From NCBI GenBank assembly GCA_022825825.1, contig JAJDWA010000033.1, positions 1 to 64,000 of the forward strand: 64,000 nt of DNA, written 5' to 3'. The stretch comes from Candidatus Poribacteria bacterium (lineage in GTDB: Bacteria > Poribacteria > WGA-4E > WGA-3G). Below, one piece after another: positions 1-64,000 of the stretch. The position numbers were made by a program, and so were the translations under genes. Numbering within the stretch: the stretch's first letter is position 1; each line of letters begins with the position of its first letter. The notes below the pieces were generated by a model. It searched no databases and was not told where the DNA came from. It saw nothing but the letters and a program-made list of their open reading frames with translations.

Positions 1-528
1 TATAATTGGACTTTCGGTATGAAAAAGTTTGGGTGGTTTCCTGCAAATGAAGTTGAAATGTTATCTCAAGGCAGATGCAAGTATTACTGCGGCAGATATA
101 CTGATATAGGTTCACCAGGTTATAGAGCAGAAGATGGAGAACTATTACCTGTTACGCTATCTTTATTTAATCCTCGAATAAATCAAGATGGTTCGGTTGT
201 GATAAGCTGGGTTACTGAATCAGAGGTGGATAATGCGGGTTTTAATGTCCTACGAAGTGAAAAACTGAAAGGTCCGTTTATTAAGATTAACCCGAAACTT
301 ATTCAAGGTGCTGGCACTACGGGTGAACAAAATGAATATGTATGGACAGATAATACTGCTAAACGGAATGTTGAGTATTACTATCAGATTGAGGACGTAT
401 CATTTGCAGGTGTGCGCCAGACTCTCGCTACAAAACGGGTGAAAGGCATCTTTACAGCTAAGAATAGACGAACTACAAGTTGGGGAAATTTGAAACGTGA
501 GCTCAATTTAAAATATAGCAGATTTTAG
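1..528 (+). CDS. C-terminal part of a secreted protein with a fibronectin-like domain and WGxLK tail
   Basis: The frame is open from base 1, so the true start lies upstream; an internal ATG is at 19. The visible part contains a segment beginning LPVTLSLFNPRI, followed by a beta-sandwich-like stretch (SWVTESEVDNAGFNVLRS, then an ending rich in Tyr). This pattern is known from extracellular proteins that end in a fibronectin-like module. The last 20 residues contain TTSWGNLKRE, the same tail found on five other exported proteins in this window, although here nine further residues follow the Lys. The protein is probably exported, but its N-terminal domains and function cannot be seen. Confidence is good that it is coding and low on role. 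Confidence 0.75.
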   Translation, partial: YNWTFGMKKFGWFPANEVEMLSQGRCKYYCGRYTDIGSPGYRAEDGELLPVTLSLFNPRINQDGSVVISWVTESEVDNAGFNVLRSEKLKGPFIKINPKLIQGAGTTGEQNEYVWTDNTAKRNVEYYYQIEDVSFAGVRQTLATKRVKGIFTAKNRRTTSWGNLKRELNLKYSRF

Positions 529-696
529 AATTAATTGGACATTACGATTGGCAGAATAAACGTGTAATATTCTGCATTAGTTAGGAAACCGCCCTGCTTC
601 CAGTGCTACAGCAGCGTCCAAATAATTATAGGCTTTACGATAATAGGATTTAAAGTTTCCGGACAAATATTAGGAAAGAAATGTTAAAATGTGTAA

Positions 697-722
697 GCGC
701 GTTTCATCAAGAACGCGCCTAC
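697..722 (-). repeat. REP-like hairpin with GTAG foot
   Basis: Perfect 7-bp stem (697-703 with 712-718) followed by CTAC, i.e. GTAG at the 5' foot when read on the minus strand. It lies between groEL and the window's first gene and could also act as the groEL 3' hairpin. The rest of 529-777 shows no gene; a partial copy of the loop sequence (GTTAGGAAACC) is at 581-591. Confidence 0.6.
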
Positions 723-777
723 AATTTGTATGTCATGACTGTGGGGTATTCCCAATAGCCGTAAGAGATTTACATTA

Positions 778-2412
778 TTAGTGCATGTGGCCGTCATGAG
801 GATCACCAGCTTCAGAAAAGTCGGGTGGTTCTTCAATCTCCGTGATCAAGGTCTCCGTAGTCAAGAGTAAGCCTGCAATACTTGAGGCGTTCTGTAGTGC
901 CGACCGGACAACTTTTGCAGGGTCAATGACACCATATTCAAACATGTCACCGTATTCTTCAATAGATGCATTGAATCCGTAGTTACCTTCGCCGCCCTCA
1001 ACTTGTGCGAGGACAACGGCACCTTCTAACCCTGCATTTTCAGCGATTGCACGGGTAGGAGCGCGTAAAGCTTCTCGGACGATGTTAAGACCTGTCCTTT
1101 GGTCCCCCTCAAGTTCAAGTGATTCAATTCCTGCAATAGCACGTAGGAGCGCAATGCCTCCGCCAGGGACAATACCTTCTTCAATAGCGGCGCGAGTCGC
1201 AGAGAGAGCATCTTCACAACGTGCCTTTTTCTCTTTCATTTCTACTTCAGTCGCCGCACCTACGTTAACAACAGCAACGCCGCCAGCCAGTTTCGCAAGA
1301 CGTTCTTCCAATTTTTCACGGTCATAATCAGATGTTGTATCTTCAATCTGTGTGCGTATTTGTGCCACTCTACCTTTAACACTCTCTTTTGCGCCGAATC
1401 CGCCCACAATAGTGGTGTTATCTTTGTCAATTGTAACACGTTGTGCTGTACCTAACATGCCGATGACAATATTTTCTAAACGGATGCCCGCATCTTCAGA
1501 GATCACTTGCCCAGCCGTTAAGACTGCAATATCTTCAAGCATTTCCTTGCGTCTGTCACCGAATCCAGGAGACTTCACAGCTGCAACTTGAAGTGTGCCT
1601 CGTAGCTTGTTCACAACTAATGTAGATAATGCTTCACCTTCCACATCCTCAGCAATAATTAACAAGGGCCGACCGAGTTGTAATACCTTTTCCATAATCG
1701 GTGCAATATCTAATACAGTACTGATTTTCTCTGTGTTAATGAGAATAAATGGGTTCTCAAATTCAACGACCTGCGTTTGCATATCCGTAACAAAGTTAGG
1801 CGATAGAAATCCTCGGTCGAACTGCATTCCTTCAACAATATCAACGGTGGTTTCAGAGGTTTTGCCCTCCTCAATGGTGATAGCACCGTCATTTCCAACC
1901 TTCTCAATTGCGTCTGCGATGAGGGTACCGATATTACTATCATTGGCAGGATCATTAGCTGCAATTGATGCTACCTGCAAAATTTCATCATGCGTGTTAA
2001 CTTCGCGGCTTTGCATAGCGATTGCGCTGACAGCTGCGTCTATTGCTTTGTCTATACCAATCTTTAACTGCGTCGGGTCAGCCCCGGCAGTGACGTTTTT
2101 AAGACCTTCGTGAAGGATTTCTTGTCCTAACAACGTAGCAGTGGTCGTCCCGTCACCAGCAACATCGTTGGTTTTGGTAGCGATGGATTCCAATAATTGG
2201 GCACCCATATTCTCATAAGGGTCCTCAAGTTCAATCTCTTTTGCGACAGTGACGCCGTCGCATGTTACCAGCGGTGCCCCGAAAGATTTTTGAATAACTA
2301 CATTACGCCCGCGTGGGCCGAGTGTTACTTTTACAGCGTTGGCGAGTGTATCGGCACCGCGTTTGAGAGCTACCCTCGCCTCCTGGTCAAAGATTATTTG
2401 CTTTGCTGGCAT
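778..2412 (-). CDS. groEL: Chaperonin GroEL (60 kDa)
   Basis: Cytoplasmic ATP-dependent folding chamber subunit. The sequence is colinear with the family over its full length (about 544 residues). It has the N-terminal DNA-binding-like start [12 protein letters not shown], the nucleotide loop GDGTTT, the apical domain motif [16 protein letters not shown], and the C-terminal [13 protein letters not shown] with the catalytic Asp in [11 protein letters not shown]. The ATG at 2412 is chosen because it has the ribosome site GAGGAGG about 6 nt upstream; a TTG five codons earlier is less likely. The C terminus ends in GDPHDGHMH instead of the usual Gly-Gly-Met repeats. No groES is adjacent, and no CIRCE inverted repeat was seen upstream. 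It is transcribed alone from a consensus promoter. Confidence 0.97.
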
Positions 2413-2472
2413 TAAATTCCTCCTCAAATAATTCTAAAATGGTTTTTGTTTATGTATAATTGAGATGCTTAA

Positions 2473-2501
2473 ATTATAGCATGCATGAAACGTAAAGTCA
2501 A
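2473..2501 (-). promoter_or_regulatory. Sigma-70-type promoter of groEL
   Basis: On the minus strand, TTGACT (2501-2496), a 17-nt spacer and a perfect TATAAT (2478-2473). The expected start is about 55 nt upstream of the groEL ATG. No CIRCE-like operator overlaps it. Confidence 0.75.
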
Positions 2502-2546
2502 TTTTTAGTGTTTCTTATAGAACCTTAAAATTGCAAAAAATTTGTC

Positions 2547-2605
2547 CTGTAGGCGTGATTTAGCAGTTTTTGAAACCAGGTAAGGCATTATTTTCACACC
2601 TACAG
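2547..2605. repeat. Degenerate GTAG-footed inverted repeat
   Basis: CTGTAGGCGTGA (2547-2558) pairs with TCACACCTACAG (2594-2605) with one G-T position, enclosing a 35-nt loop. Both ends carry GTAG/CTAC, as in the other hairpin repeats of this window. It lies between groEL and the secreted protein gene at 2639. Confidence 0.45.
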
Positions 2606-2638
2606 AATACACCTATTGAATATCAGAATTATAGATTA

Positions 2639-3367
2639 TTAACGCGCAAATGATTGCTTCAGACTTCCCCAGGTGAGAGACAATTTTTGAGCAGGATGAA
2701 CATCAAGCGATCCATCTCCTAATGAAATCGCTGCAATAATCGGAACTGACCCTAATTCTAAAGAGACAGCATCAATTGAGACGATCTCTGTATTCGGATG
2801 TGGATTTTCCCATTTGGTGGTAATTAATCCAGCTTTGTTGCAAGCCGGTCTTTCGTTTGCTGTCCATCCCCATACAGAATTTTCATCCTGAAAGGCTTTT
2901 TCTATATGGCACCAATCATGGGAATTAAAACCTGTCGTCATCTCAAGGGTTTCCTGTTTTCCGCCTTTGTAATTCATCACAAACTTGTAACTTGGTGCCC
3001 CGGCATGTGACCAACCGGTAGCATGGAAAAAATAGATGGCTTTTGCGACGCCTTCAACGGCTATGTCATTAACAGCCTTCGGCCACTCCTGCCGAGGATT
3101 GCCGAAAAGAACGATACCACCATCTATAATCTTGAATTTCACTTTTTTATCGGGACCTTCAAACTCTGCTACTTCACCTATCGGAAGGAGCGCGTAGGTG
3201 TTGTCACCTGCGTTTAGTGTCCACCACTCATGGCCTTCAAATTTGGTGTTTGCGTAAGGTTCAAGGTCAATAGGTACGAATTCTTCTAATGCAAATGTTT
3301 GCCCCACACAAAGAAGCGTAACGACACAAAACATTGCAATTATTAAAAACAACTTAACCAACTTCAT
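2639..3367 (-). CDS. Secreted protein of unknown family with WGxLK tail
   Basis: About 242 residues, beginning with a clear signal peptide (basic MKLVK, then a hydrophobic run ending VGQTFA). The mature part has many aromatic residues and a conserved-looking core (GHEWW, LFGNPRQEWP, HATGWSHAG, TTKWENPHPNTEI), suggesting a compact beta-rich, possibly ligand-binding domain. I do not recognise a named family. The C terminus HPAQKLSLTWGSLKQSFAR matches the tail shared by exported proteins in this window. The ATG at 3367 is preferred over an in-frame start 42 nt upstream because GAGGAGG lies about 9 nt before it. The gene stands alone, flanked by hairpin repeats on both sides. Confidence 0.85.
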   Translation of the reverse strand: MKLVKLFLIIAMFCVVTLLCVGQTFALEEFVPIDLEPYANTKFEGHEWWTLNAGDNTYALLPIGEVAEFEGPDKKVKFKIIDGGIVLFGNPRQEWPKAVNDIAVEGVAKAIYFFHATGWSHAGAPSYKFVMNYKGGKQETLEMTTGFNSHDWCHIEKAFQDENSVWGWTANERPACNKAGLITTKWENPHPNTEIVSIDAVSLELGSVPIIAAISLGDGSLDVHPAQKLSLTWGSLKQSFAR

Positions 3368-3435
3368 GAATAAATACCTCCTCGGTATAAGAAATATAAA
3401 GTTCTTCATGCTTTGATTGGACTCTCATAACCACG

Positions 3436-3529
3436 GTAGGTTCGGTTTCCTAACCGAACCGCGCTTATTTCTGGCAAACGGCAAATACGTTTTGTGTCCG
3501 ACACGGAGCGGTTAGGAAACCGCTCCTAC
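3436..3529. repeat. Two REP-like hairpins in opposite orientation
   Basis: First unit: GTAG foot at 3436-3439, then a perfect 9-bp stem 3439-3447/3452-3460 with loop TCCT. Second unit: perfect 9-bp stem 3505-3513/3518-3526 with loop AGGA, ending in CTAC (3526-3529). The second is the inverted form of the first, giving a paired arrangement as in bacterial REP doublets. Bases 3368-3684 hold nothing else that I can identify. Confidence 0.7.
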
Positions 3530-3684
3530 CGTTTCCAAAATAGCTTATCCCAAGCTCACGTTATACAATTAACTATGTGATCGGCGCGCATACGAAACGT
3601 GCTTATAAACAAGTACCCACTTGTTTATGTGTTTCACTGTAGTATAGCCACGATTGCAAACAGTGTCAACAAATTTAGAATCTA

Positions 3685-5394
3685 TCATTTATTTTTTGAG
3701 GAAGGCACTGCCGGTTCCACATACAATGTCTTTTCGTGCGTGTAATGCACATAACCTGCAACGTTGCCTTTACGTTTCACAACATATCGCGCCCAGGTAT
3801 AGTCTACGGGGACGTAACTTGAATGGTGTGCCTTGCTGTAGTATGCGGCGAGTTGTGCGGCTTGTAATAAGGTGGGCATTGGGATGTCGGGACGATTTTC
3901 TGGATTACGGATGATGACATGCGAGCCATGAATCTGTTTAGCATGAAGCCACATATCACGTGGTTTGGCTATTTGGCGTAAAAGCAGATCGTTGGATTGA
4001 CTATTACGCCCAACGTAAATATGAAAACCGTTGGTCGAGATGTACTTACGGTAGGGACCTTCACTGATTTCCTGTTGCTGTTTATTTCGTTGCTGCGTTT
4101 TCAGATACCTATTTTCAATAAATTCAGCATGGAGACGGTTTAGTGTCTCAAGCGTCTCCGCCGATTCTACTTTGGATTCATAAGTATTTAAAACTTCTTG
4201 TTCTGCTTCAAGTTCAGCAAGCCGCTGTTGTATCTGAGAATACCCGCGTTTTGCTTTGGTGTATTTCTTGAAATAAGTTTGGGCATTGTCGGAAGGTGTT
4301 AACTCAGGATTCAGCGGAATTGTAAGTGTTTCAAGTTCTGGGCTATAATAATTTTGAAGTTCAGCCTGTTTTTGTCCACGCGTAATTTTATGTAGATTTG
4401 CGAGTATCAGTTCGCCTTGGATACGGTAATCTTCTGATTTTTCTGCCCGTTCCAAATCTTCATATAACGCTTTCTCTTTTCGCTGCAAAAGATTTTTCTG
4501 ATTTTCCAACGCCTGTCTGAGAATGTGTTTTTCCGATGTCTTATTCTCCTTCAAAGTGATCGCATCGTAGTAGGCGGCGAGTGCTTCGCTCATCGTGTCA
4601 AAATCTTGAGAGGTAGCATTTGGAAATTGATATAATGGCATTGGCGTGGCAGCTATTGGATTCTCTCCATCTATGAGCAGTTGTGGAGAAGCTTGATTAG
4701 AATCAAAGTAGGCAAGGACTTGTTGATATGCCTCCCAGAGTCCCGCTTTTTCTGCGCGTGCAACTATCTCCTTCGCGAGCGTTGGACTAAGTCCATCAAT
4801 CTTATTAAAAAGAGATTTCCAAGTCACATCTGGTGTCGGAAAAAGTTCCGAAAAAGTTTCATTATTCAAAGTCAATGGATCTAACTTTTCTTGCTGAGGT
4901 GGCAATGAGTAGGTCTCACCAGGCAATACCTCTCTGTATCTACTCATGGTTTCGTCAATATGTTTTAGACATTCCAAAATTCTGTCATCGGTTGTGTCAA
5001 TCAGAATGATATTGCTGTGTTTCCCCATAAATTCAGCAATGATCGCTTTCGGTGGTGGTTGTATCGGTTCATCAGATTTAGGTTGGACGGTTATTTTCAA
5101 AATTCTGTCCCAACCGAGCTGTTCAATTTCGGTGATAGTACCGTGTTTGAGATGTGTTGAAAGAAAATCAGCGAAATAGGACTGTTTTTGTCCGGGAGGC
5201 GGTTTCTGAATTAGATGTGCTCGGGCATGCACGGCATGTGCAGATACAGTTAACCAGCGCGTATTTGTGCCCTGCCCAATCTTAAGTGAAAAGTTGGTCG
5301 GGTTTGCCTGTTCAATATGCCGAATCGTGCCGCCAATAAGAGTTTGGCAAAATTCATGGGTGACAATGCGTAGGGTTAAACTATCAAAAGACAT
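3685..5394 (-). CDS. rqcH: NFACT-family ribosome quality control protein RqcH
   Basis: 569 residues, the usual length of the Rqc2/RqcH (NFACT, formerly fibronectin-binding A) family. In known members it binds stalled 50S-peptidyl-tRNA complexes and directs C-terminal alanine tailing in the cytoplasm. Visible layout: NFACT-N region (about 1-190, starting MSFDSLTLRIVTHEF), a middle helical and long charged coiled-coil part (about 280-430), and the NFACT-R domain (about 445-555) with PRDMWLHAKQIHGSHVIIR and YSKAHHSSYVPVDYTWARYV. The ATG at 5394 has AGAGGG about 10 nt upstream. The gene is monocistronic as far as can be seen. No key region appears missing. Confidence 0.92.
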   Translation of the reverse strand: MSFDSLTLRIVTHEFCQTLIGGTIRHIEQANPTNFSLKIGQGTNTRWLTVSAHAVHARAHLIQKPPPGQKQSYFADFLSTHLKHGTITEIEQLGWDRILKITVQPKSDEPIQPPPKAIIAEFMGKHSNIILIDTTDDRILECLKHIDETMSRYREVLPGETYSLPPQQEKLDPLTLNNETFSELFPTPDVTWKSLFNKIDGLSPTLAKEIVARAEKAGLWEAYQQVLAYFDSNQASPQLLIDGENPIAATPMPLYQFPNATSQDFDTMSEALAAYYDAITLKENKTSEKHILRQALENQKNLLQRKEKALYEDLERAEKSEDYRIQGELILANLHKITRGQKQAELQNYYSPELETLTIPLNPELTPSDNAQTYFKKYTKAKRGYSQIQQRLAELEAEQEVLNTYESKVESAETLETLNRLHAEFIENRYLKTQQRNKQQQEISEGPYRKYISTNGFHIYVGRNSQSNDLLLRQIAKPRDMWLHAKQIHGSHVIIRNPENRPDIPMPTLLQAAQLAAYYSKAHHSSYVPVDYTWARYVVKRKGNVAGYVHYTHEKTLYVEPAVPSSKNK

Positions 5395-5520
5395 GGGAGA
5401 AGTCCCTCTTCGTGAATTCCTAACAAATGATACTTGGCAATATACTATTGTTGTTTAAGCTGCATCTTAAGGTTCTGTTTTCGCTTGAACCAACTTTAGG
5501 ATTTACCTTAGGTTCCAGTT

Positions 5521-6360
5521 TCAATCATACCATAAGAAATTATGTCCTGTTGCTTTGTTTTGCTTTAATTCTTTATAATAACGAAGGGCTGTTTCACGCT
5601 GATAAAGCCAAGGCGAACCGACAATGATCTTCCCATAATACTTCAGTGCTTCCGCTTTGAGTACCGCTGCATCTTCCTTGTCCTTTTCTGAAACCTTGAC
5701 GGGGAATACAACAGGACCACAGGGGCCTTCAACATTCGGATGCATCAAAAATGCCCAACGTGCGTGGTTAATATGTGCAATGTCAAGATAAGCCAAGTAG
5801 ACCTCCGCAAGTCCACTTTTCTCGTATTTCTTGACATAGGCATCCAATGCTTTTAACGTTTCATCAATACTTAAAGGACCGCGCGGAATATCATTTCCTT
5901 CAAGTATAAGATAGTACTCCGCGGCAGGACGCCAACTGGTATTCGGATAAAGTTTTACGAGACGTTTAAGGAAAGCGTAACGGTACATAAATACGCCACC
6001 AGGCTCTGACCAATCGAAACCAGCACCTAACCGATATAAGATGTCAATTTTCCCCCATTCCTTTGCAAGGTCCCCCTTTATAAATCCTCGTCCCTTACGC
6101 GCTTGATAAAATTCCTGATAATCATCTGAGAGAATTCTTTCAAGCCTTTTAGAAAGCATGTTAGCAAGCCAGAGTGCTTTCTCCTGCTCCTCACTTTTTT
6201 TATCGTCTGTCAACAAAGGTTCCAGAGCGATCAGTGCATCATAAAATTTTAACTCTGTAATTAACGCCTCGCTCTTTTCAAGCGGACTCTCAGTTTCCCC
6301 GAATGATAGCGTAAAAGTCATTAGACAGATAGTAACAACAAATAACGTTAGAAATCTCAT
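5521..6360 (-). CDS. Exported helical-repeat (TPR-like) protein
   Basis: 279 residues. The N-terminal signal peptide (MRFLTLFVVTICLMTFTLSFG) implies export. The mature part is almost wholly alpha-helical with TPR/Sel1-like periodicity (for example YPNTSWRPAAEYYLILEG and LKAEALKYYGKIIVGSPW), similar to periplasmic tetratricopeptide proteins. No catalytic motif is visible. The start has AGGAGG 6 nt upstream. It is last in a minus-strand cluster after a PorV-type barrel, a small membrane protein and a DapA-type enzyme, with 65 nt separating it from the latter. A structural or assembly role at the envelope is inferred from location only. Confidence 0.8.
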   Translation of the reverse strand: MRFLTLFVVTICLMTFTLSFGETESPLEKSEALITELKFYDALIALEPLLTDDKKSEEQEKALWLANMLSKRLERILSDDYQEFYQARKGRGFIKGDLAKEWGKIDILYRLGAGFDWSEPGGVFMYRYAFLKRLVKLYPNTSWRPAAEYYLILEGNDIPRGPLSIDETLKALDAYVKKYEKSGLAEVYLAYLDIAHINHARWAFLMHPNVEGPCGPVVFPVKVSEKDKEDAAVLKAEALKYYGKIIVGSPWLYQRETALRYYKELKQNKATGHNFLWYD

Positions 6361-6425
6361 TTCAACCTCCTATATGCGTGGTAGTTAAAACCTGTGAATT
6401 CTGCAAACGAAGTCCGGACTTTTTC

Positions 6426-7364
6426 CTAATGATATCGCTTCAAGTCCTGCGTTACTCTTCGGAGTTGTTTTTTAATTTCTGGTGGGACGCGCGGGTTAAA
6501 TGGACCTCCGCTACCTGCTTCAACATCATCAAAACCACCCAAAATCATCGCTTCAACAACAGCGGAATAATTATAGACGCGCTCGTTCATGAAACGGACC
6601 TCTTCAAGCGGTGCAATATCTGCCTCAATGCGTGCAGAGGTTTCATAATCACCACGACGTTGGGCGTTATTGATTTCGTCTGAAGCGCGCGCATAAGCAA
6701 CTGCAATACCGGACGTATGCCCCTTCGTGCCGAGTTGTGCAGGACGCGTACATCTATCACCAATACCCCACATTACAATTCCACTGTTGCCGATGCCTTC
6801 AATGAGTGGTTCGACATCTTCTTCATCAGTTCCGATTTTTACGCCGATAAAATGTGGTGAATCGTTCAGCAACCGTACGACTGCTTCTAAATCACGTTTT
6901 TGCCGAAAATAATAAATAAAACGCGCGTCACATCTACTGCCATGGTTGTCAGCAAATTTCATATATTCTTCATAGATACCTTCCGGATTAGATACTCCGG
7001 TTAGCGGCATCAGCAGATATGCGTCTGGGGGCCTGTTAAGTTCAGATTGTGCTTCAATAAGTTGTCCTGCTTGTCGAATCGGATTCGGCACGATTCCGGA
7101 TATGAGGATGCCGTCAGTCCCCATCTGCTGCCCTGTTTTTTCAATAAGGCGTAACTGGTGCGTTTCAGCGATGTGATGGATTAAGCTTGTGCCTGCTATT
7201 GCGATGACGCGTTTTCGTCCTTCATCAAGATAGTTGTTATTCATCAAATAGTCAATATTCTTTGCATGCCCAACATAATCAATCTTGTTCTCTTTGAAAG
7301 GAATAATTGGAATTGCTGTAACCGAATTTAGAGCGTCCAAAAGTTGTGGCAACGCTAATGGCAT
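6426..7364 (-). CDS. DapA/N-acetylneuraminate lyase-family aldolase
   Basis: 312 residues, class I (Schiff-base) pyruvate-type aldolase of the dihydrodipicolinate synthase superfamily. The TIM-barrel catalytic Lys is visible as K176 in FIGVKIGTDE, and the barrel Tyr pair is Y151-Y152 in FIYYF. The sequence is divergent from true DapA. There is no lysine pathway context, so a sugar-acid or keto-acid lyase/dehydratase role is as likely. The ATG has AAGGAG 7 nt upstream, and this site overlaps the stop of the preceding gene, so translation is probably coupled to it. Cytoplasmic. The exact substrate cannot be assigned. Confidence 0.88.
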   Translation of the reverse strand: MPLALPQLLDALNSVTAIPIIPFKENKIDYVGHAKNIDYLMNNNYLDEGRKRVIAIAGTSLIHHIAETHQLRLIEKTGQQMGTDGILISGIVPNPIRQAGQLIEAQSELNRPPDAYLLMPLTGVSNPEGIYEEYMKFADNHGSRCDARFIYYFRQKRDLEAVVRLLNDSPHFIGVKIGTDEEDVEPLIEGIGNSGIVMWGIGDRCTRPAQLGTKGHTSGIAVAYARASDEINNAQRRGDYETSARIEADIAPLEEVRFMNERVYNYSAVVEAMILGGFDDVEAGSGGPFNPRVPPEIKKQLRRVTQDLKRYH

Positions 7365-7376
7365 AGATTTCTCCTT

Positions 7377-8177
7377 TTAAAACTTTTTCTTTAGAACGAG
7401 TACCCCTTCCAGTGTACCTGATGAAATATCAGCTTTTACATCCAAATTAAAACCTGTTTCCTGTTGCTGTTTTGCGTTCCAACGTTTCGTAGTAATACGC
7501 GCTTCCACCGCACTAAATACATGGTTTAAAATCACCAAACCTAAGATTGTACGTGCGCTTTGAAATGTGTCGTTCGCTTTTTGTCTCAAGTCAAAGGCTT
7601 CCAGTCGATATTTTGAGTCAAACGCAATAGTGCTATCTCGTTCATTTTTTAATGATGGATCCAGGTCTTTCCAATACCATTTACCCGTCCGTGTTCGGGT
7701 TTCCTCTGAGTCATAGACGTGGTTCCAGTTTTCATATTGTGTGGCATGCTCAAAGTCTTCAATCGGATCCCATGCTTCAAAATTACCTGGACCTTCAAAA
7801 ATAATGTTTTGCCTGACAACTTCGCGGTAGTCGTCACGAGTGTTCACGGCACTGTTTCGTAAGACAAAATAGGTTACAAGCAGTCCTACCTCTGCAGCCG
7901 TATAAATATAGCCGCGCTTTGCGCCAGTGTAGAGCTGTCCCATTCCGGGAATTGCCAGTGAATAAAGAAATGCCTCATTTGGTGATTTGTGAGGGACAAG
8001 ATTTTCACTCGCTGCAGTAGAAACAGCGGATTGTTTGGTCAACGCTCGGATTCCGAGGTTAGAATCCAAATAAAAATTTGTTAATGGATCCGCGTGGGAT
8101 TCATTTGATGTTAGACATATAACAGACAATAGAGAGAAAATTATAAAAACTAAAAAAATAGTCCAGTTGGATTTCAC
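7377..8177 (-). CDS. Small membrane protein, DUF5683-like
   Basis: 266 residues, starting with GTG (AGGA about 10 nt upstream). A signal/anchor segment (residues about 1-29) is followed by SLAIPGMGQLYTGAKRGY, a hydrophobic segment (EVGLLVTYFVLRN) and a second one near 210 (TILGLVILNHVFSAVEA). The GxGQxYxG motif and this topology resemble DUF5683-type proteins found beside PorV/PorQ-family barrels. Function is unknown. It lies 23 nt downstream of the barrel gene, and the downstream aldolase gene's ribosome site overlaps its stop, so the three look like one operon. Confidence 0.75.
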   Translation of the reverse strand: MKSNWTIFLVFIIFSLLSVICLTSNESHADPLTNFYLDSNLGIRALTKQSAVSTAASENLVPHKSPNEAFLYSLAIPGMGQLYTGAKRGYIYTAAEVGLLVTYFVLRNSAVNTRDDYREVVRQNIIFEGPGNFEAWDPIEDFEHATQYENWNHVYDSEETRTRTGKWYWKDLDPSLKNERDSTIAFDSKYRLEAFDLRQKANDTFQSARTILGLVILNHVFSAVEARITTKRWNAKQQQETGFNLDVKADISSGTLEGVLVLKKKF

Positions 8178-8200
8178 TTTTACTTTTTCCTGTTAAAAGA

Positions 8201-9334
8201 TTAAAAGACAACGACACCTGTTGCTTCAATAAGTCGTGCTTGACTTGGTCCAAAGCGAGGTCCGTACGTTAAGTCTAAATTGAATAGATACAGTTTTACG
8301 CCAATACCGTAGGTGAAATAATCCGTTAGTTCAGGCAGGTTAATCCCTGGTTCAGATTTGTAACCAATACGTAATGCCAACAAGTTACCAAGCCAGTATT
8401 CTAAGCCGAGATTCTTTTGCAAATGCCGCCATTCAAAAGCGCGGAAACCAACGCCTCTATCGGATAGTAACTGTTCTTCCGTCAATTTTTCAGTCCTGTC
8501 TGCGTTAAGCCGTTCCAGATCCGCATGCAATTCTGCTTCATTTTCAGACAACTTATCAACATAAGCAGAGATTCCACTCACAAGGCGAAGATGATTAAAC
8601 CTATCATGATAGAGACTCATGGAAGTACTAACTCTAAGCATTCTCGGTAATGGGTCTGCTTGGTTTTCATCAATAAAAGAGATACCAGGGCCTACATTCT
8701 GTATGACTACCCCCAAAGTTGTAGGCACAGGATCAAATGGTAGAAGATATTGCATTCCTAAATCAACCGCATAGGAACTTCCGGTCTCTCTGCCAAGTAC
8801 CATCCGAATCATCTTACCGTTGATACCTGCTGCCAAAGAGTCCGTTATAGTGTCCGCGTACGAAAAGGTTAATGCCATATTAGTGCCAAGACTTTCTTCG
8901 CGAAGGACATCAGGTGAATCGCTTGTTACCTGAATAGTGCCTTGCCCTTGCAACTGAAGTGTGGCGCCAACAGTCCCCGCATCTCCCAATGGCATTGCTC
9001 CCGAAATGAAGGTGTAATATAACCCTTCACCTGCGTCACCAAAAGGTGCGCTATAATCTGTGTAAAACATAGAGGCTTGTGCCCCTTTTTTGCCAGCCCG
9101 TAATTTGCTTTCTGGCATCTCCGCCAACCCGCTTGGATTCCAAAGCGATGTGGTAACATCACCAGACATAGCCGAAAATGCGTCACCCAAGGCTCTTGCT
9201 CTAGCACCACCACCTAAATTCAGAATTTGCGCCCCCGTCCTTCCTGGACCAGCAAAGACTGTGGTTGGAAAAAAGAAAACTACCGATAAAAGTAGCGTAA
9301 AAAATTTCATCATAACAGCACGCCGTAATCTCAT
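8201..9334 (-). CDS. PorV/PorQ-family outer-membrane beta-barrel protein
   Basis: 377 residues with a signal peptide ending TTVFAG. The N-terminal mature segment has the family signature GGGARARALGDAFSAM, then DVTTSLWNPSGLAEM. The rest is an alternating pattern of amphipathic strands typical of FadL-like barrels, ending in aromatic/hydrophobic VVVF, a usual outer-membrane barrel end. In Bacteroidota, PorV shuttles type IX cargo to the PorU sortase. Here a PorU-like gene is about 1.7 kb away on the opposite strand, which supports a related role. The ATG at 9334 has AAAGGA 6 nt upstream; internal ATGs at 9313 and 9310 are alternatives. Confidence 0.85.
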   Translation of the reverse strand: MRLRRAVMMKFFTLLLSVVFFFPTTVFAGPGRTGAQILNLGGGARARALGDAFSAMSGDVTTSLWNPSGLAEMPESKLRAGKKGAQASMFYTDYSAPFGDAGEGLYYTFISGAMPLGDAGTVGATLQLQGQGTIQVTSDSPDVLREESLGTNMALTFSYADTITDSLAAGINGKMIRMVLGRETGSSYAVDLGMQYLLPFDPVPTTLGVVIQNVGPGISFIDENQADPLPRMLRVSTSMSLYHDRFNHLRLVSGISAYVDKLSENEAELHADLERLNADRTEKLTEEQLLSDRGVGFRAFEWRHLQKNLGLEYWLGNLLALRIGYKSEPGINLPELTDYFTYGIGVKLYLFNLDLTYGPRFGPSQARLIEATGVVVF

Positions 9335-9413
9335 AGGTCCTTTGTCAGGTAACTCTACGAAAATAGCGCCTCCTCTGTGTCTATTTTTGTTAAAATTTTA
9401 CTCTATATTATTA

Positions 9414-9720
9414 CTAAAGTTTGGACAATTTATGCCAGTTATATCTTGAGTTATCAAGTCTTTTTCTATTTTTCTGTAAGTTTCCCATATCAGTGGAACC
9501 TCACGAAAAATGCTGCACTCCAGCGGAATGTTATGTGTCAGTTCACTAACATACCGCTCCGCTGGAGCGGGAAATGTCAGTTCGGACTGTGGCTATAAAC
9601 ATATTGCTCCGCTGGAGCAAAGAGGGTTCCGTTTTGTGTGTTGCGTTAGGATTTCGTAGCAGATGAAGTCCAACAATTTCTTATATTGAACTCGCGTATG
9701 AAAAATTGTCCAAACTATAG
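9414..9720. repeat. 307-bp MITE-like element with 18-bp inverted ends and internal palindromes
   Basis: CTAAAGTTTGGACAATTT (9414-9431) and its inverse AAATTGTCCAAACTATAG (9703-9720) match at 17 of 18 positions. Inside are two near-identical palindromes, 9554-9570 (CCGCTCC-GCT-GGAGCGG) and 9604-9620 (TTGCTCC-GCT-GGAGCAA), each preceded by TGTCAGTTC, and a degenerate third copy at 9515-9529. No ORF. It fills most of the 428-bp divergent intergenic region (9335-9762) between the PorV-type gene and the vertex-protein operon, so the right end may also carry the operon's promoter. No target-site duplication was clear. Confidence 0.5.
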
Positions 9721-9762
9721 AATCTTAAAATAAATGAATTAAATCAAATTGAGATTATACTA

Positions 9763-10056
9763 ATGGATATAGGAAAAGTCATTGGGACCGTTGTTGCAAC
9801 CCGAAAAGACCCAAGTTTAGAAGGTACACGCCTTCTCGTCGTGCAACCTTTAGATGAAAAACATAATCCTATTGCCGAACCGCTTGTCGCAGTAGATACG
9901 TTACAAGATGCGGGAGTAGGAGAAATAGTCTACATAGTTACTGGAGGAGATGCGGTAGGTGTTATACCCGGAAGACGAATGCCAGTGGATGTAGCAATTG
10001 TTGGTCTTATTGATTCTCTCTCGCTGCTTGAAGAACCGAGTAAAACCTCATCGTAA
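9763..10056 (+). CDS. EutN/CcmL-family microcompartment vertex protein (BMC-P) 1
   Basis: 97 residues, the normal length of the pentameric proteins that cap the vertices of bacterial microcompartment shells. The family signature is seen at the start (IGKVIGTVVATRKDPSLEG followed by LLVVQPL) and in VDTLQDAGVGEIVYIVTGGDA. VGLIDSL near the end is also typical. The ribosome site is weak (GAGA about 8 nt before the ATG). It is first of four genes in the same direction. No hexameric BMC-H shell gene or signature enzyme lies in the window, so the compartment type cannot be told. Confidence 0.9.
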   Translation: MDIGKVIGTVVATRKDPSLEGTRLLVVQPLDEKHNPIAEPLVAVDTLQDAGVGEIVYIVTGGDAVGVIPGRRMPVDVAIVGLIDSLSLLEEPSKTSS

Positions 10057-10113
10057 CTTCGCGAAGTTTTAGTCTTGCATTGCTCGATACTATGCAAAAT
10101 CTTGTAGGTTTTT

Positions 10114-10410
10114 ATGTACCTTGCAAAAGTAATTGGTAAAGCCGTATCTGTGCTTAAGCACCCAGCATATCAAAATCGCACGCTGCTGCTTGTGCAGCCG
10201 TTAAGTCTAAGATCAGAACTTGTTCGCACACCAACAATCGCTGTGGATTATGTAGGGGCAGGTGAAGGCGATACGGTGATTGTAGGGGCAGGGCCTGGCG
10301 TCGCTCAAGAGGTCTTCGGTGTAGAAAACGCCCCTATCCGAGAACTCATAATGGGGATTGTAGATCATTTTGATGTAGAATTTCTGGAGGAGACAAAATG
10401 GAACGAATAA
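10114..10410 (+). CDS. EutN/CcmL-family microcompartment vertex protein (BMC-P) 2
   Basis: 98 residues, paralogous to the gene 57 nt upstream: AKVIGKAVSVLKHPAYQN followed by LLLVQPL, then AVDYVGAGEGDTVIVGAGPGV and IVDHFDVEF. Two vertex paralogues are common in shell loci, where they can form mixed vertices. The last codons overlap the start of the following lipoprotein gene by 13 nt, so the two are very probably translated together. Shell partners must be elsewhere in the genome. Confidence 0.9.
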   Translation: MYLAKVIGKAVSVLKHPAYQNRTLLLVQPLSLRSELVRTPTIAVDYVGAGEGDTVIVGAGPGVAQEVFGVENAPIRELIMGIVDHFDVEFLEETKWNE

Positions 10411-11012
10411 GGACTATGCTCACAAAAAACTTATTCTACGTTTCTTGTTTACTTTTTATCTGTTTAAGTATGAGCGCATGCAAACTTGCATCGATATTAT
10501 CAACGCAATATAGTAAAAATATAGCACAAGCCAATTATGGAACCGAAGCAAACCACCCTGGGCTAAACGATGGAAACCTCGAAACTGTAGCAACCGTTCC
10601 GGCAAAAAACAACCGCTACTTTGTCATCAGATTTGCCGAAGTGCACCCGGTCCACAAAATTATTATTCACAACGAAAACCTGTTTCGTTTTCAGATGGAT
10701 TATTTAAATCCGGATACTGGTGAATGGGAAACCTTTGATTCTGTCGTTCAGCGGCGCAACCTTGAAGGCAAACGCGCCCAACCCACGTTTGTTTTTGATA
10801 GGTTAAATTTTCATACGCAGATGATCCGAATTACCGTAACTCGGACTGTAGACGACATTGTTGTGAACAAATTGGTCACCGATCCTGGTGATAAAGTGGT
10901 AAATCAGCGTCAAACGATAGCTGGCCAATATTTGCCTCACTACCGTGTAGTACGACCTTCAACTGCTCAAATCCGAGAAATTGAGGTCTATCACCTCGCC
11001 AAAAATAAGTAA
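10398..11012 (+). CDS. Putative lipoprotein with discoidin-like domain
   Basis: 204 residues. A signal sequence with lipobox-like LSMSAC (Cys at about residue 28) predicts lipid anchoring. The mature part resembles a galactose-binding/discoidin (F5/8 type C) sandwich: the start ANYGTEANHPGLNDGNLET is typical for such domains, followed by FVIRFAEVHPVHKIIIHNEN and a final REIEVYHLAK strand. It probably binds a glycan or protein at the envelope. GGAGGAG lies 7 nt upstream of the ATG, inside the preceding gene, and the coding regions overlap by 13 nt. The gene precedes the PorU-like protease by 34 nt. Confidence 0.75.
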   Translation: MERIRTMLTKNLFYVSCLLFICLSMSACKLASILSTQYSKNIAQANYGTEANHPGLNDGNLETVATVPAKNNRYFVIRFAEVHPVHKIIIHNENLFRFQMDYLNPDTGEWETFDSVVQRRNLEGKRAQPTFVFDRLNFHTQMIRITVTRTVDDIVVNKLVTDPGDKVVNQRQTIAGQYLPHYRVVRPSTAQIREIEVYHLAKNK

Positions 11013-11046
11013 TATAAATCTGGACTCACAATTTCCCATTTAATAT

Positions 11047-14000
11047 ATGGTTATCAAAATGAAGCATACTGTACTATTTACAGCAATTCTTGTTTTTTTC
11101 TTGTCCACTACAGGCACAGAAGCGGTACCAGTTAATCAAAATCATCAATCAGCTGCAAGTGTAATAACCACCAACAGTGGAAAGATTGAGTTGGTAAGTG
11201 CTACATCTCACGGAATAACTGTTCAACTTGTCATCGCCAAATCAGATTTCAAAATCGACACACTGGAACATAACGACAAACAATTTCAGACGCTTTCATT
11301 CCCAGAATGCCGTTACATCACAGGGCCAGGCGTGCCTCGCCTTCCCATGCAAACCACTCTGATTGGTGTCCCACCTACCGCGAGTTTTACATTACGTGTT
11401 GCTGATAGCAGTGACTTTAGCACGTATAAACTCACACACACGCTTGCAGATCGCAGCGTTAATTTTGGACAACACAATTTTAATGATGCGGTATCAAAAC
11501 CAAAATTAGATCAGATTTATACAACCAATCGTTTTTTTCCGCACAACCTTGCTGAAATTAGAACTGCAGGCTGGATTCGGGAGAACCGTGTTCTTCCTAT
11601 CCAACTAAACCCTATTCAGTATAACCCTGTCAGTGGCGAGGTAAAACTCTACCATCGGCTTGTAGTAGAGGTGCAATTCAACGGGGTAGGGAGCGCACCA
11701 TCAGCGATTCAAGGATTCCCTCGTCCAGAATCTTCTGTTTATGAGGAAATGTTTGAAAATCTACTGATCAATCCCCAGCTTGCTAAGCAGTGGCGTTCGC
11801 CAGTTACGCATGCGATCCCAAGGGATGATTCTTTGAGAGGTGGAACAGTCACCACACACAGCTCTGCCTTTTCTGTACCCAGTGCGCCTGCAATTACTTC
11901 ACCTCGCTACAAAGTTTTTATCGCCAAGTCAGGCATGTACCGCATTACAGCAGACGACTTGATAGCAGCTGGCGCTGATATAACAGCTATCAGACCCTCT
12001 ACATTGGCACTCTCTAACAAAGGGAAACAGATTCCAATTTTTGTGCGGAACGCAGACAACGGAAGGACAACAGATAGCACCACTGGCTTTGATGCAGCAG
12101 GTGAAATTATCTTCTACGGCGAACGTCACAGCGGTGAAAAAACCTATTTTGATCCTTATTCAGACGAGAATGTCTATTGGCTTTCGTGGAATGCGGGCCC
12201 GGGACTCCGGATGGAAACGAAAGTCCTCTCCTCAGATATACCTGGACAGTCCGAACCCAAAAACTTTCGGACACGTGTCCATGTTGAAAAGGATAATCAG
12301 TTTCGACGGTTTAAAAATTTTGGTTTGCCAGCAGGAAGTCAGTACGACGAATTTGGCGGGGGGCTCCTGGAACGCCACTTCGTTCTTGAGACTTTACCTG
12401 AGTTGCCAAACGACAGTTGGTTTTGGACGCAACTCACTGCGCCAGAGACAAGAACTTTTCCTTTTACAATTAACGGTGTTGCTGGAACCGGTCAACCTGC
12501 CGCTATACGGGTCGCGTTCCACGGTAGATCGGAAGGTTCTCACTTTACAGAACTATGGTTGAATAACGATGTTGACTTTGGGAGACCTCAGTGGGATGGA
12601 GAAACAGAATTTCAATTTGAAAATCAACAAATCTCCCAATCCGTCCTCAAAAACGGCAGAAATACAATTGGGATGGTTAGCCCTGGAGGGAGAGGTTTGG
12701 ATCTCATAATGCTGAATTGGTTTGAAATAGATTATTGGCGAACTTATGAGGCAGCAAATGATGTACTCCCTTTTTCAATTACGTTAATGCCTGACAGTGA
12801 AACCGGTAATATAAATACCAATTTTAAGGTTGAGTTAAAGAATTTCTCTAAGCCCAATATCGAAATTTATGGTGTTGATGGGACTCGTTACGTTGGTTTA
12901 GCACCAATAGAAGATAGGGATCAACAGGGGGTCTACAATGTCGTTTTTCGGTCATCACAAATTAGGAACATCTCGCAAAGTTCCCTTGATACATCTATTC
13001 AATATATTGCGCTGACGAGCAACAAGTTCCGTAAACCGAAACAAATCATCAAGGATACATTATCGGATTTACGCGGTCAACACAACGGCGCAGATTACAT
13101 CATCATTACAGATACAGAATTTATTCGCGACGTGCAACCTCTCGCAAACTTTCGAAACCAACAGGGGCTGCGAACTAAAGTGGTGGATGTCCAAAATATA
13201 TATGATGAATTTAATCATGGAATTTCTAATCCTTATGCGCTTCGCGATTTTCTGAAGTATGCGTATGAAAACTGGCAACCACCTGCTCCAACCTACGTTT
13301 TGCTGATTGGTGATACCAGTCCAAAAGAAAATATCAGTTTTGTGCCCACAATTCAGGTGCAAATCCCTGGTTACGGTTCATCTGCCAGTGATCACCAGTT
13401 CGTTACTTTCCGCGGCGCGGATAATTTTCCAGACATGTTTATTGGGAGAGTACCAGCAAACAATAGTGTAGATGTACGTATATTCGTTGAACACGCGATA
13501 AACTATGAAACTACATCTGAATTTGGTCCCTGGCACAAACGCATACTTATGCTTGCTGGCTCTGATGAAAGATTTCACGTCCAAACCGATCAACTTATTG
13601 CAGATCGGAATCTTCCCGAAAAATATGAACCTATCCAAATCTATGCGCCGCCTACAGCTGAAGAAGAACTGACATTAGGTGAAGGTACCACGCCTGTCGG
13701 GCGACAGGTGATTGACGGGTTCAACGATGGGGCATCTCTTGTAAACTATATTGGCCATGGTGGGGGCGGTGTCTGGTCATCCTACCGTATGATGGGTTTG
13801 GAGGATCCGCACAAAAACTTAGCTAATATTTCGCAGCTGCCTCTTGTTATTAGTATGACCTGTTATACCGGTCAATTTGACAATCCCACAAGCTGCCTTG
13901 CGGAGGAGTTACTCCGTTCGGAGAGCGGTGGGGCAATCGCGATTATCGGTGGAACAAGTATCGGAGAATTAACAGGGGATTATCTCCTAAATAAAGAAAT

Positions 14001-16242
14001 TTTTGAAGTTATCTTTAACGACAATACACAACACATCGGTGCTATTCTTGCCGAAGCAAAAACACAGTTTCTGATAAACGCACCACATTACTTCGATCTT
14101 AATGAAGTTTTCACTCTTTTCGGCGATCCCGCAACTCGATTGAGATTGCCACACACACAACTACAGGTAACATCTGAAATAGAAGATATATCTGAGCGAA
14201 ATGATTTCGAGGCAGAAACACAGTTATCTATTTCGGGAGAACTACTTAACCCTGATTTTAATGGGGACGTAGAAATTACTGTCCTTCCGAACCCTCCGGA
14301 TAGAAGAATGAAAAGGAGACACGCAAGGCATAGACCTTCAGATACGGTTATTCAACGTGCTATAGACACTACACCTCGGAAGGAAACTGTGGCGGTAATT
14401 GATGGTCAGTTCAAAGCTCAAATTCCGATTCCATTTAATAGTGCGTTTGATGCATGGGATTTGAGAGCTTACGCATGGAATGAGGAAGAAGATGCAATTG
14501 GATACATGCATTATATGCCAATTGAGCGATACATCAAAAACGTTCGTCTTGAACCTTATCCTGTACCCCCGAACCAACCTGTCCATGTTTACGCAGAAGT
14601 TGTCAATGAAAGTTTAATTGATGAAATAACCCTCTATTGGAGTGAGTATGAAATAGAATCCCGCCGCGATGATTTTGAAGTTTACGCAATTCCGATGGTT
14701 CAACATAAGGGAGCAACTTACAGAACTGAGCAACCTATTCCTGCCGATCTGTCAAGTAATCTAATTGATTATTACGTCCTTGTCAAACCCAAGGATGGGC
14801 GCACACTTCAGACAAAAGTTGTCACCTACGAAGTGGGGGAAGCGGACCTCACCGTTTTGGAAAACACTATCAACTGGAGTGCAGATGCCCCCTTTCTCCT
14901 TTCAGCGCAAATCAGAAACCGTGGCACGCTTTTCGCCAAAAACGTGCCTGTCCGTTTTTTCCAAATGCCAGCGACTGACAGCTCTACAGCACAAACAGTG
15001 ACACTTGAAGAACTTAAAAATGCAACGCTTATCGGAGAGGAACAGATTATTCCAGAAGTGCCGCCCGACGGTTTTATTGTAGCAAGTGTCCCGTGGCAAC
15101 CTGCCCCTGGCACGTATCTTGTAACAGTATTTGCAGACATGCCCTCGGAAGAACGACCTGAAGGCATGCTTATTGAACGCACAGAGCAGAATAATAGTGC
15201 GTCACAGGTATTTATTAATAACCAACTCTTCCTTACCCCTGAAAGTCTCAGTCAGCCAATTCAGAGCATAGACGGTATTTTTCGCATAACACTATCGCCA
15301 GAGAGCCTTCAAAGGCATTCAGTGATGACGTTTGAAACGGAAAAGTTGACCATAACAAACCAACCGGATATTACGCATATCTCCACAACGCCTACAGCCT
15401 ATCGTCTAAACTTCAGCCAACAAACCGACTTGACAGGGACAGCATCATTTGTGAAAACCGAGAGCCCAGATGCCCATATCTATATGCGGGACGATGAAAC
15501 AAGGAACTGGATTCGAGTTGGCAAAGAAACAGATCACGGTGAAACTATTTCCGCGGAGGTTAAACTACCAGGAACATTCGCTTTGCTCACACACACAGAT
15601 TCTCGCCCGCCAGCACTGGAATTAACAGCTGAAAATCAGGGATTCATTGATGGTGATTACATCTCCGATACACCCGTTATCTCCGCGAAAATAGAGGACG
15701 CGAACGGTATTGACTCCCGGCCAGAGAATATTATTCTTACCAAAAACGGGAATCGCGTTCCGAAAGATGAATACACAGTATCCGCTTCTCCCACAAGTAG
15801 TAACGTTCTCCTGATAACCTATTCCCCGGTTAATGCGTTGCCAGCAGGTGAATACCGAATTCGGTTGCAGGCACAAGATGCAAATGGCAATGTTGCAGAC
15901 ACCGAGCGGACAGCAAGGGTTGCAGGTGGATTTGAAATTAAGAACATAGCGAATTTTCCAAACCCGTTTCGTCCTGGACAAGGCACTGGAAAAGGGACAC
16001 ACTTCGCCTACTATCTCACAGAAAGTGCGGATAAAGTTACCCTCAAAATTTATACACTCACCGGCAAACTCATCACTACCGTTGATACGCTTGACGCGGC
16101 AACTTCTTATAACGAATATCATTTTGATGGTTTAGATGCCGACGGTGCCCCCCTCGCAAACGGTGTTTATATCTACAAATTCACTGCTACCAAAGGTGAT
16201 GTGCGCGCACAGAAAGTTGGTAAGATAGTGGTTCTTAAGTAG
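11047..16242 (+). CDS. porU: PorU-like C25 (gingipain-family) protease with type IX-like C-terminal domain
   Basis: 1731 residues. N-terminal signal peptide (about 1-27, ending GTEA), a long N-terminal region as in PorU/gingipain pro-domains, then a peptidase C25 domain (about 670-1060). The catalytic dyad is visible as H904 in YIGHGGGG and C939 in SMTCYTGQF. After several beta-sandwich segments comes a C-terminal domain of about 99 residues starting near 1633 (NIANFPNPFRPG) and ending KVGKIVVLK, the FlgD/type A sorting-domain fold. In Bacteroidota, PorU is the cell-surface sortase that cuts cargo C-terminal domains. This protein could be that sortase or a secreted gingipain-type protease. 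A PorV-type barrel is encoded nearby. A second ATG at 11059 is an alternative start. Confidence 0.85.
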   Translation: MVIKMKHTVLFTAILVFFLSTTGTEAVPVNQNHQSAASVITTNSGKIELVSATSHGITVQLVIAKSDFKIDTLEHNDKQFQTLSFPECRYITGPGVPRLPMQTTLIGVPPTASFTLRVADSSDFSTYKLTHTLADRSVNFGQHNFNDAVSKPKLDQIYTTNRFFPHNLAEIRTAGWIRENRVLPIQLNPIQYNPVSGEVKLYHRLVVEVQFNGVGSAPSAIQGFPRPESSVYEEMFENLLINPQLAKQWRSPVTHAIPRDDSLRGGTVTTHSSAFSVPSAPAITSPRYKVFIAKSGMYRITADDLIAAGADITAIRPSTLALSNKGKQIPIFVRNADNGRTTDSTTGFDAAGEIIFYGERHSGEKTYFDPYSDENVYWLSWNAGPGLRMETKVLSSDIPGQSEPKNFRTRVHVEKDNQFRRFKNFGLPAGSQYDEFGGGLLERHFVLETLPELPNDSWFWTQLTAPETRTFPFTINGVAGTGQPAAIRVAFHGRSEGSHFTELWLNNDVDFGRPQWDGETEFQFENQQISQSVLKNGRNTIGMVSPGGRGLDLIMLNWFEIDYWRTYEAANDVLPFSITLMPDSETGNINTNFKVELKNFSKPNIEIYGVDGTRYVGLAPIEDRDQQGVYNVVFRSSQIRNISQSSLDTSIQYIALTSNKFRKPKQIIKDTLSDLRGQHNGADYIIITDTEFIRDVQPLANFRNQQGLRTKVVDVQNIYDEFNHGISNPYALRDFLKYAYENWQPPAPTYVLLIGDTSPKENISFVPTIQVQIPGYGSSASDHQFVTFRGADNFPDMFIGRVPANNSVDVRIFVEHAINYETTSEFGPWHKRILMLAGSDERFHVQTDQLIADRNLPEKYEPIQIYAPPTAEEELTLGEGTTPVGRQVIDGFNDGASLVNYIGHGGGGVWSSYRMMGLEDPHKNLANISQLPLVISMTCYTGQFDNPTSCLAEELLRSESGGAIAIIGGTSIGELTGDYLLNKEIFEVIFNDNTQHIGAILAEAKTQFLINAPHYFDLNEVFTLFGDPATRLRLPHTQLQVTSEIEDISERNDFEAETQLSISGELLNPDFNGDVEITVLPNPPDRRMKRRHARHRPSDTVIQRAIDTTPRKETVAVIDGQFKAQIPIPFNSAFDAWDLRAYAWNEEEDAIGYMHYMPIERYIKNVRLEPYPVPPNQPVHVYAEVVNESLIDEITLYWSEYEIESRRDDFEVYAIPMVQHKGATYRTEQPIPADLSSNLIDYYVLVKPKDGRTLQTKVVTYEVGEADLTVLENTINWSADAPFLLSAQIRNRGTLFAKNVPVRFFQMPATDSSTAQTVTLEELKNATLIGEEQIIPEVPPDGFIVASVPWQPAPGTYLVTVFADMPSEERPEGMLIERTEQNNSASQVFINNQLFLTPESLSQPIQSIDGIFRITLSPESLQRHSVMTFETEKLTITNQPDITHISTTPTAYRLNFSQQTDLTGTASFVKTESPDAHIYMRDDETRNWIRVGKETDHGETISAEVKLPGTFALLTHTDSRPPALELTAENQGFIDGDYISDTPVISAKIEDANGIDSRPENIILTKNGNRVPKDEYTVSASPTSSNVLLITYSPVNALPAGEYRIRLQAQDANGNVADTERTARVAGGFEIKNIANFPNPFRPGQGTGKGTHFAYYLTESADKVTLKIYTLTGKLITTVDTLDAATSYNEYHFDGLDADGAPLANGVYIYKFTATKGDVRAQKVGKIVVLK

Positions 16243-16259
16243 GACAGTATACCTAACTG

Positions 16260-17240
16260 CTATGCCCCGCGCCCAAACACTAAAACATCATAATGCTGTC
16301 CGTTGTACGTAAACTGATTTTTGAACTGTCCTTCACAAGTAAAACCTGCAGCCTCTAAAACCGCTGCCTTCTCCTCTGCACCACTATCAATATAACACTG
16401 CACTTTCAATTCGGGAAACTGCAATGCTGAAAGCAAAGCAGGAACAGATTCTGCAAAATTAGGATGAAAAAAGAGGTCAAGAATAACAATGGCGTTCCGC
16501 CACTGGCTATCTCTACACACCGTTGCCCACCCAACAATTGTCCCGCTTTCTGTGACCAACAGTTTTGCATCATCGTAAACGTCATCCGTTTCCAAAGTGT
16601 GCTTAAAACTCAAAAAACCACCTTCAAGATTCGTGGGACCATAGACACCCCACTTAAGACTCCGCAGCGCGTCCCATCCTACTATTCCTGAGAGTGCCGT
16701 GACTTTCGGCCAATCATGCCATTCAACAGGTTTTGGCTGCACAGGTGCAGACGCGAAATAGCGTTCTTCAAAATCCTCTTTTACGTGATATTTCATGAAA
16801 CCTGATTCTGGATATACACTTTCAAATCCAAAGCTATGATAGATATGGTATGGATGCCCGTTGTATCCCGTTCCAAGGTAAAGCGCGTGTCCATCTCTTT
16901 GCCGAAAATCCTCCATCTGATAGGCCATTGCGCCCTTACATGCTCCCTTTCTACGTTGGTCTGGCAGTGTAAAAACATGCCCCAAAATTCCGATCCCTTC
17001 ATGCTCAACCGTCATGATATTAGTAATAATATTCCCATTAATTTTCCCAACATAAAAGCGAGTTTCTAACGCATCAAGCGATTCGGTAACACATCGTTCA
17101 ATATGCCACTCCCAGTTTCCCCCTTTGTGCCCAAGGAACTGTTTCACCTCTTCGGCATGACGTTCATCTGGTGCGGTAATCACACCGACTTCCATGTTTT
17201 CGCCTGTTTTTAGTACTGTATTTCCCAATTTTTTGTACAT
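16260..17240 (-). CDS. GNAT-family N-acetyltransferase (tandem)
   Basis: About 326 residues. The N-terminal GNAT fold has the acetyl-CoA loop in LPDQRRKGACKGAM (Q/RxxGxA form), followed by YNGHPYHIYHSFGFE. The C-terminal half looks like a second, degenerate GNAT repeat (LLVTESGTIVGWATVC, then VLEAAGFTCEG). Soluble and cytoplasmic; substrate unknown. The ATG at 17240 has GAGGTAG directly upstream and is preferred to an in-frame TTG at 17273. It converges with the protease gene, with only 17 nt between the stops. Confidence 0.85.
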   Translation of the reverse strand: MYKKLGNTVLKTGENMEVGVITAPDERHAEEVKQFLGHKGGNWEWHIERCVTESLDALETRFYVGKINGNIITNIMTVEHEGIGILGHVFTLPDQRRKGACKGAMAYQMEDFRQRDGHALYLGTGYNGHPYHIYHSFGFESVYPESGFMKYHVKEDFEERYFASAPVQPKPVEWHDWPKVTALSGIVGWDALRSLKWGVYGPTNLEGGFLSFKHTLETDDVYDDAKLLVTESGTIVGWATVCRDSQWRNAIVILDLFFHPNFAESVPALLSALQFPELKVQCYIDSGAEEKAAVLEAAGFTCEGQFKNQFTYNGQHYDVLVFGRGA

Positions 17241-17376
17241 TTCTACCTCACGCACAAAATTTAAAATTGACAAAATTTTTAAAATATCATATACTTAACA
17301 CGATTAGGTGTCAAGAACGAACACCGTCTTTTAAATTATATAGAACCTTATTGTTAGGAATTGAAACGGAGCTGAT

Positions 17377-17796
17377 ATGGAAATAGAAAAGACACTGATT
17401 CTGGTGAAACCAGATGGCGTTCAACGCGGACTTATTGGAGAGATCATTTCCCGCTACGAACGAAAAGGGCTTAAGCTTATTGGGTTGAAATTATTGCAAC
17501 TTCCGCTCGTTAAAGCGGAGGAACTGTATGCTGTCCATAAGGGACAGCCGTTTTATGATCGACTTATTGAATTTATGACCTCAGCACCTATTGTTGCTAT
17601 TGCTGTTGAGGGCAAGAACGCTATTAAATTAGCCCGCCTCATAAACGGTAAAACCGATCCCTTAGAATCTAAACCGGGAAGTATTCGCGGGGACTATTCA
17701 ACTGACATCACATATAACCTTGTACATGCATCGGATTGTTTAGAGAACGCCGAGAGCGAATTATCTATTCTATTTTCAGCAGAAGAACTCTGTTAA
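17377..17796 (+). CDS. ndk: Nucleoside diphosphate kinase
   Basis: 139 residues, normal length for the enzyme that transfers the gamma phosphate of ATP to nucleoside diphosphates. Signature segments: EKTLILVKPDGVQRGLIGEI at the start, IRGDYSTD, and NLVHASD with phosphorylated H117. The family usually has HGSDS at that site, so the ASD variant is a small change. The ribosome site is ACGGAG. Monocistronic; the next promoter starts 16 nt after the stop. Confidence 0.96.
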   Translation: MEIEKTLILVKPDGVQRGLIGEIISRYERKGLKLIGLKLLQLPLVKAEELYAVHKGQPFYDRLIEFMTSAPIVAIAVEGKNAIKLARLINGKTDPLESKPGSIRGDYSTDITYNLVHASDCLENAESELSILFSAEELC

Positions 17797-17811
17797 TACC
17801 GTAAAAATTTC

Positions 17812-17840
17812 TTGCTTTTAAATATCAAAAGATTTATAAT
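17812..17840 (+). promoter_or_regulatory. Sigma-70-type promoter of the NPCBM leader
   Basis: TTGCTT (17812-17817), 17-nt spacer, perfect TATAAT (17835-17840). The predicted start is near 17847, about 450 nt before the first NPCBM gene. A small hairpin, ACACC-GGTGT (17841-17855), lies at the start site. Confidence 0.7.
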
Positions 17841-17846
17841 ACACCC

Positions 17847-18213
17847 TAACGGTGTAATTGAACACCCAGTTCTATCATAAAAATCTTATTGCAGGCGTAA
17901 GTTCCTGATAGACGAAAGGCAATGAAAAACCATCTTGTTCAGACTTCAGAAAAAAATAATAGACAAGATGCCCCAAACATATTTTATTCGTTATGGGAAG
18001 TTAATATTTTCGCGCCATTGCGCAAAATAGCGTTATTAACTTTTAGTTTACCCCCCCCTCTTACGAAATTACTTAAAGTTAATTTGTCCAATTGCTGTTT
18101 CGTTTTCACGAACCCCACAACAGCAAGGACGCGTACAATATCTCTTATTAATCTTGCTCAGTCCAGCACCTCGGATTTTCAACCAAATTGGGAATCCAAG
18201 GTGCTATTTTTTT
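17847..18213 (+). ncRNA. Candidate leader or small RNA A with C8 block, upstream of the NPCBM pair
   Basis: Untranslated 367-nt segment between a consensus promoter and a strong terminator hairpin. Visible structure: CATCTTGT/ACAAGATG stem (17931-17938/17963-17970), a stem GTTAATA/TATTAAC around 18000-18040, then TTTA followed by eight Cs (18051-18058). The stretch TTATTAAC...GTTTACCCCCCCC recurs in a similar place before the LamG pair at 41.6 kb. A 107-codon frame here (17922-18245) has no protein-like character. It could be an attenuating leader or a free small RNA; I recognise no known riboswitch class. Confidence 0.4.
18165..18213 (+). terminator. Rho-independent terminator-like hairpin
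   Basis: AGCACCTcGGATTtTC (18165-18180) pairs with the segment ending GGTGCT (to 18205), followed by A and seven Ts. It lies between the promoter at 17812 and the first NPCBM gene, so it would end a leader RNA or act as an attenuator. Confidence 0.7.
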
Positions 18214-18250
18214 CGTTAGCAAGAATTCTATTGTTTTCATTTTAAAATCT

Positions 18251-18274
18251 GGGGGCAACAACGTTGTCCCCTAC
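18251..18274 (-). repeat. REP-like hairpin with GTAG foot
   Basis: 9-bp stem (18251-18259 with 18263-18271, one G-T pair), loop AAC, followed by CTAC. It lies 15 nt upstream of the ribosome site (AGGAG, 18289-18293) of the first NPCBM gene. Confidence 0.55.
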
Positions 18275-18299
18275 AAATAATCTAATATAGGAGTTTAAT

Positions 18300-19115
18300 A
18301 TGAATTTTGTTAATATGTTTAGAGAATTAAATAGCGGCAAACGCATAGGACGTTTCGCCTTCATCATAATGGTCCTTATCATTGGAGTCGCTTTCAGTGT
18401 ATACGCTGGCAAAGATGACTGCACAAATATAGAGGGCGCAGGTGCTGTCGCTATTAAAGAGGTTGCTAAAGAAGATGTTGGTGTTGCAAACGATTACGAC
18501 GAAGTCGTTGAAGAGGACGATCGCAAAGGTGTTGTCTACCTTGCTTTGATTGGTGGCGATCAACCGAAAGCAAATGCCTGCGGACTTATTCCAAAGAATG
18601 ATGCAGGTCAATGGACAGGTTGGGGTGGTCCCTTAAACTTTGATAACGTCACTATCGGTGAAGGTGGTGGTACCCGAAACCATATCGTTATCGGTGGCAC
18701 CTATTTTGAACGTGGTATCGGCGCACATGCTGTTGGCACTTTTGTTTACGATTTAACAGGAGATAGCTACCGTAAATTTGAGGCGTATGTCGGTATGTCC
18801 GATGAAAAAGACCCAGGAGGCTGCGGTCACGGCGGTAGCAGTGATTTCACTTTTTCTATTGATGGAAAAGAGGCTTTTAAATCTGAACGTCTTACGGGAT
18901 CAGACGGTGGTGAAAATGTTGAAGCGGTCAAGGTCGAATTTGACATTCCCGCAAATGCTAAGGAACTCACAATCGTGATGGGTGATGGCGGAGACGGAAT
19001 TGGCTGCGACCATTCAACTATTGGAGATGCTAAACTCCTCACCGCACAAGCGCTTGCGGTAGAACCCGCTAACAAACTCCCGACAATTTGGGGACATCTG
19101 AAAGCGCGCTATTAA
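18300..19115 (+). CDS. Secreted NPCBM-domain protein 1 with WGxLK tail
   Basis: 271 residues. A long N-terminal signal/anchor (hydrophobic run FAFIIMVLIIGVAFSVYAG, about residues 19-38) implies export. The body (about 75-250) is an NPCBM-type carbohydrate-binding module: FERGIGAHAVGTFVYDL, then FEAYVGMSDEKDPGGCGHGG and ELTIVMGDGGDGIGCDH. Cys residues in the Gly-rich loops may form disulphides. The tail VEPANKLPTIWGHLKARY carries the shared WGxLK pattern. The ribosome site is AGGAG. It is followed 188 nt later by a close paralogue. A glycan-binding role at or outside the cell surface is inferred from the domain. Confidence 0.87.
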   Translation: MNFVNMFRELNSGKRIGRFAFIIMVLIIGVAFSVYAGKDDCTNIEGAGAVAIKEVAKEDVGVANDYDEVVEEDDRKGVVYLALIGGDQPKANACGLIPKNDAGQWTGWGGPLNFDNVTIGEGGGTRNHIVIGGTYFERGIGAHAVGTFVYDLTGDSYRKFEAYVGMSDEKDPGGCGHGGSSDFTFSIDGKEAFKSERLTGSDGGENVEAVKVEFDIPANAKELTIVMGDGGDGIGCDHSTIGDAKLLTAQALAVEPANKLPTIWGHLKARY

Positions 19116-19193
19116 ACATTGTGACATGAGAATGGGTATTACGTATATCTGTTCGTTTTACTTATAGTTGATTTTACAATTAACGGTCCATTT

Positions 19194-19224
19194 CGGTAGG
19201 CATGTTTACAAAGCGCGCCTACCG
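19194..19224. repeat. GTAG/CTAC-ended hairpin repeat
   Basis: CGGTAGGC (19194-19201) pairs with GCCTACCG (19217-19224), 15-nt loop. The loop begins ATGTTT, as in the related longer hairpin at 54149. It lies between the two NPCBM genes. Confidence 0.6.
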
Positions 19225-19303
19225 ACAGGTGTGTACCTATTTTATATTTTACCATATACGCATTAAATTGCGTTTTTATTAAAAACAATGGAGGTTCATA
19301 ACA

Positions 19304-20080
19304 TTGAAACTTACTAATTTATTTGCTTTAAGCATTTTACTAATCGTTGGTCTTGTCTTTAGTGTGTACGCTGGCAAAAGTGATTGCACAAACCTTGAAG
19401 GTGATGGTGCTGTCCCAATTCAAGAGGTTGCAAGTGAAGATGTTGCCGTTGCAAACGATTACGATGAAGTTGTTGAAGAAGATGACCGTGAAGGAGTCGT
19501 TTACCTTGCTTTAATCGGCGGAAGTCAACCGGCACCGAATGGATGTGGTCTTATTCCAAAAAATCCAGCTGGCGAATGGACAGGTTGGGGCGGTCCCCTA
19601 AACTTTGACAACGTCACTATTGGTGAAGGTGCAACTACTCGAAACCATATCGTTATCGGTGGCACCTATTTTGAGCGTGGCATTGGGGCGCATTCCGTTG
19701 GCACTTTTGTTTACGATTTAACCGGGGGTGATTACGTCAGATTTGAGGGATATGCTGGCATGTCTGATGAAAAAGACCCAGGCGGTTGTGGACACGGCGG
19801 CAGTAGTCATTTCATCTTTTCACTTGATGGAACAGAGGTTGTTGCAACCGATACGTTAACAGGTGCTGCGGATGGCGAAAATGTTGAACCGCTAAAGGTT
19901 GAATTTGACATACCCGCAAACGCTAAAGAACTCACAATTGTCATGGGCGATGGCGGCGATGGGTTAGGATGCGATCACTCATCACTCGGTGATGCCAAAC
20001 TCATCACCTCACAAGCAACCGCAGTTGAACCTGCTAACAAACTTCCCACAATTTGGGGTTCTCTGAAAGCACGTTATTAG
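19304..20080 (+). CDS. Secreted NPCBM-domain protein 2 with WGxLK tail
   Basis: 258 residues, starting with TTG; GGAGG is 9 nt upstream and no in-frame ATG exists nearby. Signal peptide MKLTNLFALSILLIVGLVFSVYAG. The body is colinear with the preceding gene (FERGIGAHSVGTFVYDL, GMSDEKDPGGCGHGGS, ELTIVMGDGGDGLGCDH), so this is a tandem duplication. The tail VEPANKLPTIWGSLKARY is almost identical to that of the paralogue. A terminator-like hairpin follows. It probably binds carbohydrate outside the cytoplasm. Confidence 0.87.
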   Translation: MKLTNLFALSILLIVGLVFSVYAGKSDCTNLEGDGAVPIQEVASEDVAVANDYDEVVEEDDREGVVYLALIGGSQPAPNGCGLIPKNPAGEWTGWGGPLNFDNVTIGEGATTRNHIVIGGTYFERGIGAHSVGTFVYDLTGGDYVRFEGYAGMSDEKDPGGCGHGGSSHFIFSLDGTEVVATDTLTGAADGENVEPLKVEFDIPANAKELTIVMGDGGDGLGCDHSSLGDAKLITSQATAVEPANKLPTIWGSLKARY

Positions 20081-20149
20081 GTTTTTAATGTGTAAGGGCA
20101 GGTCTTCAGATTTGCCCATTTTCTAAACTTTATTTACGGAACATGCATA

Positions 20150-20200
20150 AGTCTGATTTAGTCAATTGCATCGCGCATTGGCTGAATCAGACTTTTTATT
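20150..20200 (+). terminator. Terminator hairpin after the NPCBM pair
   Basis: AGTCTGATT (from 20150) pairs with AATCAGACT (to 20193) in a long imperfect stem, followed by TTTTATT. Bases 20081-20409 otherwise hold only a small minus-strand ORF (20234-20368). Confidence 0.7.
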
Positions 20201-20233
20201 GTAAATTCACTATAATCCTTATAAATGAAACTT

Positions 20234-20368
20234 CTAATCTTCTGAACGGTGTTTTCCCTTCTGATGTTCCTTATTATAACGTTTTCTGGTATATATGATG
20301 GACCAAATCGCAACACTAATGCCCATTATTGCAGCGACTGAACCTATGATTATAATTGCTATAGTCAT
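20234..20368 (-). CDS. Small single-span membrane protein (44 aa)
   Basis: ATG at 20368 with GAGGAT about 7 nt upstream. The product starts MTIAIIIIGSVAAIMG, continues hydrophobic to about residue 25, then becomes strongly basic (YTRKRYNKEHQKGKHRSED), the usual order for a single-span protein with a cytoplasmic tail. It lies 41 nt downstream of the restriction enzyme gene on the same strand and may be co-transcribed. No family recognised. Support comes from the ribosome site and the amino-acid pattern only. Confidence 0.5.
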   Translation of the reverse strand: MTIAIIIIGSVAAIMGISVAIWSIIYTRKRYNKEHQKGKHRSED

Positions 20369-20409
20369 TTGAATAATCCTCATTCGACAACTAATATGAG
20401 GTGCCAACT

Positions 20410-23400
20410 TTATTGTAACGCAGGCAACCCCCCAACAATATCCACCGTCTCCAAACTCACTGAGATCACCTGTCCAATCAACTTGACGATATACTCCGGA
20501 TCCTCCGCACGATTCGGATCGTTGACGATGCCGCTGCGCTTATCAGTTTTTACACAGGACTGATTGATAACCCATTCCAACGCGGAACGCGTGCCAAGCC
20601 GATAGTCAAGTGCCTTTGCGGGGATACCGTCAATTGTTAGAAAATCGTTATAGACGAGAGAGGTTTTGTCTTTGGCAAGCTTCATCTTCTCAACACGCCA
20701 ATTGAGCGGCACATTTGGGTTTTGGATTAACTTCAGTTGATCATATTCGGGTTGGGATTCGTAGTTGACGTGTATGTCTGCTAACCGCGCGCCTGCGTTG
20801 GCAAATGCCCAGAAATCTGGTGCAAACGGGATATGCGGCAGATCACGCTTGAGATTCGCCTCGTATTTTTGGCGATACTCTGGATGATGCAAGATGCCGT
20901 AGGTATAGTGGAAGATGTCCCATTTACTGATAGAGTCGTCTTTGTAGTGCGCGCGGAACTGTGCCAATGCCCAATCGGTGATGTTCTCTTTTCGGTTTGT
21001 ACCGTCTTCGTCATAAGTGTAGAAGGGAAAGCATTGGGTACCACAACCTGAACCAACAAATTTACGATCAGTTAGTTGGTGACTCATTAAGATCATAAAT
21101 GGCTTTTCAGACCCTTTATCTGTCAGACAAATTACCAGATTCTCTTTCTCTGTTTTTGTCGTAGGAAAGATAGACGAAAAGATTGACACAACATCGTTCA
21201 TAGTTTGATCAAAATAGAGATGTGATTTAGTAAATGGGCGATAAAGGGTTGTCCTTACCTTATTTTCATTATATTCTGTCGTTTTTCCTCGCTTCAATTT
21301 TGCCTTTAAATCTCGACTCCATTTGATTTTTGTGTTATCCGACACTACAAAATCATCCAGATTAATATCTCTATTTGTCCGTTGTCCCCACCGAATAAGT
21401 TCGATGTTATAATTTTGGATGATTTTTTGCATATTCTGACTAAGTTTCGTGCGATTGAAGTTATAAGCCCATGCATCACGGCCAGTGCTGATACCTGTAC
21501 TATACGTCTGAAAAATTACATCCTCATTCATTTCCTTAACTTCATTTGTTTCTTTACTACCCATTGCAATAAAGGAATGAAACTCGGAGTGGAGTCCTTC
21601 GGTAAGCCATGTATGTCGTGCATCTGGTTGAATCGGTTGCCACTCTATACCGCCTAAATGTTGACGTTCATTGAGAAAGTCAAATTTCTGTTTTTTGTTC
21701 CACAGGTCATCGGTGCGATAGTAAAAGAGGCGGGGTGCCTCTGATGAATTCTGCTTTTTCTTGACAAATAGGGTGATACTCACGCCTACCCGAATCCCGA
21801 ATACATTGGCATCGGAGACCTTCAGTCCCTTCCGCGCATTTCCGCCTAAATCAATGACATATATGGCATCACAATCTTCCGCGAGATGTTTTCGCATGCC
21901 ATCAAACGCCACACCATCAAAAAAGGTATTATTTGTTACAAAAGCGACAATCCCTTCTTCCTCAATCCTATCTAATCCCCAGCGAATCGCTTTGACATAC
22001 GGATCATAAAGTGCAGTTCTCAGTCGCGCTTTGGAGTCTTTTACATACGTATCCTTAATCCGCTTGTCCATCGTCTCATATTTGCGGTTTTTGTTGTTGT
22101 CGTTCTCATTCACCTGTCCCATATTGTAGGGTGGATTGCCGATAACCACAAACATCGGTGTCTTTTTCTGCTTTTCAACGCGAGCGGTATTTTCAGGCGC
22201 GAATAGGGACATCTGCCGTTCCTCTGCCATTTCAAACGTATCTACTAAACATAACCCTTGGTAAGGCACATATCGGTTCGTGGTAGTGAAAAACTGATGT
22301 TCTATGTTCAGACTGGCGATGTAGTAGGGCAGGAGCATCACCTCATTACACTGGAGTTCGGGAGGATCCGCCGTGTATTTTCGCGCGAGTGAAATCGAAT
22401 CCAGTTCCTGCATAATGCGGACAATAAAGTTGCCAGTACCAACAAACGGGTCAATGATATGCACACCACTATCGGACATAGAACGCCCGAATTCTGTCTG
22501 CAAGATATGTTCAACGCTTTTCACCATGAAATCCACAATCGGTTGCGGTGTGTAGACGATGCCGTGCGTATCCGCAACCTTCACAGAAAAACCTTGAAAA
22601 AACTGCTCATAAACGGTGTTGAGAAACCCCTGTTTCTGTGAGAAGTCGGTAATTGTGCTGGCGGTCCGTTCAATCGCAACATAAAACGGGTCTAAACTTT
22701 GCAGAAACGCGTTGCGGTCGAACGTCTGTGACGTGAGCGCGTCAATGACGTTCTCAATTTCGCGGGCGATGATATTTCGGCGCGTAAAGTCGCGATTGTT
22801 AAAAACAGTACGGAAAATTCGTTCGGTTAACAAGTGCTGAATCAGCATCTCTTCTACCGCATCGATAGAGAGGTTCGGGTTGATGGAGGTTTGGCACTGT
22901 TGGTGGAATTTGGAGAACGCGTCATGAAAATGTGGATTGTTTTGACGTTCAGTTTCAATTAACGCCGCCAGTTGTTCACCGAGTTCGGGGACAATCTCTC
23001 TGAATTCGGCAACTGCGGTATGCCATGCCGTGATGTTCGCCTCTTGATATGCAAAAAATGTCTGTAGCACACGGACAAGGTTTGTCGGTTCAGTGATGTC
23101 AAGGTCAAGCTGTAGCTGCGCATTTTGATAGAGCAGTGCATGTGTCGGAGATTGCACAACGATATTTTTGGAGGGGTAGCCTGCGGCAAATTTCTTGGCG
23201 GCTTCAATGTGCAGGTCGTCCTGTGTATCCTTCGCTTCCCAATAACCGTGTGGTAACCCGTAAACGTCAACCACCTCCCCATCAGGGGTGATACGTTTCT
23301 GTTCCGGTGTGTGAAGTGTCTTTTCGCAAAGGAGTGTTAGGTTAGATTGTCCGCAATAGTGCTGCAGTAGGCTTTGGAATGCGGCACGTACCGTGCCTTC

Positions 23401-23490
23401 GTTTTGTTCACCGAGTTGCGCGTATTTTTCGAGTTCAACGTAGTAGTTCTTTATCGGTTTATGCGTGGGTTTGATATTGAGTTGTGGCAT
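20410..23490 (-). CDS. Single-chain restriction-modification enzyme, type ISP-like (N6-adenine methyltransferase)
   Basis: 1026 residues. The N-terminal region (about 60-150) has a nuclease-like pattern with Asp then GYWEAKDT (ExK), consistent with a PD-(D/E)xK Mrr-like fold. The methyltransferase domain follows: motif I VHIIDPFVGTGNFI and motif IV VIGNPPYNMGQ, typical of gamma-class adenine methyltransferases. The C-terminal part resembles the target recognition domain of type ISP enzymes (LLaBIII-like), including FVGSGCGTQCFPFY. The central helicase of true type ISP enzymes (about 1500-1600 residues) is absent, so this is more like a type IIG arrangement. A PIN-type toxin-antitoxin candidate lies just upstream. 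Confidence 0.87.
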   Translation of the reverse strand: MPQLNIKPTHKPIKNYYVELEKYAQLGEQNEGTVRAAFQSLLQHYCGQSNLTLLCEKTLHTPEQKRITPDGEVVDVYGLPHGYWEAKDTQDDLHIEAAKKFAAGYPSKNIVVQSPTHALLYQNAQLQLDLDITEPTNLVRVLQTFFAYQEANITAWHTAVAEFREIVPELGEQLAALIETERQNNPHFHDAFSKFHQQCQTSINPNLSIDAVEEMLIQHLLTERIFRTVFNNRDFTRRNIIAREIENVIDALTSQTFDRNAFLQSLDPFYVAIERTASTITDFSQKQGFLNTVYEQFFQGFSVKVADTHGIVYTPQPIVDFMVKSVEHILQTEFGRSMSDSGVHIIDPFVGTGNFIVRIMQELDSISLARKYTADPPELQCNEVMLLPYYIASLNIEHQFFTTTNRYVPYQGLCLVDTFEMAEERQMSLFAPENTARVEKQKKTPMFVVIGNPPYNMGQVNENDNNKNRKYETMDKRIKDTYVKDSKARLRTALYDPYVKAIRWGLDRIEEEGIVAFVTNNTFFDGVAFDGMRKHLAEDCDAIYVIDLGGNARKGLKVSDANVFGIRVGVSITLFVKKKQNSSEAPRLFYYRTDDLWNKKQKFDFLNERQHLGGIEWQPIQPDARHTWLTEGLHSEFHSFIAMGSKETNEVKEMNEDVIFQTYSTGISTGRDAWAYNFNRTKLSQNMQKIIQNYNIELIRWGQRTNRDINLDDFVVSDNTKIKWSRDLKAKLKRGKTTEYNENKVRTTLYRPFTKSHLYFDQTMNDVVSIFSSIFPTTKTEKENLVICLTDKGSEKPFMILMSHQLTDRKFVGSGCGTQCFPFYTYDEDGTNRKENITDWALAQFRAHYKDDSISKWDIFHYTYGILHHPEYRQKYEANLKRDLPHIPFAPDFWAFANAGARLADIHVNYESQPEYDQLKLIQNPNVPLNWRVEKMKLAKDKTSLVYNDFLTIDGIPAKALDYRLGTRSALEWVINQSCVKTDKRSGIVNDPNRAEDPEYIVKLIGQVISVSLETVDIVGGLPALQ

Positions 23491-23571
23491 GGTGGTTATC
23501 AGTTTTCAGATGTCAGAACCTGATAAAACAAAACCCAAGGCACCAGCGGTGCGAAAGGTGTCCAGTCCTGT

Positions 23572-24342
23572 TCATTCTCCTTGCAACAGTGCTGCGATGT
23601 CCTCTGGCATCTTAACCTCATTTTTTGTCTCAAAATCTTCAACGCTTCCATAGTCGTTCTGAAAGGAAGCGACGATATCAAATCCTTTTTCCTTAGCAGT
23701 CATTAGGTCTGCTTTGGCGCGCTCCCATTCTTTTAGGTGCAACCACACGACACCGCGCTTGTAATAGGCATTGGCATAATTAGGTTTCAGTTTTAGTGCC
23801 GCACTATAGTCTCCGATGGCTTTAGTATGCTTACCGATGTAACTGTAGGCAGTGCCGCGTCGGACGTAATCTTCGACTATTTTTGGATTGAAGGTCAAGC
23901 TTGCAGTGTAAAATTTAATGTATTCTTTAGCCTCCTCCGCATTTTTGATTAGTCCGCGAGGCGGGCCGCCATTCCGATCTTGACAGATAAGGACAAAACC
24001 CCACACACCAGCAGCTCCGAGTTTATTAACAAGGGCTCGACTCCCGATTTCATAAATCTCAATATCGGTCATTTTTCGGATTTCACTTTGAGGTGCAGTG
24101 AACCTTTCGGCGCGTGCACGTTCTTCTGCTTCTCTTAGCGGACGCATCTCTTGAATCTCTTTAACGATGGTCTCAACATCGGGTTCATTCGCCAACAATT
24201 TATGCCGATCAACGGAGTAATCACCTTTACCGGGCCGGATCTGTCGAATAAACCGTGGCACCTGGGAGGCACCGAGTTTATCGGTAAGGATTTTAACACC
24301 TAATTCATAAAGCTCATTGTCTGTCATTTCAAGTGTATTCAT
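23572..24342 (-). CDS. TPR protein with duplicated N-terminal module, putative antitoxin
   Basis: 256 residues. The N-terminal part contains two copies of a short module: MTDNELYELGVKILTDKLGA (residue about 6) and MTDIEIYEIGSRALVNKLGA (about 90). The first is followed by RFIRQIRPGKGDYSVDRH and VETIVKEIQEMR. I recall this module as a small stand-alone protein in cyanobacteria, but it has no name I can give. Residues about 150-230 form TPR repeats (AIGDYSAALKLKPNYANAYYKRG). It overlaps the upstream PIN gene by 14 nt, which suggests a toxin-antitoxin relation; this is inference. Confidence 0.75.
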   Translation of the reverse strand: MNTLEMTDNELYELGVKILTDKLGASQVPRFIRQIRPGKGDYSVDRHKLLANEPDVETIVKEIQEMRPLREAEERARAERFTAPQSEIRKMTDIEIYEIGSRALVNKLGAAGVWGFVLICQDRNGGPPRGLIKNAEEAKEYIKFYTASLTFNPKIVEDYVRRGTAYSYIGKHTKAIGDYSAALKLKPNYANAYYKRGVVWLHLKEWERAKADLMTAKEKGFDIVASFQNDYGSVEDFETKNEVKMPEDIAALLQGE

Positions 24343-24805
24343 TTCTTATTATCTCCTGAAACCATATATAAGGATTTTCAACTCTGACGCGAAGTTGCAC
24401 GTTATAACGTTTTGCCATTTTGAGTAGCCTATCATCAGTTGTCAAAAAAACATCAACTGAACCGCTCTCAGCACAAGCGAGATGTAAAGCATCCAATTTT
24501 TTAAAGCCCAAAGTTTCAAGCTGCTTGCACCTCAATATTTCACTTGCTTCAACGGAAACAGTTTGGTGCGCGTCAGTTATTAAATCTTCAATCTGTAAGC
24601 GTTGGTCCAAGTCAGAGATTTGCCCTACTTCATCCACCAAAGCATCACTGGAAATCCAATGCCAGTGTCCGGAACGAATCTGAGCAAGGATTCGTCTGAT
24701 AAATTCAGTTTCTTGATAGATTCGGATTTGCATTTGGTCATCAAAAGAACGACTCAAACAACAAGTATCAAGATAAATTTTCAAAGATTTGCGGTCAGTT
24801 TGCAC
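24329..24805 (-). CDS. PIN-domain ribonuclease, putative toxin
   Basis: 158 residues. Conserved acidic residues of the PIN fold are visible: D13 in IYLDTCCLSRS, Glu in ALVDEVGQ, Asp in KLDALHLACAES, and the Asp pair in LTTDDRLL. PIN proteins cut RNA in a metal-dependent way and often act as VapC-type toxins. The start is uncertain: the first usable codon is GTG at 24805. It overlaps the next gene by 14 nt, with the toxin gene first, the reverse of the usual VapBC order. Confidence 0.82.
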   Translation of the reverse strand: MQTDRKSLKIYLDTCCLSRSFDDQMQIRIYQETEFIRRILAQIRSGHWHWISSDALVDEVGQISDLDQRLQIEDLITDAHQTVSVEASEILRCKQLETLGFKKLDALHLACAESGSVDVFLTTDDRLLKMAKRYNVQLRVRVENPYIWFQEIIRNEYT

Positions 24806-24901
24806 GTGTGCCTCAAGACTCCGTATAACTATAACGGTGAGTTCGGGATAAGTCTAATTCATCTTTTATTGTCCGCTTTCCCTCTCAAATAAGCGGATTT
24901 T

Positions 24902-24958
24902 CCCTCGCTTGCTATTCTTACCCCCGCTTGCGGGGGTTGGGGGGGATAAAGGGGGTAG
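24902..24958 (+). repeat. G-rich dispersed repeat, copy 1
   Basis: About 57 bp: CCCTCGCTTGCTATTCTTA, a perfect hairpin CCCCCGC-TT-GCGGGGG (24921-24936), then runs of G separated by TT and ATAAA, which could fold as a G-quadruplex. An inverted copy is at 43972-44040. The rest of 24806-25206 holds the aconitase promoter and no gene. Confidence 0.65.
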
Positions 24959-25137
24959 AAACGTTTGTGGACCCGATTCCAACATAGATCAAAGTTTAAT
25001 CGAACTCACATTATATTTATATTGTGAAAATAATTGTATCATATCTTGTGTTGGATTGCAAGTAATTCGGACAAAAGGGGTGTGTCCATATTTTGTCAAT
25101 TCTGAAAATCCTGGTTCAGACAAAATCCATAAAACAA

Positions 25138-25166
25138 TTGAATTCCAATGCCTGTTATGGTAAAAT
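25138..25166 (+). promoter_or_regulatory. Sigma-70-type promoter of acnA
   Basis: TTGAAT (25138-25143), 17-nt spacer, TAAAAT (25161-25166). The expected start is near 25173, about 34 nt upstream of the acnA ATG. Confidence 0.65.
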
Positions 25167-25206
25167 AACTTAAAAAATATAGACTAATACGAAGGAGTTT
25201 TTGCAA

Positions 25207-27876
25207 ATGCCCCACCCCACTCACAATCTATTTAATACACACCGAACCCTTGAAAGCGAAGGGGTTGAGTGCGCCTACTATTCGCTTCCTGCCTTAGCAG
25301 AAGCAGGTAAAGGTTCAATTGAAGCCTTGCCTGTTAGTATTCGCATTCTACTTGAATCGCTACTACGGAATTATGATGGACATCAGATTACCGAACAGGA
25401 CGTTGTCAACTTAGCGAATTGGGATGCACATTCCCCGAAGGCAGCGGAAATTCCGTTTAAGCCTGCGCGCGTGGTAGCACAAGATTTCACAGGCGTACCA
25501 CTTGTTGTTGATATTGCTGCGATGCGGTCTGCTGTTGCAGAACTCGGTGGCGATGCGCAAATGATTGAACCGCTCGTACCTGTTGATTTAGTGATTGATC
25601 ACTCTATCCAAGTTGATGCTTACGGCACAGAGAACGCTTTTCAATTTAACACCCGCAGAGAGTTTGAACGTAACAAGGAACGTTACGAATTTCTGAAATG
25701 GGGGCAGCAGGCGTTTGAAAAGTTCAATATCATTCCCCCATCTATCGGCATAGTGCATCAGGTGAATTTGGAATATCTTGCACAGGTCGTAATGGCAGAA
25801 GAATCGGTTGCTTATCCTGATACTGTTGTCGGTACAGATTCACATACCACCATGATTAACGGATTGGGCATTGTCGGTTGGGGCGTTGGTGGTATTGAGG
25901 CAGAAGCGGCGATGCTGGGGCAACCAGTATACATTTTGACTCCTGAAGTGCTTGGTGTTCACATGAAAGGCGAACTCCAAGAAGGCGTAACCGCAACGGA
26001 TTTGGTGTTGACTGTGACACAACGTCTCAGAGCAGCAGCAGTTGTCGGTAAATTCGTTGAATTTTTTGGTGAAGGTGTGGAAGCACTTGCACTGCCTGAC
26101 CGGGCAACGCTTTCTAACATGTGTCCCGAATATGGTGCAACGATAGGATTTTTTCCACCCGATGCTGAGACGATGAATTACCTCCGTCTCACCGGTCGAG
26201 ACGAAACACATATTGACTTTGTGGAAACGTATCTCAAAGCACAAGGATTGTTCGGTATTCCGCGCCTCGGAGAAGTTGAATACTCCGATGTGTTGGAAAT
26301 TGATCTCAGCGATATTGAACCGAGTATTGCCGGGCCAAAACGACCACAAGACCGAATCGCCTTGTCAGATGTCAAAGACACCTTTAATGAACTCCTTACG
26401 AAACCCATAGCAGAAGATGGTTTTGGTGTAACAGAAAGGGCAAGCGATGGCAATATCACTCACGGGGCGGTCGTTATTTCAGCAATTACAAGTTGCACAA
26501 ATACAAGCAACCCTTCCGTAATGATTGGTGCAGGCCTACTCGCCAAAAAAGCGGTTGAAAAAGGCTTACGCGTTCCCGATTATGTCAAAACAAGTTTAGC
26601 GCCAGGTTCGCGCGTCGTAACGGAATATTTGCGGAACACTGGATTGTTGCCCTATTTAGAGAAGTTAGGATATAACGTAGTAGGTTATGGCTGCACAACC
26701 TGTATCGGTAACAGCGGACCGCTAAACGAAGTTGTTCAAGAGGCAATTGACGCAGAAAACCTCGTAACTGCCAGCGTTTTGAGTGGAAATAGAAATTTTG
26801 AAGCACGTGTGCATCCAGAGATAAAAGCCAATTTCCTGATGTCACCTCCACTTGTCGTTGCATACGGCCTTGCAGGACGAATTGATATTGACCTCGCTAC
26901 AGAACCTATTGGGCATAATGATGCTGGTGAGGCAGTTTATCTGCGGGATATTTGGCCCACACGCCAAGAAATTGCTGATATGGTTGGCGCAGCGGTTGAC
27001 CGAAAGACGTTTAAGGAGATGTACGAATCGATCGGTAATCAGGCGCCGGAATGGGAAGAACTTGCAGGCGCAACTGGTGTGCTTTATCCGTGGAACGAAA
27101 GAAGCACCTATATTCAGCATCCCCCCTTCTTTGAAGGTTTTTCACGTGAACCCGCACAGATTTCGGATATCGTTGATGCGCGCATCCTCGGTATTTTCGG
27201 AGATTCTGTTACTACCGACCACATCTCTCCCGCAGGTGCAATCGCAGCAGCGAGTCCTGCAGGCAGTTATTTACAGGAACGTGGTGTTGAAACGCGAGAT
27301 TTCAATACCTACGGCGCAAGGCGCGGCAATGATCGTGTGATGAGTCGTGGCACGTTTGCAAACCGCCGTGTCCGAAATTTAATGACGCCTGATGTTGAAG
27401 GCGGATGGACGCTTCAGTATCCTGAAGGGACACAGACAACTATTTACGAAGCAGCCCTCCACTACAGCGAAAATGAAGTGCCTACAGTTATTTTTGCTGG
27501 TCAGGATTACGGTATGGGAAGTTCACGGGATTGGGCAGCGAAGGGACCGAAACTGCTTGGTGTCAAGGCGGTTGTTGTCCAAAGTTATGAACGAATCCAC
27601 CGTAGCAATCTTATCGGTATGGGTATTTTACCATTGCAATTCAAGGATGGGGAAAATGCACAGACACTCAATCTTGACGGGAGTGAGATTATCAGTATTA
27701 CAGGATTTGCTGATGATCTACAGCCGGGTCAAACTGCAACAATGAAAATCGTCCGAGCAAACGGTGAAACGCACATAACGGAATTGCTTATCCGAATTGA
27801 TTCGCCTATAGAGGTGGAATACTATAAAAATGGCGGTATTCTGGATTATGTGATTCGGAATTTCTTGGATGTATAA
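25207..27876 (+). CDS. acnA: Aconitate hydratase A
   Basis: 889 residues, AcnA/IRP1-type organisation and length. It interconverts citrate and isocitrate in the TCA cycle. The three [4Fe-4S] ligands are visible: C430 in [10 protein letters not shown], and C496 and C499 in [14 protein letters not shown]. The C-terminal swivel domain has [16 protein letters not shown] and [11 protein letters not shown]. The ATG at 25207 has GAAGGAG 9 nt upstream; an in-frame TTG two codons earlier is less likely. It is preceded by its own promoter. No other TCA gene is adjacent. Confidence 0.96.
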
Positions 27877-27904
27877 ACTGTCAACAGTGAAGGATATTTT
27901 GAAC

Positions 27905-27997
27905 ATGGCAGAAACAATTGAAACTTTAGCCAAAAGATTAGATCGATTGGAAAAAACGTTAGAAAAAGTAATTTTACAACTTTCTTGTCTCAAATAA
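27905..27997 (+). CDS. 30-residue coiled-coil micro-ORF
   Basis: ATG at 27905 with GAAGGAT about 11 nt upstream. The product is a regular heptad peptide (LAKRLDRLEKTLEKVILQL), matching leucine-zipper spacing. Its stop lies 2 nt before the ATG of the lipoprotein gene, so it may be translated as an upstream partner or act as a leader peptide. It starts 28 nt after acnA. Too short for family assignment. Confidence 0.45.
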   Translation: MAETIETLAKRLDRLEKTLEKVILQLSCLK

Positions 27998-27999
27998 AA

Positions 28000-28395
28000 A
28001 TGTCATTTTCAACAAAACTAATACTTCCAATCATACTAATCCTCTTATCTTTCACCATCGGATGCCAGCGTGAAACCACAAGTGTGGGCCCTTTAATCGG
28101 ATCAGGCAAGGACAATACAGAGATTCTCATAATAGGCCCTTACACCCAAACCTGCCAAGGCTTCATTGAGCAAGAATGCTATCTTGAATTTAACGAGGAG
28201 AGTCAAGAGTGGGAATTTTTCTATGAAAACATAAAAGGTTTTGACTTCGAACCGGGGTTTATCTACAGACTCAAAGTCAGGTTGGAGGATCGGGGAACTG
28301 AAATACAGGATGTAGGCAGGTACGCCTATCATCTCATAGAGGTGTTAAGCAAAGAAGAGACATCAGTTAATGAGAGACCGCCGCGGAAACCATAG
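28000..28395 (+). CDS. DUF4377-like lipoprotein
   Basis: 131 residues from the ATG at 28000. Signal peptide with lipobox FTIGC (Cys at about 22). The mature part matches the DUF4377 pattern as I know it: GPYTQTCQGFIEQECYLEF, then WEFFYENIKGFDFEPGF and a closing YHLIEVLSKEE. The paired Cys residues probably form a disulphide outside the cytoplasm. Function unknown; relatives occur beside or fused to HslJ/META-type envelope proteins. It follows a 30-codon ORF by 2 nt. Confidence 0.75.
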   Translation: MSFSTKLILPIILILLSFTIGCQRETTSVGPLIGSGKDNTEILIIGPYTQTCQGFIEQECYLEFNEESQEWEFFYENIKGFDFEPGFIYRLKVRLEDRGTEIQDVGRYAYHLIEVLSKEETSVNERPPRKP

Positions 28396-28461
28396 ATAAT
28401 AGACAAACTTGTAGGTGCGCTTCTAATCACACCTCACAATTTTCCTGAGTCCTCTATTTTA

Positions 28462-28478
28462 AACCTAAGTTGCCACAT
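28462..28478 (-). repeat. Dispersed 17-nt repeat, copy a
   Basis: AACCTAAGTTGCCACAT, the exact inverse of the copy at 53607-53623. Near copies are at 44164 and 46129. It lies in the 197-bp gap before the RelE/ParE-type gene, which otherwise shows nothing clear. Confidence 0.4.
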
Positions 28479-28592
28479 AGTAGCACACAAACTGAACGTT
28501 TACGGGACAAAATTTCACGAATAACGAGCTGTTCTCTATTAAAAATGGCTTCTGTGTGCCTAAAATCTTATAGGTAAACAACTTGGGTTATT

Positions 28593-28850
28593 TTAGTAAA
28601 TTTTACTACGATGCCCAATTCGGTATACGTTTATCTCTTTAGTCTGCTTATTGAAAGTATAGAGAATACGATAATCTTTAGCCACTCTTAAACTAAATTT
28701 TCCTCTATGTATGCCTTGAAGCGCTTTGTGCGGTCTATGATCACAAGTTTCTTGTAGTTGTACTAATTTGTTCCGGATTCGTGTGCGGATTGTTGGGTGT
28801 AAACGTTGCAAATCCGCTCTGGCATCCGCACTGATTATTAATGTGTACAA
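28593..28850 (-). CDS. RelE/ParE-family toxin
   Basis: 85 residues, typical length. Family features: LIISADARADLQRLHPTIR at the start, RPHKALQGIHRGKFSLRVAKDYRI in the centre with basic residues, and the terminal strand INVYRIGHRSKIY. Such proteins cut ribosome-bound mRNA or inhibit gyrase; which applies here cannot be told. It starts with TTG, 2 nt after the stop of the preceding large antitoxin-like gene, so translation is coupled. Confidence 0.85.
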   Translation of the reverse strand: MYTLIISADARADLQRLHPTIRTRIRNKLVQLQETCDHRPHKALQGIHRGKFSLRVAKDYRILYTFNKQTKEINVYRIGHRSKIY

Positions 28851-28852
28851 AC

Positions 28853-29530
28853 TTATTCACCCTCAAGTTCTTTAAAAATTTCTTCCAGCGAATAAGTTTT
28901 GCCACCCGCTTTAAGATGTTCCTCTACCCGACCTAATTCTTCATCAAATTCTGGGGATACCTCTAAGCCTTCATCAGGATCGTAGTGATAATCCTCAAGG
29001 GCAAGTTCTAAGAGCTCATAAGAAACGAAAAATTCCCGAAATACTATATCTAATTTTGCAATTGACACATTTTGTGCCAATAATGCTGTGAGTTGATCGC
29101 GTACAACAAAGAGTTCCTGTGTTACGAGGGTCCGAAGTAATTCTTGATATTCGTCTGGTGGCAGTTCAATAATCTTCTTTTTCGGTTTCGGGTCGCTTTT
29201 TAAGTAAATGCCCATGCGTCTATTAATTCGTTCTTCGAGGGTCGTCTTCCGGTTTGCCAGGATATAGTCGCGTTGCCGCTTTAACTTTTTGGTGAGCGGG
29301 GTATGAGGGTCTAAACCTTTAAGCGGATCCTCTGTGTACGTCTCAAACCAAAACCCCAAATCTTCGTAATCTCCGTGAAACTCAAGAAACTCCGCTTCTA
29401 AGGCTTCTTGCGGACTATTTTTTGCCAATAACGCTGCAAGTCGTTCACGCGATTCAAAAAGTTCTTCGTTAACAAGGATATCTAACAATTTTCGGAATTC
29501 AGTAGGGGACATATCTTTAATGTTTTTCAT
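28853..29530 (-). CDS. Large antitoxin-like protein with duplicated module
   Basis: 225 residues, much longer than usual RelB/ParD antitoxins (about 60-100). Two similar segments are seen: MSPTEFRKLLDILVNEELFE (about 7) and LPPDEYQELLRTLVTQELFV (about 122), each followed by RERLAALLAKN or RDQLTALLAQN. The C-terminal KTYSLEEIFKELEGE is the usual toxin-binding ending of RelB/Phd-type antitoxins. GGGAGG lies upstream of the ATG. It precedes the RelE/ParE-type toxin by 2 nt and follows the aldo/keto reductase by 7 nt. The duplicated part may be a dimerisation or DNA-binding unit; no named family. Confidence 0.78.
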   Translation of the reverse strand: MKNIKDMSPTEFRKLLDILVNEELFESRERLAALLAKNSPQEALEAEFLEFHGDYEDLGFWFETYTEDPLKGLDPHTPLTKKLKRQRDYILANRKTTLEERINRRMGIYLKSDPKPKKKIIELPPDEYQELLRTLVTQELFVVRDQLTALLAQNVSIAKLDIVFREFFVSYELLELALEDYHYDPDEGLEVSPEFDEELGRVEEHLKAGGKTYSLEEIFKELEGE

Positions 29531-29537
29531 TGGTTAA

Positions 29538-30359
29538 CTACCTCCCATGTATCGCCCGCAGATCTAACCGTGCATCAACATTATCCGACACAGCATTTGT
29601 CCAGTCCACATCATCAGTACTTTGTAAACTCATCAGTGCAACATTGACCATCGGATTTGAAAGTGAATAGTTGAGCAAAAAACTATCCACATCGACTTCC
29701 GCCATCTCATTAGGAAAGCAGTGTTTCATAAGATTTTGGAAGACGTTGCTTGTGGTAGATCGCATCAACACAATCCCCATCTCTTGTGCAACAGCATCGG
29801 GAATAACACCGCGCCTGCCGAATGTGTCACAGGTACTTTGATATATCAGGTTGTAGTGGATTTGCATCATATCAAACTCACCAGTGGCAATAAGTTGTTC
29901 TGTGCCGCCGGACGGACCGTCTGCAGAAAAACCGATAAACCGCACCTTTCCCTCTTTCTTCAATTTAAGATATTTTTCCAAGCCGCCACTGTCCAGAATC
30001 TGTTCCGTCTCTTTTGCGTAAAACCAACCGCCATGGAATTGTAGGACATCAATATAATCAGTGCCAAGTCGTTTTAGGCTACCTTCCACATCCGCTGCGA
30101 TACCATCCGGGTCATACGCTTCCGTTTTGGTTGCAACGATACAAACATCACGACGATCCGTTATCGCTTTGCCGATAACTGTTTCACTATAGCCTCCGCC
30201 GTAGTTGGGCGCTGTATCTATGTAGTTGACTCCACAATCTATGGCATAATGGATCATATTGACAAGCGATTTTTCATCATGCTCTGGACGAACTCTACCG
30301 CCGCCGTAGCCTATTTCTGAAACACGGAGCCCTGTCTTACCGAGAGTACGATACTGCAT
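29538..30359 (-). CDS. Aldo/keto reductase
   Basis: 273 residues, NAD(P)H-dependent carbonyl reductase with a TIM barrel. The catalytic tetrad is seen: Asp in VNYIDTAPNYG, the following Tyr, Lys in VATKTEAY, and His in LQFHGGWF. It starts RTLGKTGLRVSEIGYGGG, as in the AKR5/AKR11-like bacterial group. Substrate unknown. The antitoxin-like gene follows after 7 nt, so both may be in one transcript. Only 71 nt separate it from dnaE upstream. Confidence 0.9.
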   Translation of the reverse strand: MQYRTLGKTGLRVSEIGYGGGRVRPEHDEKSLVNMIHYAIDCGVNYIDTAPNYGGGYSETVIGKAITDRRDVCIVATKTEAYDPDGIAADVEGSLKRLGTDYIDVLQFHGGWFYAKETEQILDSGGLEKYLKLKKEGKVRFIGFSADGPSGGTEQLIATGEFDMMQIHYNLIYQSTCDTFGRRGVIPDAVAQEMGIVLMRSTTSNVFQNLMKHCFPNEMAEVDVDSFLLNYSLSNPMVNVALMSLQSTDDVDWTNAVSDNVDARLDLRAIHGR

Positions 30360-30430
30360 AATCAGTAAATCTCCTCTTACGTGATTTGATAGAAACGTTT
30401 TGCTGTTAGCCTATCCTAACAGCATCATTC

Positions 30431-33400
30431 TTAAACATAATTCATTCGCGGAGTACGGTTTCCATTTTTATTCTTGGGTTTCGTTCTGTTGCTTCGTTTA
30501 ATGCAGTTCTCTCCGAATAGATTTTGGACCTGTTTGAAGACATCTTCCTTATCTGTAATCCTATAGTTAGAACCGCATCGTGTGATGACTTCACCGAAAC
30601 GTGGACTCATGAGACGCAAAATTAGGTGCAGCTCTCCCTTGTTGGCAAGTGCAATTTCTTTAAGAGTTTTTAGTTTGTCAAGGTTATCAAGATCGGATTC
30701 TGGGATTGTCACCTCAACAGCAGATGTCTGCTGCTCAGAAACAGTTTCAATATCTAAAATTGTGTCTGCCTGTACCTGGCGCTCTTCTACTTCGGTTTCA
30801 TCATCAGAATTTCGGTTTTTGCCATTCTGATTGATTTTGACTGTTCCTTCAATCCAAACCATTCTATCTTCAAAAAGGTCTCCTGCTTTTTTATAGGCCT
30901 CTGGAAAAACAACAACCTCTATTGATCCCTCAAGGTCCTCAAACTCAAGTATTGCCATGGGGTCCCCTTTCCTGGTAGTGCGGTTTGTGACACTGGTAAT
31001 CATTCCCGCTACAGAAACTGTGGATTCAATCGGGTGTCCGCCAAGGGTTTGGGTACTTGCTGATGTATAGTTTTCAACGATGTCTGTGTATTCTTGGAGT
31101 GGGTGTCCGGAAACATAAAAACCGAGTTGTTCTTTTTCCAGCTTAAGCCGTTCCAAAGGGGCGTATTCCTCTGTCTCCGCGAGCGTCACAACTGTTGCCG
31201 GGACATCCTCTGCCTCTCCAAAGAGGTTCATCTGTCCGCGTTCGCGTTCTGTTTGTGCGCTCTGTGCAGCTTTCAGGATACTTTCCAAGTTATTGAGGAG
31301 TTGCGCCCGATGTCCTTCCAGTTTATCAAACGCACCGCTTAAAATAAGACCTTCAATAGCACGTTTATTGGCCACTTTTGTATCCACGCGTTCACAGAAA
31401 TCTTGTAGTGATGTGAATGAACCACCCTCTTTTCGTGCCTCCACAATGGCATCTATAGCATTGTCACCAACGTTTTTCACTGCCACAAGCCCAAAGCAGA
31501 TGTCATTGCCGTCCACTGCGAAATCCTTATCGCTGCTGTTAACATCTGGCGGGAGCACGTTGATTTCAACACCAAGGAAGTCAGCAAGTTTCGCACATTC
31601 AGCTCGATAACGGGTAATTTTAGAGGTGTCGCCTGCTTCGCCGGTCATCATTGCTGCCATGAATTCATGTGGGTAGTGTGTTTTCAGATACGCCATGCGA
31701 TAAGCTAACATCGCATAAGCGACAGAGTGTGATTTGTTGAAGGCGTATCCACTAAAAGGTTCGAGCAGGTCGTATATTTCCTCTGCCTCTTTCTTAGAGA
31801 TTTCATTTTTCAGGGCCCCCTCAACGAATTTCTCTCGCTGTGCTTGGAGTAACTCAGGGTTTTTCTTACCCATAGCAGAACGTAGCACATCAGCTTCCCC
31901 AAGAGTAAAGCCTGCCATATCGCGCGCAATCTGCATCACCTGTTCCTGATAGACGCATACACCGTAAGTATTTTGGAGTGCGTTCTCAAGCAAAGGGTGT
32001 ATATATTCTACCTTTTCCAATCCGTTTTTCCTATCAATGAACTGTTGCATCATACCGCTTTCTAACGGACCTGGACGATAGAGGGCCGGAATTGCAGCGA
32101 AATCCTCAAAGTTATCCGCTTTGAGCTGTGTGACAACCCTATACATGCCGGAGGAGGTTTCCAATTGGAATAAGCCAGCAATTAATCCTCTACTGATGAG
32201 TGAAAAGGTTTTTTCATCGTCAAAAGGGATATCCTCTAACTTCAAATCTTTGCCGTGATTCGTTTTAATCATTTGGAGACAGTCATGAATCTCAGTGAGG
32301 CTGCGAACACCGAGGAAATCAAATTTGACGATACCGACATTTTCAACAGTTTTGCCCTCAAACTGTGTTGCAACCTGGTCGTGTCTATCCTTAAACAGTG
32401 GTGCGAAATCCGTCAGCGGCCCATTTGAAACGACAATAGCGGATGCATGGCACGAGACGTGTCGTTTCATGCCTTCTACGGCTTTACTGAGGTCCATCAG
32501 TTCTTTATTTTCTGGTTGTTCGGCAAGTGCTTGAAATTCGGGCACCTGTTCCAAGGCATCATCAAGTGAAATACCCGGGGTGCTGGGAATCAACTGCGTT
32601 AACTTAATGACATTCTCAAGGGGTACATCAAGTGTACGTCCAACATCTTTGATAGCGGCTTTTGCTCCCATGGTTGCAAAGGTGGCAACCTTGCCGACAG
32701 AGTCTTGACCATATTTATTAACGAGGTATTCAATAACGTGGTCACGGGCGCGGTCTGCAAAGTCAATATCAATATCAGGTGGACTAATTCGTTCAAGATT
32801 TAAAAAACGTTCAAAGATACAGCCGTACTCCATCGGATTGAAAGCAATTACATCAAGTGCATACAAGACAAGGCTACCGGCAGCGGAGCCACGAGCAGTG
32901 AGCGGATATCCTTGTTCGTTAGCGTATTTAACATAGTCCCATACAATCAGGAAATATCCTGGGTAACCGGTTTTATTTATAATATCAAGTTCATGATTCA
33001 ACCTTTGGAGAACATCCGAGGAGAGTTCACCGCCCATTTTTTCACGCAACCCTTGGTAGCAAAGTTCTTTTAGATAACTCTCATTTGTATGCCCTTCTGG
33101 TACATCATATTTCGGCATCACGCTCTTACCGTAATCAAGTTTGAGATTACACCGTTTTGCAATTTCAAGTGTGTTACTAATGGCTTCTGGCGGGTAATTC
33201 TTAAGCGCTTCCCGCATTTCGTTAACGTCCTTAAAATAGAAATGATTATCAAATCGCATCCGGTCTTGGTCGTTGACAGTTTTCTTTGTTTGGATACAGA
33301 GAAGCACATCGTGCATGTGATGGTCGGATTTGCGGAGGTAATGGCAATCGTTTGTCCCGACGAGAGGGAGATCAAATTCTCTCGCTAAGTCAACCATTAT

Positions 33401-33964
33401 CGGGTATGCCTCAAGCTCCTTGTCAATAAAATGGTTTTGCACCTCAACATAGAGGTTACGAGGACCCATAACATCAATCAAGGTTTTGAAGTTTTGGATG
33501 CCCTCTTCCCGTTTATCTGAGATGAGAAGTTGTGGGACCTGCCCTTGAATACATCCCGTCAGTGCAATAATTCCCTCACGGTATTCTCGTAAGATTTCCA
33601 TGTCAATGCGCGGTTTGCTATAGAAACCCTCTATGTAACCGAGTGACACTAATTCAAGGAGATTTTGATAGCCAGCCGCATTTTCTACAAGGAGCGTTAG
33701 ATGGTAGGGGCTACCTTGGTCTTTCCCACGGACTGTTCGGTCACCAGGGGCAACATATACCTCACACCCGACAATAGGGTTTACACCAGCCTCCTGTGCT
33801 TTAGTGTAAAACTCCCACGCACCGAACATATTGCCGTGGTCGGTAAGCGCAACAGCGGGCGTACTATTTTCAACTGCCCACTGAATCATATCCGAAATAC
33901 GGCATGCACCGTCAAGCATGCTGTATTCGCTGTGGTTGTGTAGATGGACAAATTCGGAAGACAT
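30431..33964 (-). CDS. dnaE: DNA polymerase III subunit alpha
   Basis: 1177 residues, the replicative polymerase. The N-terminal PHP domain begins FVHLHNHSEYSMLDGACRI. The catalytic palm has PPDIDIDFADRARDHVIEYL with the metal-binding Asp residues. The finger/thumb region includes YRPGPLESGMM and FNKSHSVAYAMLAY. A C-terminal OB-fold region (VSVAGMITSVTNRTTRKGDPM) is present. The ATG has AGGAG about 8 nt upstream. Full length, no break. Transcribed divergently from the MFS gene. Confidence 0.97.
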   Translation of the reverse strand: MSSEFVHLHNHSEYSMLDGACRISDMIQWAVENSTPAVALTDHGNMFGAWEFYTKAQEAGVNPIVGCEVYVAPGDRTVRGKDQGSPYHLTLLVENAAGYQNLLELVSLGYIEGFYSKPRIDMEILREYREGIIALTGCIQGQVPQLLISDKREEGIQNFKTLIDVMGPRNLYVEVQNHFIDKELEAYPIMVDLAREFDLPLVGTNDCHYLRKSDHHMHDVLLCIQTKKTVNDQDRMRFDNHFYFKDVNEMREALKNYPPEAISNTLEIAKRCNLKLDYGKSVMPKYDVPEGHTNESYLKELCYQGLREKMGGELSSDVLQRLNHELDIINKTGYPGYFLIVWDYVKYANEQGYPLTARGSAAGSLVLYALDVIAFNPMEYGCIFERFLNLERISPPDIDIDFADRARDHVIEYLVNKYGQDSVGKVATFATMGAKAAIKDVGRTLDVPLENVIKLTQLIPSTPGISLDDALEQVPEFQALAEQPENKELMDLSKAVEGMKRHVSCHASAIVVSNGPLTDFAPLFKDRHDQVATQFEGKTVENVGIVKFDFLGVRSLTEIHDCLQMIKTNHGKDLKLEDIPFDDEKTFSLISRGLIAGLFQLETSSGMYRVVTQLKADNFEDFAAIPALYRPGPLESGMMQQFIDRKNGLEKVEYIHPLLENALQNTYGVCVYQEQVMQIARDMAGFTLGEADVLRSAMGKKNPELLQAQREKFVEGALKNEISKKEAEEIYDLLEPFSGYAFNKSHSVAYAMLAYRMAYLKTHYPHEFMAAMMTGEAGDTSKITRYRAECAKLADFLGVEINVLPPDVNSSDKDFAVDGNDICFGLVAVKNVGDNAIDAIVEARKEGGSFTSLQDFCERVDTKVANKRAIEGLILSGAFDKLEGHRAQLLNNLESILKAAQSAQTERERGQMNLFGEAEDVPATVVTLAETEEYAPLERLKLEKEQLGFYVSGHPLQEYTDIVENYTSASTQTLGGHPIESTVSVAGMITSVTNRTTRKGDPMAILEFEDLEGSIEVVVFPEAYKKAGDLFEDRMVWIEGTVKINQNGKNRNSDDETEVEERQVQADTILDIETVSEQQTSAVEVTIPESDLDNLDKLKTLKEIALANKGELHLILRLMSPRFGEVITRCGSNYRITDKEDVFKQVQNLFGENCIKRSNRTKPKNKNGNRTPRMNYV

Positions 33965-34123
33965 GGATTCTCCTGCTTTTATGTTTATGATGTATTTTAC
34001 GATAAAAAATCGGTTTAGATTTCAACTAATTTACAGACATAATTATAGCAGAAAAAGAGGTGAATTTACACAACAAAATTTAGGAAAGAACCTGCTTTAC
34101 TATGTCGAGATTCTGTTTAATAT

Positions 34124-34152
34124 TTGACATATTGCTTATGCCTTGCTATAAT
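34124..34152 (+). promoter_or_regulatory. Consensus sigma-70 promoter of the MFS gene
   Basis: Perfect TTGACA (34124-34129), 17-nt spacer, perfect TATAAT (34147-34152). The predicted start is near 34159, about 56 nt before the ATG at 34215. This is the strongest promoter match found in the window. Confidence 0.8.
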
Positions 34153-34214
34153 AGTTGATACTGCACAAACTGGAATTTTCTCAAGTGTGCAGAATCTGTT
34201 TTTTGAACGGACGA

Positions 34215-35462
34215 ATGCAAAAATCGAGACTTCTTCTCCTGTTCTTAACCCTGTTTTTTGTGATGCTTGGGTTTGGCATCATCATTCCAAATCTCGCTTA
34301 TTACGCAGAAGATATCGGGGCAACTCCCACCGAAATCGCTATATTACTTTCTACATATTCTGGGATGCAACTGTTGTTCGCGCCGCTTTGGGGGCGTTTG
34401 TCGGACAAGTACGGTAGGAAACCCGCAATTCTGCTTGGGTTGCTTGGAAATGCCGTTGCCTTAGCCGCTTTTGGATTGGCAAAGGAGTATATATGGCTTT
34501 TCACCGCTCGGAGTGCAGCGGGCATCGCTTCAGCAGCAGTGTTGCCAAGCGTAATGGCCTATGTTGCGGATGTTACCACATCAGAGGAACGCGGTAAAGG
34601 CATGGGATTGATGGGCGCAGCAATGGGGCTCGGTTTTATCCTTGGCCCAGCAATTGGCGGTGTGATGGGTCGGCACGATCTACCATTTTTTGTTGCAGGA
34701 GGGTTGTCGTTACTAACTTTTCTTTTTGCGTTCATTCTTCTTCCTGAATCGCTTCAGAAAGATGTTGTGGCAGAACAACATGAATGGATATCACCACGCG
34801 ATCTATTCCGGCGGACAACATTGCAATCTCCGCTCATCCCTCTATTTCTTGTTGCCTTTTTCACTACCTTCAGTTTCGCCGGATTGGAGGCGACTTTTCC
34901 ACTGTTCATTGAAGCAGGCTGGGAGTATAAGCAAAAAGAGATGGGATGGATGTTTATGGTCATGGGTGCGATTGTCGTGCCGTTACAGGGGGGATTGCTC
35001 GGAAAATTGATTAACAGGTTAGGAGAACGGCGGATAATTATAGCAGGTTTATTGCTGAATGCTCTCGGCATGGTGTTTTTGCTCTACGCGTTCAACTTCG
35101 TAACACTAACAATTTACCTCACAATTACTGGAATCGGCAATCAACTGATTCGCCCAACAAATACATCGTGGATATCTAAGCAGACCAGCATTGGACAAGG
35201 CGCGGCTATCGGTATTATGGATGCGTTTTTGAGTTTAGGACGTATCTTAGGCCCGCTTCTCGGTGGCTGGCTATATGACAAATCAGCACACCCGGAATTT
35301 GTAAAAACGATTTTTAGCAGCGTCTTTGGTAATTGGTTATATGGAAATAATGCTTATTCTTACGTTGTTTTGGCGGGAATTTTGGTAATTGCTACTGTTT
35401 GTTTATACGTTCCCTTGCGTCAGGTTGAACATAAGGGAACCGGCAAGACATTTCAAGAATAA
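34215..35462 (+). CDS. MFS transporter (TetA/drug-efflux type)
   Basis: 415 residues from the ATG at 34215 (in-frame TTG 60 nt upstream lies before the predicted transcript start). About 12 hydrophobic spans. Motif A between spans 2 and 3: GRLSDKYGRKPAI. LGPAIGGVMGR in span 5 matches motif C of 12-span efflux carriers. An exporter of small molecules in the inner membrane is likely; substrate unknown. It converges with the WD40 gene (31 nt between stops). Confidence 0.88.
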   Translation: MQKSRLLLLFLTLFFVMLGFGIIIPNLAYYAEDIGATPTEIAILLSTYSGMQLLFAPLWGRLSDKYGRKPAILLGLLGNAVALAAFGLAKEYIWLFTARSAAGIASAAVLPSVMAYVADVTTSEERGKGMGLMGAAMGLGFILGPAIGGVMGRHDLPFFVAGGLSLLTFLFAFILLPESLQKDVVAEQHEWISPRDLFRRTTLQSPLIPLFLVAFFTTFSFAGLEATFPLFIEAGWEYKQKEMGWMFMVMGAIVVPLQGGLLGKLINRLGERRIIIAGLLLNALGMVFLLYAFNFVTLTIYLTITGIGNQLIRPTNTSWISKQTSIGQGAAIGIMDAFLSLGRILGPLLGGWLYDKSAHPEFVKTIFSSVFGNWLYGNNAYSYVVLAGILVIATVCLYVPLRQVEHKGTGKTFQE

Positions 35463-35493
35463 CACAATAAACAACGCTTGAATGGTAGTATCT

Positions 35494-37524
35494 TTATTTA
35501 AGAACGTCCCAAAGAAAAATTGCACCATCTTCGCTGCCGCTGGCAAGGGTTTTGCCGTTCGGTGAAAACGTAAGTGCTTTTATCCTATCGGGGTGTCCTT
35601 TGAAGGTAGATATTTTATTGCCAGTGGCAATATCCCATAGTCGAATTGCTCCATCCTTGCTACCACTTGCAAGAATTCTGTTATCAGCCGAAAACGCCAA
35701 AACGTTTGCAGAACCGTTTTGCCCTTTAAGAAATGTCAATTGTCTACCAATGGCAATATCCCACAGTTGAATTTGAACAGGATTACTAATACTCGCAAGA
35801 ATTTTACCATCCATGGAAAATGCTAAAGCGCGTGTCTTACCTGAAGAGAGACTTAACATCTGTGTGCCAGTGCTTGCATCCCACAGTCGAATTGTCCCAT
35901 CGTCACTTCCGCTTGCAAGTATTTTGCCATTTGGTGTAAATGCCAGCGCGTTAATTTTATCTGTATGCCCTTTGAGAGTGAAATACAACTGCCCGTGAGG
36001 CACTTCCCATAAGTGTAAGGTAAATCTATTGTCCTTTGTGGTACGATCTGAATTTAGGGCGGCGGCAAGCATATATCCGTTTTGGGAAAACACAACATTG
36101 CCCTCTATGCCTCCAGAAGACGAAGATATTCTCAGCTGTCCTGGAAGCACAGGTGCTTTTCCTTTGTGTGATTCAACGCCAAAACTGGACAATTTATGTC
36201 CTGAGTGTATATCCCATAAACTCAATGCACCACTTATACTCTCCTTGATAAACGTATCGCGTTTTTTTATTTCAAATCTAAAACTCTCTGCACCAGTCAC
36301 TGTTCTACCATCCGATGAAAACACCAGATCACTGAGCAAGGTATTCGTGTCTATACGGTTAGAAAATTGAGTAAAGGTGGACACATCCCAAAACTGAATT
36401 GTTGTAGTATGTCCACTCGCCAAGATGCGGCTATCCGATGAAAATACCAAAGCGTTAAGCCGCTGCGTATGTCCTGTTGTAAAGGAAAACAATTCGTCAC
36501 CGGTTTTAGCATCCCAGATTCGGATCTCACCATTTCGATTAGCTCCTGCAATCGTCTTAGCGTCAGGCGAAACTGCCAATACATGAATCGTGCTGTTTAA
36601 CTTTCCACTAAGCCTCAGGCGTAGTTTTTTAGTCGCAACATCCCATAACTCTATTTCACCCGACTTCGTCTGGCAAATAAAGGTTTTACCGTCTTTAGAG
36701 AAAGTAAGTATCCTATTGAAACCTGATTTTTCAGCAAGGGTCATGAGTAAATATCCGGTAGTAACATTCCATAAACGAACCGGAGCATTAAGAGGGCAAA
36801 CAGCAAGTATAGTGCCATCTGGCGAAAACAGTAGGTCTATATACTCTTCACGATCTTCAAGTGTTTTCAGGTGTTGCCCTGTAGTGGCATCCTTCAAACG
36901 AATTGTGCCATCCTTGTACCCAAGCGCAAAAATTCCGTTACCGTTAATTTTCTTAAGGTACAAATTCGATGCTGTAACTTCGCGTCCAATGGCGATTCTC
37001 AGAGCCCCACCAAGTCCGTGTGAAGACATCGTGCGCAAATCCTTTATTTTAACTCCAGTGGCAATATCCCATATATTTGCTGAGCCATCATAATTTAAAC
37101 AGAGGAGTGTTTTGCCATCGTCAAAGATGCTTAATGCCTTTATTGTCCCCTTTTGTCTCCTGAAAAATTTCAAAAGTTTACCAGTGGCTATATCCCACAG
37201 CATAATATTACCGGACAACCCGCTCACTAATGTATTACCGTCTGGTGAGAATGCTACAGGGCCAGCTTCTGATGCGTGATCAGTAAGTAGAGTCAGTTCA
37301 GTACCGTTACGAGCATCATAAAGCCAAACACCAGTAGCACTTCCTACTGCAATTTGAGTTCCATCTGGTGAGAAGTTTATATCATTTATGCGTCCTTTGC
37401 TGAGACGTGCTTTGGCACCTTCTGGTAAATTCCATTGCGCATGATCTTGAGTAATTCCATTACTGAGGAATAAGGCATTAATTAACAACAAGATAATAAC
37501 AGTTAGGACGTGTTTCGTTTTCAT
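35494..37524 (-). CDS. Exported WD40-repeat beta-propeller protein
   Basis: 676 residues. Signal peptide (MKTKHVLTVIILLLINALFLSNG). The mature part is made of about 12-14 WD40 repeats with the usual FSPDGxxLASGSxDGxIxLWD form; the clearest are near the C terminus, ending SEDGAIFLWDVLK. Two seven-bladed propellers would account for the length. An extracytoplasmic scaffold role is likely. It overlaps the preceding TPR/FG-GAP gene by 4 nt (ATGA), so the two are translationally coupled and may form one complex. Confidence 0.9.
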   Translation of the reverse strand: MKTKHVLTVIILLLINALFLSNGITQDHAQWNLPEGAKARLSKGRINDINFSPDGTQIAVGSATGVWLYDARNGTELTLLTDHASEAGPVAFSPDGNTLVSGLSGNIMLWDIATGKLLKFFRRQKGTIKALSIFDDGKTLLCLNYDGSANIWDIATGVKIKDLRTMSSHGLGGALRIAIGREVTASNLYLKKINGNGIFALGYKDGTIRLKDATTGQHLKTLEDREEYIDLLFSPDGTILAVCPLNAPVRLWNVTTGYLLMTLAEKSGFNRILTFSKDGKTFICQTKSGEIELWDVATKKLRLRLSGKLNSTIHVLAVSPDAKTIAGANRNGEIRIWDAKTGDELFSFTTGHTQRLNALVFSSDSRILASGHTTTIQFWDVSTFTQFSNRIDTNTLLSDLVFSSDGRTVTGAESFRFEIKKRDTFIKESISGALSLWDIHSGHKLSSFGVESHKGKAPVLPGQLRISSSSGGIEGNVVFSQNGYMLAAALNSDRTTKDNRFTLHLWEVPHGQLYFTLKGHTDKINALAFTPNGKILASGSDDGTIRLWDASTGTQMLSLSSGKTRALAFSMDGKILASISNPVQIQLWDIAIGRQLTFLKGQNGSANVLAFSADNRILASGSKDGAIRLWDIATGNKISTFKGHPDRIKALTFSPNGKTLASGSEDGAIFLWDVLK

Positions 37525-40500
37525 GGTTTTGTCCCTTTTGATAATGGTGGCAGCTGATGCGTTACGCGTCGTGTGTTGTATTCAAGCCGATACCGCTGAT
37601 GTGCTTCGTCATCAGGATAATGTTCGGTATCTGGATACGGATAAGCAGACATACTGTGAAACGGTAGCGGTTCAACCGTCTGTGATGTGAGAGTATTGAT
37701 GTCCCCATCTTTGTCCCATCCATCGCTATAGAGGATGAAGTCCCGAGTCCAACCCGATTTTAGTGGCGGTAGTCGCGCTGCATCAAATTCAACCGTGATT
37801 TCATCCCCCGCATTGAGGATAACATACATATCATCAACTGCTTGTAATAATGGATTGACATCGCCGTAGCGGGTATAAAATCCTGCAAGGTCACGCCACT
37901 GCCCAGCTTTTGTTACTTTTTGGTAGTCAAACAGATGTGGTGCGTGCGGGTTTGGTCGATACATCTCCGAAAAGCCGCGATAATGGAGATCGGCACTGTC
38001 AGGATTCAATTCCGTTATTTTCATCTGAACATCCTGGTCACCGACTGTGAAAAATACTGCATCCCAGTAAATTTGCATATCAGTTTTAATCCGAACGTGC
38101 CTATCATTCGACAAAAATTTGCCTGTCAGATCAATAGTGATAGTCTTATTTTTACCTGCAGGTATGCCAACCATATCAATAACGGTTTTCCACTCGCCTG
38201 TTTTGTCTTTCACAGCAAGAGAAGGAAAACTCGGTGCAACTGCGGGATTTTGGGATAGGGCAACATTGATGCTGGTATCCGTGGGGAAAATCCAACCGTT
38301 GAGGTAAAGTGTCAAAGGTTCGTTATCAGGAATATTACCAAGATCAAGGATAATGGCATGCAGTTCTACAACACCTTGGTAGGGACCGGATGCGTGTTCA
38401 ACGGCATAATAATAATCTGTCTTTTTTAAGGCATCAGATACATCTTCACCGTTATGATTTACAGCAGATTTTGGATATAATTTCTCTGAAACACCGTATA
38501 TTTTGAATTCTGCAAACGGGGGTGGCGTGTACTGTTCATTTACGAAAATATCGGTGTCAACAGGATGGTCAACGGCTATGAGTTTTACCATATCAAAATA
38601 AGCAGTTTCCCACAACTCTTCTGTTATCTGAATAGAATATTTGCCAGATTTGGGTTGTATATGAGATCCCGATATTTTTATAAAATCTCTCGTCTCATCG
38701 GGCGCGACAAATCCCATAGCGGTGACGAGTCCGAGTGGAGCACGCCAAAGCAGATCGGTAACAAATTGATATTTTTCGCCATCATAGACATATAGGAATG
38801 GACATGAACCTTTCAAAACCTGTTTTTCCAAGATCCGTTGTTTTGCCTTCGGTTGGATGACGTTCTGTGGAACGCCATTAGTCCACACAACACGCACAAC
38901 ATCTGCGGCGTCATAGCCTCCTAATCCGAAATGTGCAACCTGTTCGGACACATATTGCAATTGATACAGATCACTGACTTTCACCTCAAGTTTTGAACCG
39001 ATTCCGTCTCTATTTACTTTGTTATTGCCTGTTGTGATTCCTTCTAACCGCACCTGTATCCAGTTGTTTTGATTTCCACCATTGTTCTGTAACGCCCGTA
39101 GCTGCCCTTTGTCGTTGATAAAGAATAGGTCTAAATCACCGTCGTTGTCGTAATCGCCTACGGCACCCGTGACTCCTTTTTCCATCGGTATTATCCCACT
39201 GGTTTCTGTGAACTGACCCGTTCCATCGTTCCGAAACAGAAATAACCCGTGTTTGCTAACAACCCATAAATCAAGAAATCCGTCATTATCATAATCGAGA
39301 CTTCTTAATACATTTTGTGAATCGTTATATCTTTTCTCAGAAATTTGTTCTGATCGTATGTCAGCAACAAAAGTTCCGTCCCCTCTATTGCGATAGAAAT
39401 GAATACCGTTTGTAGCGGCTAAAAATAGGTCAATATCGCCATCATTATCATAATCACCTGCTGCAGCTGATGTATAAGGAACATCTTGAGGAATTCCAGT
39501 TTCCTTAAAAACTGCGCGGAGTTTTCCTTGGCGGAGGTTATCGTACAACGTGCATCCTGCTTTGCTATGCGTGACAAAAATATCAATATCGCCATCATCA
39601 TCAAAATCTGCGGCAAGCATATCTGTAGGCGTTTGCTTGCCGCTATCTGTCAATATGAAAGTTTGTTCACCTACATCTGTTAATTTTCCGGTCCCGTTAT
39701 TCCGATACAATGTTATACCAGATTTATCGGAAAAAAGATCAAGGTCTCCATCATGATCATAATCAATAGGTAGAAATATATCAAATAGGATATCTTGTAT
39801 TCCATCTTTGTCCATATCGGCATAGGAAACAGTGCGTGGATTTGGAGACCTTTTCCCAATGATTTTTTCAAGGTGTTTGACAGGCACATATTTCCCATCT
39901 ATATTCCTAAGCAATATTGGTGGTGATGTTGTAAAAATATCCAAATTTCCATCGTTATCGTAGTCAAACAATGAGATGGTTGTGTGATCTATGGATTCAC
40001 TTTTAACGTTGGCAAGCCCAAGTTGTTCCGTAACGTCCACAAATTCCACGTTTATCGGCGGACTCTGTTTTGCTGCAATTCGCGCTTTGAATCCTGGACG
40101 AAACGTCTCTATCGGATGTCCAAGGATATTGGTTATTAATTCGCCAATGCCTTGCTGATAGCGCGGGCTTGCCCGATGTAAGTTCTCAAAAATACGGATA
40201 TTTCGTGAGGCAGCCTTTAAGTCGGAACTCTTAATCGCGTCTATTCCTTGCGTCAGATACGCCAATTTTTCTGCATCGGTATCTCCTAAAAGAATCATCA
40301 AGTCTTGGCAAAGTTTTTCAGCATCTTTAAGTTTTTCCTGCCCAAGCAGTGCTTGTGTCAACTTCAGTAGTACCACAACATTTACAGGCGATCGAGAATG
40401 AAGTTCTTGTAAGTGTAGGGTTGCCTCTCGTTGCGCGTCTGCGTTGTTCCGTTGTCCCAAATAGTGACGAACAAGTTTATACCGAAATTCTAATTCATCT

Positions 40501-40919
40501 GGTGCTAACCGAACTGCCTCTTTCATTGCTTCTATTGCTTGTGCAGTTTGCCCTTTTACTTGGTAGACCTCGGATAAAATGAAATGTAGTTGGCTATCCA
40601 TCGGAGCAACATCAATGCCTCGTTTCACCCATTCTTCGGCAGCATCCGCCTGTTGTAACCGCAGGTGTGCAACAGCAAGATTACCGTAGCCAATTGCCTC
40701 ATGGGGAAGCAGTTCAATAAGGGTGGTAAAAGCGGTAACTGCTTTCGCAGGCTGTGATTCTTCGAGATATGCTAACCCAAGATTCTGATGTCGGACCGCC
40801 TCTTGAATAGTCTTGGTACTATCAGTTTCTTGTGCGATCACACTTATAACAGCAGAAAGAAAAAAAGCGTATATGAAGCATCTTATAAGTTTTTTTGGAT
40901 AGGAAAAACGAGGTAACAT
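37521..40919 (-). CDS. Exported TPR + FG-GAP/VCBS + ASPIC/UnbV protein
   Basis: 1132 residues. Signal anchor (about 10-30), then TPR repeats (about 40-230: YGNLAVAHLRLQQADAAEEW and following), then FG-GAP/VCBS repeats (about 300-620) with calcium-binding DYDNDGNLDIF, DFDDDGDIDIF and DYDNDGDLDLF loops, then an ASPIC/UnbV-like part (GIGSKLEVKV, GLGGYDAADVVRVVW). The C-terminal about 400 residues (CPFLYVYDGEKYQFV onward) are a beta-rich region without a name I know. It is the CRTAC1/UnbV group seen in marine bacteria. It starts 6 nt after a coiled-coil gene and overlaps the WD40 gene. Confidence 0.9.
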   Translation of the reverse strand: MLPRFSYPKKLIRCFIYAFFLSAVISVIAQETDSTKTIQEAVRHQNLGLAYLEESQPAKAVTAFTTLIELLPHEAIGYGNLAVAHLRLQQADAAEEWVKRGIDVAPMDSQLHFILSEVYQVKGQTAQAIEAMKEAVRLAPDELEFRYKLVRHYLGQRNNADAQREATLHLQELHSRSPVNVVVLLKLTQALLGQEKLKDAEKLCQDLMILLGDTDAEKLAYLTQGIDAIKSSDLKAASRNIRIFENLHRASPRYQQGIGELITNILGHPIETFRPGFKARIAAKQSPPINVEFVDVTEQLGLANVKSESIDHTTISLFDYDNDGNLDIFTTSPPILLRNIDGKYVPVKHLEKIIGKRSPNPRTVSYADMDKDGIQDILFDIFLPIDYDHDGDLDLFSDKSGITLYRNNGTGKLTDVGEQTFILTDSGKQTPTDMLAADFDDDGDIDIFVTHSKAGCTLYDNLRQGKLRAVFKETGIPQDVPYTSAAAGDYDNDGDIDLFLAATNGIHFYRNRGDGTFVADIRSEQISEKRYNDSQNVLRSLDYDNDGFLDLWVVSKHGLFLFRNDGTGQFTETSGIIPMEKGVTGAVGDYDNDGDLDLFFINDKGQLRALQNNGGNQNNWIQVRLEGITTGNNKVNRDGIGSKLEVKVSDLYQLQYVSEQVAHFGLGGYDAADVVRVVWTNGVPQNVIQPKAKQRILEKQVLKGSCPFLYVYDGEKYQFVTDLLWRAPLGLVTAMGFVAPDETRDFIKISGSHIQPKSGKYSIQITEELWETAYFDMVKLIAVDHPVDTDIFVNEQYTPPPFAEFKIYGVSEKLYPKSAVNHNGEDVSDALKKTDYYYAVEHASGPYQGVVELHAIILDLGNIPDNEPLTLYLNGWIFPTDTSINVALSQNPAVAPSFPSLAVKDKTGEWKTVIDMVGIPAGKNKTITIDLTGKFLSNDRHVRIKTDMQIYWDAVFFTVGDQDVQMKITELNPDSADLHYRGFSEMYRPNPHAPHLFDYQKVTKAGQWRDLAGFYTRYGDVNPLLQAVDDMYVILNAGDEITVEFDAARLPPLKSGWTRDFILYSDGWDKDGDINTLTSQTVEPLPFHSMSAYPYPDTEHYPDDEAHQRYRLEYNTRRVTHQLPPLSKGTKP

Positions 40920-40925
40920 TGTTAA

Positions 40926-41192
40926 TTATGCGTCTGCCTTTGGCTCTTGGAAAGATTTGGCAGATTCCTGAATTGCTTGTTTTAGTGCTTTTAATCGCAC
41001 TTCTAATGAATCTTCAAGTTGTTTTAGATGTAATAGCCATGAGTCTTTGGATTGACCTTCTTCAGTACCGAATCCGTCAGTCATTGAAAGGCGGATATAT
41101 TTTAGTCGTTCCGATTGTAAAATTTTCAATTGTGCATCGTAGTCTGAAATACCTGATTCCAGTAATTTTGCAAGTTCTCGTATCTGTTCCAT
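40926..41192 (-). CDS. Small coiled-coil protein
   Basis: 88 residues, no signal peptide. Heptad-rich helices at both ends (IRELAKLLESGISDYDAQLK and LKQLEDSLEVRLKALKQAI). Ribosome site AGAGGG before the ATG. First gene of a three-gene operon with the TPR/FG-GAP and WD40 proteins. Function unknown; a cytoplasmic helper or regulator is possible. Confidence 0.7.
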   Translation of the reverse strand: MEQIRELAKLLESGISDYDAQLKILQSERLKYIRLSMTDGFGTEEGQSKDSWLLHLKQLEDSLEVRLKALKQAIQESAKSFQEPKADA

Positions 41193-41314
41193 AATTGTCC
41201 CTCTGTTCGTAAAAAATTTAAGTCTATTTTCTCATATTTTGTCCCTGCAGGCAAGTGAATTGTGTGCCTGATTTACCCCAGTTTTTGTAGAGGCAAATGT
41301 ACATAAGATTTTTC

Positions 41315-41342
41315 TTGATATTTTTCCAAAGTTTTGTATAAT
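41315..41342 (+). promoter_or_regulatory. Sigma-70-type promoter of the LamG leader
   Basis: TTGATA (41315-41320), 16-nt spacer, perfect TATAAT (41337-41342). The predicted start is near 41349, about 550 nt before the first LamG gene, the same layout as before the NPCBM pair. Confidence 0.65.
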
Positions 41343-41348
41343 TAGTTA

Positions 41349-41738
41349 CAAACAAGTTCAAAATTTGCGTGATGGAAACTATAGGTATTATTTGTTTTTT
41401 GTCTACTTTAGGCGAACATAAGGGATAATTGTTGTCCGATTGGCATCGGGACGGATGCTCAAACAGGACAAAGAATGGCAAAAATGCTAACAGCAACTGC
41501 AATGTCGCACAAACGACTTCAATTAATCTAAGTCAACGCCACAGTTGGTCTATCTCTATGCTTTTATCTATTATTCGATTTATTAACTATCGGTTTACCC
41601 CCCCCTTCCACAGATTTAACATTCGTAATAATATGTCGGTTAACGAACAGGCGAATATCGGTGATATCCGTCAGTCTTTCATCGCGCCCGCACGCTCTTT
41701 ATCTGACTTGGAGCGTTTTGTTGCGGGCTATTTTGTTT
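41349..41738 (+). ncRNA. Candidate leader or small RNA B with C8 block, upstream of the LamG pair
   Basis: Untranslated segment of about 390 nt between a promoter and a terminator-like hairpin. Structures seen: TTGTCC...GGACAA enclosing GCATC/GATGC (about 41432-41467), GTCG/CGAC near 41505, and TTTATTAACTATCGGTTTA followed by eight Cs (41598-41605). The block before and including the Cs matches candidate A at 18.03 kb (TTATTAAC, then GTTTACCCCCCCC). Bases 41739-41901 after it show no gene. No known RNA class recognised. Confidence 0.4.
41686..41738 (+). terminator. Terminator-like hairpin ending leader B
   Basis: GCCCGC (41686-41691) pairs with GCGGGC (41723-41728) and ACGCTC (41692-41697) with GAGCGT (41711-41716), with a 6-nt bulge; TATTTTGTTT follows. 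Weaker than the terminator of leader A. Confidence 0.5.
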
Positions 41739-41901
41739 GCAGAAGGTGGGATATTCCCACCTAATATTTATGAACACAATGCATTAGAGTTCCTATTGTT
41801 ATTTTAGGAACCCTAACCGTAAACTTAATCAGGACTTACACAGGTTTGGGTACCTACTTTAAAGTGCGTAAGTTCTATATTTACTACATAGGAGAAATAA
41901 A

Positions 41902-42687
41902 ATGCGTTTAGATTTGATAAAATGGTTTTACATCAACATTACAATTTTAGTAATGCTAACAGTAGGCGTTATCTCTGCTACAGCAGACCTAAGCGATCCA
42001 ACACTCTCTGTCTATTATAGTTTCGACGGAGATGGTGAGATTGTAAAGGACGGTTCAATCAACGGTAATGATGGTAAAATTGTCGGCGATGTCATGCGAG
42101 AAAAGGGCGTTTTTGGTGATGCCGTGGGCTTGGAAACGAACACGTGGATCGACATGAATGGCCCAGAATTTAAGAACGGACCAGTTGATGGATTCACAAT
42201 TGCGGTTTGGGTTAATCATACCGGTTCTAACGACCCGCAGACGTTACTTGATGCGATCGGCACCGACCACGGAAGTGGCCTTTTCCACATGGAAATTCGC
42301 CCTGGAGGTTTTAGATTTTTCCATCGCGATGGAACAAATACAACTGTTTTCAATATCAACCCAGGGCCGGTGATTGAAGCCAATAAGTGGGTGCATTTTG
42401 CTGGAACTTATGATAGCGAAAATGGCGAAATAAAAACCTATATTAATGGTGAAGAAACTCATTCAGCTGCTGGTTCCGGTAAATGTTCAAACAATTGGGG
42501 TGTTTCTGCTGGAATCGGTCACCATAAGAATGGACGCTGGTTTGAAGGGCTTTTGGATGATTATTATATCTATAACCGTGCTTTGCCAGCAGATGAAATT
42601 AAGAAGGTTATGGATGGGGTAATAACAGCAGTGGAACCCACAGCCAAACTTACTACAACTTGGGGCAACATTAAGTTACGTCAATAG
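41902..42687 (+). CDS. Secreted LamG-domain protein 1 with WGxLK tail
   Basis: 261 residues. Signal peptide ending ISATA. The body is one LamG/concanavalin-like jelly-roll domain (YYSFDGDGEIVKDGSINGND, AVWVNHTG, HFAGTYDSENGEIKTYINGE, GLLDDYYIYNRALPADEIK). Such domains bind glycans or act as adhesion modules. The tail VEPTAKLTTTWGNIKLRQ carries the shared WGxLK pattern. The ribosome site is AGGAG about 9 nt before the ATG. It is followed by a terminator-like hairpin and a close paralogue. Confidence 0.9.
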   Translation: MRLDLIKWFYINITILVMLTVGVISATADLSDPTLSVYYSFDGDGEIVKDGSINGNDGKIVGDVMREKGVFGDAVGLETNTWIDMNGPEFKNGPVDGFTIAVWVNHTGSNDPQTLLDAIGTDHGSGLFHMEIRPGGFRFFHRDGTNTTVFNINPGPVIEANKWVHFAGTYDSENGEIKTYINGEETHSAAGSGKCSNNWGVSAGIGHHKNGRWFEGLLDDYYIYNRALPADEIKKVMDGVITAVEPTAKLTTTWGNIKLRQ

Positions 42688-42703
42688 GATTAATAATGTT
42701 CTT

Positions 42704-42757
42704 TATTTGGCTTGGATTCGGTGATTTGTCGGATTCAAGCCAAATAGTCTTTTTTAA
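42704..42757 (+). terminator. Terminator hairpin after LamG gene 1
   Basis: TATTTGGCTTG (from 42704) pairs with CAAGCCAAATA (to about 42746), followed by GTCTTTTTT. It lies between the paralogues, so the second gene may be expressed at a lower level. Confidence 0.7.
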
Positions 42758-42774
42758 TATATAGGAGGTTATAA

Positions 42775-43563
42775 ATGTGTTTTAATTCGATAAAATGGTT
42801 TCACGTCTATTTTGCAGTTTTAATAATTATGGGAGCGTGTGTGCTATCAGTCCAAGCAGATCTGAAAGACCCAGCGCTATCTGTTTATTATAGTTTTGAC
42901 AAAGAAGGTGAAACTGTTGAAGATGGTTCAATTAATGGTAACAACGGAAAAGTTGAGGGGAACGCTAAATGGGAGAAAGGTGTAATCGGTAAAGCGATTG
43001 CATTAGAATCCAACGTGTGGATTGATATGAATGGTCCGGAATTTAAAAACCCGCCGATCGATGGAATCACACTTGCGGTTTGGGTTAACCATACTGGTTC
43101 TGGAGATCCGCAGACGCTACTTGATGCGATCGGCACTGAAATTGCCAGTGGACTTTACCACGCGGAAATTCGTCCGGCAGGTTTCAGATGGTTTCATAGA
43201 GACGGAACGGACACACAAGTTTTCAATATCAGTCCTGGTCCGGTGATTGAAGCGAATAAATGGGTGCATTTTGCTGGAACGTATGACAGTGATAGCAGTG
43301 ATGTGAAAACCTATATTAATGGTGAAGAGACTCATGCAGTCAAGGGGAGCGGCAGAAAGCTTGAGGAAGACTGGGGAATCTCTGCTGGAATCGGTCACCA
43401 TAAGAATGGACGCTGGTATGCCGGGTTGTTGGATGAGTATTATCTGTTTGGTCGTGCTTTATCTGCAGCTGAAATTAAGCAGGTTATGGATGGCGAATTT
43501 CTTGCTGTGGAACCGGCTGACAAACTCGCGATAACTTGGGGCGATATAAAATCACGTCCATAA
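42775..43563 (+). CDS. Secreted LamG-domain protein 2 with WGxLK tail
   Basis: 262 residues, tandem paralogue of the preceding gene along its whole length (YYSFDKEGETVEDGSINGNN, AVWVNHTGSGDPQTLLDAIG, HFAGTYDSDSSDVKTYINGE, GLLDEYYLFGRALSAAEIK). Signal peptide ending LSVQA. The tail VEPADKLAITWGDIKSRP keeps the shared pattern although other parts have changed, which suggests selection on the tail. The ribosome site is AGGAGG about 7 nt before the ATG. Exported, probably glycan-binding or adhesive. Confidence 0.9.
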   Translation: MCFNSIKWFHVYFAVLIIMGACVLSVQADLKDPALSVYYSFDKEGETVEDGSINGNNGKVEGNAKWEKGVIGKAIALESNVWIDMNGPEFKNPPIDGITLAVWVNHTGSGDPQTLLDAIGTEIASGLYHAEIRPAGFRWFHRDGTDTQVFNISPGPVIEANKWVHFAGTYDSDSSDVKTYINGEETHAVKGSGRKLEEDWGISAGIGHHKNGRWYAGLLDEYYLFGRALSAAEIKQVMDGEFLAVEPADKLAITWGDIKSRP

Positions 43564-43586
43564 GTATAATTAGCAGTTTGCTTGTT

Positions 43587-43636
43587 GGCTTGAGTTCAGT
43601 TTTTCACTGGATTCAAGCCTTTTTTATTTTTTGATC
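43587..43636 (+). terminator. Rho-independent terminator after LamG gene 2
   Basis: GGCTTGAGTTCAGT (43587-43600) pairs with ACTGGATTCAAGCC (43606-43619) over a 5-nt loop, followed by TTTTTTATTTTTT. Related in sequence to the hairpin after LamG gene 1, consistent with duplication of the whole unit. Confidence 0.85.
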
Positions 43637-43686
43637 GGTTTTGGACACAAGAAAACACCTTGTCCCGCAACGATCCATAATCTGAT

Positions 43687-43922
43687 GTTGCAGCATTAGA
43701 AGAAACACACAAAGTCCACTATGGGATAATCAGTCTAAACCCGAAGCAGCATCTACCGAACGCGGACTTGCTTTGCGGCGTGGACATTGGTCAATAGAGA
43801 ACAAGTCGTATTGGATGCGGGGGACTTTACTTGGAGAAGATGCATCGCCTTGTCCGATGTGGCGCAATACCACAAATCATGGCAGCTTTGCGCAGGACAG
43901 CATTATCCGTATTCCGAAATAA
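43687..43922 (+). pseudogene. ISAs1-family transposase, C-terminal fragment with frameshifts
   Basis: Three frames must be joined: VAALEETHKVHYGIISLNPK, then LALRRGHWSIENK with LLGEDAS, then VRCGAIPQIMAALRRTALSV. Together these match the end of ISAs1/H-repeat transposases (YGITSL, RRGHWxIEN, EDASxVRxG, PQ, LR). At least two frameshifts and the missing N-terminal catalytic part make it non-functional. Confidence 0.8.
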
Positions 43923-43971
43923 ATTATGCTTTTTTATAGTAGAATCGACAATTAAGTGGGCACACGAAAAG

Positions 43972-44040
43972 CCTATCCCCCTTTATCCCGACCCCCCAAC
44001 CCCCCGCAAGCGAGGGGCTAAGAATAGCAAGCGAGGGGAG
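43972..44040 (-). repeat. G-rich dispersed repeat, copy 2 (inverted)
   Basis: Reverse complement of the element at 24902, sharing CCTCGCTTGCTATTCTTA, a C-run/G-run hairpin with core CGCTTGCG, and GATAAAGGGGG. Slightly longer (an extra TCG before GGATAAA). It lies inside the decayed insertion element. Confidence 0.65.
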
Positions 44041-44085
44041 ATGAGACAGGCGCAAAAGTGTCCAACTAATTATGGGTTTTACTAT

Positions 44086-44108
44086 AAAAAAAATCCCCTG
44101 ATAAGAGG
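44086..44108 (-). terminator. Terminator for the minus-strand Gfo/Idh gene
   Basis: On the minus strand CCTCT-TATC-AGGGG (44108-44095) is followed by A and eight Ts. A second larger inverted repeat (GGTTAAA/TTTAACC) lies just upstream at about 44107-44138. Confidence 0.6.
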
Positions 44109-44163
44109 TTAAATAGCTAAAATAACGGCTTTTTAACCCCTTACGTGAAGTTTGTGGGACAAG

Positions 44164-44178
44164 GTAGCAACTTAGGTT
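44164..44178 (+). repeat. Dispersed 17-nt repeat, copy b (partial)
   Basis: GTAGCAACTTAGGTT, one change from the copy at 53607. It abuts the right end of the decayed insertion element. Confidence 0.3.
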
Positions 44179-44181
44179 ATA

Positions 44182-45210
44182 TTATAAAATTGGTACAGAA
44201 CGACCTATCCGAGCAGATTCGTAAAGCGCGTCAAAGATTTTTGCCACGTTCAGGACCTCTTCTGCTGGTACAGGAGATGGCAAATCTTTTCTGATAGCCG
44301 TATGGAAAGATTCAAATTCCCCCGGTAATCCTGTGAGAAGTTCGGGTTCGTAGTTAACCATTTCATCCTTTTTATCAAGATATATCTGAAGTGGTTCATA
44401 AGTAGCACCAGCTAAATCGCCCATAAAGAAAGTGCCGCCAATATTCTGAATATGCGATGCCCAAGCGGTTTCTAAGGTAACCGTCAATTCACCCTCAAAC
44501 TTAATTGTTCCCATCGCGAAATCTTCCACCTCAAAATCTTCAGGATTCCATTTTCCCCACGGATTGATAACATCAGCTCTATCCCCAAATTTCTTCGCTG
44601 TCATTCCGAATGCCTCAACAGGTTTGGGGCATCCTATCATCCAGAGCAGCACATCAAGGATATGCACGCCTATGTCAATGAGCGGTCCACCACCAGCGAT
44701 AGCTTTGCTCAGAAACGAAGGAGATGCTGGAACACCGCGTCGCCGCATTGCCATAGCGCGGGCATAGTAAACATCACCGAAAAAACCTTCTTCGTAGAGT
44801 TTACGGAGTGTTCGCGCACCAGCACCGAATCGGGATTGTAATCCGATTTGTAAAATTTTGCCGCTCGCCTTTTGTGCGTCTACCATCGCTTGACCATCTA
44901 TCGCATTAGCAGCGATCGGTTTTTCACAGATAACGTGTTTTTCTGCATTCAAAGCCGCAATAGTCGGTCCAGCATGAAAGTTATTTGGAGTACAAACACT
45001 TACCGCATCCAGTTCATCCATCTCGACTAATTCTTCGTAATCGGTGAAGACGTGTGGAATTTCATGTTTTTCAGCAAATGCTTTCGCGCGTGCTTTGTCA
45101 ATATCGCACGCAGCGATAATTGATACGTCTTTAACGCTGTTATGTCCGGGAAGATGTTTCCCTCCGGCAATGCCACCGCAGCCAACAATACCAACTTTTA
45201 TTTTTTTCAT
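44182..45210 (-). CDS. Gfo/Idh/MocA-family oxidoreductase
   Basis: 342 residues, NAD(P)-dependent sugar or inositol dehydrogenase type. The N-terminal Rossmann fold has VGIVGCGGIAGGKHLPG. The signature Lys is in VICEKPIAAN, and DIGVHILDVLLW carries the conserved Asp/His pair. Cytoplasmic; substrate unknown. It lies 43 nt downstream of a phytanoyl-CoA dioxygenase-family gene in the same direction and has its own terminator. Confidence 0.92.
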   Translation of the reverse strand: MKKIKVGIVGCGGIAGGKHLPGHNSVKDVSIIAACDIDKARAKAFAEKHEIPHVFTDYEELVEMDELDAVSVCTPNNFHAGPTIAALNAEKHVICEKPIAANAIDGQAMVDAQKASGKILQIGLQSRFGAGARTLRKLYEEGFFGDVYYARAMAMRRRGVPASPSFLSKAIAGGGPLIDIGVHILDVLLWMIGCPKPVEAFGMTAKKFGDRADVINPWGKWNPEDFEVEDFAMGTIKFEGELTVTLETAWASHIQNIGGTFFMGDLAGATYEPLQIYLDKKDEMVNYEPELLTGLPGEFESFHTAIRKDLPSPVPAEEVLNVAKIFDALYESARIGRSVPIL

Positions 45211-45253
45211 TTTGTTCCTTTCGTAAAAGTGATGTGAATACTATTTCCGCGAA

Positions 45254-46069
45254 CTAAATTGTGACGACTTGTGGTGCTTGTTCCAGTTTTAAATTATGGT
45301 CAGCTGCCCATTGTGCCGCCGCGCCGCCGCCACCACCGAGAAATTGTTTGCCAAGGTCGTCAACATTTTTCAGCACATCCTCGTCAGGCTGCTGTTTGTC
45401 ATTGTAATGTAAAAGGTATCCCTCTGGTTTGAGCCAAGCGTAATGGTATCCGTAAATTACAATTTTGGCGGTTTTGTCAGTAAAGTTAAGACCCGTGGAG
45501 TGATAGATGCGGTTTTCAAAGAAATACGCATCCCCTGCGCGGAGAAGTGGTTCAGCATAAGGTTCAATCGGGTCAATTTCGCCTTCGGGAATGCCCAAAG
45601 GTTCTCCTGAAGCGTGGCTTTTAGGAATAAACAGTGTCGCACCAGAATTTGGGACAGTGAGATCCGTCAAGCAGTAAGCGACCTTCAATCCAACACGCGG
45701 GCAATTTTTGTGTCCGAGGTCTAAGTGCAAACCGACATCACGATGCCACCCACGATCTTCAGGCATCTCGTGTGGTTGTGGTCGCTTATAGAGGAGCGCG
45801 GTATTGGTAATATGTATGTTTGTGCCAAGCAATTGAATAACTAATGGTATTGCTTTTGTCTGTGATGTGAGTTCTGCAAATGCGGATTCTTGCACCAATC
45901 CGTCACGTTTGTGGACGTACTGTGCGTCTGTTTCAAGCGAATCCACGATACGGTCCCCTGCTTCGGTCAAACGAGCTATCATATCTTCATCAAGTACCGA
46001 CCGCATGATGAAAAACCCGTTTTCCTCAAATTCCTCACGTTGTTCTTCTGTCAACTGGACGAATTCCAT
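45254..46069 (-). CDS. Phytanoyl-CoA dioxygenase (PhyH)-family protein
   Basis: 271 residues, Fe(II)/2-oxoglutarate-dependent dioxygenase fold. Metal ligands are visible: H109 and D111 in RGWHRDVG, and the distal H190 in ENRIYHSTG. The family hydroxylates diverse small molecules and is greatly expanded in Poribacteria-like genomes. A Gly/Ala-rich run (LGGGGGAAAQW) near the C terminus is unusual and probably disordered. The adjacent Gfo/Idh gene suggests a shared catabolic route, which is inference. Confidence 0.9.
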   Translation of the reverse strand: MEFVQLTEEQREEFEENGFFIMRSVLDEDMIARLTEAGDRIVDSLETDAQYVHKRDGLVQESAFAELTSQTKAIPLVIQLLGTNIHITNTALLYKRPQPHEMPEDRGWHRDVGLHLDLGHKNCPRVGLKVAYCLTDLTVPNSGATLFIPKSHASGEPLGIPEGEIDPIEPYAEPLLRAGDAYFFENRIYHSTGLNFTDKTAKIVIYGYHYAWLKPEGYLLHYNDKQQPDEDVLKNVDDLGKQFLGGGGGAAAQWAADHNLKLEQAPQVVTI

Positions 46070-46128
46070 GTGTTATGTTCCTTTGCTGCCTAAAGCGATT
46101 GGGTAAAGTCATTTGGATATGGCATCAT

Positions 46129-46145
46129 AACCTACGTTGCCACAT
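46129..46145 (-). repeat. Dispersed 17-nt repeat, copy c
   Basis: AACCTACGTTGCCACAT, one mismatch to the copy at 28462. It lies between the PhyH gene and the FRG gene. Confidence 0.35.
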
Positions 46146-46196
46146 AACTAATTATAATATATTTTTTCACATTAGCAGGTTTATTGTCCGTGGACT

Positions 46197-46936
46197 TCAT
46201 AAGATGATATGTTCTTTAGCAAATGAACCACTTAGCCTGCTTACGCCAAAATTGATCCCTTTCTGCTTTTGGACTAAACCTTCATAAATCGTCTTGTAGA
46301 ATTGCATGTGATTGCTTTGATCTTTAACAAAGCCATGTATATCGTTATAGATTGTTTCAACAGAAATGTCGTGGGAATATCGTAGATGCATTAGCATTGA
46401 CTGTTTGAGGTCCGATTTAATATTGATGATGTCATCTTCGTTTGGTTGAATAAAACCATCTGGGTACCGCACGAATACACTTTTTTGAGCAATGACGCGA
46501 TTTATTGGTTCGTAAGGCTCTTCAATATAGGGTTCCATCAGTTCCTTTTCTTTTAAGATAACCCTGCCATCCTCATCGGGAGATCCATCGCATGCCATAA
46601 AAAGCGCAATAAGATAATCTCTTGTGAAATCTATGAGGTTGGTTTTACCTCCATAGTGTTGAATTTCAGAAAGGCGTTCAAGCTCACTGATTGGTTTTCG
46701 TGAAAATTGTTTAGATATACTCAACACAGCTGTTTGTAGTTCTTCTATATCAAAGTGTTCCGCTTCAACATCAAAGTTTCTGTCATCAAGGAAAATACGA
46801 TAGAAGTTAGAGGAAACCTTTCCACAATACGGTGCATCCTGAAAGTGTTTGGTTCACCACGGTACAGATATTCCCCGGTGTCTGCTTTTTCTTCTATTTT
46901 TCTGAGTATTCCATTAACTGTACGGGGCTTGTGCAT
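46197..46936 (-). pseudogene. FRG-domain protein broken by a one-base frameshift
   Basis: The first frame gives MHKPRTVNGILRKIEEKADT and EYLYRGEPNTF. Moving one base back near 46840-46844 gives QDAPYCGKVSSNFYR, running into LSEIQHYGGKTNLIDFTRDY and on to the end at 46197. The joined protein has about 245 residues and the Phe-Arg-Gly (FRG) domain pattern, including IQHYG, T-x-LIDFT and LIALFMACDG. Loss of one C in a TTCC run would explain the shift, as would a sequencing error. FRG proteins often accompany phage-defence or toxin loci. No partner is visible here. Confidence 0.75.
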
Positions 46937-47023
46937 TCACTTCACTTAACATTACAAATTTGGTTTGTTTCAAAATGATACCATATTCAGCAGAAGATTG
47001 CAACGATATTGTCAACGCGATCA

Positions 47024-48412
47024 CTACACTTCGGTATCCTCTTCCAACTCATTTTCATGCATGATTTCTTGTAGTCCGGTGGCAATGCGAAAAGCGACAA
47101 GACAGATACCAAAACAGACAGCAAATAGCCATTGGTAGCCAATAAGTTTTACAAGAAGTCCTCCTAATGTGGGCGCGAAACTTGCGGGTACCAGCAGCGT
47201 ATTCATAAATCCGATGTAACTCGGACGGCTGCGGGGTGGTGCAATATTTAGCATATATGCCATGAATCCAACCATCATTCCGTTTGTCAAGATACCGCCA
47301 ACGGTAAAGATTAACAGGTAGGCAGGTACAAGTAAAGGAACTGGTAACATTCCAGAAAAGAACGCTATTATCGGTGGGAACAACATTAACCCCGCAGTGA
47401 TAATCAGCACCCACCGCACGCCATATTTTTCACCGATATATCCCCAAAATGCGTTAGAAACGACTCCGCTCAATGCGGAACATACGATGAAAAATCCGAT
47501 GGTTGCCTCAGATACGCCTAATTCGAACAAGGCGTACGTTGTGTAAAAAGGGGTTGCCATACTGGAAAAATGCAATCCGATGCGGAAGTAGATAAATCTC
47601 CGATAATTTGGGTCTGTTTGTAAAAAATGTGGGCCTTGCTTTAAGTGTTGCCACATCGGTTGGCGTCGAGAGTTGACAGGATGAATCGGTTCGCGCACAG
47701 CTAAGAAACTAATAAACGAGAGAAAAGCGGTACTCACCGAACAGATAAAGAGAAAAGCGTAATTAGATGGAAATCCAAGTTCAGTTTCTATTCCACAGAC
47801 AGAACTGATGAAGGACATAGTGAACGTTCTGAAGTTCTGCGTAACCCATCCGAGGATGCCAGTAAATTCGTCTTCATTTCCGAGCATAGCACGCACTAAA
47901 AACCCAACCCAAATTCCAAAAAATCCACCGAAGATTTGTCGTAAGCTAAAAAAGCGTGCACGCCGATTCGGTGCTATAGATTTTGAGATGATGTCCATGT
48001 AGGGCAGCGTAGAAACACCCATGGCAGAGGAGGACAAAAAATAGAATCCTAAGAAACAAGCAGCCAGTAAGATAGGATTTTGTGCGCCAATTCCGATGGT
48101 GCAAAAGGAGATAGCAAACCATGCAAACACGCGGATGCTCATGCCGACTGCGTAATACGGCATTTTGCGCTGACGATGTTCCAACAGATTTGACACCAAC
48201 AACTGCGGCCACATCCAACCGGCTGTCATCATTGAGCCGGTCAAACCAACCATGATTTTTGATCCGGTTAGTTTATGGATAAAAGCAGAAAGCACCGTCG
48301 ATGAATCTACGAAAGCGAGGTTGATTCGCATGAAGGTGCCTTGAAGCAGTGCAAACCCGAAGTTTCGCCTTTGGTTGTCTCTTTTTTGGGAATTCTCTTT
48401 TTTGTCTTTCAT
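47024..48412 (-). CDS. MFS transporter
   Basis: 462 residues with about 12 hydrophobic spans. The N-terminal 19 residues are very basic (KDKKENSQKRDNQRRN) and cytoplasmic. Conserved loops include SKSIAPNRRARFFSLRQIFGG between spans 4 and 5, and GYIGEKYGVRW between spans 8 and 9. No substrate clue; the nearby Gfo/Idh and polyol dehydrogenase genes could fit sugar uptake or efflux. The ATG has AGGAAGGAG upstream. Monocistronic. Confidence 0.85.
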   Translation of the reverse strand: MKDKKENSQKRDNQRRNFGFALLQGTFMRINLAFVDSSTVLSAFIHKLTGSKIMVGLTGSMMTAGWMWPQLLVSNLLEHRQRKMPYYAVGMSIRVFAWFAISFCTIGIGAQNPILLAACFLGFYFLSSSAMGVSTLPYMDIISKSIAPNRRARFFSLRQIFGGFFGIWVGFLVRAMLGNEDEFTGILGWVTQNFRTFTMSFISSVCGIETELGFPSNYAFLFICSVSTAFLSFISFLAVREPIHPVNSRRQPMWQHLKQGPHFLQTDPNYRRFIYFRIGLHFSSMATPFYTTYALFELGVSEATIGFFIVCSALSGVVSNAFWGYIGEKYGVRWVLIITAGLMLFPPIIAFFSGMLPVPLLVPAYLLIFTVGGILTNGMMVGFMAYMLNIAPPRSRPSYIGFMNTLLVPASFAPTLGGLLVKLIGYQWLFAVCFGICLVAFRIATGLQEIMHENELEEDTEV

Positions 48413-48773
48413 TAGGAAGGAGAAATAATTTAGTGCGTTAATTTCTATTTGCGCGTTGTTTTTTGACAGAATTTTGGCAATTAGGTTGAGTTAAAAATAG
48501 AATTCAGTCAAATGGGGACATCCTATTATGGTGGAATATGAAAATAGATGAACATTTGCCTGTAGACGTTTTCCGAACTTTAGGCATTTCTATCAAATAT
48601 CCCTCTTGTATGAGCGACCTCCTGGGCACGACCATGCTAAAACGTAAGGAAAACCGAAAACTACATGGCTCTGTTTGTATTGTGATTTTTCTTTACAGAG
48701 AAGTGTAAGTATGCTAAATTTATGCAAAATTATACTTAAGAAATGCGCTTTAAAAGCGCACAAAGGAAATAAT
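48413..48773. other. 361-bp intergenic region, divergent MFS and Gfo/Idh genes
   Basis: No convincing gene. A 56-codon frame (48538-48708) has no ribosome site and no protein-like pattern. TTTACA (48692-48697) with a 17-nt spacer and TAAATT (48715-48720) could be the promoter of the right-hand gene, followed by a palindrome at 48744. Confidence 0.5.
48744..48760. promoter_or_regulatory. Perfect 17-bp palindrome, possible operator
   Basis: TGCGCTTTAAAAGCGCA: two 8-nt arms around a central A, located 3 nt before the ribosome site (AAAGGAA) of the Gfo/Idh gene and downstream of a possible promoter. Its position suits a repressor site; there is no T-run, so it is not a terminator. Confidence 0.35.
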
Positions 48774-49727
48774 ATGGAACCTCTTCGAATTGGATTTCTT
48801 GGTGCTGGTGGCTTCGCGAGACACACAATATATCCCGCGTTACATTTAGCACCTGTGGCATTGCAGGCAGTTTGCGATGCAGATGAAAATAGAGCAAAAT
48901 CTGCGGCAGGTAAATTTGGCACAGGCAGATATTACTTAGATCGACATGAAATGTTTGAAAAAGAGGATTTGGAAGCAGTAATAATCAGTATGGGACCGGA
49001 TCCGAGGCAACCGCTTGTGCTTGAAACGCTTGCGGCAGGATACCATGTTTTCACACCGAAACCGCCCGCCCCATCGCTTGAAGAAACGATTACTCTTGCA
49101 GAAACCGCTGAGAAGCATGGTAAGACATTGATGGTCAACTTCCAACGCCGGTTTAGTCTTGGCGTGCGAGAAGCACGGAGAATCATGCAGACTGAATCCT
49201 TCGGCCAACTCACACAACTTTTCTGTTCGTTCTGTAGTGGCCCGTACGGATCAGTCAAACACTACCTTCTTGATTTTGCTATCCATCACTTCGATTTAGC
49301 ACGGCACATCGCTGGTGCTGATGTTAACGAACTGAGCGTTTTTCACAATGAGGTTGATGGGCAAGGTTCATTCGCTGTTGCTGTAGAATATAGCAACGGG
49401 GCGGTTGGGACTTTGCAGCTCAGTAGCCAACGTTTATGGCAGCGTAATTATGATCACATTGAAATAACCGGACAGCATGAATATATCGTATTAGAAGGAT
49501 TATGGGGTTTTGAACACTATACTGGGAACGGAAATACATTCTCCTCCAACTTTTCTGATCAGCGCAATGGCGAATTGACAGGGGATGGAATCAGTCTCAC
49601 TGAGTTTGCGAATGCTATCCGTGAAGACAGAGAACCTGTGTCAAGTATCCAAGATTGTGTCGGTACGATGCGATTCTACGATGCTGTGCTACAACGCAAA
49701 AAGGGTGTTATCTCTCTCGCGGGTTAG
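48774..49727 (+). CDS. Gfo/Idh/MocA-family oxidoreductase, variant active-site motif
   Basis: 317 residues. The Rossmann start is IGFLGAGGFARHTIYPAL. The family EKP signature is replaced by FTPKPPAPS, keeping the Lys but not the Glu. DFAIHHFDLARH keeps the Asp and His residues of the second active-site motif. This suggests an active but divergent dehydrogenase. The ATG at 48774 has AAAGGAA upstream; the frame remains open further upstream but without family similarity. Followed by a strong terminator. Substrate unknown. Confidence 0.88.
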   Translation: MEPLRIGFLGAGGFARHTIYPALHLAPVALQAVCDADENRAKSAAGKFGTGRYYLDRHEMFEKEDLEAVIISMGPDPRQPLVLETLAAGYHVFTPKPPAPSLEETITLAETAEKHGKTLMVNFQRRFSLGVREARRIMQTESFGQLTQLFCSFCSGPYGSVKHYLLDFAIHHFDLARHIAGADVNELSVFHNEVDGQGSFAVAVEYSNGAVGTLQLSSQRLWQRNYDHIEITGQHEYIVLEGLWGFEHYTGNGNTFSSNFSDQRNGELTGDGISLTEFANAIREDREPVSSIQDCVGTMRFYDAVLQRKKGVISLAG

Positions 49728-49741
49728 TTGGATTTTCTGTT

Positions 49742-49771
49742 AGGCGCGCTTAGCTTGCGCGCCTTTCTTTT
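49742..49771 (+). terminator. Rho-independent terminator after Gfo/Idh gene
   Basis: AGGCGCGC (49742-49749) pairs perfectly with GCGCGCCT (49757-49764) over a 7-nt loop, followed by TTCTTTT. It overlaps the end of the convergent polyol dehydrogenase gene by 2 nt. Confidence 0.88.
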
Positions 49772-51230
49772 ATATGTTCTCTGCGTTGATATTTTCCAAA
49801 ACCTCAAGACACGTCTTTCCATTAACCAACTGATGATAATAGTGTGCAACGCGCTTGCTAAAGTCTTGATTCTGACTCAACGCATTTTCAGGTGTTGGAT
49901 TCTGCGGGGACCATAGGGTAGCATTTGAGAAAATGGTTTCAATTCGGTTTTCCACGTCTGTTTCGCTTGTGCCAAATGCACCTTTTAATACATTCTGTAT
50001 AGTGCGGTCAGAGTCTCGGATTTCATACTCCGTGCCTGTGTCGGTGATGCCTCGGTAGTCGTCTGCACCTGATACTGTGTGCGGTGTCAAAAATCGGAGT
50101 ACAGTTGCGAAGGAATATGCAAAATCGGATTTGAAAAGTTCTGTGCTACGATCATAATTCGGTGATCGGACAATGTCAGCGGCGCGTTCACGGAGTTTCA
50201 CCGTTTCAATGATGTTAATCCGTGCGTTATCATCTTTAACGCGGCGAATGCGGTCAATAAATTCATGTGTATATGCACGCGCACTTTTCCCAGCTATCGG
50301 GATATCTGCTTCAACAATTTCGGCATATCCGCGCATCAACCGCTCCAGATGCGGTGCAAATATGGGATGTGATGCTGCTTCATTTACGTAGTCTATCCCA
50401 GAGAGCATGCCTTTGTGTGTGATTCCCGGCACATGCACGGAATTCACAAGGAGCAATTTCCAATCGTGATACGGCTCAATGCTATCCCGACTCACAACAA
50501 CGCCATAGCTATCAAGTTCACCGAAGGGAACGCGTAGCCTGCTCTCCATGTCTTCCAAAATTAGTGATGTCGCAGGCATCTGTTCTGCGTAGGTAATCAA
50601 TTCATCTGAACCTTCAATCTGTGCTTGTGCTGCGTCCTTTATCTCATCGGGCACAGCATAAACCTGCGGCACCAGTCTGTCCCCCATCTCGTTGAGAAAA
50701 CTGACTTTTGCCTCTAACCATTTTGTATAATCATCGCCCCGTTTCGGATACTCGTTGAGAAGGATATCCCTGATAACATCGCCATTGTTTCGGAGGTTAT
50801 CGGTGTTTATAACACAGATGTCTGCATCAGCACCGTGTTTCCGAAAATAGCGGTAGAGCGTCTCACCTAACACATCCATAGCCAGTTCGCCTTTGGCGAT
50901 TCCTGCTTCGGTTACGCCTATTAAAATAAGGTCTAACAGGTTTTCGGTTTGTGCAAAGAACTGTTCACGTCCTGCTCCAGTTGAAAGCGTTGTTGCTCCG
51001 ACCACGCTTGAAATCTGCTGAATGTCATGAATACCATCGAGATCAAACGTGACGACATGATATACGCCTTTCTGCCTATTAAAGGCATCCGCTTTCTCAG
51101 TGCCTGTAGGTTGACCGACAAAGATACCACCGTTGTATAATTTTCTTTGATTGAGGATATGAACAAATTGATGGGTTAAGGCGCGCTGTAAACCGCCCGC
51201 ACCGATAGCAAGAATTTTTATTGGTAGCAT
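49770..51230 (-). CDS. Mannitol/tagaturonate reductase-family dehydrogenase
   Basis: About 486 residues, polyol-specific long-chain dehydrogenase. The N-terminal Rossmann segment is ILAIGAGGLQRALTHQF, and the catalytic domain has LLVNSVHVPGITHKGML (the Lys and His region). It would oxidise or reduce a sugar alcohol or sugar acid with NAD(H). The start is uncertain: an ATG at 51230 lies next to the Rossmann motif and has AGGAG about 13 nt upstream, while an ATG at 51254 has no ribosome site. Hairpin repeats occupy the region just upstream. Confidence 0.85.
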   Translation of the reverse strand: MLPIKILAIGAGGLQRALTHQFVHILNQRKLYNGGIFVGQPTGTEKADAFNRQKGVYHVVTFDLDGIHDIQQISSVVGATTLSTGAGREQFFAQTENLLDLILIGVTEAGIAKGELAMDVLGETLYRYFRKHGADADICVINTDNLRNNGDVIRDILLNEYPKRGDDYTKWLEAKVSFLNEMGDRLVPQVYAVPDEIKDAAQAQIEGSDELITYAEQMPATSLILEDMESRLRVPFGELDSYGVVVSRDSIEPYHDWKLLLVNSVHVPGITHKGMLSGIDYVNEAASHPIFAPHLERLMRGYAEIVEADIPIAGKSARAYTHEFIDRIRRVKDDNARINIIETVKLRERAADIVRSPNYDRSTELFKSDFAYSFATVLRFLTPHTVSGADDYRGITDTGTEYEIRDSDRTIQNVLKGAFGTSETDVENRIETIFSNATLWSPQNPTPENALSQNQDFSKRVAHYYHQLVNGKTCLEVLENINAENI

Positions 51231-51260
51231 GTGTCTATAGTTTCTCCTTTTCATAAAACC

Positions 51261-51348
51261 GCGACCAAAGGTCGCTCTACAGAAGACGATTAGATCGCGA
51301 CTAAAGGTTGCTCCTACAAGAGGGTCGCGATTCGGAGATCGCTCCTAC
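51261..51348 (-). repeat. Tandem array of three REP-like hairpins
   Basis: Three units, each a small hairpin followed by CTAC: 51261-51280 (GCGACC/GGTCGC), 51297-51317 (GCGACT with GGTTGC, less paired) and 51327-51348 (GCGAT/ATCGC). They lie between two minus-strand genes. The units differ in stem sequence but keep the CTAC foot. Confidence 0.65.
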
Positions 51349-51350
51349 AA

Positions 51351-52553
51351 TTAATCTTTTGTTAGAATATTTTCATAAAGTGCAAGATATGTGTCAGCGA
51401 TGTTTTTCCAATCATAGAGTTTCACCTTTTCAGTGCTTGCTTTGCCCATCTCAATACGTTTTTCACCTGCGTTAATGAGTTGGATAAGGCAATTTGCCAG
51501 TCCATCAACATCGCCTGCGTCAAACACTGCACCGTTAACGTCTTCCGCGACAAGTTCATCAATACCCTGAACACGACTTGCGATAATCGGCAGGCCTGTT
51601 CCCATTGCCTCTAAAACGACAAGCGGCATGCCTTCTGCTAATGACGGTAAAATGAAGATGTCTGCCTCACGGTATTTTTGTGGTAATAAGACCTCGTCTT
51701 CACGGTCTTTTTCAGACAATTTCGAATACGGCACTGTGCCAGCAAAACGAACATAAGAAGTTACGTCAAGACTTTCTGCTAACTTAGTTAGTTCTTCCCG
51801 GTAAGGTCCATCACCGACAATCTCTATCTCAAAATTATGCTGAACTTTGTCAAGAATTTGCGGGAGTGCCTGAATAAGAAATTGGAATCCTTTGCGCGGA
51901 ATTAGCCTGCCGATAGCCAGACAGCGGACTGTTTTCGGATTTGCTTCGCGTTGTGTCGGTGCAAAAGTCTCTAAATCCACACCATCAGGAATAACATCTA
52001 TCTGTAAATTCGAATCCGTTTCGCGTGCTAAGTCGCGCAACCCATCACTGCAGGAGACAACCGATGCAGCGTTGTCCCAAATCGCTCGAATAATCGGCTT
52101 TAGCAGCAGATATAACCAACTATAATAGGGCGGATCGGGATTGGGACGCGGTACGTCTCGTCCACCTAAAAACACAACATACGGCACATTATCAAATTTC
52201 TGTAGAAGGTATGCACCGCCTCCCGCAGGAATACCGAAAAAGACTTGGACAATATCTGGTTTAAACTTTTTCGCAAATCTCAATCCGTAAATGCTTGAAC
52301 TTACGGAGTAGGTCAACATCTCATGAACTGCACACACATTCGGATTTTTCCGAAGCGCGCGGACACGATGTACGTGAATACCTTGGACGTCTTCCATCTT
52401 GGCACAATCACGGAATTGCGAGGTAATCAGATGCACATCGTGCCCTGCTGCTGCGAAATGTTTGCCTAAGAAATAACTTACCTGACCACCGCCACCACCT
52501 ATCGGTGGAAACTCGTGATTGAACATCAAGATTTTTCGTTGCTGAGAAGCCAA
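51351..52553 (-). CDS. Glycosyltransferase family 4
   Basis: 400 residues, GT-B fold. The N-terminal motif HEFPPIGGGGGQVSYFL is typical of GT4. The C-terminal nucleotide-sugar site has the EX7E motif in AEGMPLVVLEAMGTGLP, and GRLIPRKGFQFLIQALP starts the second Rossmann domain. Cytoplasmic or membrane-associated, retaining. It starts 4 nt after the stop of the ATP-grasp ligase gene, so they are co-expressed and could act on the same glycan or peptide. Confidence 0.92.
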   Translation of the reverse strand: MASQQRKILMFNHEFPPIGGGGGQVSYFLGKHFAAAGHDVHLITSQFRDCAKMEDVQGIHVHRVRALRKNPNVCAVHEMLTYSVSSSIYGLRFAKKFKPDIVQVFFGIPAGGGAYLLQKFDNVPYVVFLGGRDVPRPNPDPPYYSWLYLLLKPIIRAIWDNAASVVSCSDGLRDLARETDSNLQIDVIPDGVDLETFAPTQREANPKTVRCLAIGRLIPRKGFQFLIQALPQILDKVQHNFEIEIVGDGPYREELTKLAESLDVTSYVRFAGTVPYSKLSEKDREDEVLLPQKYREADIFILPSLAEGMPLVVLEAMGTGLPIIASRVQGIDELVAEDVNGAVFDAGDVDGLANCLIQLINAGEKRIEMGKASTEKVKLYDWKNIADTYLALYENILTKD

Positions 52554-52557
52554 TTAG

Positions 52558-53451
52558 TTACCTACGCCTTTTGTGATTTTCTGCTAATTGCGCAGCGTAT
52601 TCGATCATTACCTTTGCTATATCTATTTTAGTGACCGACTCCAGTTCCTCAAACCCTGGTGATGGGTTGACTTCTAAAATCACAGGACCATTTTTTGTTT
52701 GAAGTAGATCAACACCAGCGATACCTAATTTCAGTGCGTTGGCTGCATCAGTTGCGATGCGACTGTATTCATCTGTGAGCGTTATCGCTTCTCCATTTGC
52801 GCCTTGGTGGATATTCGCCCGAAATTCACCGGGCACTGCACATCTTTTCATCGCCGCGATTACATTGCCGCCTACGACAAGGATTCGGATGTCAACGCCA
52901 GCCGCTTCTGCAACAAAGGATTGAATGATATAATCCCGATGCAGGTCGCACATTGTCTCTACCGCTGAGTTTAGGGAAGTCGGCGTATCCAACAACATCA
53001 CACCGATTCCATGCGTGCCGTAGAACGGTTTCAAAATAAACGGATAATCCCCTATTTCAGGTGTGGCATCCTCTAAAAACGTGGCGGACCCGACGGTGAG
53101 ACTTGGTGGAACGGGTAATCCATGTTGTGCAAGGATACGTAGGGAACGAAACTTGTGACGTGCGTCCGCGATAGCATGTGCGGAATTCACCGCAGGAATA
53201 CCGAGCCACTCAAAGTGTGATAGGACCTCTCCACCGTATCTTGCTGTGGCACCGCTGAGTCGTGGGATAACGACATCAAAATCTTCTGAGGGAACACCGT
53301 CATAGGTGATACGGTGCCCAGTTCCACCGATTTGGAGGTAGAATCCGAACGGGTCTCGGACTTTGACGGTGTGTCCTGATTTTTCTGCGGCTTCAACGAG
53401 GCTGCGTGTTGAGTGGTTTTCGGGGCCACGGGAAAGGATAGCGATATTCAT
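52558..53451 (-). CDS. RimK-family ATP-grasp ligase
   Basis: 297 residues. ATP-grasp features: PFILKPFYGTHGIGVMLL (ATP-binding Lys and Gly loop), RDYIIQSFVAEAAGVDIRI, and metal-binding VILEVNPSPGFEELE. RimK relatives attach glutamate or other amino acids to a carboxyl group of a protein or small molecule. There is no ribosomal protein S6 context, so another target is likely. Coupled with the GT4 gene 4 nt downstream. Confidence 0.9.
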   Translation of the reverse strand: MNIAILSRGPENHSTRSLVEAAEKSGHTVKVRDPFGFYLQIGGTGHRITYDGVPSEDFDVVIPRLSGATARYGGEVLSHFEWLGIPAVNSAHAIADARHKFRSLRILAQHGLPVPPSLTVGSATFLEDATPEIGDYPFILKPFYGTHGIGVMLLDTPTSLNSAVETMCDLHRDYIIQSFVAEAAGVDIRILVVGGNVIAAMKRCAVPGEFRANIHQGANGEAITLTDEYSRIATDAANALKLGIAGVDLLQTKNGPVILEVNPSPGFEELESVTKIDIAKVMIEYAAQLAENHKRRR

Positions 53452-53576
53452 AGTCAGGATGGTTTTCGGTTACCAGCTGTCAGCTTTCAAAAGAATTGTT
53501 GAGTAAAAACTAAAAAATAGAACTGACAACTAACAAAAACAACTTTTGGTAGATTTTAGAATTATTCGGCATTGTG

Positions 53577-53600
53577 ACGGTTAGGTTAGAAAACCTTACC
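53577..53600. repeat. Degenerate REP-like repeat overlapping a gene end
   Basis: GACGGTTAGGTTAGAAAACC followed by TTACC: an imperfect hairpin (GGTTAG, AAAACC) resembling GGTTAGGAAACC in other units. It overlaps the last codons of the gene at 53586. Confidence 0.35.
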
Positions 53601-53864
53601 TATTGAATGTGGCAACTTAGGTTGTTGTAGTTTATTGGAATCCTTTGGTTCAGCAGGTGGGGGTTCTGTAAACGTTTCACCCTTTGCCTCTGCTTCTAAT
53701 CTACGATTGTTCCATTCTATCCATAATTCACGCTCTTCAGCTTTGCCTTCCGCTTTTGCGGTTTTAACTTTGCGTTCAAGCCGTTCTTTGTAAAGTTGTG
53801 TAAGAAACATAATAAAATCGACTCCTTGAAATAGAACAAATGTGGTGCCTGTAGCAACTGTCAT
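53586..53864 (-). CDS. Small coiled-coil protein of unknown function
   Basis: 92 residues from the ATG at 53864; the N-terminal part is hydrophobic enough for a membrane anchor. A shorter start at 53810 (MFLTQLYKERLERKVK) has a better ribosome site (AAGGAG, 11 nt). The central part is charged and helical (AEGKAEERELWIEWNNRRLEA), then FTEPPPAEP. I have seen such small proteins in Poribacteria- and cyanobacteria-like genomes but know no function. The last about 15 residues are encoded by repeat DNA (53577-53623). It lies after a small membrane ORF. Confidence 0.65.
   Translation of the reverse strand: MTVATGTTFVLFQGVDFIMFLTQLYKERLERKVKTAKAEGKAEERELWIEWNNRRLEAEAKGETFTEPPPAEPKDSNKLQQPKLPHSIGKVF
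53607..53623 (+). repeat. Dispersed 17-nt repeat, copy d
   Basis: ATGTGGCAACTTAGGTT, exact inverse of the copy at 28462. Here it encodes part of the C terminus of the small coiled-coil protein (QPKLPHS). Confidence 0.4.
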
Positions 53865-53891
53865 CGCCGCAGCAAGTTGGACTACTACAAC

Positions 53892-54044
53892 TTATGCTGT
53901 CTCCATTGCCCCGTTGCCTTTAGCTGCTTCATGCCGTATGACCAAGACAGCGAAAACGAGGACTTGAATTGAGAATACTGTTAGCGCAAGATCAATCCAT
54001 ATCCGTCTTACGCTGAGTATTGATACTCTATCATCTTTTTGCAA
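53892..54044 (-). CDS. Small single-span membrane protein (50 aa)
   Basis: TTG start at 54044 with AGGAGGT 7 nt upstream. The product has a charged N terminus (QKDDRVSILSVRR), one hydrophobic span (IDLALTVFSIQVLVFAVLVI) and a short polar tail. It ends 27 nt before the ATG of the small coiled-coil gene; both may be one transcript. No family recognised. Confidence 0.5.
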   Translation of the reverse strand: MQKDDRVSILSVRRIWIDLALTVFSIQVLVFAVLVIRHEAAKGNGAMETA

Positions 54045-54148
54045 TCTCTTTACCTCCTATTGAGTAATTATAATAGCATGATCGCTGTCCGGATGCAATA
54101 GGTTGTAGAGTGCAAGCAAACCTCGGCAGATGCGCCATCCCCATCGTG

Positions 54149-54221
54149 GTAGGCATGTTTTGTTCACGCGCCGTTTATCGTGTCTTAGGTCTGGCACGGC
54201 GCGTGGACAAAACGCGCCTAC
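54149..54221. repeat. Long GTAG/CTAC-ended hairpin
   Basis: GTAGGC (54149-54154) and GCCTAC (54216-54221) are the outer arms. Inner arms TTTTGTtCACGCGCCG and CGGCGCGTGgACAAAA pair at all but one position, with a 22-nt loop. This 73-bp unit has the same left end (GTAGGCATGTTT) as the repeat at 19194. It lies in the gap 54045-54247. Confidence 0.65.
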
Positions 54222-54247
54222 TGTTCGTGGTAAGTCCTAAATGTCTT

Positions 54248-54304
54248 TTATTTTTTCTGGTACGTTCCCTTTAGAAAATTTTCTAACTCCTCAAATGTAT
54301 CAGG
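54248..54304 (-). pseudogene. C-terminal remnant related to the gene at 56110
   Basis: A short frame encodes IPDTFEELENFLKGTYQKK and a stop. It matches the C terminus of the protein at 56110 (FDTFEELEEFLQETYQSR) at about 12 of 17 positions, with the DNA also similar. It overlaps the last bases of the GmrSD-like gene in another frame. It is best read as the leftover end of a second copy of that gene. Confidence 0.5.
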
Positions 54305-56000
54305 AATCAGTTAATTTAGGGTAAATCCATATTTTAAGGGCTTTCTCTGCAAGCTCTTCTGCTCTTGTCTGGATAGCACTCTCATTCCATATACTTGTTT
54401 CAACCAAACTTTCATTCAAGCGTAATCGAGTATCACGAAATCCACCGGGTCTAAGTTCTTTTTTTTCGCTAAAGGAATGATCGCTTAACTCTGGATTGTA
54501 CCCGGTTAGGGTAAGGTTACCAATAGTGTGAAGGTACTGCTCATGTATCTCTTGCCAATTCTCACCTAATTCCTTTTGCCATTCTTCCGATAGATCGTCA
54601 TTTTGTGGCATTACATGCTCGACAGAATAATCCTCAATATGACGAATCGGTTGTTTGTTATTATGATTCTCCAATTTCCGTAGTAGATATTGACACCTTT
54701 TCTGATTATTATATACACCTTTAACCTGAAATTCTTGTTTAAATTCAGAATCAGAGGGAAAGCGATATGTATCAGACATTTCTCCCAATTTCAAAAAAGT
54801 TTCCTTCAAACTGTTAAGATAATTGCTTTTGAGAACATTCGGCATCAACCTTTCAGCAAAGGTTCTATTTAAACTGTTGGTTGGAATGTCGCATATTGCC
54901 CTTCGAAAAACATAACTTTCTACTAGGTGAAGAATCTTAACTGTTTCTAATTTGCTTATATTACCTTGTTTATAGTCATCATAAACTTCAAGTAAGAATG
55001 GATATGCTACAGTCACTTCAAGTATATTGATATCTGAGAAACATTTTTGAAGTTCTGAGTCCTCTTCTTTTTCTAAGGCAAAAGAAACATAGTGATTTGA
55101 ATAACGGGCAATTTTAGCAATTTTGGATTGTAGTTTTTCAGGTGTTATTTTTCTTGGAACATGGTTTTTGAAAGTTTCGTAAACAGCACCAATATTCGGA
55201 ATCTGTCGCCTTTCTAAAGTAAGATAGTCCCTTACAAACAAATCGAACTTCTTCGCGTAAGCATCTCCAAAACGTTGCTCCATTGGTAACCAATGATCAT
55301 TATATAGTTTACTCTGGAAATCGAAATTTTGTCCCATGAGTACATAGTTTCGTATGAGATCTGCTTGTGATAGACTTAGTCCAGTAGAATTAAGACTTTC
55401 AAAAATCAATTGTGGGTCATCATTATCAGGGTTCAAGGCAATGTCTACGATTACCAACTTTTTAATTCCAGCGTAAACCGTTTTTAGATCAGCGTTTTGT
55501 AGTTTAGTTTCAAAAAAGTTGAAGTTGTTTTCTAACCTCGGTGAAGCATCAGATGACAGTTCTCTATTTTCTAACAACTGAATTAATGTACTCTTATCTT
55601 GGTTTGTAAGTAATAGTTTATAACGCAGCTGACCATCTTCATCAGCATTGAAAAGATAGTAATTTGAAAGTTGTTTTGGTTTTATACCTATATCAGTGTT
55701 GGGCTTCTTGATAGCTCGGTGGAGTGCTAAGATCATTAATGATAAGGTTGTTAGCCTTTGTTGTCCATCAATAACAAGTAATTCCGGTACTTCTGCAGCC
55801 TGCATGATACCCTCACCTATGTAGACAATAGAACCAAGAAAGTGAGATGAAATATCATTGTTTTCTCCAATACGTAACACGTCATGCCACAGTTGTTCGC
55901 AATGTTGATTTTCCCAACTATACCTTCGTTGAAAGATTGGTATACGGAACTGCTTTGGAGCTCGTAAAAAACTCAGAAAATTTTTTTCATTTGCAATCAT
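54300..56000 (-). CDS. DUF262/DUF1524 (GmrSD-like) endonuclease
   Basis: 566 residues. The N-terminal DUF262 domain has IPIFQRRYSWENQHCEQLW and the ParB/Srx-like VIDGQQRLTTLSLM motif, which in GmrS-type proteins binds and hydrolyses nucleotide. The C-terminal DUF1524 HNH-like part has YSVEHVMPQNDD and LHTIGNLTLTGYNPELS with the His and Asn residues. Fused GmrSD proteins cut modified phage DNA (type IV restriction). The ATG at 56000 has AAGGAA 6 nt upstream. It lies 109 nt after the P-loop/deoxyribosyltransferase-like gene; a remnant of that gene family follows it. Confidence 0.88.
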   Translation of the reverse strand: MIANEKNFLSFLRAPKQFRIPIFQRRYSWENQHCEQLWHDVLRIGENNDISSHFLGSIVYIGEGIMQAAEVPELLVIDGQQRLTTLSLMILALHRAIKKPNTDIGIKPKQLSNYYLFNADEDGQLRYKLLLTNQDKSTLIQLLENRELSSDASPRLENNFNFFETKLQNADLKTVYAGIKKLVIVDIALNPDNDDPQLIFESLNSTGLSLSQADLIRNYVLMGQNFDFQSKLYNDHWLPMEQRFGDAYAKKFDLFVRDYLTLERRQIPNIGAVYETFKNHVPRKITPEKLQSKIAKIARYSNHYVSFALEKEEDSELQKCFSDINILEVTVAYPFLLEVYDDYKQGNISKLETVKILHLVESYVFRRAICDIPTNSLNRTFAERLMPNVLKSNYLNSLKETFLKLGEMSDTYRFPSDSEFKQEFQVKGVYNNQKRCQYLLRKLENHNNKQPIRHIEDYSVEHVMPQNDDLSEEWQKELGENWQEIHEQYLHTIGNLTLTGYNPELSDHSFSEKKELRPGGFRDTRLRLNESLVETSIWNESAIQTRAEELAEKALKIWIYPKLTDS

Positions 56001-56109
56001 ATACTTTTCCTTATAGGTCAAAATTGATGAAATTAAATTCAGATGTCAAATCGGCATGACATCTAAGTATAATTGTCAAGTGAGATTTCAGGGCACTGGT
56101 AATTAACGT

Positions 56110-57144
56110 TCATCTGCTTTGGTATGTTTCCTGCAGGAATTCCTCTAACTCTTCAAATGTATCGAAAATCTTATCACATAAGTTTTCAAAAAAGATGCTT
56201 CGCGTCTCGTTGTAAACAGCATATACAGGCTTATTATGGCGGGTAGCATAGTTCATCTCGCTAAGAACACCTGGCGATAATTTGTCCGTAGGATACAGCA
56301 CAACAACGAAATCGCTTTGATGAACAAACTGGTAATCCCGCGAGATGGTTCGCGTTTTTATCTGCTCAATTACGTCATCGTCCAATTCGCTCATCGTTTC
56401 AGGCACGTTCAACATTTCGTCATCACCACCATCCGCTTTTGAGAAGGTAACGAGTGCCATATCCTTAATTGTCAGCGGATCAAAAACAATAAAAGAGTGA
56501 CGGAGTTTTGTGCCGAGTTTGCGAATTTTTTCTATCTCCTCCGGCGTATCTCTTAGCAGTGTAATCGGATAACTGAGATAGAATTTCGGTTTGTCTGAAA
56601 AAAGTAATTCATAAAAATTAGCGAGTTCGTGTTGCCGTGCGACAGTATAATGCGGTTTTTCTGTAAGATGTGCGATCTGCCTTGTCAAAAATTCTTCCTC
56701 GTCTAACCAAACATTAAGTGCTGCCTTTTTGATACCCGCCCACTGCGTGCTTTTTTCCATCCGCGCGTAGATGTCCGCGATATTGTCAACTACGTTGATA
56801 AACATATCGGGTGGAATAATCTCAATATCTTTAAATGAAAACCCTTCAAGCAGACTGCCACGCCATCGGAAACAGGCGTGTAACCCGATGATAGCGTGTT
56901 GGTATGATTTGGCATCTCTTGCGATTTCGTAGAAGGCAGTGCGCCGTGCTAATGATAAAACGGCTGGGTCTGAGTCAAGCACTTTTTCTGTGAAATGGAC
57001 GCGTGACTCCGCAGCAACCCGGTGCATATAATCGCCAACATTGAAAAAACCGATGTTGAGTTCTCTTTGCACGCAGAGTGTCTCAAAATCTGCGAGTAAC
57101 TCTTTGCGTCCTGAACAACTGATGCCTGTACAGAAAATATTCAT
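56110..57144 (-). CDS. P-loop kinase-like / nucleoside deoxyribosyltransferase-like protein
   Basis: 344 residues from the ATG at 57144. The N-terminal segment MNIFCTGISCSGRKELLADF looks like a P-loop of the adenylate-kinase type, but with SGRKE in place of the usual GK[ST]. The C-terminal part (about 195-335) resembles nucleoside 2-deoxyribosyltransferase folds: KFYLSYPI at the start, YQFVHQSDFVVVLYP, and LSPGVLSEMNYATRHNKPVY with the Glu expected to act as nucleophile. A nucleotide-processing enzyme is likely. Neighbourhood with a GmrSD-like nuclease hints at defence, which is inference. Family assignment is tentative. Confidence 0.65.
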   Translation of the reverse strand: MNIFCTGISCSGRKELLADFETLCVQRELNIGFFNVGDYMHRVAAESRVHFTEKVLDSDPAVLSLARRTAFYEIARDAKSYQHAIIGLHACFRWRGSLLEGFSFKDIEIIPPDMFINVVDNIADIYARMEKSTQWAGIKKAALNVWLDEEEFLTRQIAHLTEKPHYTVARQHELANFYELLFSDKPKFYLSYPITLLRDTPEEIEKIRKLGTKLRHSFIVFDPLTIKDMALVTFSKADGGDDEMLNVPETMSELDDDVIEQIKTRTISRDYQFVHQSDFVVVLYPTDKLSPGVLSEMNYATRHNKPVYAVYNETRSIFFENLCDKIFDTFEELEEFLQETYQSR

Positions 57145-57289
57145 TGTTTCATAACCTTTGCTTATTCTGAAACTCCGCTTATATTTATGGAGTATACCAC
57201 GATTGCTGTGTGAATTCAAGGAATTTGTGTATCAAAACGATTTGCGATTTGGACTTGATTTACACGATAATTATCTAAAGGAGAAACAG

Positions 57290-57502
57290 ATGATGACGCA
57301 GAATAAATTTCCGCCAGGGTGGGATGAGACGCGTGTACGAAGTGTTATTGCTCATTACGAACAACAAACAGAGGATGAAAATAAGGCTGCTTTTCAAGGT
57401 GAGGATAGCACGTTGATGGCGATTCCTACGGAATTGGTCCCAGCTGTGCTTGAACTGATTGACAAACACATTGCGGTGAAACAACATCAAAGAGAAAGTT
57501 GA
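57290..57502 (+). CDS. Small antitoxin-like protein
   Basis: 70 residues. AAGGAG lies 6 nt before the ATG at 57290; the frame is open further upstream but without a ribosome site. The pattern FPPGWDETRVRSVIAHYEQQ followed by MAIPTELVPAVLELIDKH is one I know from short proteins encoded next to toxin-like genes in cyanobacteria and Poribacteria-like genomes. No toxin follows on the same strand: the next gene (57589) is convergent and of unknown family. Probably a solitary antitoxin-type regulator. Confidence 0.65.
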   Translation: MMTQNKFPPGWDETRVRSVIAHYEQQTEDENKAAFQGEDSTLMAIPTELVPAVLELIDKHIAVKQHQRES

Positions 57503-57588
57503 AACTAAATGCTCAAAATCATGATACGCTGTGGGTTCTGGTTGCTATTTCCCAATTTTGAGGAAAAAAATTAATAGACTAATTTGGA

Positions 57589-57864
57589 TTATATATTATC
57601 TAAAAAATTTAAAATTTTAAGTGATTTTTTGACATCTTCATCAGTATCTCCTATAATTTGTGGCAACCCATTTCTAAAGGCGTTAAGACGCTTGCAACCA
57701 TAGTATACTCCAAGCAATAAAGCTGCGTGTCTCTCTTCTTCACCAATCAACGTTCCTGACTCTCCACCTTCATAGAATACCCTAAAAGCATTATTATAAG
57801 CGTTGACTGATTCAAAAGCTGTTTCTATTTCACGAGCTTTGCTTGCACAAAAACTTGCATACAT
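57589..57864 (-). CDS. Hypothetical protein
   Basis: 91 residues, helical (SKAREIETAFESVNAYNNAF, then EERHAALLLGVYYGCKRLNAF). No clear ribosome site before the ATG at 57864. It begins 24 nt after the glycerophosphodiesterase stop in the same direction, so it may be read by coupling. No family recognised. Composition is protein-like, so it is kept. Confidence 0.5.
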   Translation of the reverse strand: MYASFCASKAREIETAFESVNAYNNAFRVFYEGGESGTLIGEEERHAALLLGVYYGCKRLNAFRNGLPQIIGDTDEDVKKSLKILNFLDNI

Positions 57865-57888
57865 TGCGATTGAATTTTGGCGAAAAAG

Positions 57889-58605
57889 CTAAACCGCTGC
57901 AAATCGCCCTGGATAGTTAGACGTAATACCTTGGACTCCGAAAGCACACATCTGACGCATACGATCAATATCGTCTACTGTCCAACCCCACAGTGCAATA
58001 CCACGGCGACGGACTTCGTAGGCAAATTCATCGGTTATCAGTTGGTGATTGACATTAAGTAAGCTGCTTCCGAGTAAGCCGAGTTGTTGACACAGTTGGA
58101 TAGATGGGGTATGTCCGTTACTGCTTCCGATAAGCCATCCTGTCGGAATGCGCGGTTCAAGGGTGCGAATAGTTTGTAAAACGGAGGTGTGAAAAGAGAT
58201 GATAACAGTTAATTCAAGCATGTCCATCTCGCGGATTTTTTGGACAACAGCCTCGGCTATAGTATCATCTTTAATTTCCAAAAGTGCAATCGCACTGCTT
58301 GTAATACATGTTAATGCTTCTGCAAGCGTTGGTACCTGTTCGCCTTCAAACTTAGGATGGAACCATGCGCCAGCATCGGCACGTTTGATAGTTTCTAATG
58401 TTGTTTGCTTAATCAGACCGCTTATATTTGTCGTTCGATCCAAAGAAGCGTCGTGTATTACAACAATTTCACCGTCAGCAGTGCCGTGCAGGTCAAGTTC
58501 AACGGCATCCACACCGATTTCAATTGCTTTCTTGAATGCTGTAAGTGTATTTTCCGGGGCGATCCCTGATGCACCACGGTGTGCGATCCGAATCCACGTG
58601 TCCAT
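57889..58605 (-). CDS. glpQ: Glycerophosphodiester phosphodiesterase
   Basis: 238 residues, the short cytoplasmic (UgpQ-like) type without signal peptide. It cuts glycerophosphodiesters to glycerol-3-phosphate and an alcohol. Active-site motifs: RIAHRGASGIAPENTLTAF (H9, R10, E18), VELDLHGTADGEIVVIHDAS with metal ligands and the second His, and ALLEIKDD. It follows the NtrC-type regulator by 6 nt and is probably co-transcribed with it. Confidence 0.92.
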   Translation of the reverse strand: MDTWIRIAHRGASGIAPENTLTAFKKAIEIGVDAVELDLHGTADGEIVVIHDASLDRTTNISGLIKQTTLETIKRADAGAWFHPKFEGEQVPTLAEALTCITSSAIALLEIKDDTIAEAVVQKIREMDMLELTVIISFHTSVLQTIRTLEPRIPTGWLIGSSNGHTPSIQLCQQLGLLGSSLLNVNHQLITDEFAYEVRRRGIALWGWTVDDIDRMRQMCAFGVQGITSNYPGRFAAV

Positions 58606-58611
58606 AATGCT

Positions 58612-60048
58612 CTATTCCCGACTATTGTCATCACCATGCTGTTTTATTTTTTTTATAAGAGTCGTTCGACTGATGCCAAGCAATTCCGCGGTTTTGCTAT
58701 GGTTGTCCGAGCATTCATCTAACGCGAGTTCAATGAGTGCTTTATCTAACAACGCGACAACATCATCGTAAAGTTGTTGGCTACCTTCGGCAATCGCGGT
58801 TTGCGTAATTCCCCGTAAAACAGATTTGAGAGATGTTTCCAACTGTGACGGATCGGGCGTGGTGGGGCTGTGTCCCGTATGTATTTCTAAAGGTAGATCA
58901 TCTGGCAGGATTACATCTGATCGGGAAAGCGTTGCTGCACTTCTGAGGCAGTTTTCTAACTCTCGGACATTACCAGGCCATGCATAATTTTGTATCAACT
59001 GCATGCCTTCTTCTGATATACCACGGATCGGTTTGCCAAGTTCATCTTGGATAAGTTGCAGGAAATGGGTAACAAGCAATGGAATATCTTCCTGCCGTTC
59101 TCGCAGCGGTGGAAGATGGAGCGAGATACGTTTGAAACGGTAGTAGAGATCAGCACGGAATTCTCCGAGTTTGACCATTTCTCCAAGTTCCTGATTTGTT
59201 GCAGCAATGACACGCACATCCACTTTGAGTGTTCGTGTGCCACCTAACCTTCCAATCTCTTGTGTTTGCAGTGTGCGTAGCAATTTCACCTGCAGTACGG
59301 GACTCATGTTAGCTACTTCATCAAGAAAAAGCGTTCCACCGTCTGCCAACTCAAATCGTCCGGGTTTCCCTTGCGCTTTAGCGCCTGTGAATGCCCCTGC
59401 TTCATAGCCGAACAGTTCACTTTCTAACAGTTCATCAGGAAGTGCGCCACAGTCAACTGGGACGAAGGGTTTATCTCTCCGTTCACTTCCAACGTGAATT
59501 GCGCGGGCAACGAGGTCTTTTCCTGTTCCTGTTTCACCTTCAATTAAAACTGTGGTTGCATTGCTTGCCATCACCCCGATGAGTTTGTAAATTTCGCGCA
59601 TTTGCTCGCTTTTTCCAACGAGTCGATGTCCCCGTTGCTCCGTTGGCGAATCGCTGTCTGCTTCCACAGGCAAAGTGCTGCGGACAGATTGCGTTCGAAA
59701 AGCACGTTCAAGGACGCCTTTTACGACATCTAAATCTATCGGTTTCGGCACAAAATCGAATGCATGTAGACGCATTGCTTCTATTGTCGTTTCCACATCG
59801 TCATAAGCAGTAATGATAACTACAATTACCCGCGGGTGGTGCACCTTAATTTTCGCTAATGCTTCCAAACCACTCATTCCAGGGAGCCCGACATCAAGTA
59901 GAACAACATCCGGTTTCTCGGATGCGATGCGGTGCAAACCATCCTCAGCGCTGTTCGCTATGGCGGGGTTATAACCTTCACCTTCAAGGAACTGTTTAAA
60001 TGCCAAACAGATTTTCTCATCGTCGTCAATTACCATAACATGTTTCAT
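58612..60048 (-). CDS. NtrC-type sigma-54-dependent response regulator
   Basis: 478 residues. The receiver domain (1-120) has the acidic pair DDD at 8-10, phosphoacceptor D52 in VVLLDVG, and Lys in PKPIDL. The AAA+ domain (about 140-385) has Walker A GETGTGKD, the sigma-54 contact loop GAFTGA, and arginine-finger region FRADLYYRF. The C-terminal Fis-type helix-turn-helix is HSKTAELLGISRTTLIKKIK. No histidine kinase is adjacent, so its signal partner is unknown. It shows that sigma-54 promoters should exist in this genome. Confidence 0.94.
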   Translation of the reverse strand: MKHVMVIDDDEKICLAFKQFLEGEGYNPAIANSAEDGLHRIASEKPDVVLLDVGLPGMSGLEALAKIKVHHPRVIVVIITAYDDVETTIEAMRLHAFDFVPKPIDLDVVKGVLERAFRTQSVRSTLPVEADSDSPTEQRGHRLVGKSEQMREIYKLIGVMASNATTVLIEGETGTGKDLVARAIHVGSERRDKPFVPVDCGALPDELLESELFGYEAGAFTGAKAQGKPGRFELADGGTLFLDEVANMSPVLQVKLLRTLQTQEIGRLGGTRTLKVDVRVIAATNQELGEMVKLGEFRADLYYRFKRISLHLPPLRERQEDIPLLVTHFLQLIQDELGKPIRGISEEGMQLIQNYAWPGNVRELENCLRSAATLSRSDVILPDDLPLEIHTGHSPTTPDPSQLETSLKSVLRGITQTAIAEGSQQLYDDVVALLDKALIELALDECSDNHSKTAELLGISRTTLIKKIKQHGDDNSRE

Positions 60049-60085
60049 GATGATCTTCCTTACCTATTTGGCATCTTTACGTCTT

Positions 60086-61360
60086 TTACCGTTTCCCGCC
60101 TTCTATTGAAAGTAGAAACTTTTTGCCATCGTCGCTCATCTCAGGTTCACCCACCTCTGCTGTCTGTTCTTCCAGTTTTTTCTTGAGAACCGGGTAAGAA
60201 TCCACAATGGGCGTTTCACTAAGAGATGTGAGAGCCGGTTTACGCGCTTCGGCAGTTGTAATTGCTTCTGCGAGTCGTTCATTTTTTTGTACTATATGTT
60301 CTGCATCCTTTGCTTTGAAGTCCGATAAAACTTTGTCAGCAAACAGTTCTAATGATTCGCATATATCTTCATGCCGATTCATACCTGCTTGTTGAATAAA
60401 AACAACTTGATCGACACCTGCGTCCTCCATTATTTCTAAATGTTCACGGACTTGGTCGGGTGTGCCGATTCCCGCACGCGCCTCAGCTGGATCCTGCTCT
60501 GATTGTTTATACAGTTTCCAAATATTTGTTTCCCCTGGAACTTGTGAACCGTTATAATAATAGTGTGCGAGGGCAAATCGGAAGAAACGTAAGCCATCTA
60601 AACCGCGGGCAAGCGCAGTCGCCTCATTTTCATGGCAAGAAAAACCAGACACCATAGCGATGTTCGGGTTCACCCTTTGTGTTAGCGGCGTGCACTTGTT
60701 TTCAAAGGTTTCGTAGTACTCCTCCACCCAGAATTTTGCTTCGTCTGCACCGACAAAGGCAAAGGTAAGAGCGCCTAACCCGTATCTTGCTGCATATCGC
60801 AAACTATCTCGGCTGGAACAGGCTACCCATGGCGGCGGATGTGGTGTTTGCAACGGCTTCGGTACAACATTACGAGGCGGCATTGAGAAATGTTTCCCAT
60901 CATAACCTGCATAAGGTGACTGCACCATCATTTTCGCAGTTTCGCGCGTACATTCTTCCCACATCTCCCGTTTACACTTTGGGTCAACTTTGAATCCACC
61001 GAGTTCCATGTGGGATGCAGATTCGCCTGTTCCCCACTCTACGCGCCCGTTTGACACTAAGTCAAGTGTAGCGATGCGTTCGGCAACACGTGCCGGGTGG
61101 TTGTATGCTGGTGGCATCAGCACGATACCGTGTCCTAACCGAATCTGCTTTGTCCGTTGGCTGCATGCCGCGAGAAATACCTCTGGTGCTGAGGAATGTG
61201 AATACTCTTCAAGGAAGTGGTGTTCTACCTCCCAAATATAGTCAAACCCAAGTCTGTCAGCCAATTCAACTTGTGCTAATGCATCTTGAAAAAGTTGATG
61301 TTCTGCCCCGTCGTACCATGGACGTGGAATTTGGTGTTCATAAAACAACCCAAATTTCAT
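60086..61360 (-). CDS. LLM-class flavin-dependent oxidoreductase
   Basis: 424 residues, luciferase-like monooxygenase fold. Family segments: GFDYIWEVEHHFLEEYSHS, IRLGHGIVLMPPAYNHP, LVSNGRVEWGTGES and GTPDQVREHLEIMEDAGVDQVVF. The last 75 residues are charged and probably extra to the fold. It uses FMNH2 or F420 to act on an unknown organic substrate. It lies 38 nt upstream of the NtrC-type regulator in the same direction. Confidence 0.9.
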   Translation of the reverse strand: MKFGLFYEHQIPRPWYDGAEHQLFQDALAQVELADRLGFDYIWEVEHHFLEEYSHSSAPEVFLAACSQRTKQIRLGHGIVLMPPAYNHPARVAERIATLDLVSNGRVEWGTGESASHMELGGFKVDPKCKREMWEECTRETAKMMVQSPYAGYDGKHFSMPPRNVVPKPLQTPHPPPWVACSSRDSLRYAARYGLGALTFAFVGADEAKFWVEEYYETFENKCTPLTQRVNPNIAMVSGFSCHENEATALARGLDGLRFFRFALAHYYYNGSQVPGETNIWKLYKQSEQDPAEARAGIGTPDQVREHLEIMEDAGVDQVVFIQQAGMNRHEDICESLELFADKVLSDFKAKDAEHIVQKNERLAEAITTAEARKPALTSLSETPIVDSYPVLKKKLEEQTAEVGEPEMSDDGKKFLLSIEGGKR

Positions 61361-61423
61361 GCGTTATGTTATTTCCTTTCTCATATTAGCCTAAAGTTTA
61401 CAACTATTTGGACATTGCCAATT

Positions 61424-61447
61424 GGCGAGTTTCGGAAACTCGCCTAC
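61424..61447 (-). repeat. REP-like hairpin with GTAG foot
   Basis: Perfect 10-bp stem GGCGAGTTTC (61424-61433) with GAAACTCGCC (61435-61444), followed by TAC. The surrounding gap (61361-61513) also has CTAAAGTTT (61391) and CACTATAGG (61481), which weakly recall the ends of the element at 9414. Confidence 0.6.
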
Positions 61448-61513
61448 CGGTCGTGAGAATGTATATTTATTCCATAATTCCACTATAGGCCAAAGTTTAA
61501 AGTTTTACTGTAT

Positions 61514-62284
61514 CTACGATTTTTCGAGCGTCTGCATTTCCGCTTCTGTTAGCTGCCATTCAAAGATGTCTAAATTTTCACGCAGGTGTGGTTCGGAACC
61601 GGATTTTGGAATGACAACAATGTCTTTCTGGACAAGCCATCGCAATGCGACTTGTGCTGCTGTTTTTCCGTGCCTGTTGCCGATTTCTGCTAATTCCGTA
61701 TCTCCCGCGAGGTTCCCTACTGCCAGCGGTCTATGAGCAGTAATAGGGATATTGCGTGTTGCGCAATGCGCTCGCAACGTTTCTTTGTTATTGCGGACAT
61801 GGTACTCAACCTGATTTGTGCAAATTGGTAGTTCAGATACCTCACACGCCCGGTCAACTTGAGCAATGCTAAAATTGCTGATGCCGATGCTTTTCACTTT
61901 GCCCGCGTCATAGATTTCTTGGAAGGCCCTAAAAGTTTCCTCAAAAGGCACAGTGTCGCTTGGCCAGTGGATAAGTAATAGATCTACATAATCCATCTGT
62001 AAATCGCGGATACACACATCAAATTGTGACAGCACATCGTCATGTTTCAGATGCGTATGCCAAATTTTGGTTGTGATAAAGAGGTCGTCACGTTCAACGT
62101 TTATATCCCGAAGTGCCTTCCCTATTTGCCGTTGGTTTTCGTACATCCACGCAGTATCAATATGGGTATACCCCATTTCAATCGCTATTTTGATAATTCG
62201 TTCGCACTGTCTGCCTTTTAGCTGCCAGGTGCCTAAACCTAACATTGGCATTTCGTGTCCTGAGGCAAGTTTGACGTTTTTCAT
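61514..62284 (-). CDS. Aldo/keto reductase
   Basis: 256 residues, the shorter AKR5-like (2,5-diketo-gluconate reductase type) group. Catalytic residues: Asp in MGYTHIDTAWMYENQ, the following Tyr, Lys in FITTKIWHTH, and His in LLLIHWPSD. ISNFSIAQVDRACEVSELP and VVIPKSGSEPHLRENL are cofactor-side motifs. NADPH-dependent carbonyl reduction is expected; substrate unknown. Monocistronic. Confidence 0.92.
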   Translation of the reverse strand: MKNVKLASGHEMPMLGLGTWQLKGRQCERIIKIAIEMGYTHIDTAWMYENQRQIGKALRDINVERDDLFITTKIWHTHLKHDDVLSQFDVCIRDLQMDYVDLLLIHWPSDTVPFEETFRAFQEIYDAGKVKSIGISNFSIAQVDRACEVSELPICTNQVEYHVRNNKETLRAHCATRNIPITAHRPLAVGNLAGDTELAEIGNRHGKTAAQVALRWLVQKDIVVIPKSGSEPHLRENLDIFEWQLTEAEMQTLEKS

Positions 62285-62495
62285 GACTATAATGTGGGTT
62301 TAAAAGCAGGTCCCAAACACTCCTTTTTTTAAATGCATGATAGTCAATATTAAAAAAAAGTCAAGGGAAATATGCGACCAATCAATAGCAGCCTGTTCGC
62401 ACTGCTCAATGGCAATCTCAACGGCACATTTGGCAGATTCCAGAAGGTGCTTGGTGTAATAGCATAAATTATAGAAGAAAAGTCCAATGGGCAGG

Positions 62496-62894
62496 TTAGT
62501 ATGGGTGGAGTTCAATGATTCCTGTTGAGAACGAAATGTTAACATCAAAATGCCTCAAGAAATTTAAGCCTAATACGCCATCTACGGTTGATTCTACAGG
62601 CAGGTCATGGCATAAGACATCAATGTTTTCAACAGTTTCCCCAATAGCAGTCAATTTACGTACGGTTATGATTTTAGCAGGTACAGTACCACTGCCTGTG
62701 GTAAGACGGACTCTGTGTTTTGGGCTTGAGAGGTCGTATCCCAAATCTAAAACAACTTTTGTCGGAATTAAGGTGTCTGAGGCTCCTGTATCTAAAGCTA
62801 CAAGCAGATCGCGGAAGTCGTTCCTATTGATACCTGCAACTTTAAGAGGAAGTATGATTAACCTCCGTGAAGAATTAAACGAAATATGTCCCAT
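62496..62894 (-). CDS. Retropepsin-like aspartic protease
   Basis: 132 residues, single-domain clan AA protease that would act as a dimer. The catalytic motif is D35 in LVALDTGASDTLIP, and the second hallmark is DGVLGLNFLRHFDV near the end. No signal peptide. The start overlaps the stop of the preceding small gene by 1 nt (TAATG), so both are made together. A processing role on a partner or on itself is possible. Confidence 0.85.
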   Translation of the reverse strand: MGHISFNSSRRLIILPLKVAGINRNDFRDLLVALDTGASDTLIPTKVVLDLGYDLSSPKHRVRLTTGSGTVPAKIITVRKLTAIGETVENIDVLCHDLPVESTVDGVLGLNFLRHFDVNISFSTGIIELHPY

Positions 62895-63121
62895 TACAGT
62901 AAGTAGTGCATCCCCTCCGGTAGTTCACCGGTATAACGTATTGCTGCGCCGCCTTTATAATGCCCTGAAGCCTCATAAATATCTGCACGGGATTTGCTAT
63001 GGACTAAAACGCGTCCTGACAGAAGTTCTGTGTTTTCGCTGTGTTCGCAATCAATAATAAATAGCCATTCGTCAGGATATTTCTGTTCCATCTCTTCAAG
63101 TGTGAGTCGTTCATTAGACAT
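62894..63121 (-). CDS. Small partner protein of the retropepsin-like gene
   Basis: 75 residues from the ATG at 63121 (AGGAG 8 nt upstream; an in-frame upstream start is less likely). It begins MSNERLTLEEMEQKYPDEW and has VLVHSKSRADIYEASGHYKG and AAIRYTGELPEGM. I recall this small family directly before retropepsin-like genes in cyanobacteria and other phyla; no function is known. Its stop overlaps the protease start. The pairing resembles toxin-antitoxin gene order. Confidence 0.75.
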   Translation of the reverse strand: MSNERLTLEEMEQKYPDEWLFIIDCEHSENTELLSGRVLVHSKSRADIYEASGHYKGGAAIRYTGELPEGMHYLL

Positions 63122-63317
63122 TTTCTGTTCTCCTGTGTTGGTAACATCTATCACGCGACCTACGAGAGTTCATAAAATTATACCGTATTTATGGTGAAAT
63201 TACAAATCATTCTTGCCATTTTACCATTTCAATTTACTACAGTGTAACTTTACATATTATAATTAGGAATAAACTTCACTGCTGTCAAATTCAAAATTTT
63301 TTGGTGAAAGTCACTCT

Positions 63318-63683
63318 ATGTATGTTCAGGAAATCTTTTTACAAAATACAGGACCTATATCAGAATGCCACGTTAAGCTGCCATTTGATGACGAAGGAAA
63401 CCCTTTGCCTGTCGTGATTGTTGGACCTAACGGATCGGGCAAAACTATTTTTCTTTCCTACATTGTTGATGCGCTTACTGAGTTCGCAAAACAAGCCTTC
63501 CAAGATATAGTCGTTCCCGATAATTCAGGTGGTACACCATACTTCCGAGTTATTCACCCAATGGTGATAAGAAGCGGACAACTATTTAGCCTAAGCCTTA
63601 TTCATTTTAAAGCGAATAATGATGACTTATTCTACTGTGAAAAATCTGGAGGACTTGAAGCAGCGTCTTATTCGCCGAAGCAC
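63318..63683 (+). pseudogene. AAA/ABC-type ATPase gene cut by an insertion element
   Basis: About 122 residues of an N-terminal ATPase segment: MYVQEIFLQNTGPISECHVK, then Walker A VIVGPNGSGKTIFLSYIVD, as in RecF/SMC-like or anti-phage ATPases. No Walker B or signature motif remains. From about 63683 the frame runs into the remains of an ISAs1-type transposase and stops at 63728, so the gene is broken. The right-hand half of the ATPase, if it remains, would lie beyond the window. Confidence 0.75.
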
Positions 63684-64000
63684 ACCTGTGATGCGTCTTC
63701 ACCAAAAAACATATCGCGTGTCCGGTGAGATACGTTCTCTATCGCCCAGTGTCCACGCCGTAGCGCCACATAAATCCTGGCAGACAGACCGCTGTGTCAA
63801 AAGTGCGTCCGTAGTGACGACTTTTCCTGCCACATCAAACGTTTGGAGTATCTGTGTTGCCACAGGGATTTCGTTCGTTTTTTCAGATACGGGGCGTTGT
63901 GCGAGGGTTATGCCAAGTTGGTGGCTGACAACAGACAATAGATGTGTGATGTGTGCACCTTGCTTAGCACTACCACATAAGGTTTTGCCAGCCATTGCTA
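63683..64000 (-). pseudogene. ISAs1-family transposase remnant with internal deletion
   Basis: The fragment enters from the right edge (GKTLCGSAKQGAHITHLLSV, QILQTFDVAGKVVTTDALLTQ with a catalytic Asp). In another frame it jumps to the end region ALRRGHWAIENVSHRTRDMF and FFGEDASQV. The roughly 120 residues normally lying between DALLTQR and RRGHW are missing and the frame shifts, so it is inactive. Family features (DGKTLRGS, DALHTQ, RRGHWxIEN, EDAS) are those of ISAs1/H-repeat elements. Related to the remnant at 43687. Confidence 0.8.

Follow-up and report, generated by a model that had tools for sequence, protein, structure and literature searches.

Tail-bearing proteins and T9SS-like genes in the window

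The window, a 64,000-nt stretch of a Poribacteria contig, encodes six proteins that end in a common short tail, and all six tails were recovered when the DNA was re-read. The first belongs to the C-terminal part of a protein at 1..525 (+), which has no Pfam match and which we call Fn3-like on our own reading of its module; its tail, ending in RTTSWGNLK, lies at about 451-495. An exported protein without a Pfam family is encoded at 2642..3409 (-), with the tail VHPAQKLSLTWGSLK at 2701-2657. An NPCBM-domain exported protein at 18300..19112 (+; tail VEPANKLPTIWGHLK at 19059-19103) has a tandem paralogue at 19304..20077 (+; tail VEPANKLPTIWGSLK at 20024-20068), and a LamG (concanavalin A-like) exported protein at 41902..42684 (+; tail VEPTAKLTTTWGNIK at 42631-42675) has a tandem LamG paralogue at 42775..43560 (+; tail VEPADKLAITWGDIK at 43507-43551). 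The Trp codons of the tails start at 481 (+), 2671 (-), 19089 (+), 20054 (+), 42661 (+), and 43537 (+), and in sequence order 10, 5, 3, 3, 3, and 3 residues lie beyond the final Lys. A search of all six frames of the window for WG.[LIVM]K returned seven matches, six of which are these tails.

As the initial annotation had stated, V-[EH]-P-x-x stands ahead of K-L in five of the six tails, and each of the five proteins with a visible N terminus has a hydrophobic, signal-peptide-like start. It had also described six unrelated bodies; the bodies do differ, but because four of the six proteins form two tandem pairs there are four kinds rather than six. In a structure model of the LamG protein at 41902, the tail has low confidence and is not packed on the body (pLDDT 36-56, compared to 71-96 over residues 31-240, as block means). 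All 29 readable relatives of the Fn3-like protein end in a tail-like sequence, which in 27 has the form W[GAS]x[LIVM]K; this count rests on 30 loci of the 52 matches, with the window protein as one of them. No relatives of the protein at 2642-3409 were found among the collected loci.

The window also encodes two proteins resembling components of the T9SS. A C25 peptidase at 11047..16239 (+) is PorU-like (NF033707, E 3e-114, 382.7 bits, under the 420-bit cut-off; PDB 6za2, E 1.7e-35) and matches gingipains more weakly (Arg-gingipain, E 7e-24; Lys-gingipain, E 1.4e-8). It contains GHGG at residue 903 and CYTG at residue 939, which we take to hold the catalytic His and Cys, and it ends in its own type-A-like C-terminal domain (CTD; FlgD_ig, 15994-16200), with no tail segment before that domain. 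The earlier suggestion of an Arg/Lys-directed C25 protease at this position departs from this picture, the T9SS sortase PorU being closer than the gingipains, and the protein is a candidate sortase of the proposed pathway. A PorV-like outer-membrane protein, encoded at 8204..9334 (-), is a candidate shuttle; it matched PF19572 at E 4e-5 (23.7 bits, below the 27-bit cut-off) and PorV in PDB 6h3i_F at E 2.6e-9, with an E value of only 0.07 against PorV in a genome-wide search.

Sequence, distribution, and position of the tail

The tail comprises about 17 residues with the consensus V-[ED]-[PA]-x-x-K-L-[TA]-T-T-W-[GAS]-x-[LI]-K plus a few further residues. Among 52 tails that were not selected by pattern, Trp was present in 51 and Lys at +4 in all 52. 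Only W, G, and K were invariant in alignment A1; as the tail was also what loci were fetched by, its conservation in A1 and A3 is in part a product of that selection.

For a census, the tail motif was reverse-translated, and the reversed pattern served as a control. The bacterium's own genome contained 50 motif copies and no copy of the reversed control, using a longer DNA pattern. Across the phylum there were 3,857 matches, found in 84 of 84 Poribacteria genomes (2-90 each, median 47), against 8 in total for the controls. The initial annotation had mentioned similar endings in Poribacteria-like proteins; the observation is real and extends far beyond what it described. W-A variants were seen around the tails of two genomes (G029 and G031), and the pattern counts are therefore lower bounds. 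Among the matches listed, 115 of 116 named loci came from Poribacteria; the remaining one (L089), labelled Deltaproteobacteria, has its tail in an ORF of 28 aa next to an esterase-like frame, and we suspect misbinning or a frameshift. With ORF starts and ends read by eye, no common neighbor that could be a dedicated enzyme stood beside the tails in G029 (2 matches) or G031 (4 matches). The 62 tail DNA segments of the own genome were all distinct, and third bases were identical in 48% of codon pairs for the same amino acid, so conservation is at the protein level. The pattern and control counts, together with this codon diversity, rule out an origin by chance or artefact.

Tail position was scored without a position filter, taking the best-scoring place in each ORF of at least 100 aa. 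In the resulting set, which includes the 62 training proteins, 268 of 268 tails lay 1-12 residues from the C terminus. Strict-pattern matches were terminal in 89 of 89 cases (80 of the 116 listed named loci), as were 26 of 27 pattern matches in relatives from other families and classes; the sole exception (L368) lay 36 residues short of the C terminus in a 68-aa ORF. Overall, 0-12 residues follow the motif, with that one exception, and in deep-branching genomes the Lys is sometimes the last or next-to-last residue.

A signal-peptide-like start, called by a hydrophobicity rule rather than SignalP, was present in 178 of 180 complete tail proteins compared to 159 of 345 other ORFs at the same loci, which confirms the enrichment that the initial annotation had put forward as a check. 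The same was true of 237 of 246 proteins with an uncut 5' end in the 268 set, and of 75 of 80 in the listed named loci, where the five misses were ORFs (28-139 codons) preceded by an in-frame stop. By this rule, the tail proteins share the Sec signal peptide of T9SS type A carriers. A lipobox-like site was absent in 50 of 54 tail proteins with a signal peptide.

The bodies of the 62 own-genome tail proteins include LamG, kelch, PD40 propellers, ankyrin, NPCBM, 3-keto-disaccharide hydrolase-like domains, and others, a diversity that rules out a shared homologous domain reaching beyond the tail; the claim of a short tail on different bodies, with no common domain upstream, was thus upheld. The tail could still be a conserved peptide of this lineage that serves as a linker or in oligomerisation, plays no part in sorting, and spread through duplication and domain shuffling. 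LamG paralogues make up 35 of the 62 tail proteins, many tail genes lie in tandem, and the Fn3-like family keeps module and tail together. We nevertheless consider this very unlikely, given that bodies from at least six Pfam families carry the tail, that the diversity of codons reveals selection for the peptide as such, and that the tail is confined to exported proteins and, within them, to the terminus or a CTD border.

Tail segments at the border of T9SS-type CTDs

A segment homologous to the tail was found directly upstream of a T9SS-type-A-like CTD in 7 of 53 CTD proteins of the own genome, with scores of 12.4-37.1 compared to at most 0.3 in the other 46. Those 46, the C25 peptidase of the window included, lack the segment, and the CTD therefore does not need it. 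Many CTD proteins of relatives have the segment as well, and in a set enriched for junctions it preceded the CTD in 71 of 119 cases. The spacing from the segment to the PNPF of the CTD was 8 residues in 71 of 71 junctions, although the offset had been left free. As the segment abuts the CTD start, free-tailed proteins stop roughly at the point at which a CTD would start. C-terminal restriction of the motif, as expected earlier, thus holds for free tails and fails in the strict sense: allowing for the one exception in 27, its places are the C terminus (268/268) and these 71 CTD borders.

The Trp behaves differently in the two contexts. It was kept in 51 of 52 free tails compared to 21 of 71 junctions, where Leu or Phe often replaces it (Fisher p 2e-16, a value that ignores kinship, many junctions being orthologues), and in 20 of 47 junctions when these too had to score over 14. 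CTD matches numbered 28-93 per genome in 21 genomes, and proteins with the segment directly before a CTD rule out that tail and CTD are mutually exclusive. WD40 bodies occurred with all three endings, namely free tail, tail plus CTD, and CTD alone, and 31 of 315 free-tail proteins had a CTD-bearing body homologue at 1e-8; the WD40 likeness may reflect repeat similarity rather than orthology. Loss of a CTD through a recent stop codon was rejected, as the roughly 590 bp that follow each of the 62 free-tail genes contained no CTD remnant.

T9SS-like genes are widespread in the phylum. A SprA-like gene was detected in 83 of 84 genomes (E<=1e-5). In the own genome the alignment consisted of five colinear segments, all within a single 2154-codon frame. 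The SprA-like proteins scored under the curated family cut-off in every genome but G026, whose protein matched that of the own genome at E 1e-9 with 21% identity, and a profile of three sequences retrieved no SprA from PDB at E<=0.01. One genome that is 81% complete (G003) had 33 tail matches and no SprA match. PorV was searched in the own genome only, where a further match (G000:C50) reached E 4e-15. We counted the SprA/Sov translocon, PorU sortase, and PorV shuttle as present, mostly on matches below cut-off. C25 genes were found in 83 of 84 genomes (0-5 copies). The co-occurrence of tail and protease proposed earlier is thus seen in gene presence, while the numbers of the two correlate only weakly (Spearman 0.28, p 0.01, with relatedness and completeness ignored). 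Since SprA-like genes, C25 genes, and tails are all near-universal in the phylum, co-occurrence cannot separate them from any other Poribacterial trait.

The weak correlation would be compatible with the tail being a processing site for a C25 protease, PorU-like or Lys-specific, which would trim it after the invariant Lys and leave it no sorting role of its own; 0-12 residues do lie beyond that Lys, and the junction segment stands where CTD removal is expected. We regard this as quite unlikely. Trimming a few C-terminal residues has no evident use, the Trp four residues ahead of the Lys need not be invariant for it, and Arg takes the Lys position in 5 of 71 junctions. The enzyme of the window best matches PorU, and CTD cleavage in P. 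gingivalis is given as X/(GSA)(VLI), not Lys, in the available text of PMC4560394.

The composition of the tail raises another alternative, an envelope-anchoring or docking motif unrelated to the T9SS, acting either as an amphipathic peptide (Leu, Trp, and Leu/Ile on one face, Lys-rich) or through Lys-mediated covalent attachment to an envelope or scaffold protein, with the CTD junctions as fusions of unrelated tags. The tail is basic, only small residues (A, G, or S) follow the Trp in the 52 unselected tails, and the Lys at +4 is never Arg in these. The terminal or near-terminal Lys of deep-branching genomes fits as well, and the general lack of a lipobox-like site means that another anchor could be needed. 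This alternative is unlikely, in our judgment, because accidental fusions would explain the constant 8-residue spacing, and a Trp whose loss depends on context, less well than a functional relation to the CTD does, and because an invariant Trp and Lys are more than general membrane binding requires.

Relation to known signals and a proposed pathway

The T9SS signals known so far are folded domains: type A is Ig-like, and type B is longer, reaching 235 aa in the accessible part of PMC12618676. Like the type A CTD (TIGR04183/Por_Secre_tail, FlgD_ig-like), the tail is C-terminal, cargo-independent, and carried by proteins with a Sec signal; its homologue stands at the N-terminal border of that CTD, and CTD, SprA-like, PorU-like, and PorV-like genes occur in the same genome. 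Unlike the tail, the type A CTD has an Ig-like fold and here measures mostly 83-94 aa from PNPF, whereas the tail has about 17 aa, a low-confidence model, and no visible CTD motif. The type B CTD (TIGR04131) is a precedent in that a single secretion system has a second class of C-terminal tag, read by a recognition protein of its own (PorP/SprF shuttles), and differs in its length. Neither TIGR04183/FlgD_ig nor any other Pfam or NCBIfam model for the tail was found among the families listed for the 62 tail proteins, which were the 25 with most members out of 42 and out of 39; the 25 out of 39 likewise included no type B CTD family and no PEP-CTERM- or LPXTG-type NCBIfam model.

PEP-CTERM, LPXTG, and GlyGly-CTERM signals resemble the tail as short C-terminal motifs common to many exported proteins. 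They place a transmembrane helix after the motif; the tail, with the few residues that follow it, lacks the helix and basic end of the PEP-CTERM and LPXTG type. Braun lipoprotein is attached through its C-terminal Lys, and the near-terminal, essential Lys of the tail recalls this by analogy only, the two being otherwise dissimilar.

That the tail is a tag is well supported. The initial annotation had proposed a sorting, anchoring, or processing tag unlike type IX domains; the tag fits the terminal restriction, the signal peptides, the several bodies, and the lack of an upstream domain, and the dissimilarity is true of length and not of relationships. We infer the link to the T9SS from the CTD junctions and the T9SS-like genes, and consider the chances about even that a divergent T9SS-like pathway uses the tail as a short tag for sorting or anchoring. 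Tagged proteins would cross the inner membrane via Sec and then be handled at the outer membrane by the SprA-like translocon, PorV-like, and PorU-like proteins, with free-tailed and CTD-tagged proteins perhaps sharing a route or destination. Where a CTD is cut off, the segment would be the stretch remaining on the mature protein. In proteins without a CTD, Trp and Leu may have become fixed because the bare tail is then recognized in its own right, by the PorV-like shuttle, the PorU-like sortase, or another receptor, and holds the protein on the cell surface, perhaps via the invariant Lys.

More tentatively, and somewhat short of even, the bare tail of about 17 residues may be a complete surface-sorting signal, a linear peptide that replaces the folded CTD and derives from (or gave rise to) the sortase-border segment, with the Lys or later residues as attachment point. 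We know of no T9SS signal of 17 residues. In P. gingivalis, surface translocation required the last 22 residues of a CTD, according to the available text of PMC3120885, so by analogy short terminal determinants can matter in the T9SS.

We found no paper or model describing the tail in the open-licence PubMed Central literature or the Pfam and NCBIfam families listed, and in that literature no paper on a C-terminal sorting signal in Poribacteria. Searches for C-terminal motifs gave none on Poribacteria among the matches listed, those for motif strings (KLTTTWG, TTTWGKLK, WGxLK, etc.) gave nothing relevant, and the open-licence papers checked on Poribacteria and T9SS treat, in the parts available, the T9SS of other phyla. 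Kamke et al. 2014 noted that Poribacteria have domains that may belong to the Por sorting family and found no structural genes of the system, in the accessible portion of PMC3909097, a remark on which the SprA-like gene in 83 of 84 genomes bears.

These findings suggest that the tail is an undescribed short protein-sorting signal, and annotators gain a model for some 3,900 pattern matches in 84 genomes. If the proposed role is correct, a 17-residue T9SS-like signal would make recognition by translocon, shuttle, and sortase directly testable and could serve as a small, portable surface-display tag. Poribacteria are known chiefly from marine sponges, and the tail would show where exported lectin-like and repeat proteins, tens of them in each genome, end up throughout the phylum.

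Distribution and carriers of the tail

Six proteins of unrelated body were initially annotated in the window as ending alike, and all six tails were found in the sequence as described, terminating the genes at 1-525 (+), 2642-3409 (-), 18300-19112 (+), 19304-20077 (+), 41902-42684 (+), and 42775-43560 (+). We searched with a degenerate DNA pattern encoding K-[LF]-x-[TSPA]-x-W-G-x-[LIVMF]-K, using the reversed pattern as a control. The window's own genome (5.1 Mb) contained 50 matches compared to 0 for the control, and 62 tail proteins were gathered from its fetched loci on a relaxed reading. The pattern was present in 84/84 Poribacteria genomes, with 2 (G029) to 90 (G033) copies per genome and a phylum total of 3,857 versus 8 for the control. 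A stricter pattern gave at least 116 loci on contigs of named genomes; among the matches listed, 115 were titled Poribacteria and one Deltaproteobacteria. The window therefore probably comes from a Poribacterium, and the tail spans the phylum, including deep-branching families. At locus L089 (JAFDHL010000343.1), it adjoins an esterase-like frame in a contig labelled Deltaproteobacteria that is possibly misbinned or frameshifted. Three tandem tail proteins at L363 (G024:C68) carry an unusually long, mutually similar 10-residue stretch after the Lys, ending E-R-R. In a genome with few copies of the tail, two similar ORFs beginning MPIIRPRLVVELY lie close to the tail genes (L180 13076-15795).

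Using a hydrophobicity rule rather than SignalP, we called a signal-peptide-like start in 178/180 complete tail proteins compared to 159/345 other ORFs of the same loci. A laxer rule gave 237/246 tail proteins of the matrix-scan set and 75/80 of the stricter-pattern set from named loci, while in the window plus nine 12-20 kb stretches the counts were 15/16 tail proteins versus 50/138 others. The bodies are diverse, as had been noted: LamG accounts for 35 of the 62 own-genome tail proteins, and the other types include kelch, PD40, ankyrin, NPCBM, and 3-keto-disaccharide hydrolase-like domains.

Relatives of the Fn3-like module of the window protein at 1-525 were taken from 30 loci out of 52 matches in the own genome and eight same-genus genomes, with no match among relatives outside the genus. 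A tail-like segment terminated all 29 readable proteins, 27 of which fit W[GAS]x[LIVM]K; the departures were L196, where Leu replaces Trp, and L208 (W-A-H-H-K). The type A C-terminal sorting domain (CTD) of the type IX secretion system (T9SS) is often preceded in Bacteroidota by an Fn3-like module with LPV-x-L-x-F; here, a module of the same kind stands before the tail. In one free-tail protein (L210 1453-3309), the Fn3-like module occurs together with WD40 repeats and a lamin-tail domain.

Position, conservation, and predicted structure

A position-specific matrix built on the 62 own-genome tails was scanned over all ORFs 100 aa or longer in the fetched loci and the window; only the top-scoring place in each ORF was kept, and position was not filtered. 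All 268 matches above the 14-bit threshold lay at the C terminus, their last Lys being followed by 1-12 residues (mode 3). Matches to the stricter pattern were likewise terminal (89/89, in 80 named loci), as were 26/27 pattern matches in other families and classes (Lys 0-10 residues from the end); the exception had 36 residues after the Lys in a 68-aa ORF.

Among 52 tails outside selection by the anchoring pattern, the Trp position was W in 51 and L in one, the next residue was only A, G, or S, the last position was K in 52/52, and position -5 was K in 42. The 62 own-genome tail DNA segments were all distinct, with 48% third-base agreement in same-amino-acid codon pairs. AlphaFold modelled a LamG body confidently from a 47-sequence alignment, in which conservation is partly due to selection because the loci had been fetched by tail; from residue 241 on, the tail region had pLDDT block means of 36-56. 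The first PDB match of the model was AbnA domain 4, with many further matches to proteins with a generic lectin-like jelly roll. These traits are those of a short linear motif that would bind another molecule.

The tail segment in front of sorting domains

We expected the tail and the T9SS sorting domain to be mutually exclusive, but this was ruled out by tail motifs directly preceding CTDs. FlgD_ig, a family unspecific enough to match in 5/14 control genomes, matched 64 times in the own genome (E<=0.01), and many of these matches are C-terminal CTDs of the form PNPFNPETWIPY. Sixty stretches around these matches yielded 53 distinct CTDs, the window's included. The tail motif lay immediately N-terminal to seven of them, each time at a distance of 8 residues between its last Lys and PNPF and with scores of 12.4-37.1, versus at most 0.3 in the other 46, the majority, which lack the segment. 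With one junction C terminus as the query against 21 genomes, there were 28-93 matches per genome among the matches listed, and many of the alignments, from several families, also covered the tail segment.

A wider set, enriched for junctions because many had been fetched as such, had the segment in 71/119 CTDs. With the offset left free, 71/71 segments lay 8 residues from PNPF; scores at that offset were at least 5.8 in junctions and at most -9.4 in the other 48 CTDs. The junction consensus was V-E-P-x-G-K-[QKR]-[LF]-[TV]-T-[L 43, W 21, F 6, I 1]-G-x-[IV]-[K 66, R 5] (n=71). Trp occupied its position in 51/52 free tails versus 21/71 junctions (Fisher p 2e-16, orthologues included), or 20/47 at a stricter score. 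Trp is almost fixed where the segment ends the protein and relaxed where a CTD follows, and the C terminus of free-tailed proteins falls about where the CTD would start. Rare free tails with Leu for Trp, like many junction proteins, occur at L048 and L196 (TTVLGALK, TTLLGQMK).

Type IX-like genes and a possible sorting route

On the most economical reading, a divergent T9SS-like pathway handles a class of CTD proteins whose border element is the tail segment, which many proteins carry without a CTD. In Porphyromonas gingivalis, the sortase removes the CTD at its N-terminal border (PMC4560394). A cut at the same border would leave a mature junction protein ending much like a free-tailed one. 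In free-tailed proteins the bare tail may be recognised directly, as suggested by their retention of Trp and Leu. Free tail, tail plus CTD, and CTD alone could then be interchangeable endings; WD40 bodies occur with all three, as expected if so, though their likeness across endings may be repeat similarity. The data show the position of the tail, its exported carriers, its conservation, the junctions, and the presence of T9SS-like genes; from these we infer a shared route, the cleavage site, a reader, and anchoring. No experimental work on any of these proteins was found in the literature searched.

The window's C25 protease (11047-16239 (+)), proposed initially as a possible reader of the tail, is PorU-like (382.7 bits, cut-off 420; PDB 6za2, E 1.7e-35), with GHGG and CYTG motifs and a type-A-like CTD of its own. 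C25 genes are present in 83/84 phylum genomes, mostly in 2-3 copies. Their copy number correlated weakly with tail number (rho 0.28, p 0.01). Co-occurrence carries little weight, because nearly every genome of the phylum has tails, SprA-like genes, and C25 genes. The best PDB match of the gene at 8204-9334 (-) is PorV of the SprA complex (E 2.6e-9); a stronger PorV match lies elsewhere in the own genome (G000:C50). Two tandem EutN/CcmL microcompartment-shell genes (9763-10407) stand between the PorV-like and PorU-like genes, and the window also encodes a type ISP restriction-modification enzyme (20413-23490) and a GmrSD-like restriction enzyme (54303-56021).

The SprA family TIGR04189 matched 83/84 phylum genomes at E<=1e-5 and 0/14 control genomes. 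The divergent own-genome match (G000:C75:112393-116364; L189 7719-14174) comprises five colinear stretches in a single 2154-codon frame. Scores fell under the curated cut-off in all genomes except G026 (508 bits), whose SprA aligned to the own-genome protein at E 1e-9, and a PDB search with a 3-sequence SprA-like profile did not find SprA. G026 has a second SprA-like match besides the one above the cut-off (contigs C30 and C4), which may point to two types of SprA within the phylum. The gene at L189 14524-15702, convergent with the SprA-like one of the own genome, encodes a PD40 propeller protein whose tail has Arg for the first Lys; G020 and G029 have no tail protein at that place. In Kamke et al. 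2014 (PMC3909097), the sorting domain is noted in Poribacteria and the structural genes of the system are reported as not found. A divergent SprA-like T9SS translocon gene is now seen in a phylum whose structural Por genes that paper reported as missing.
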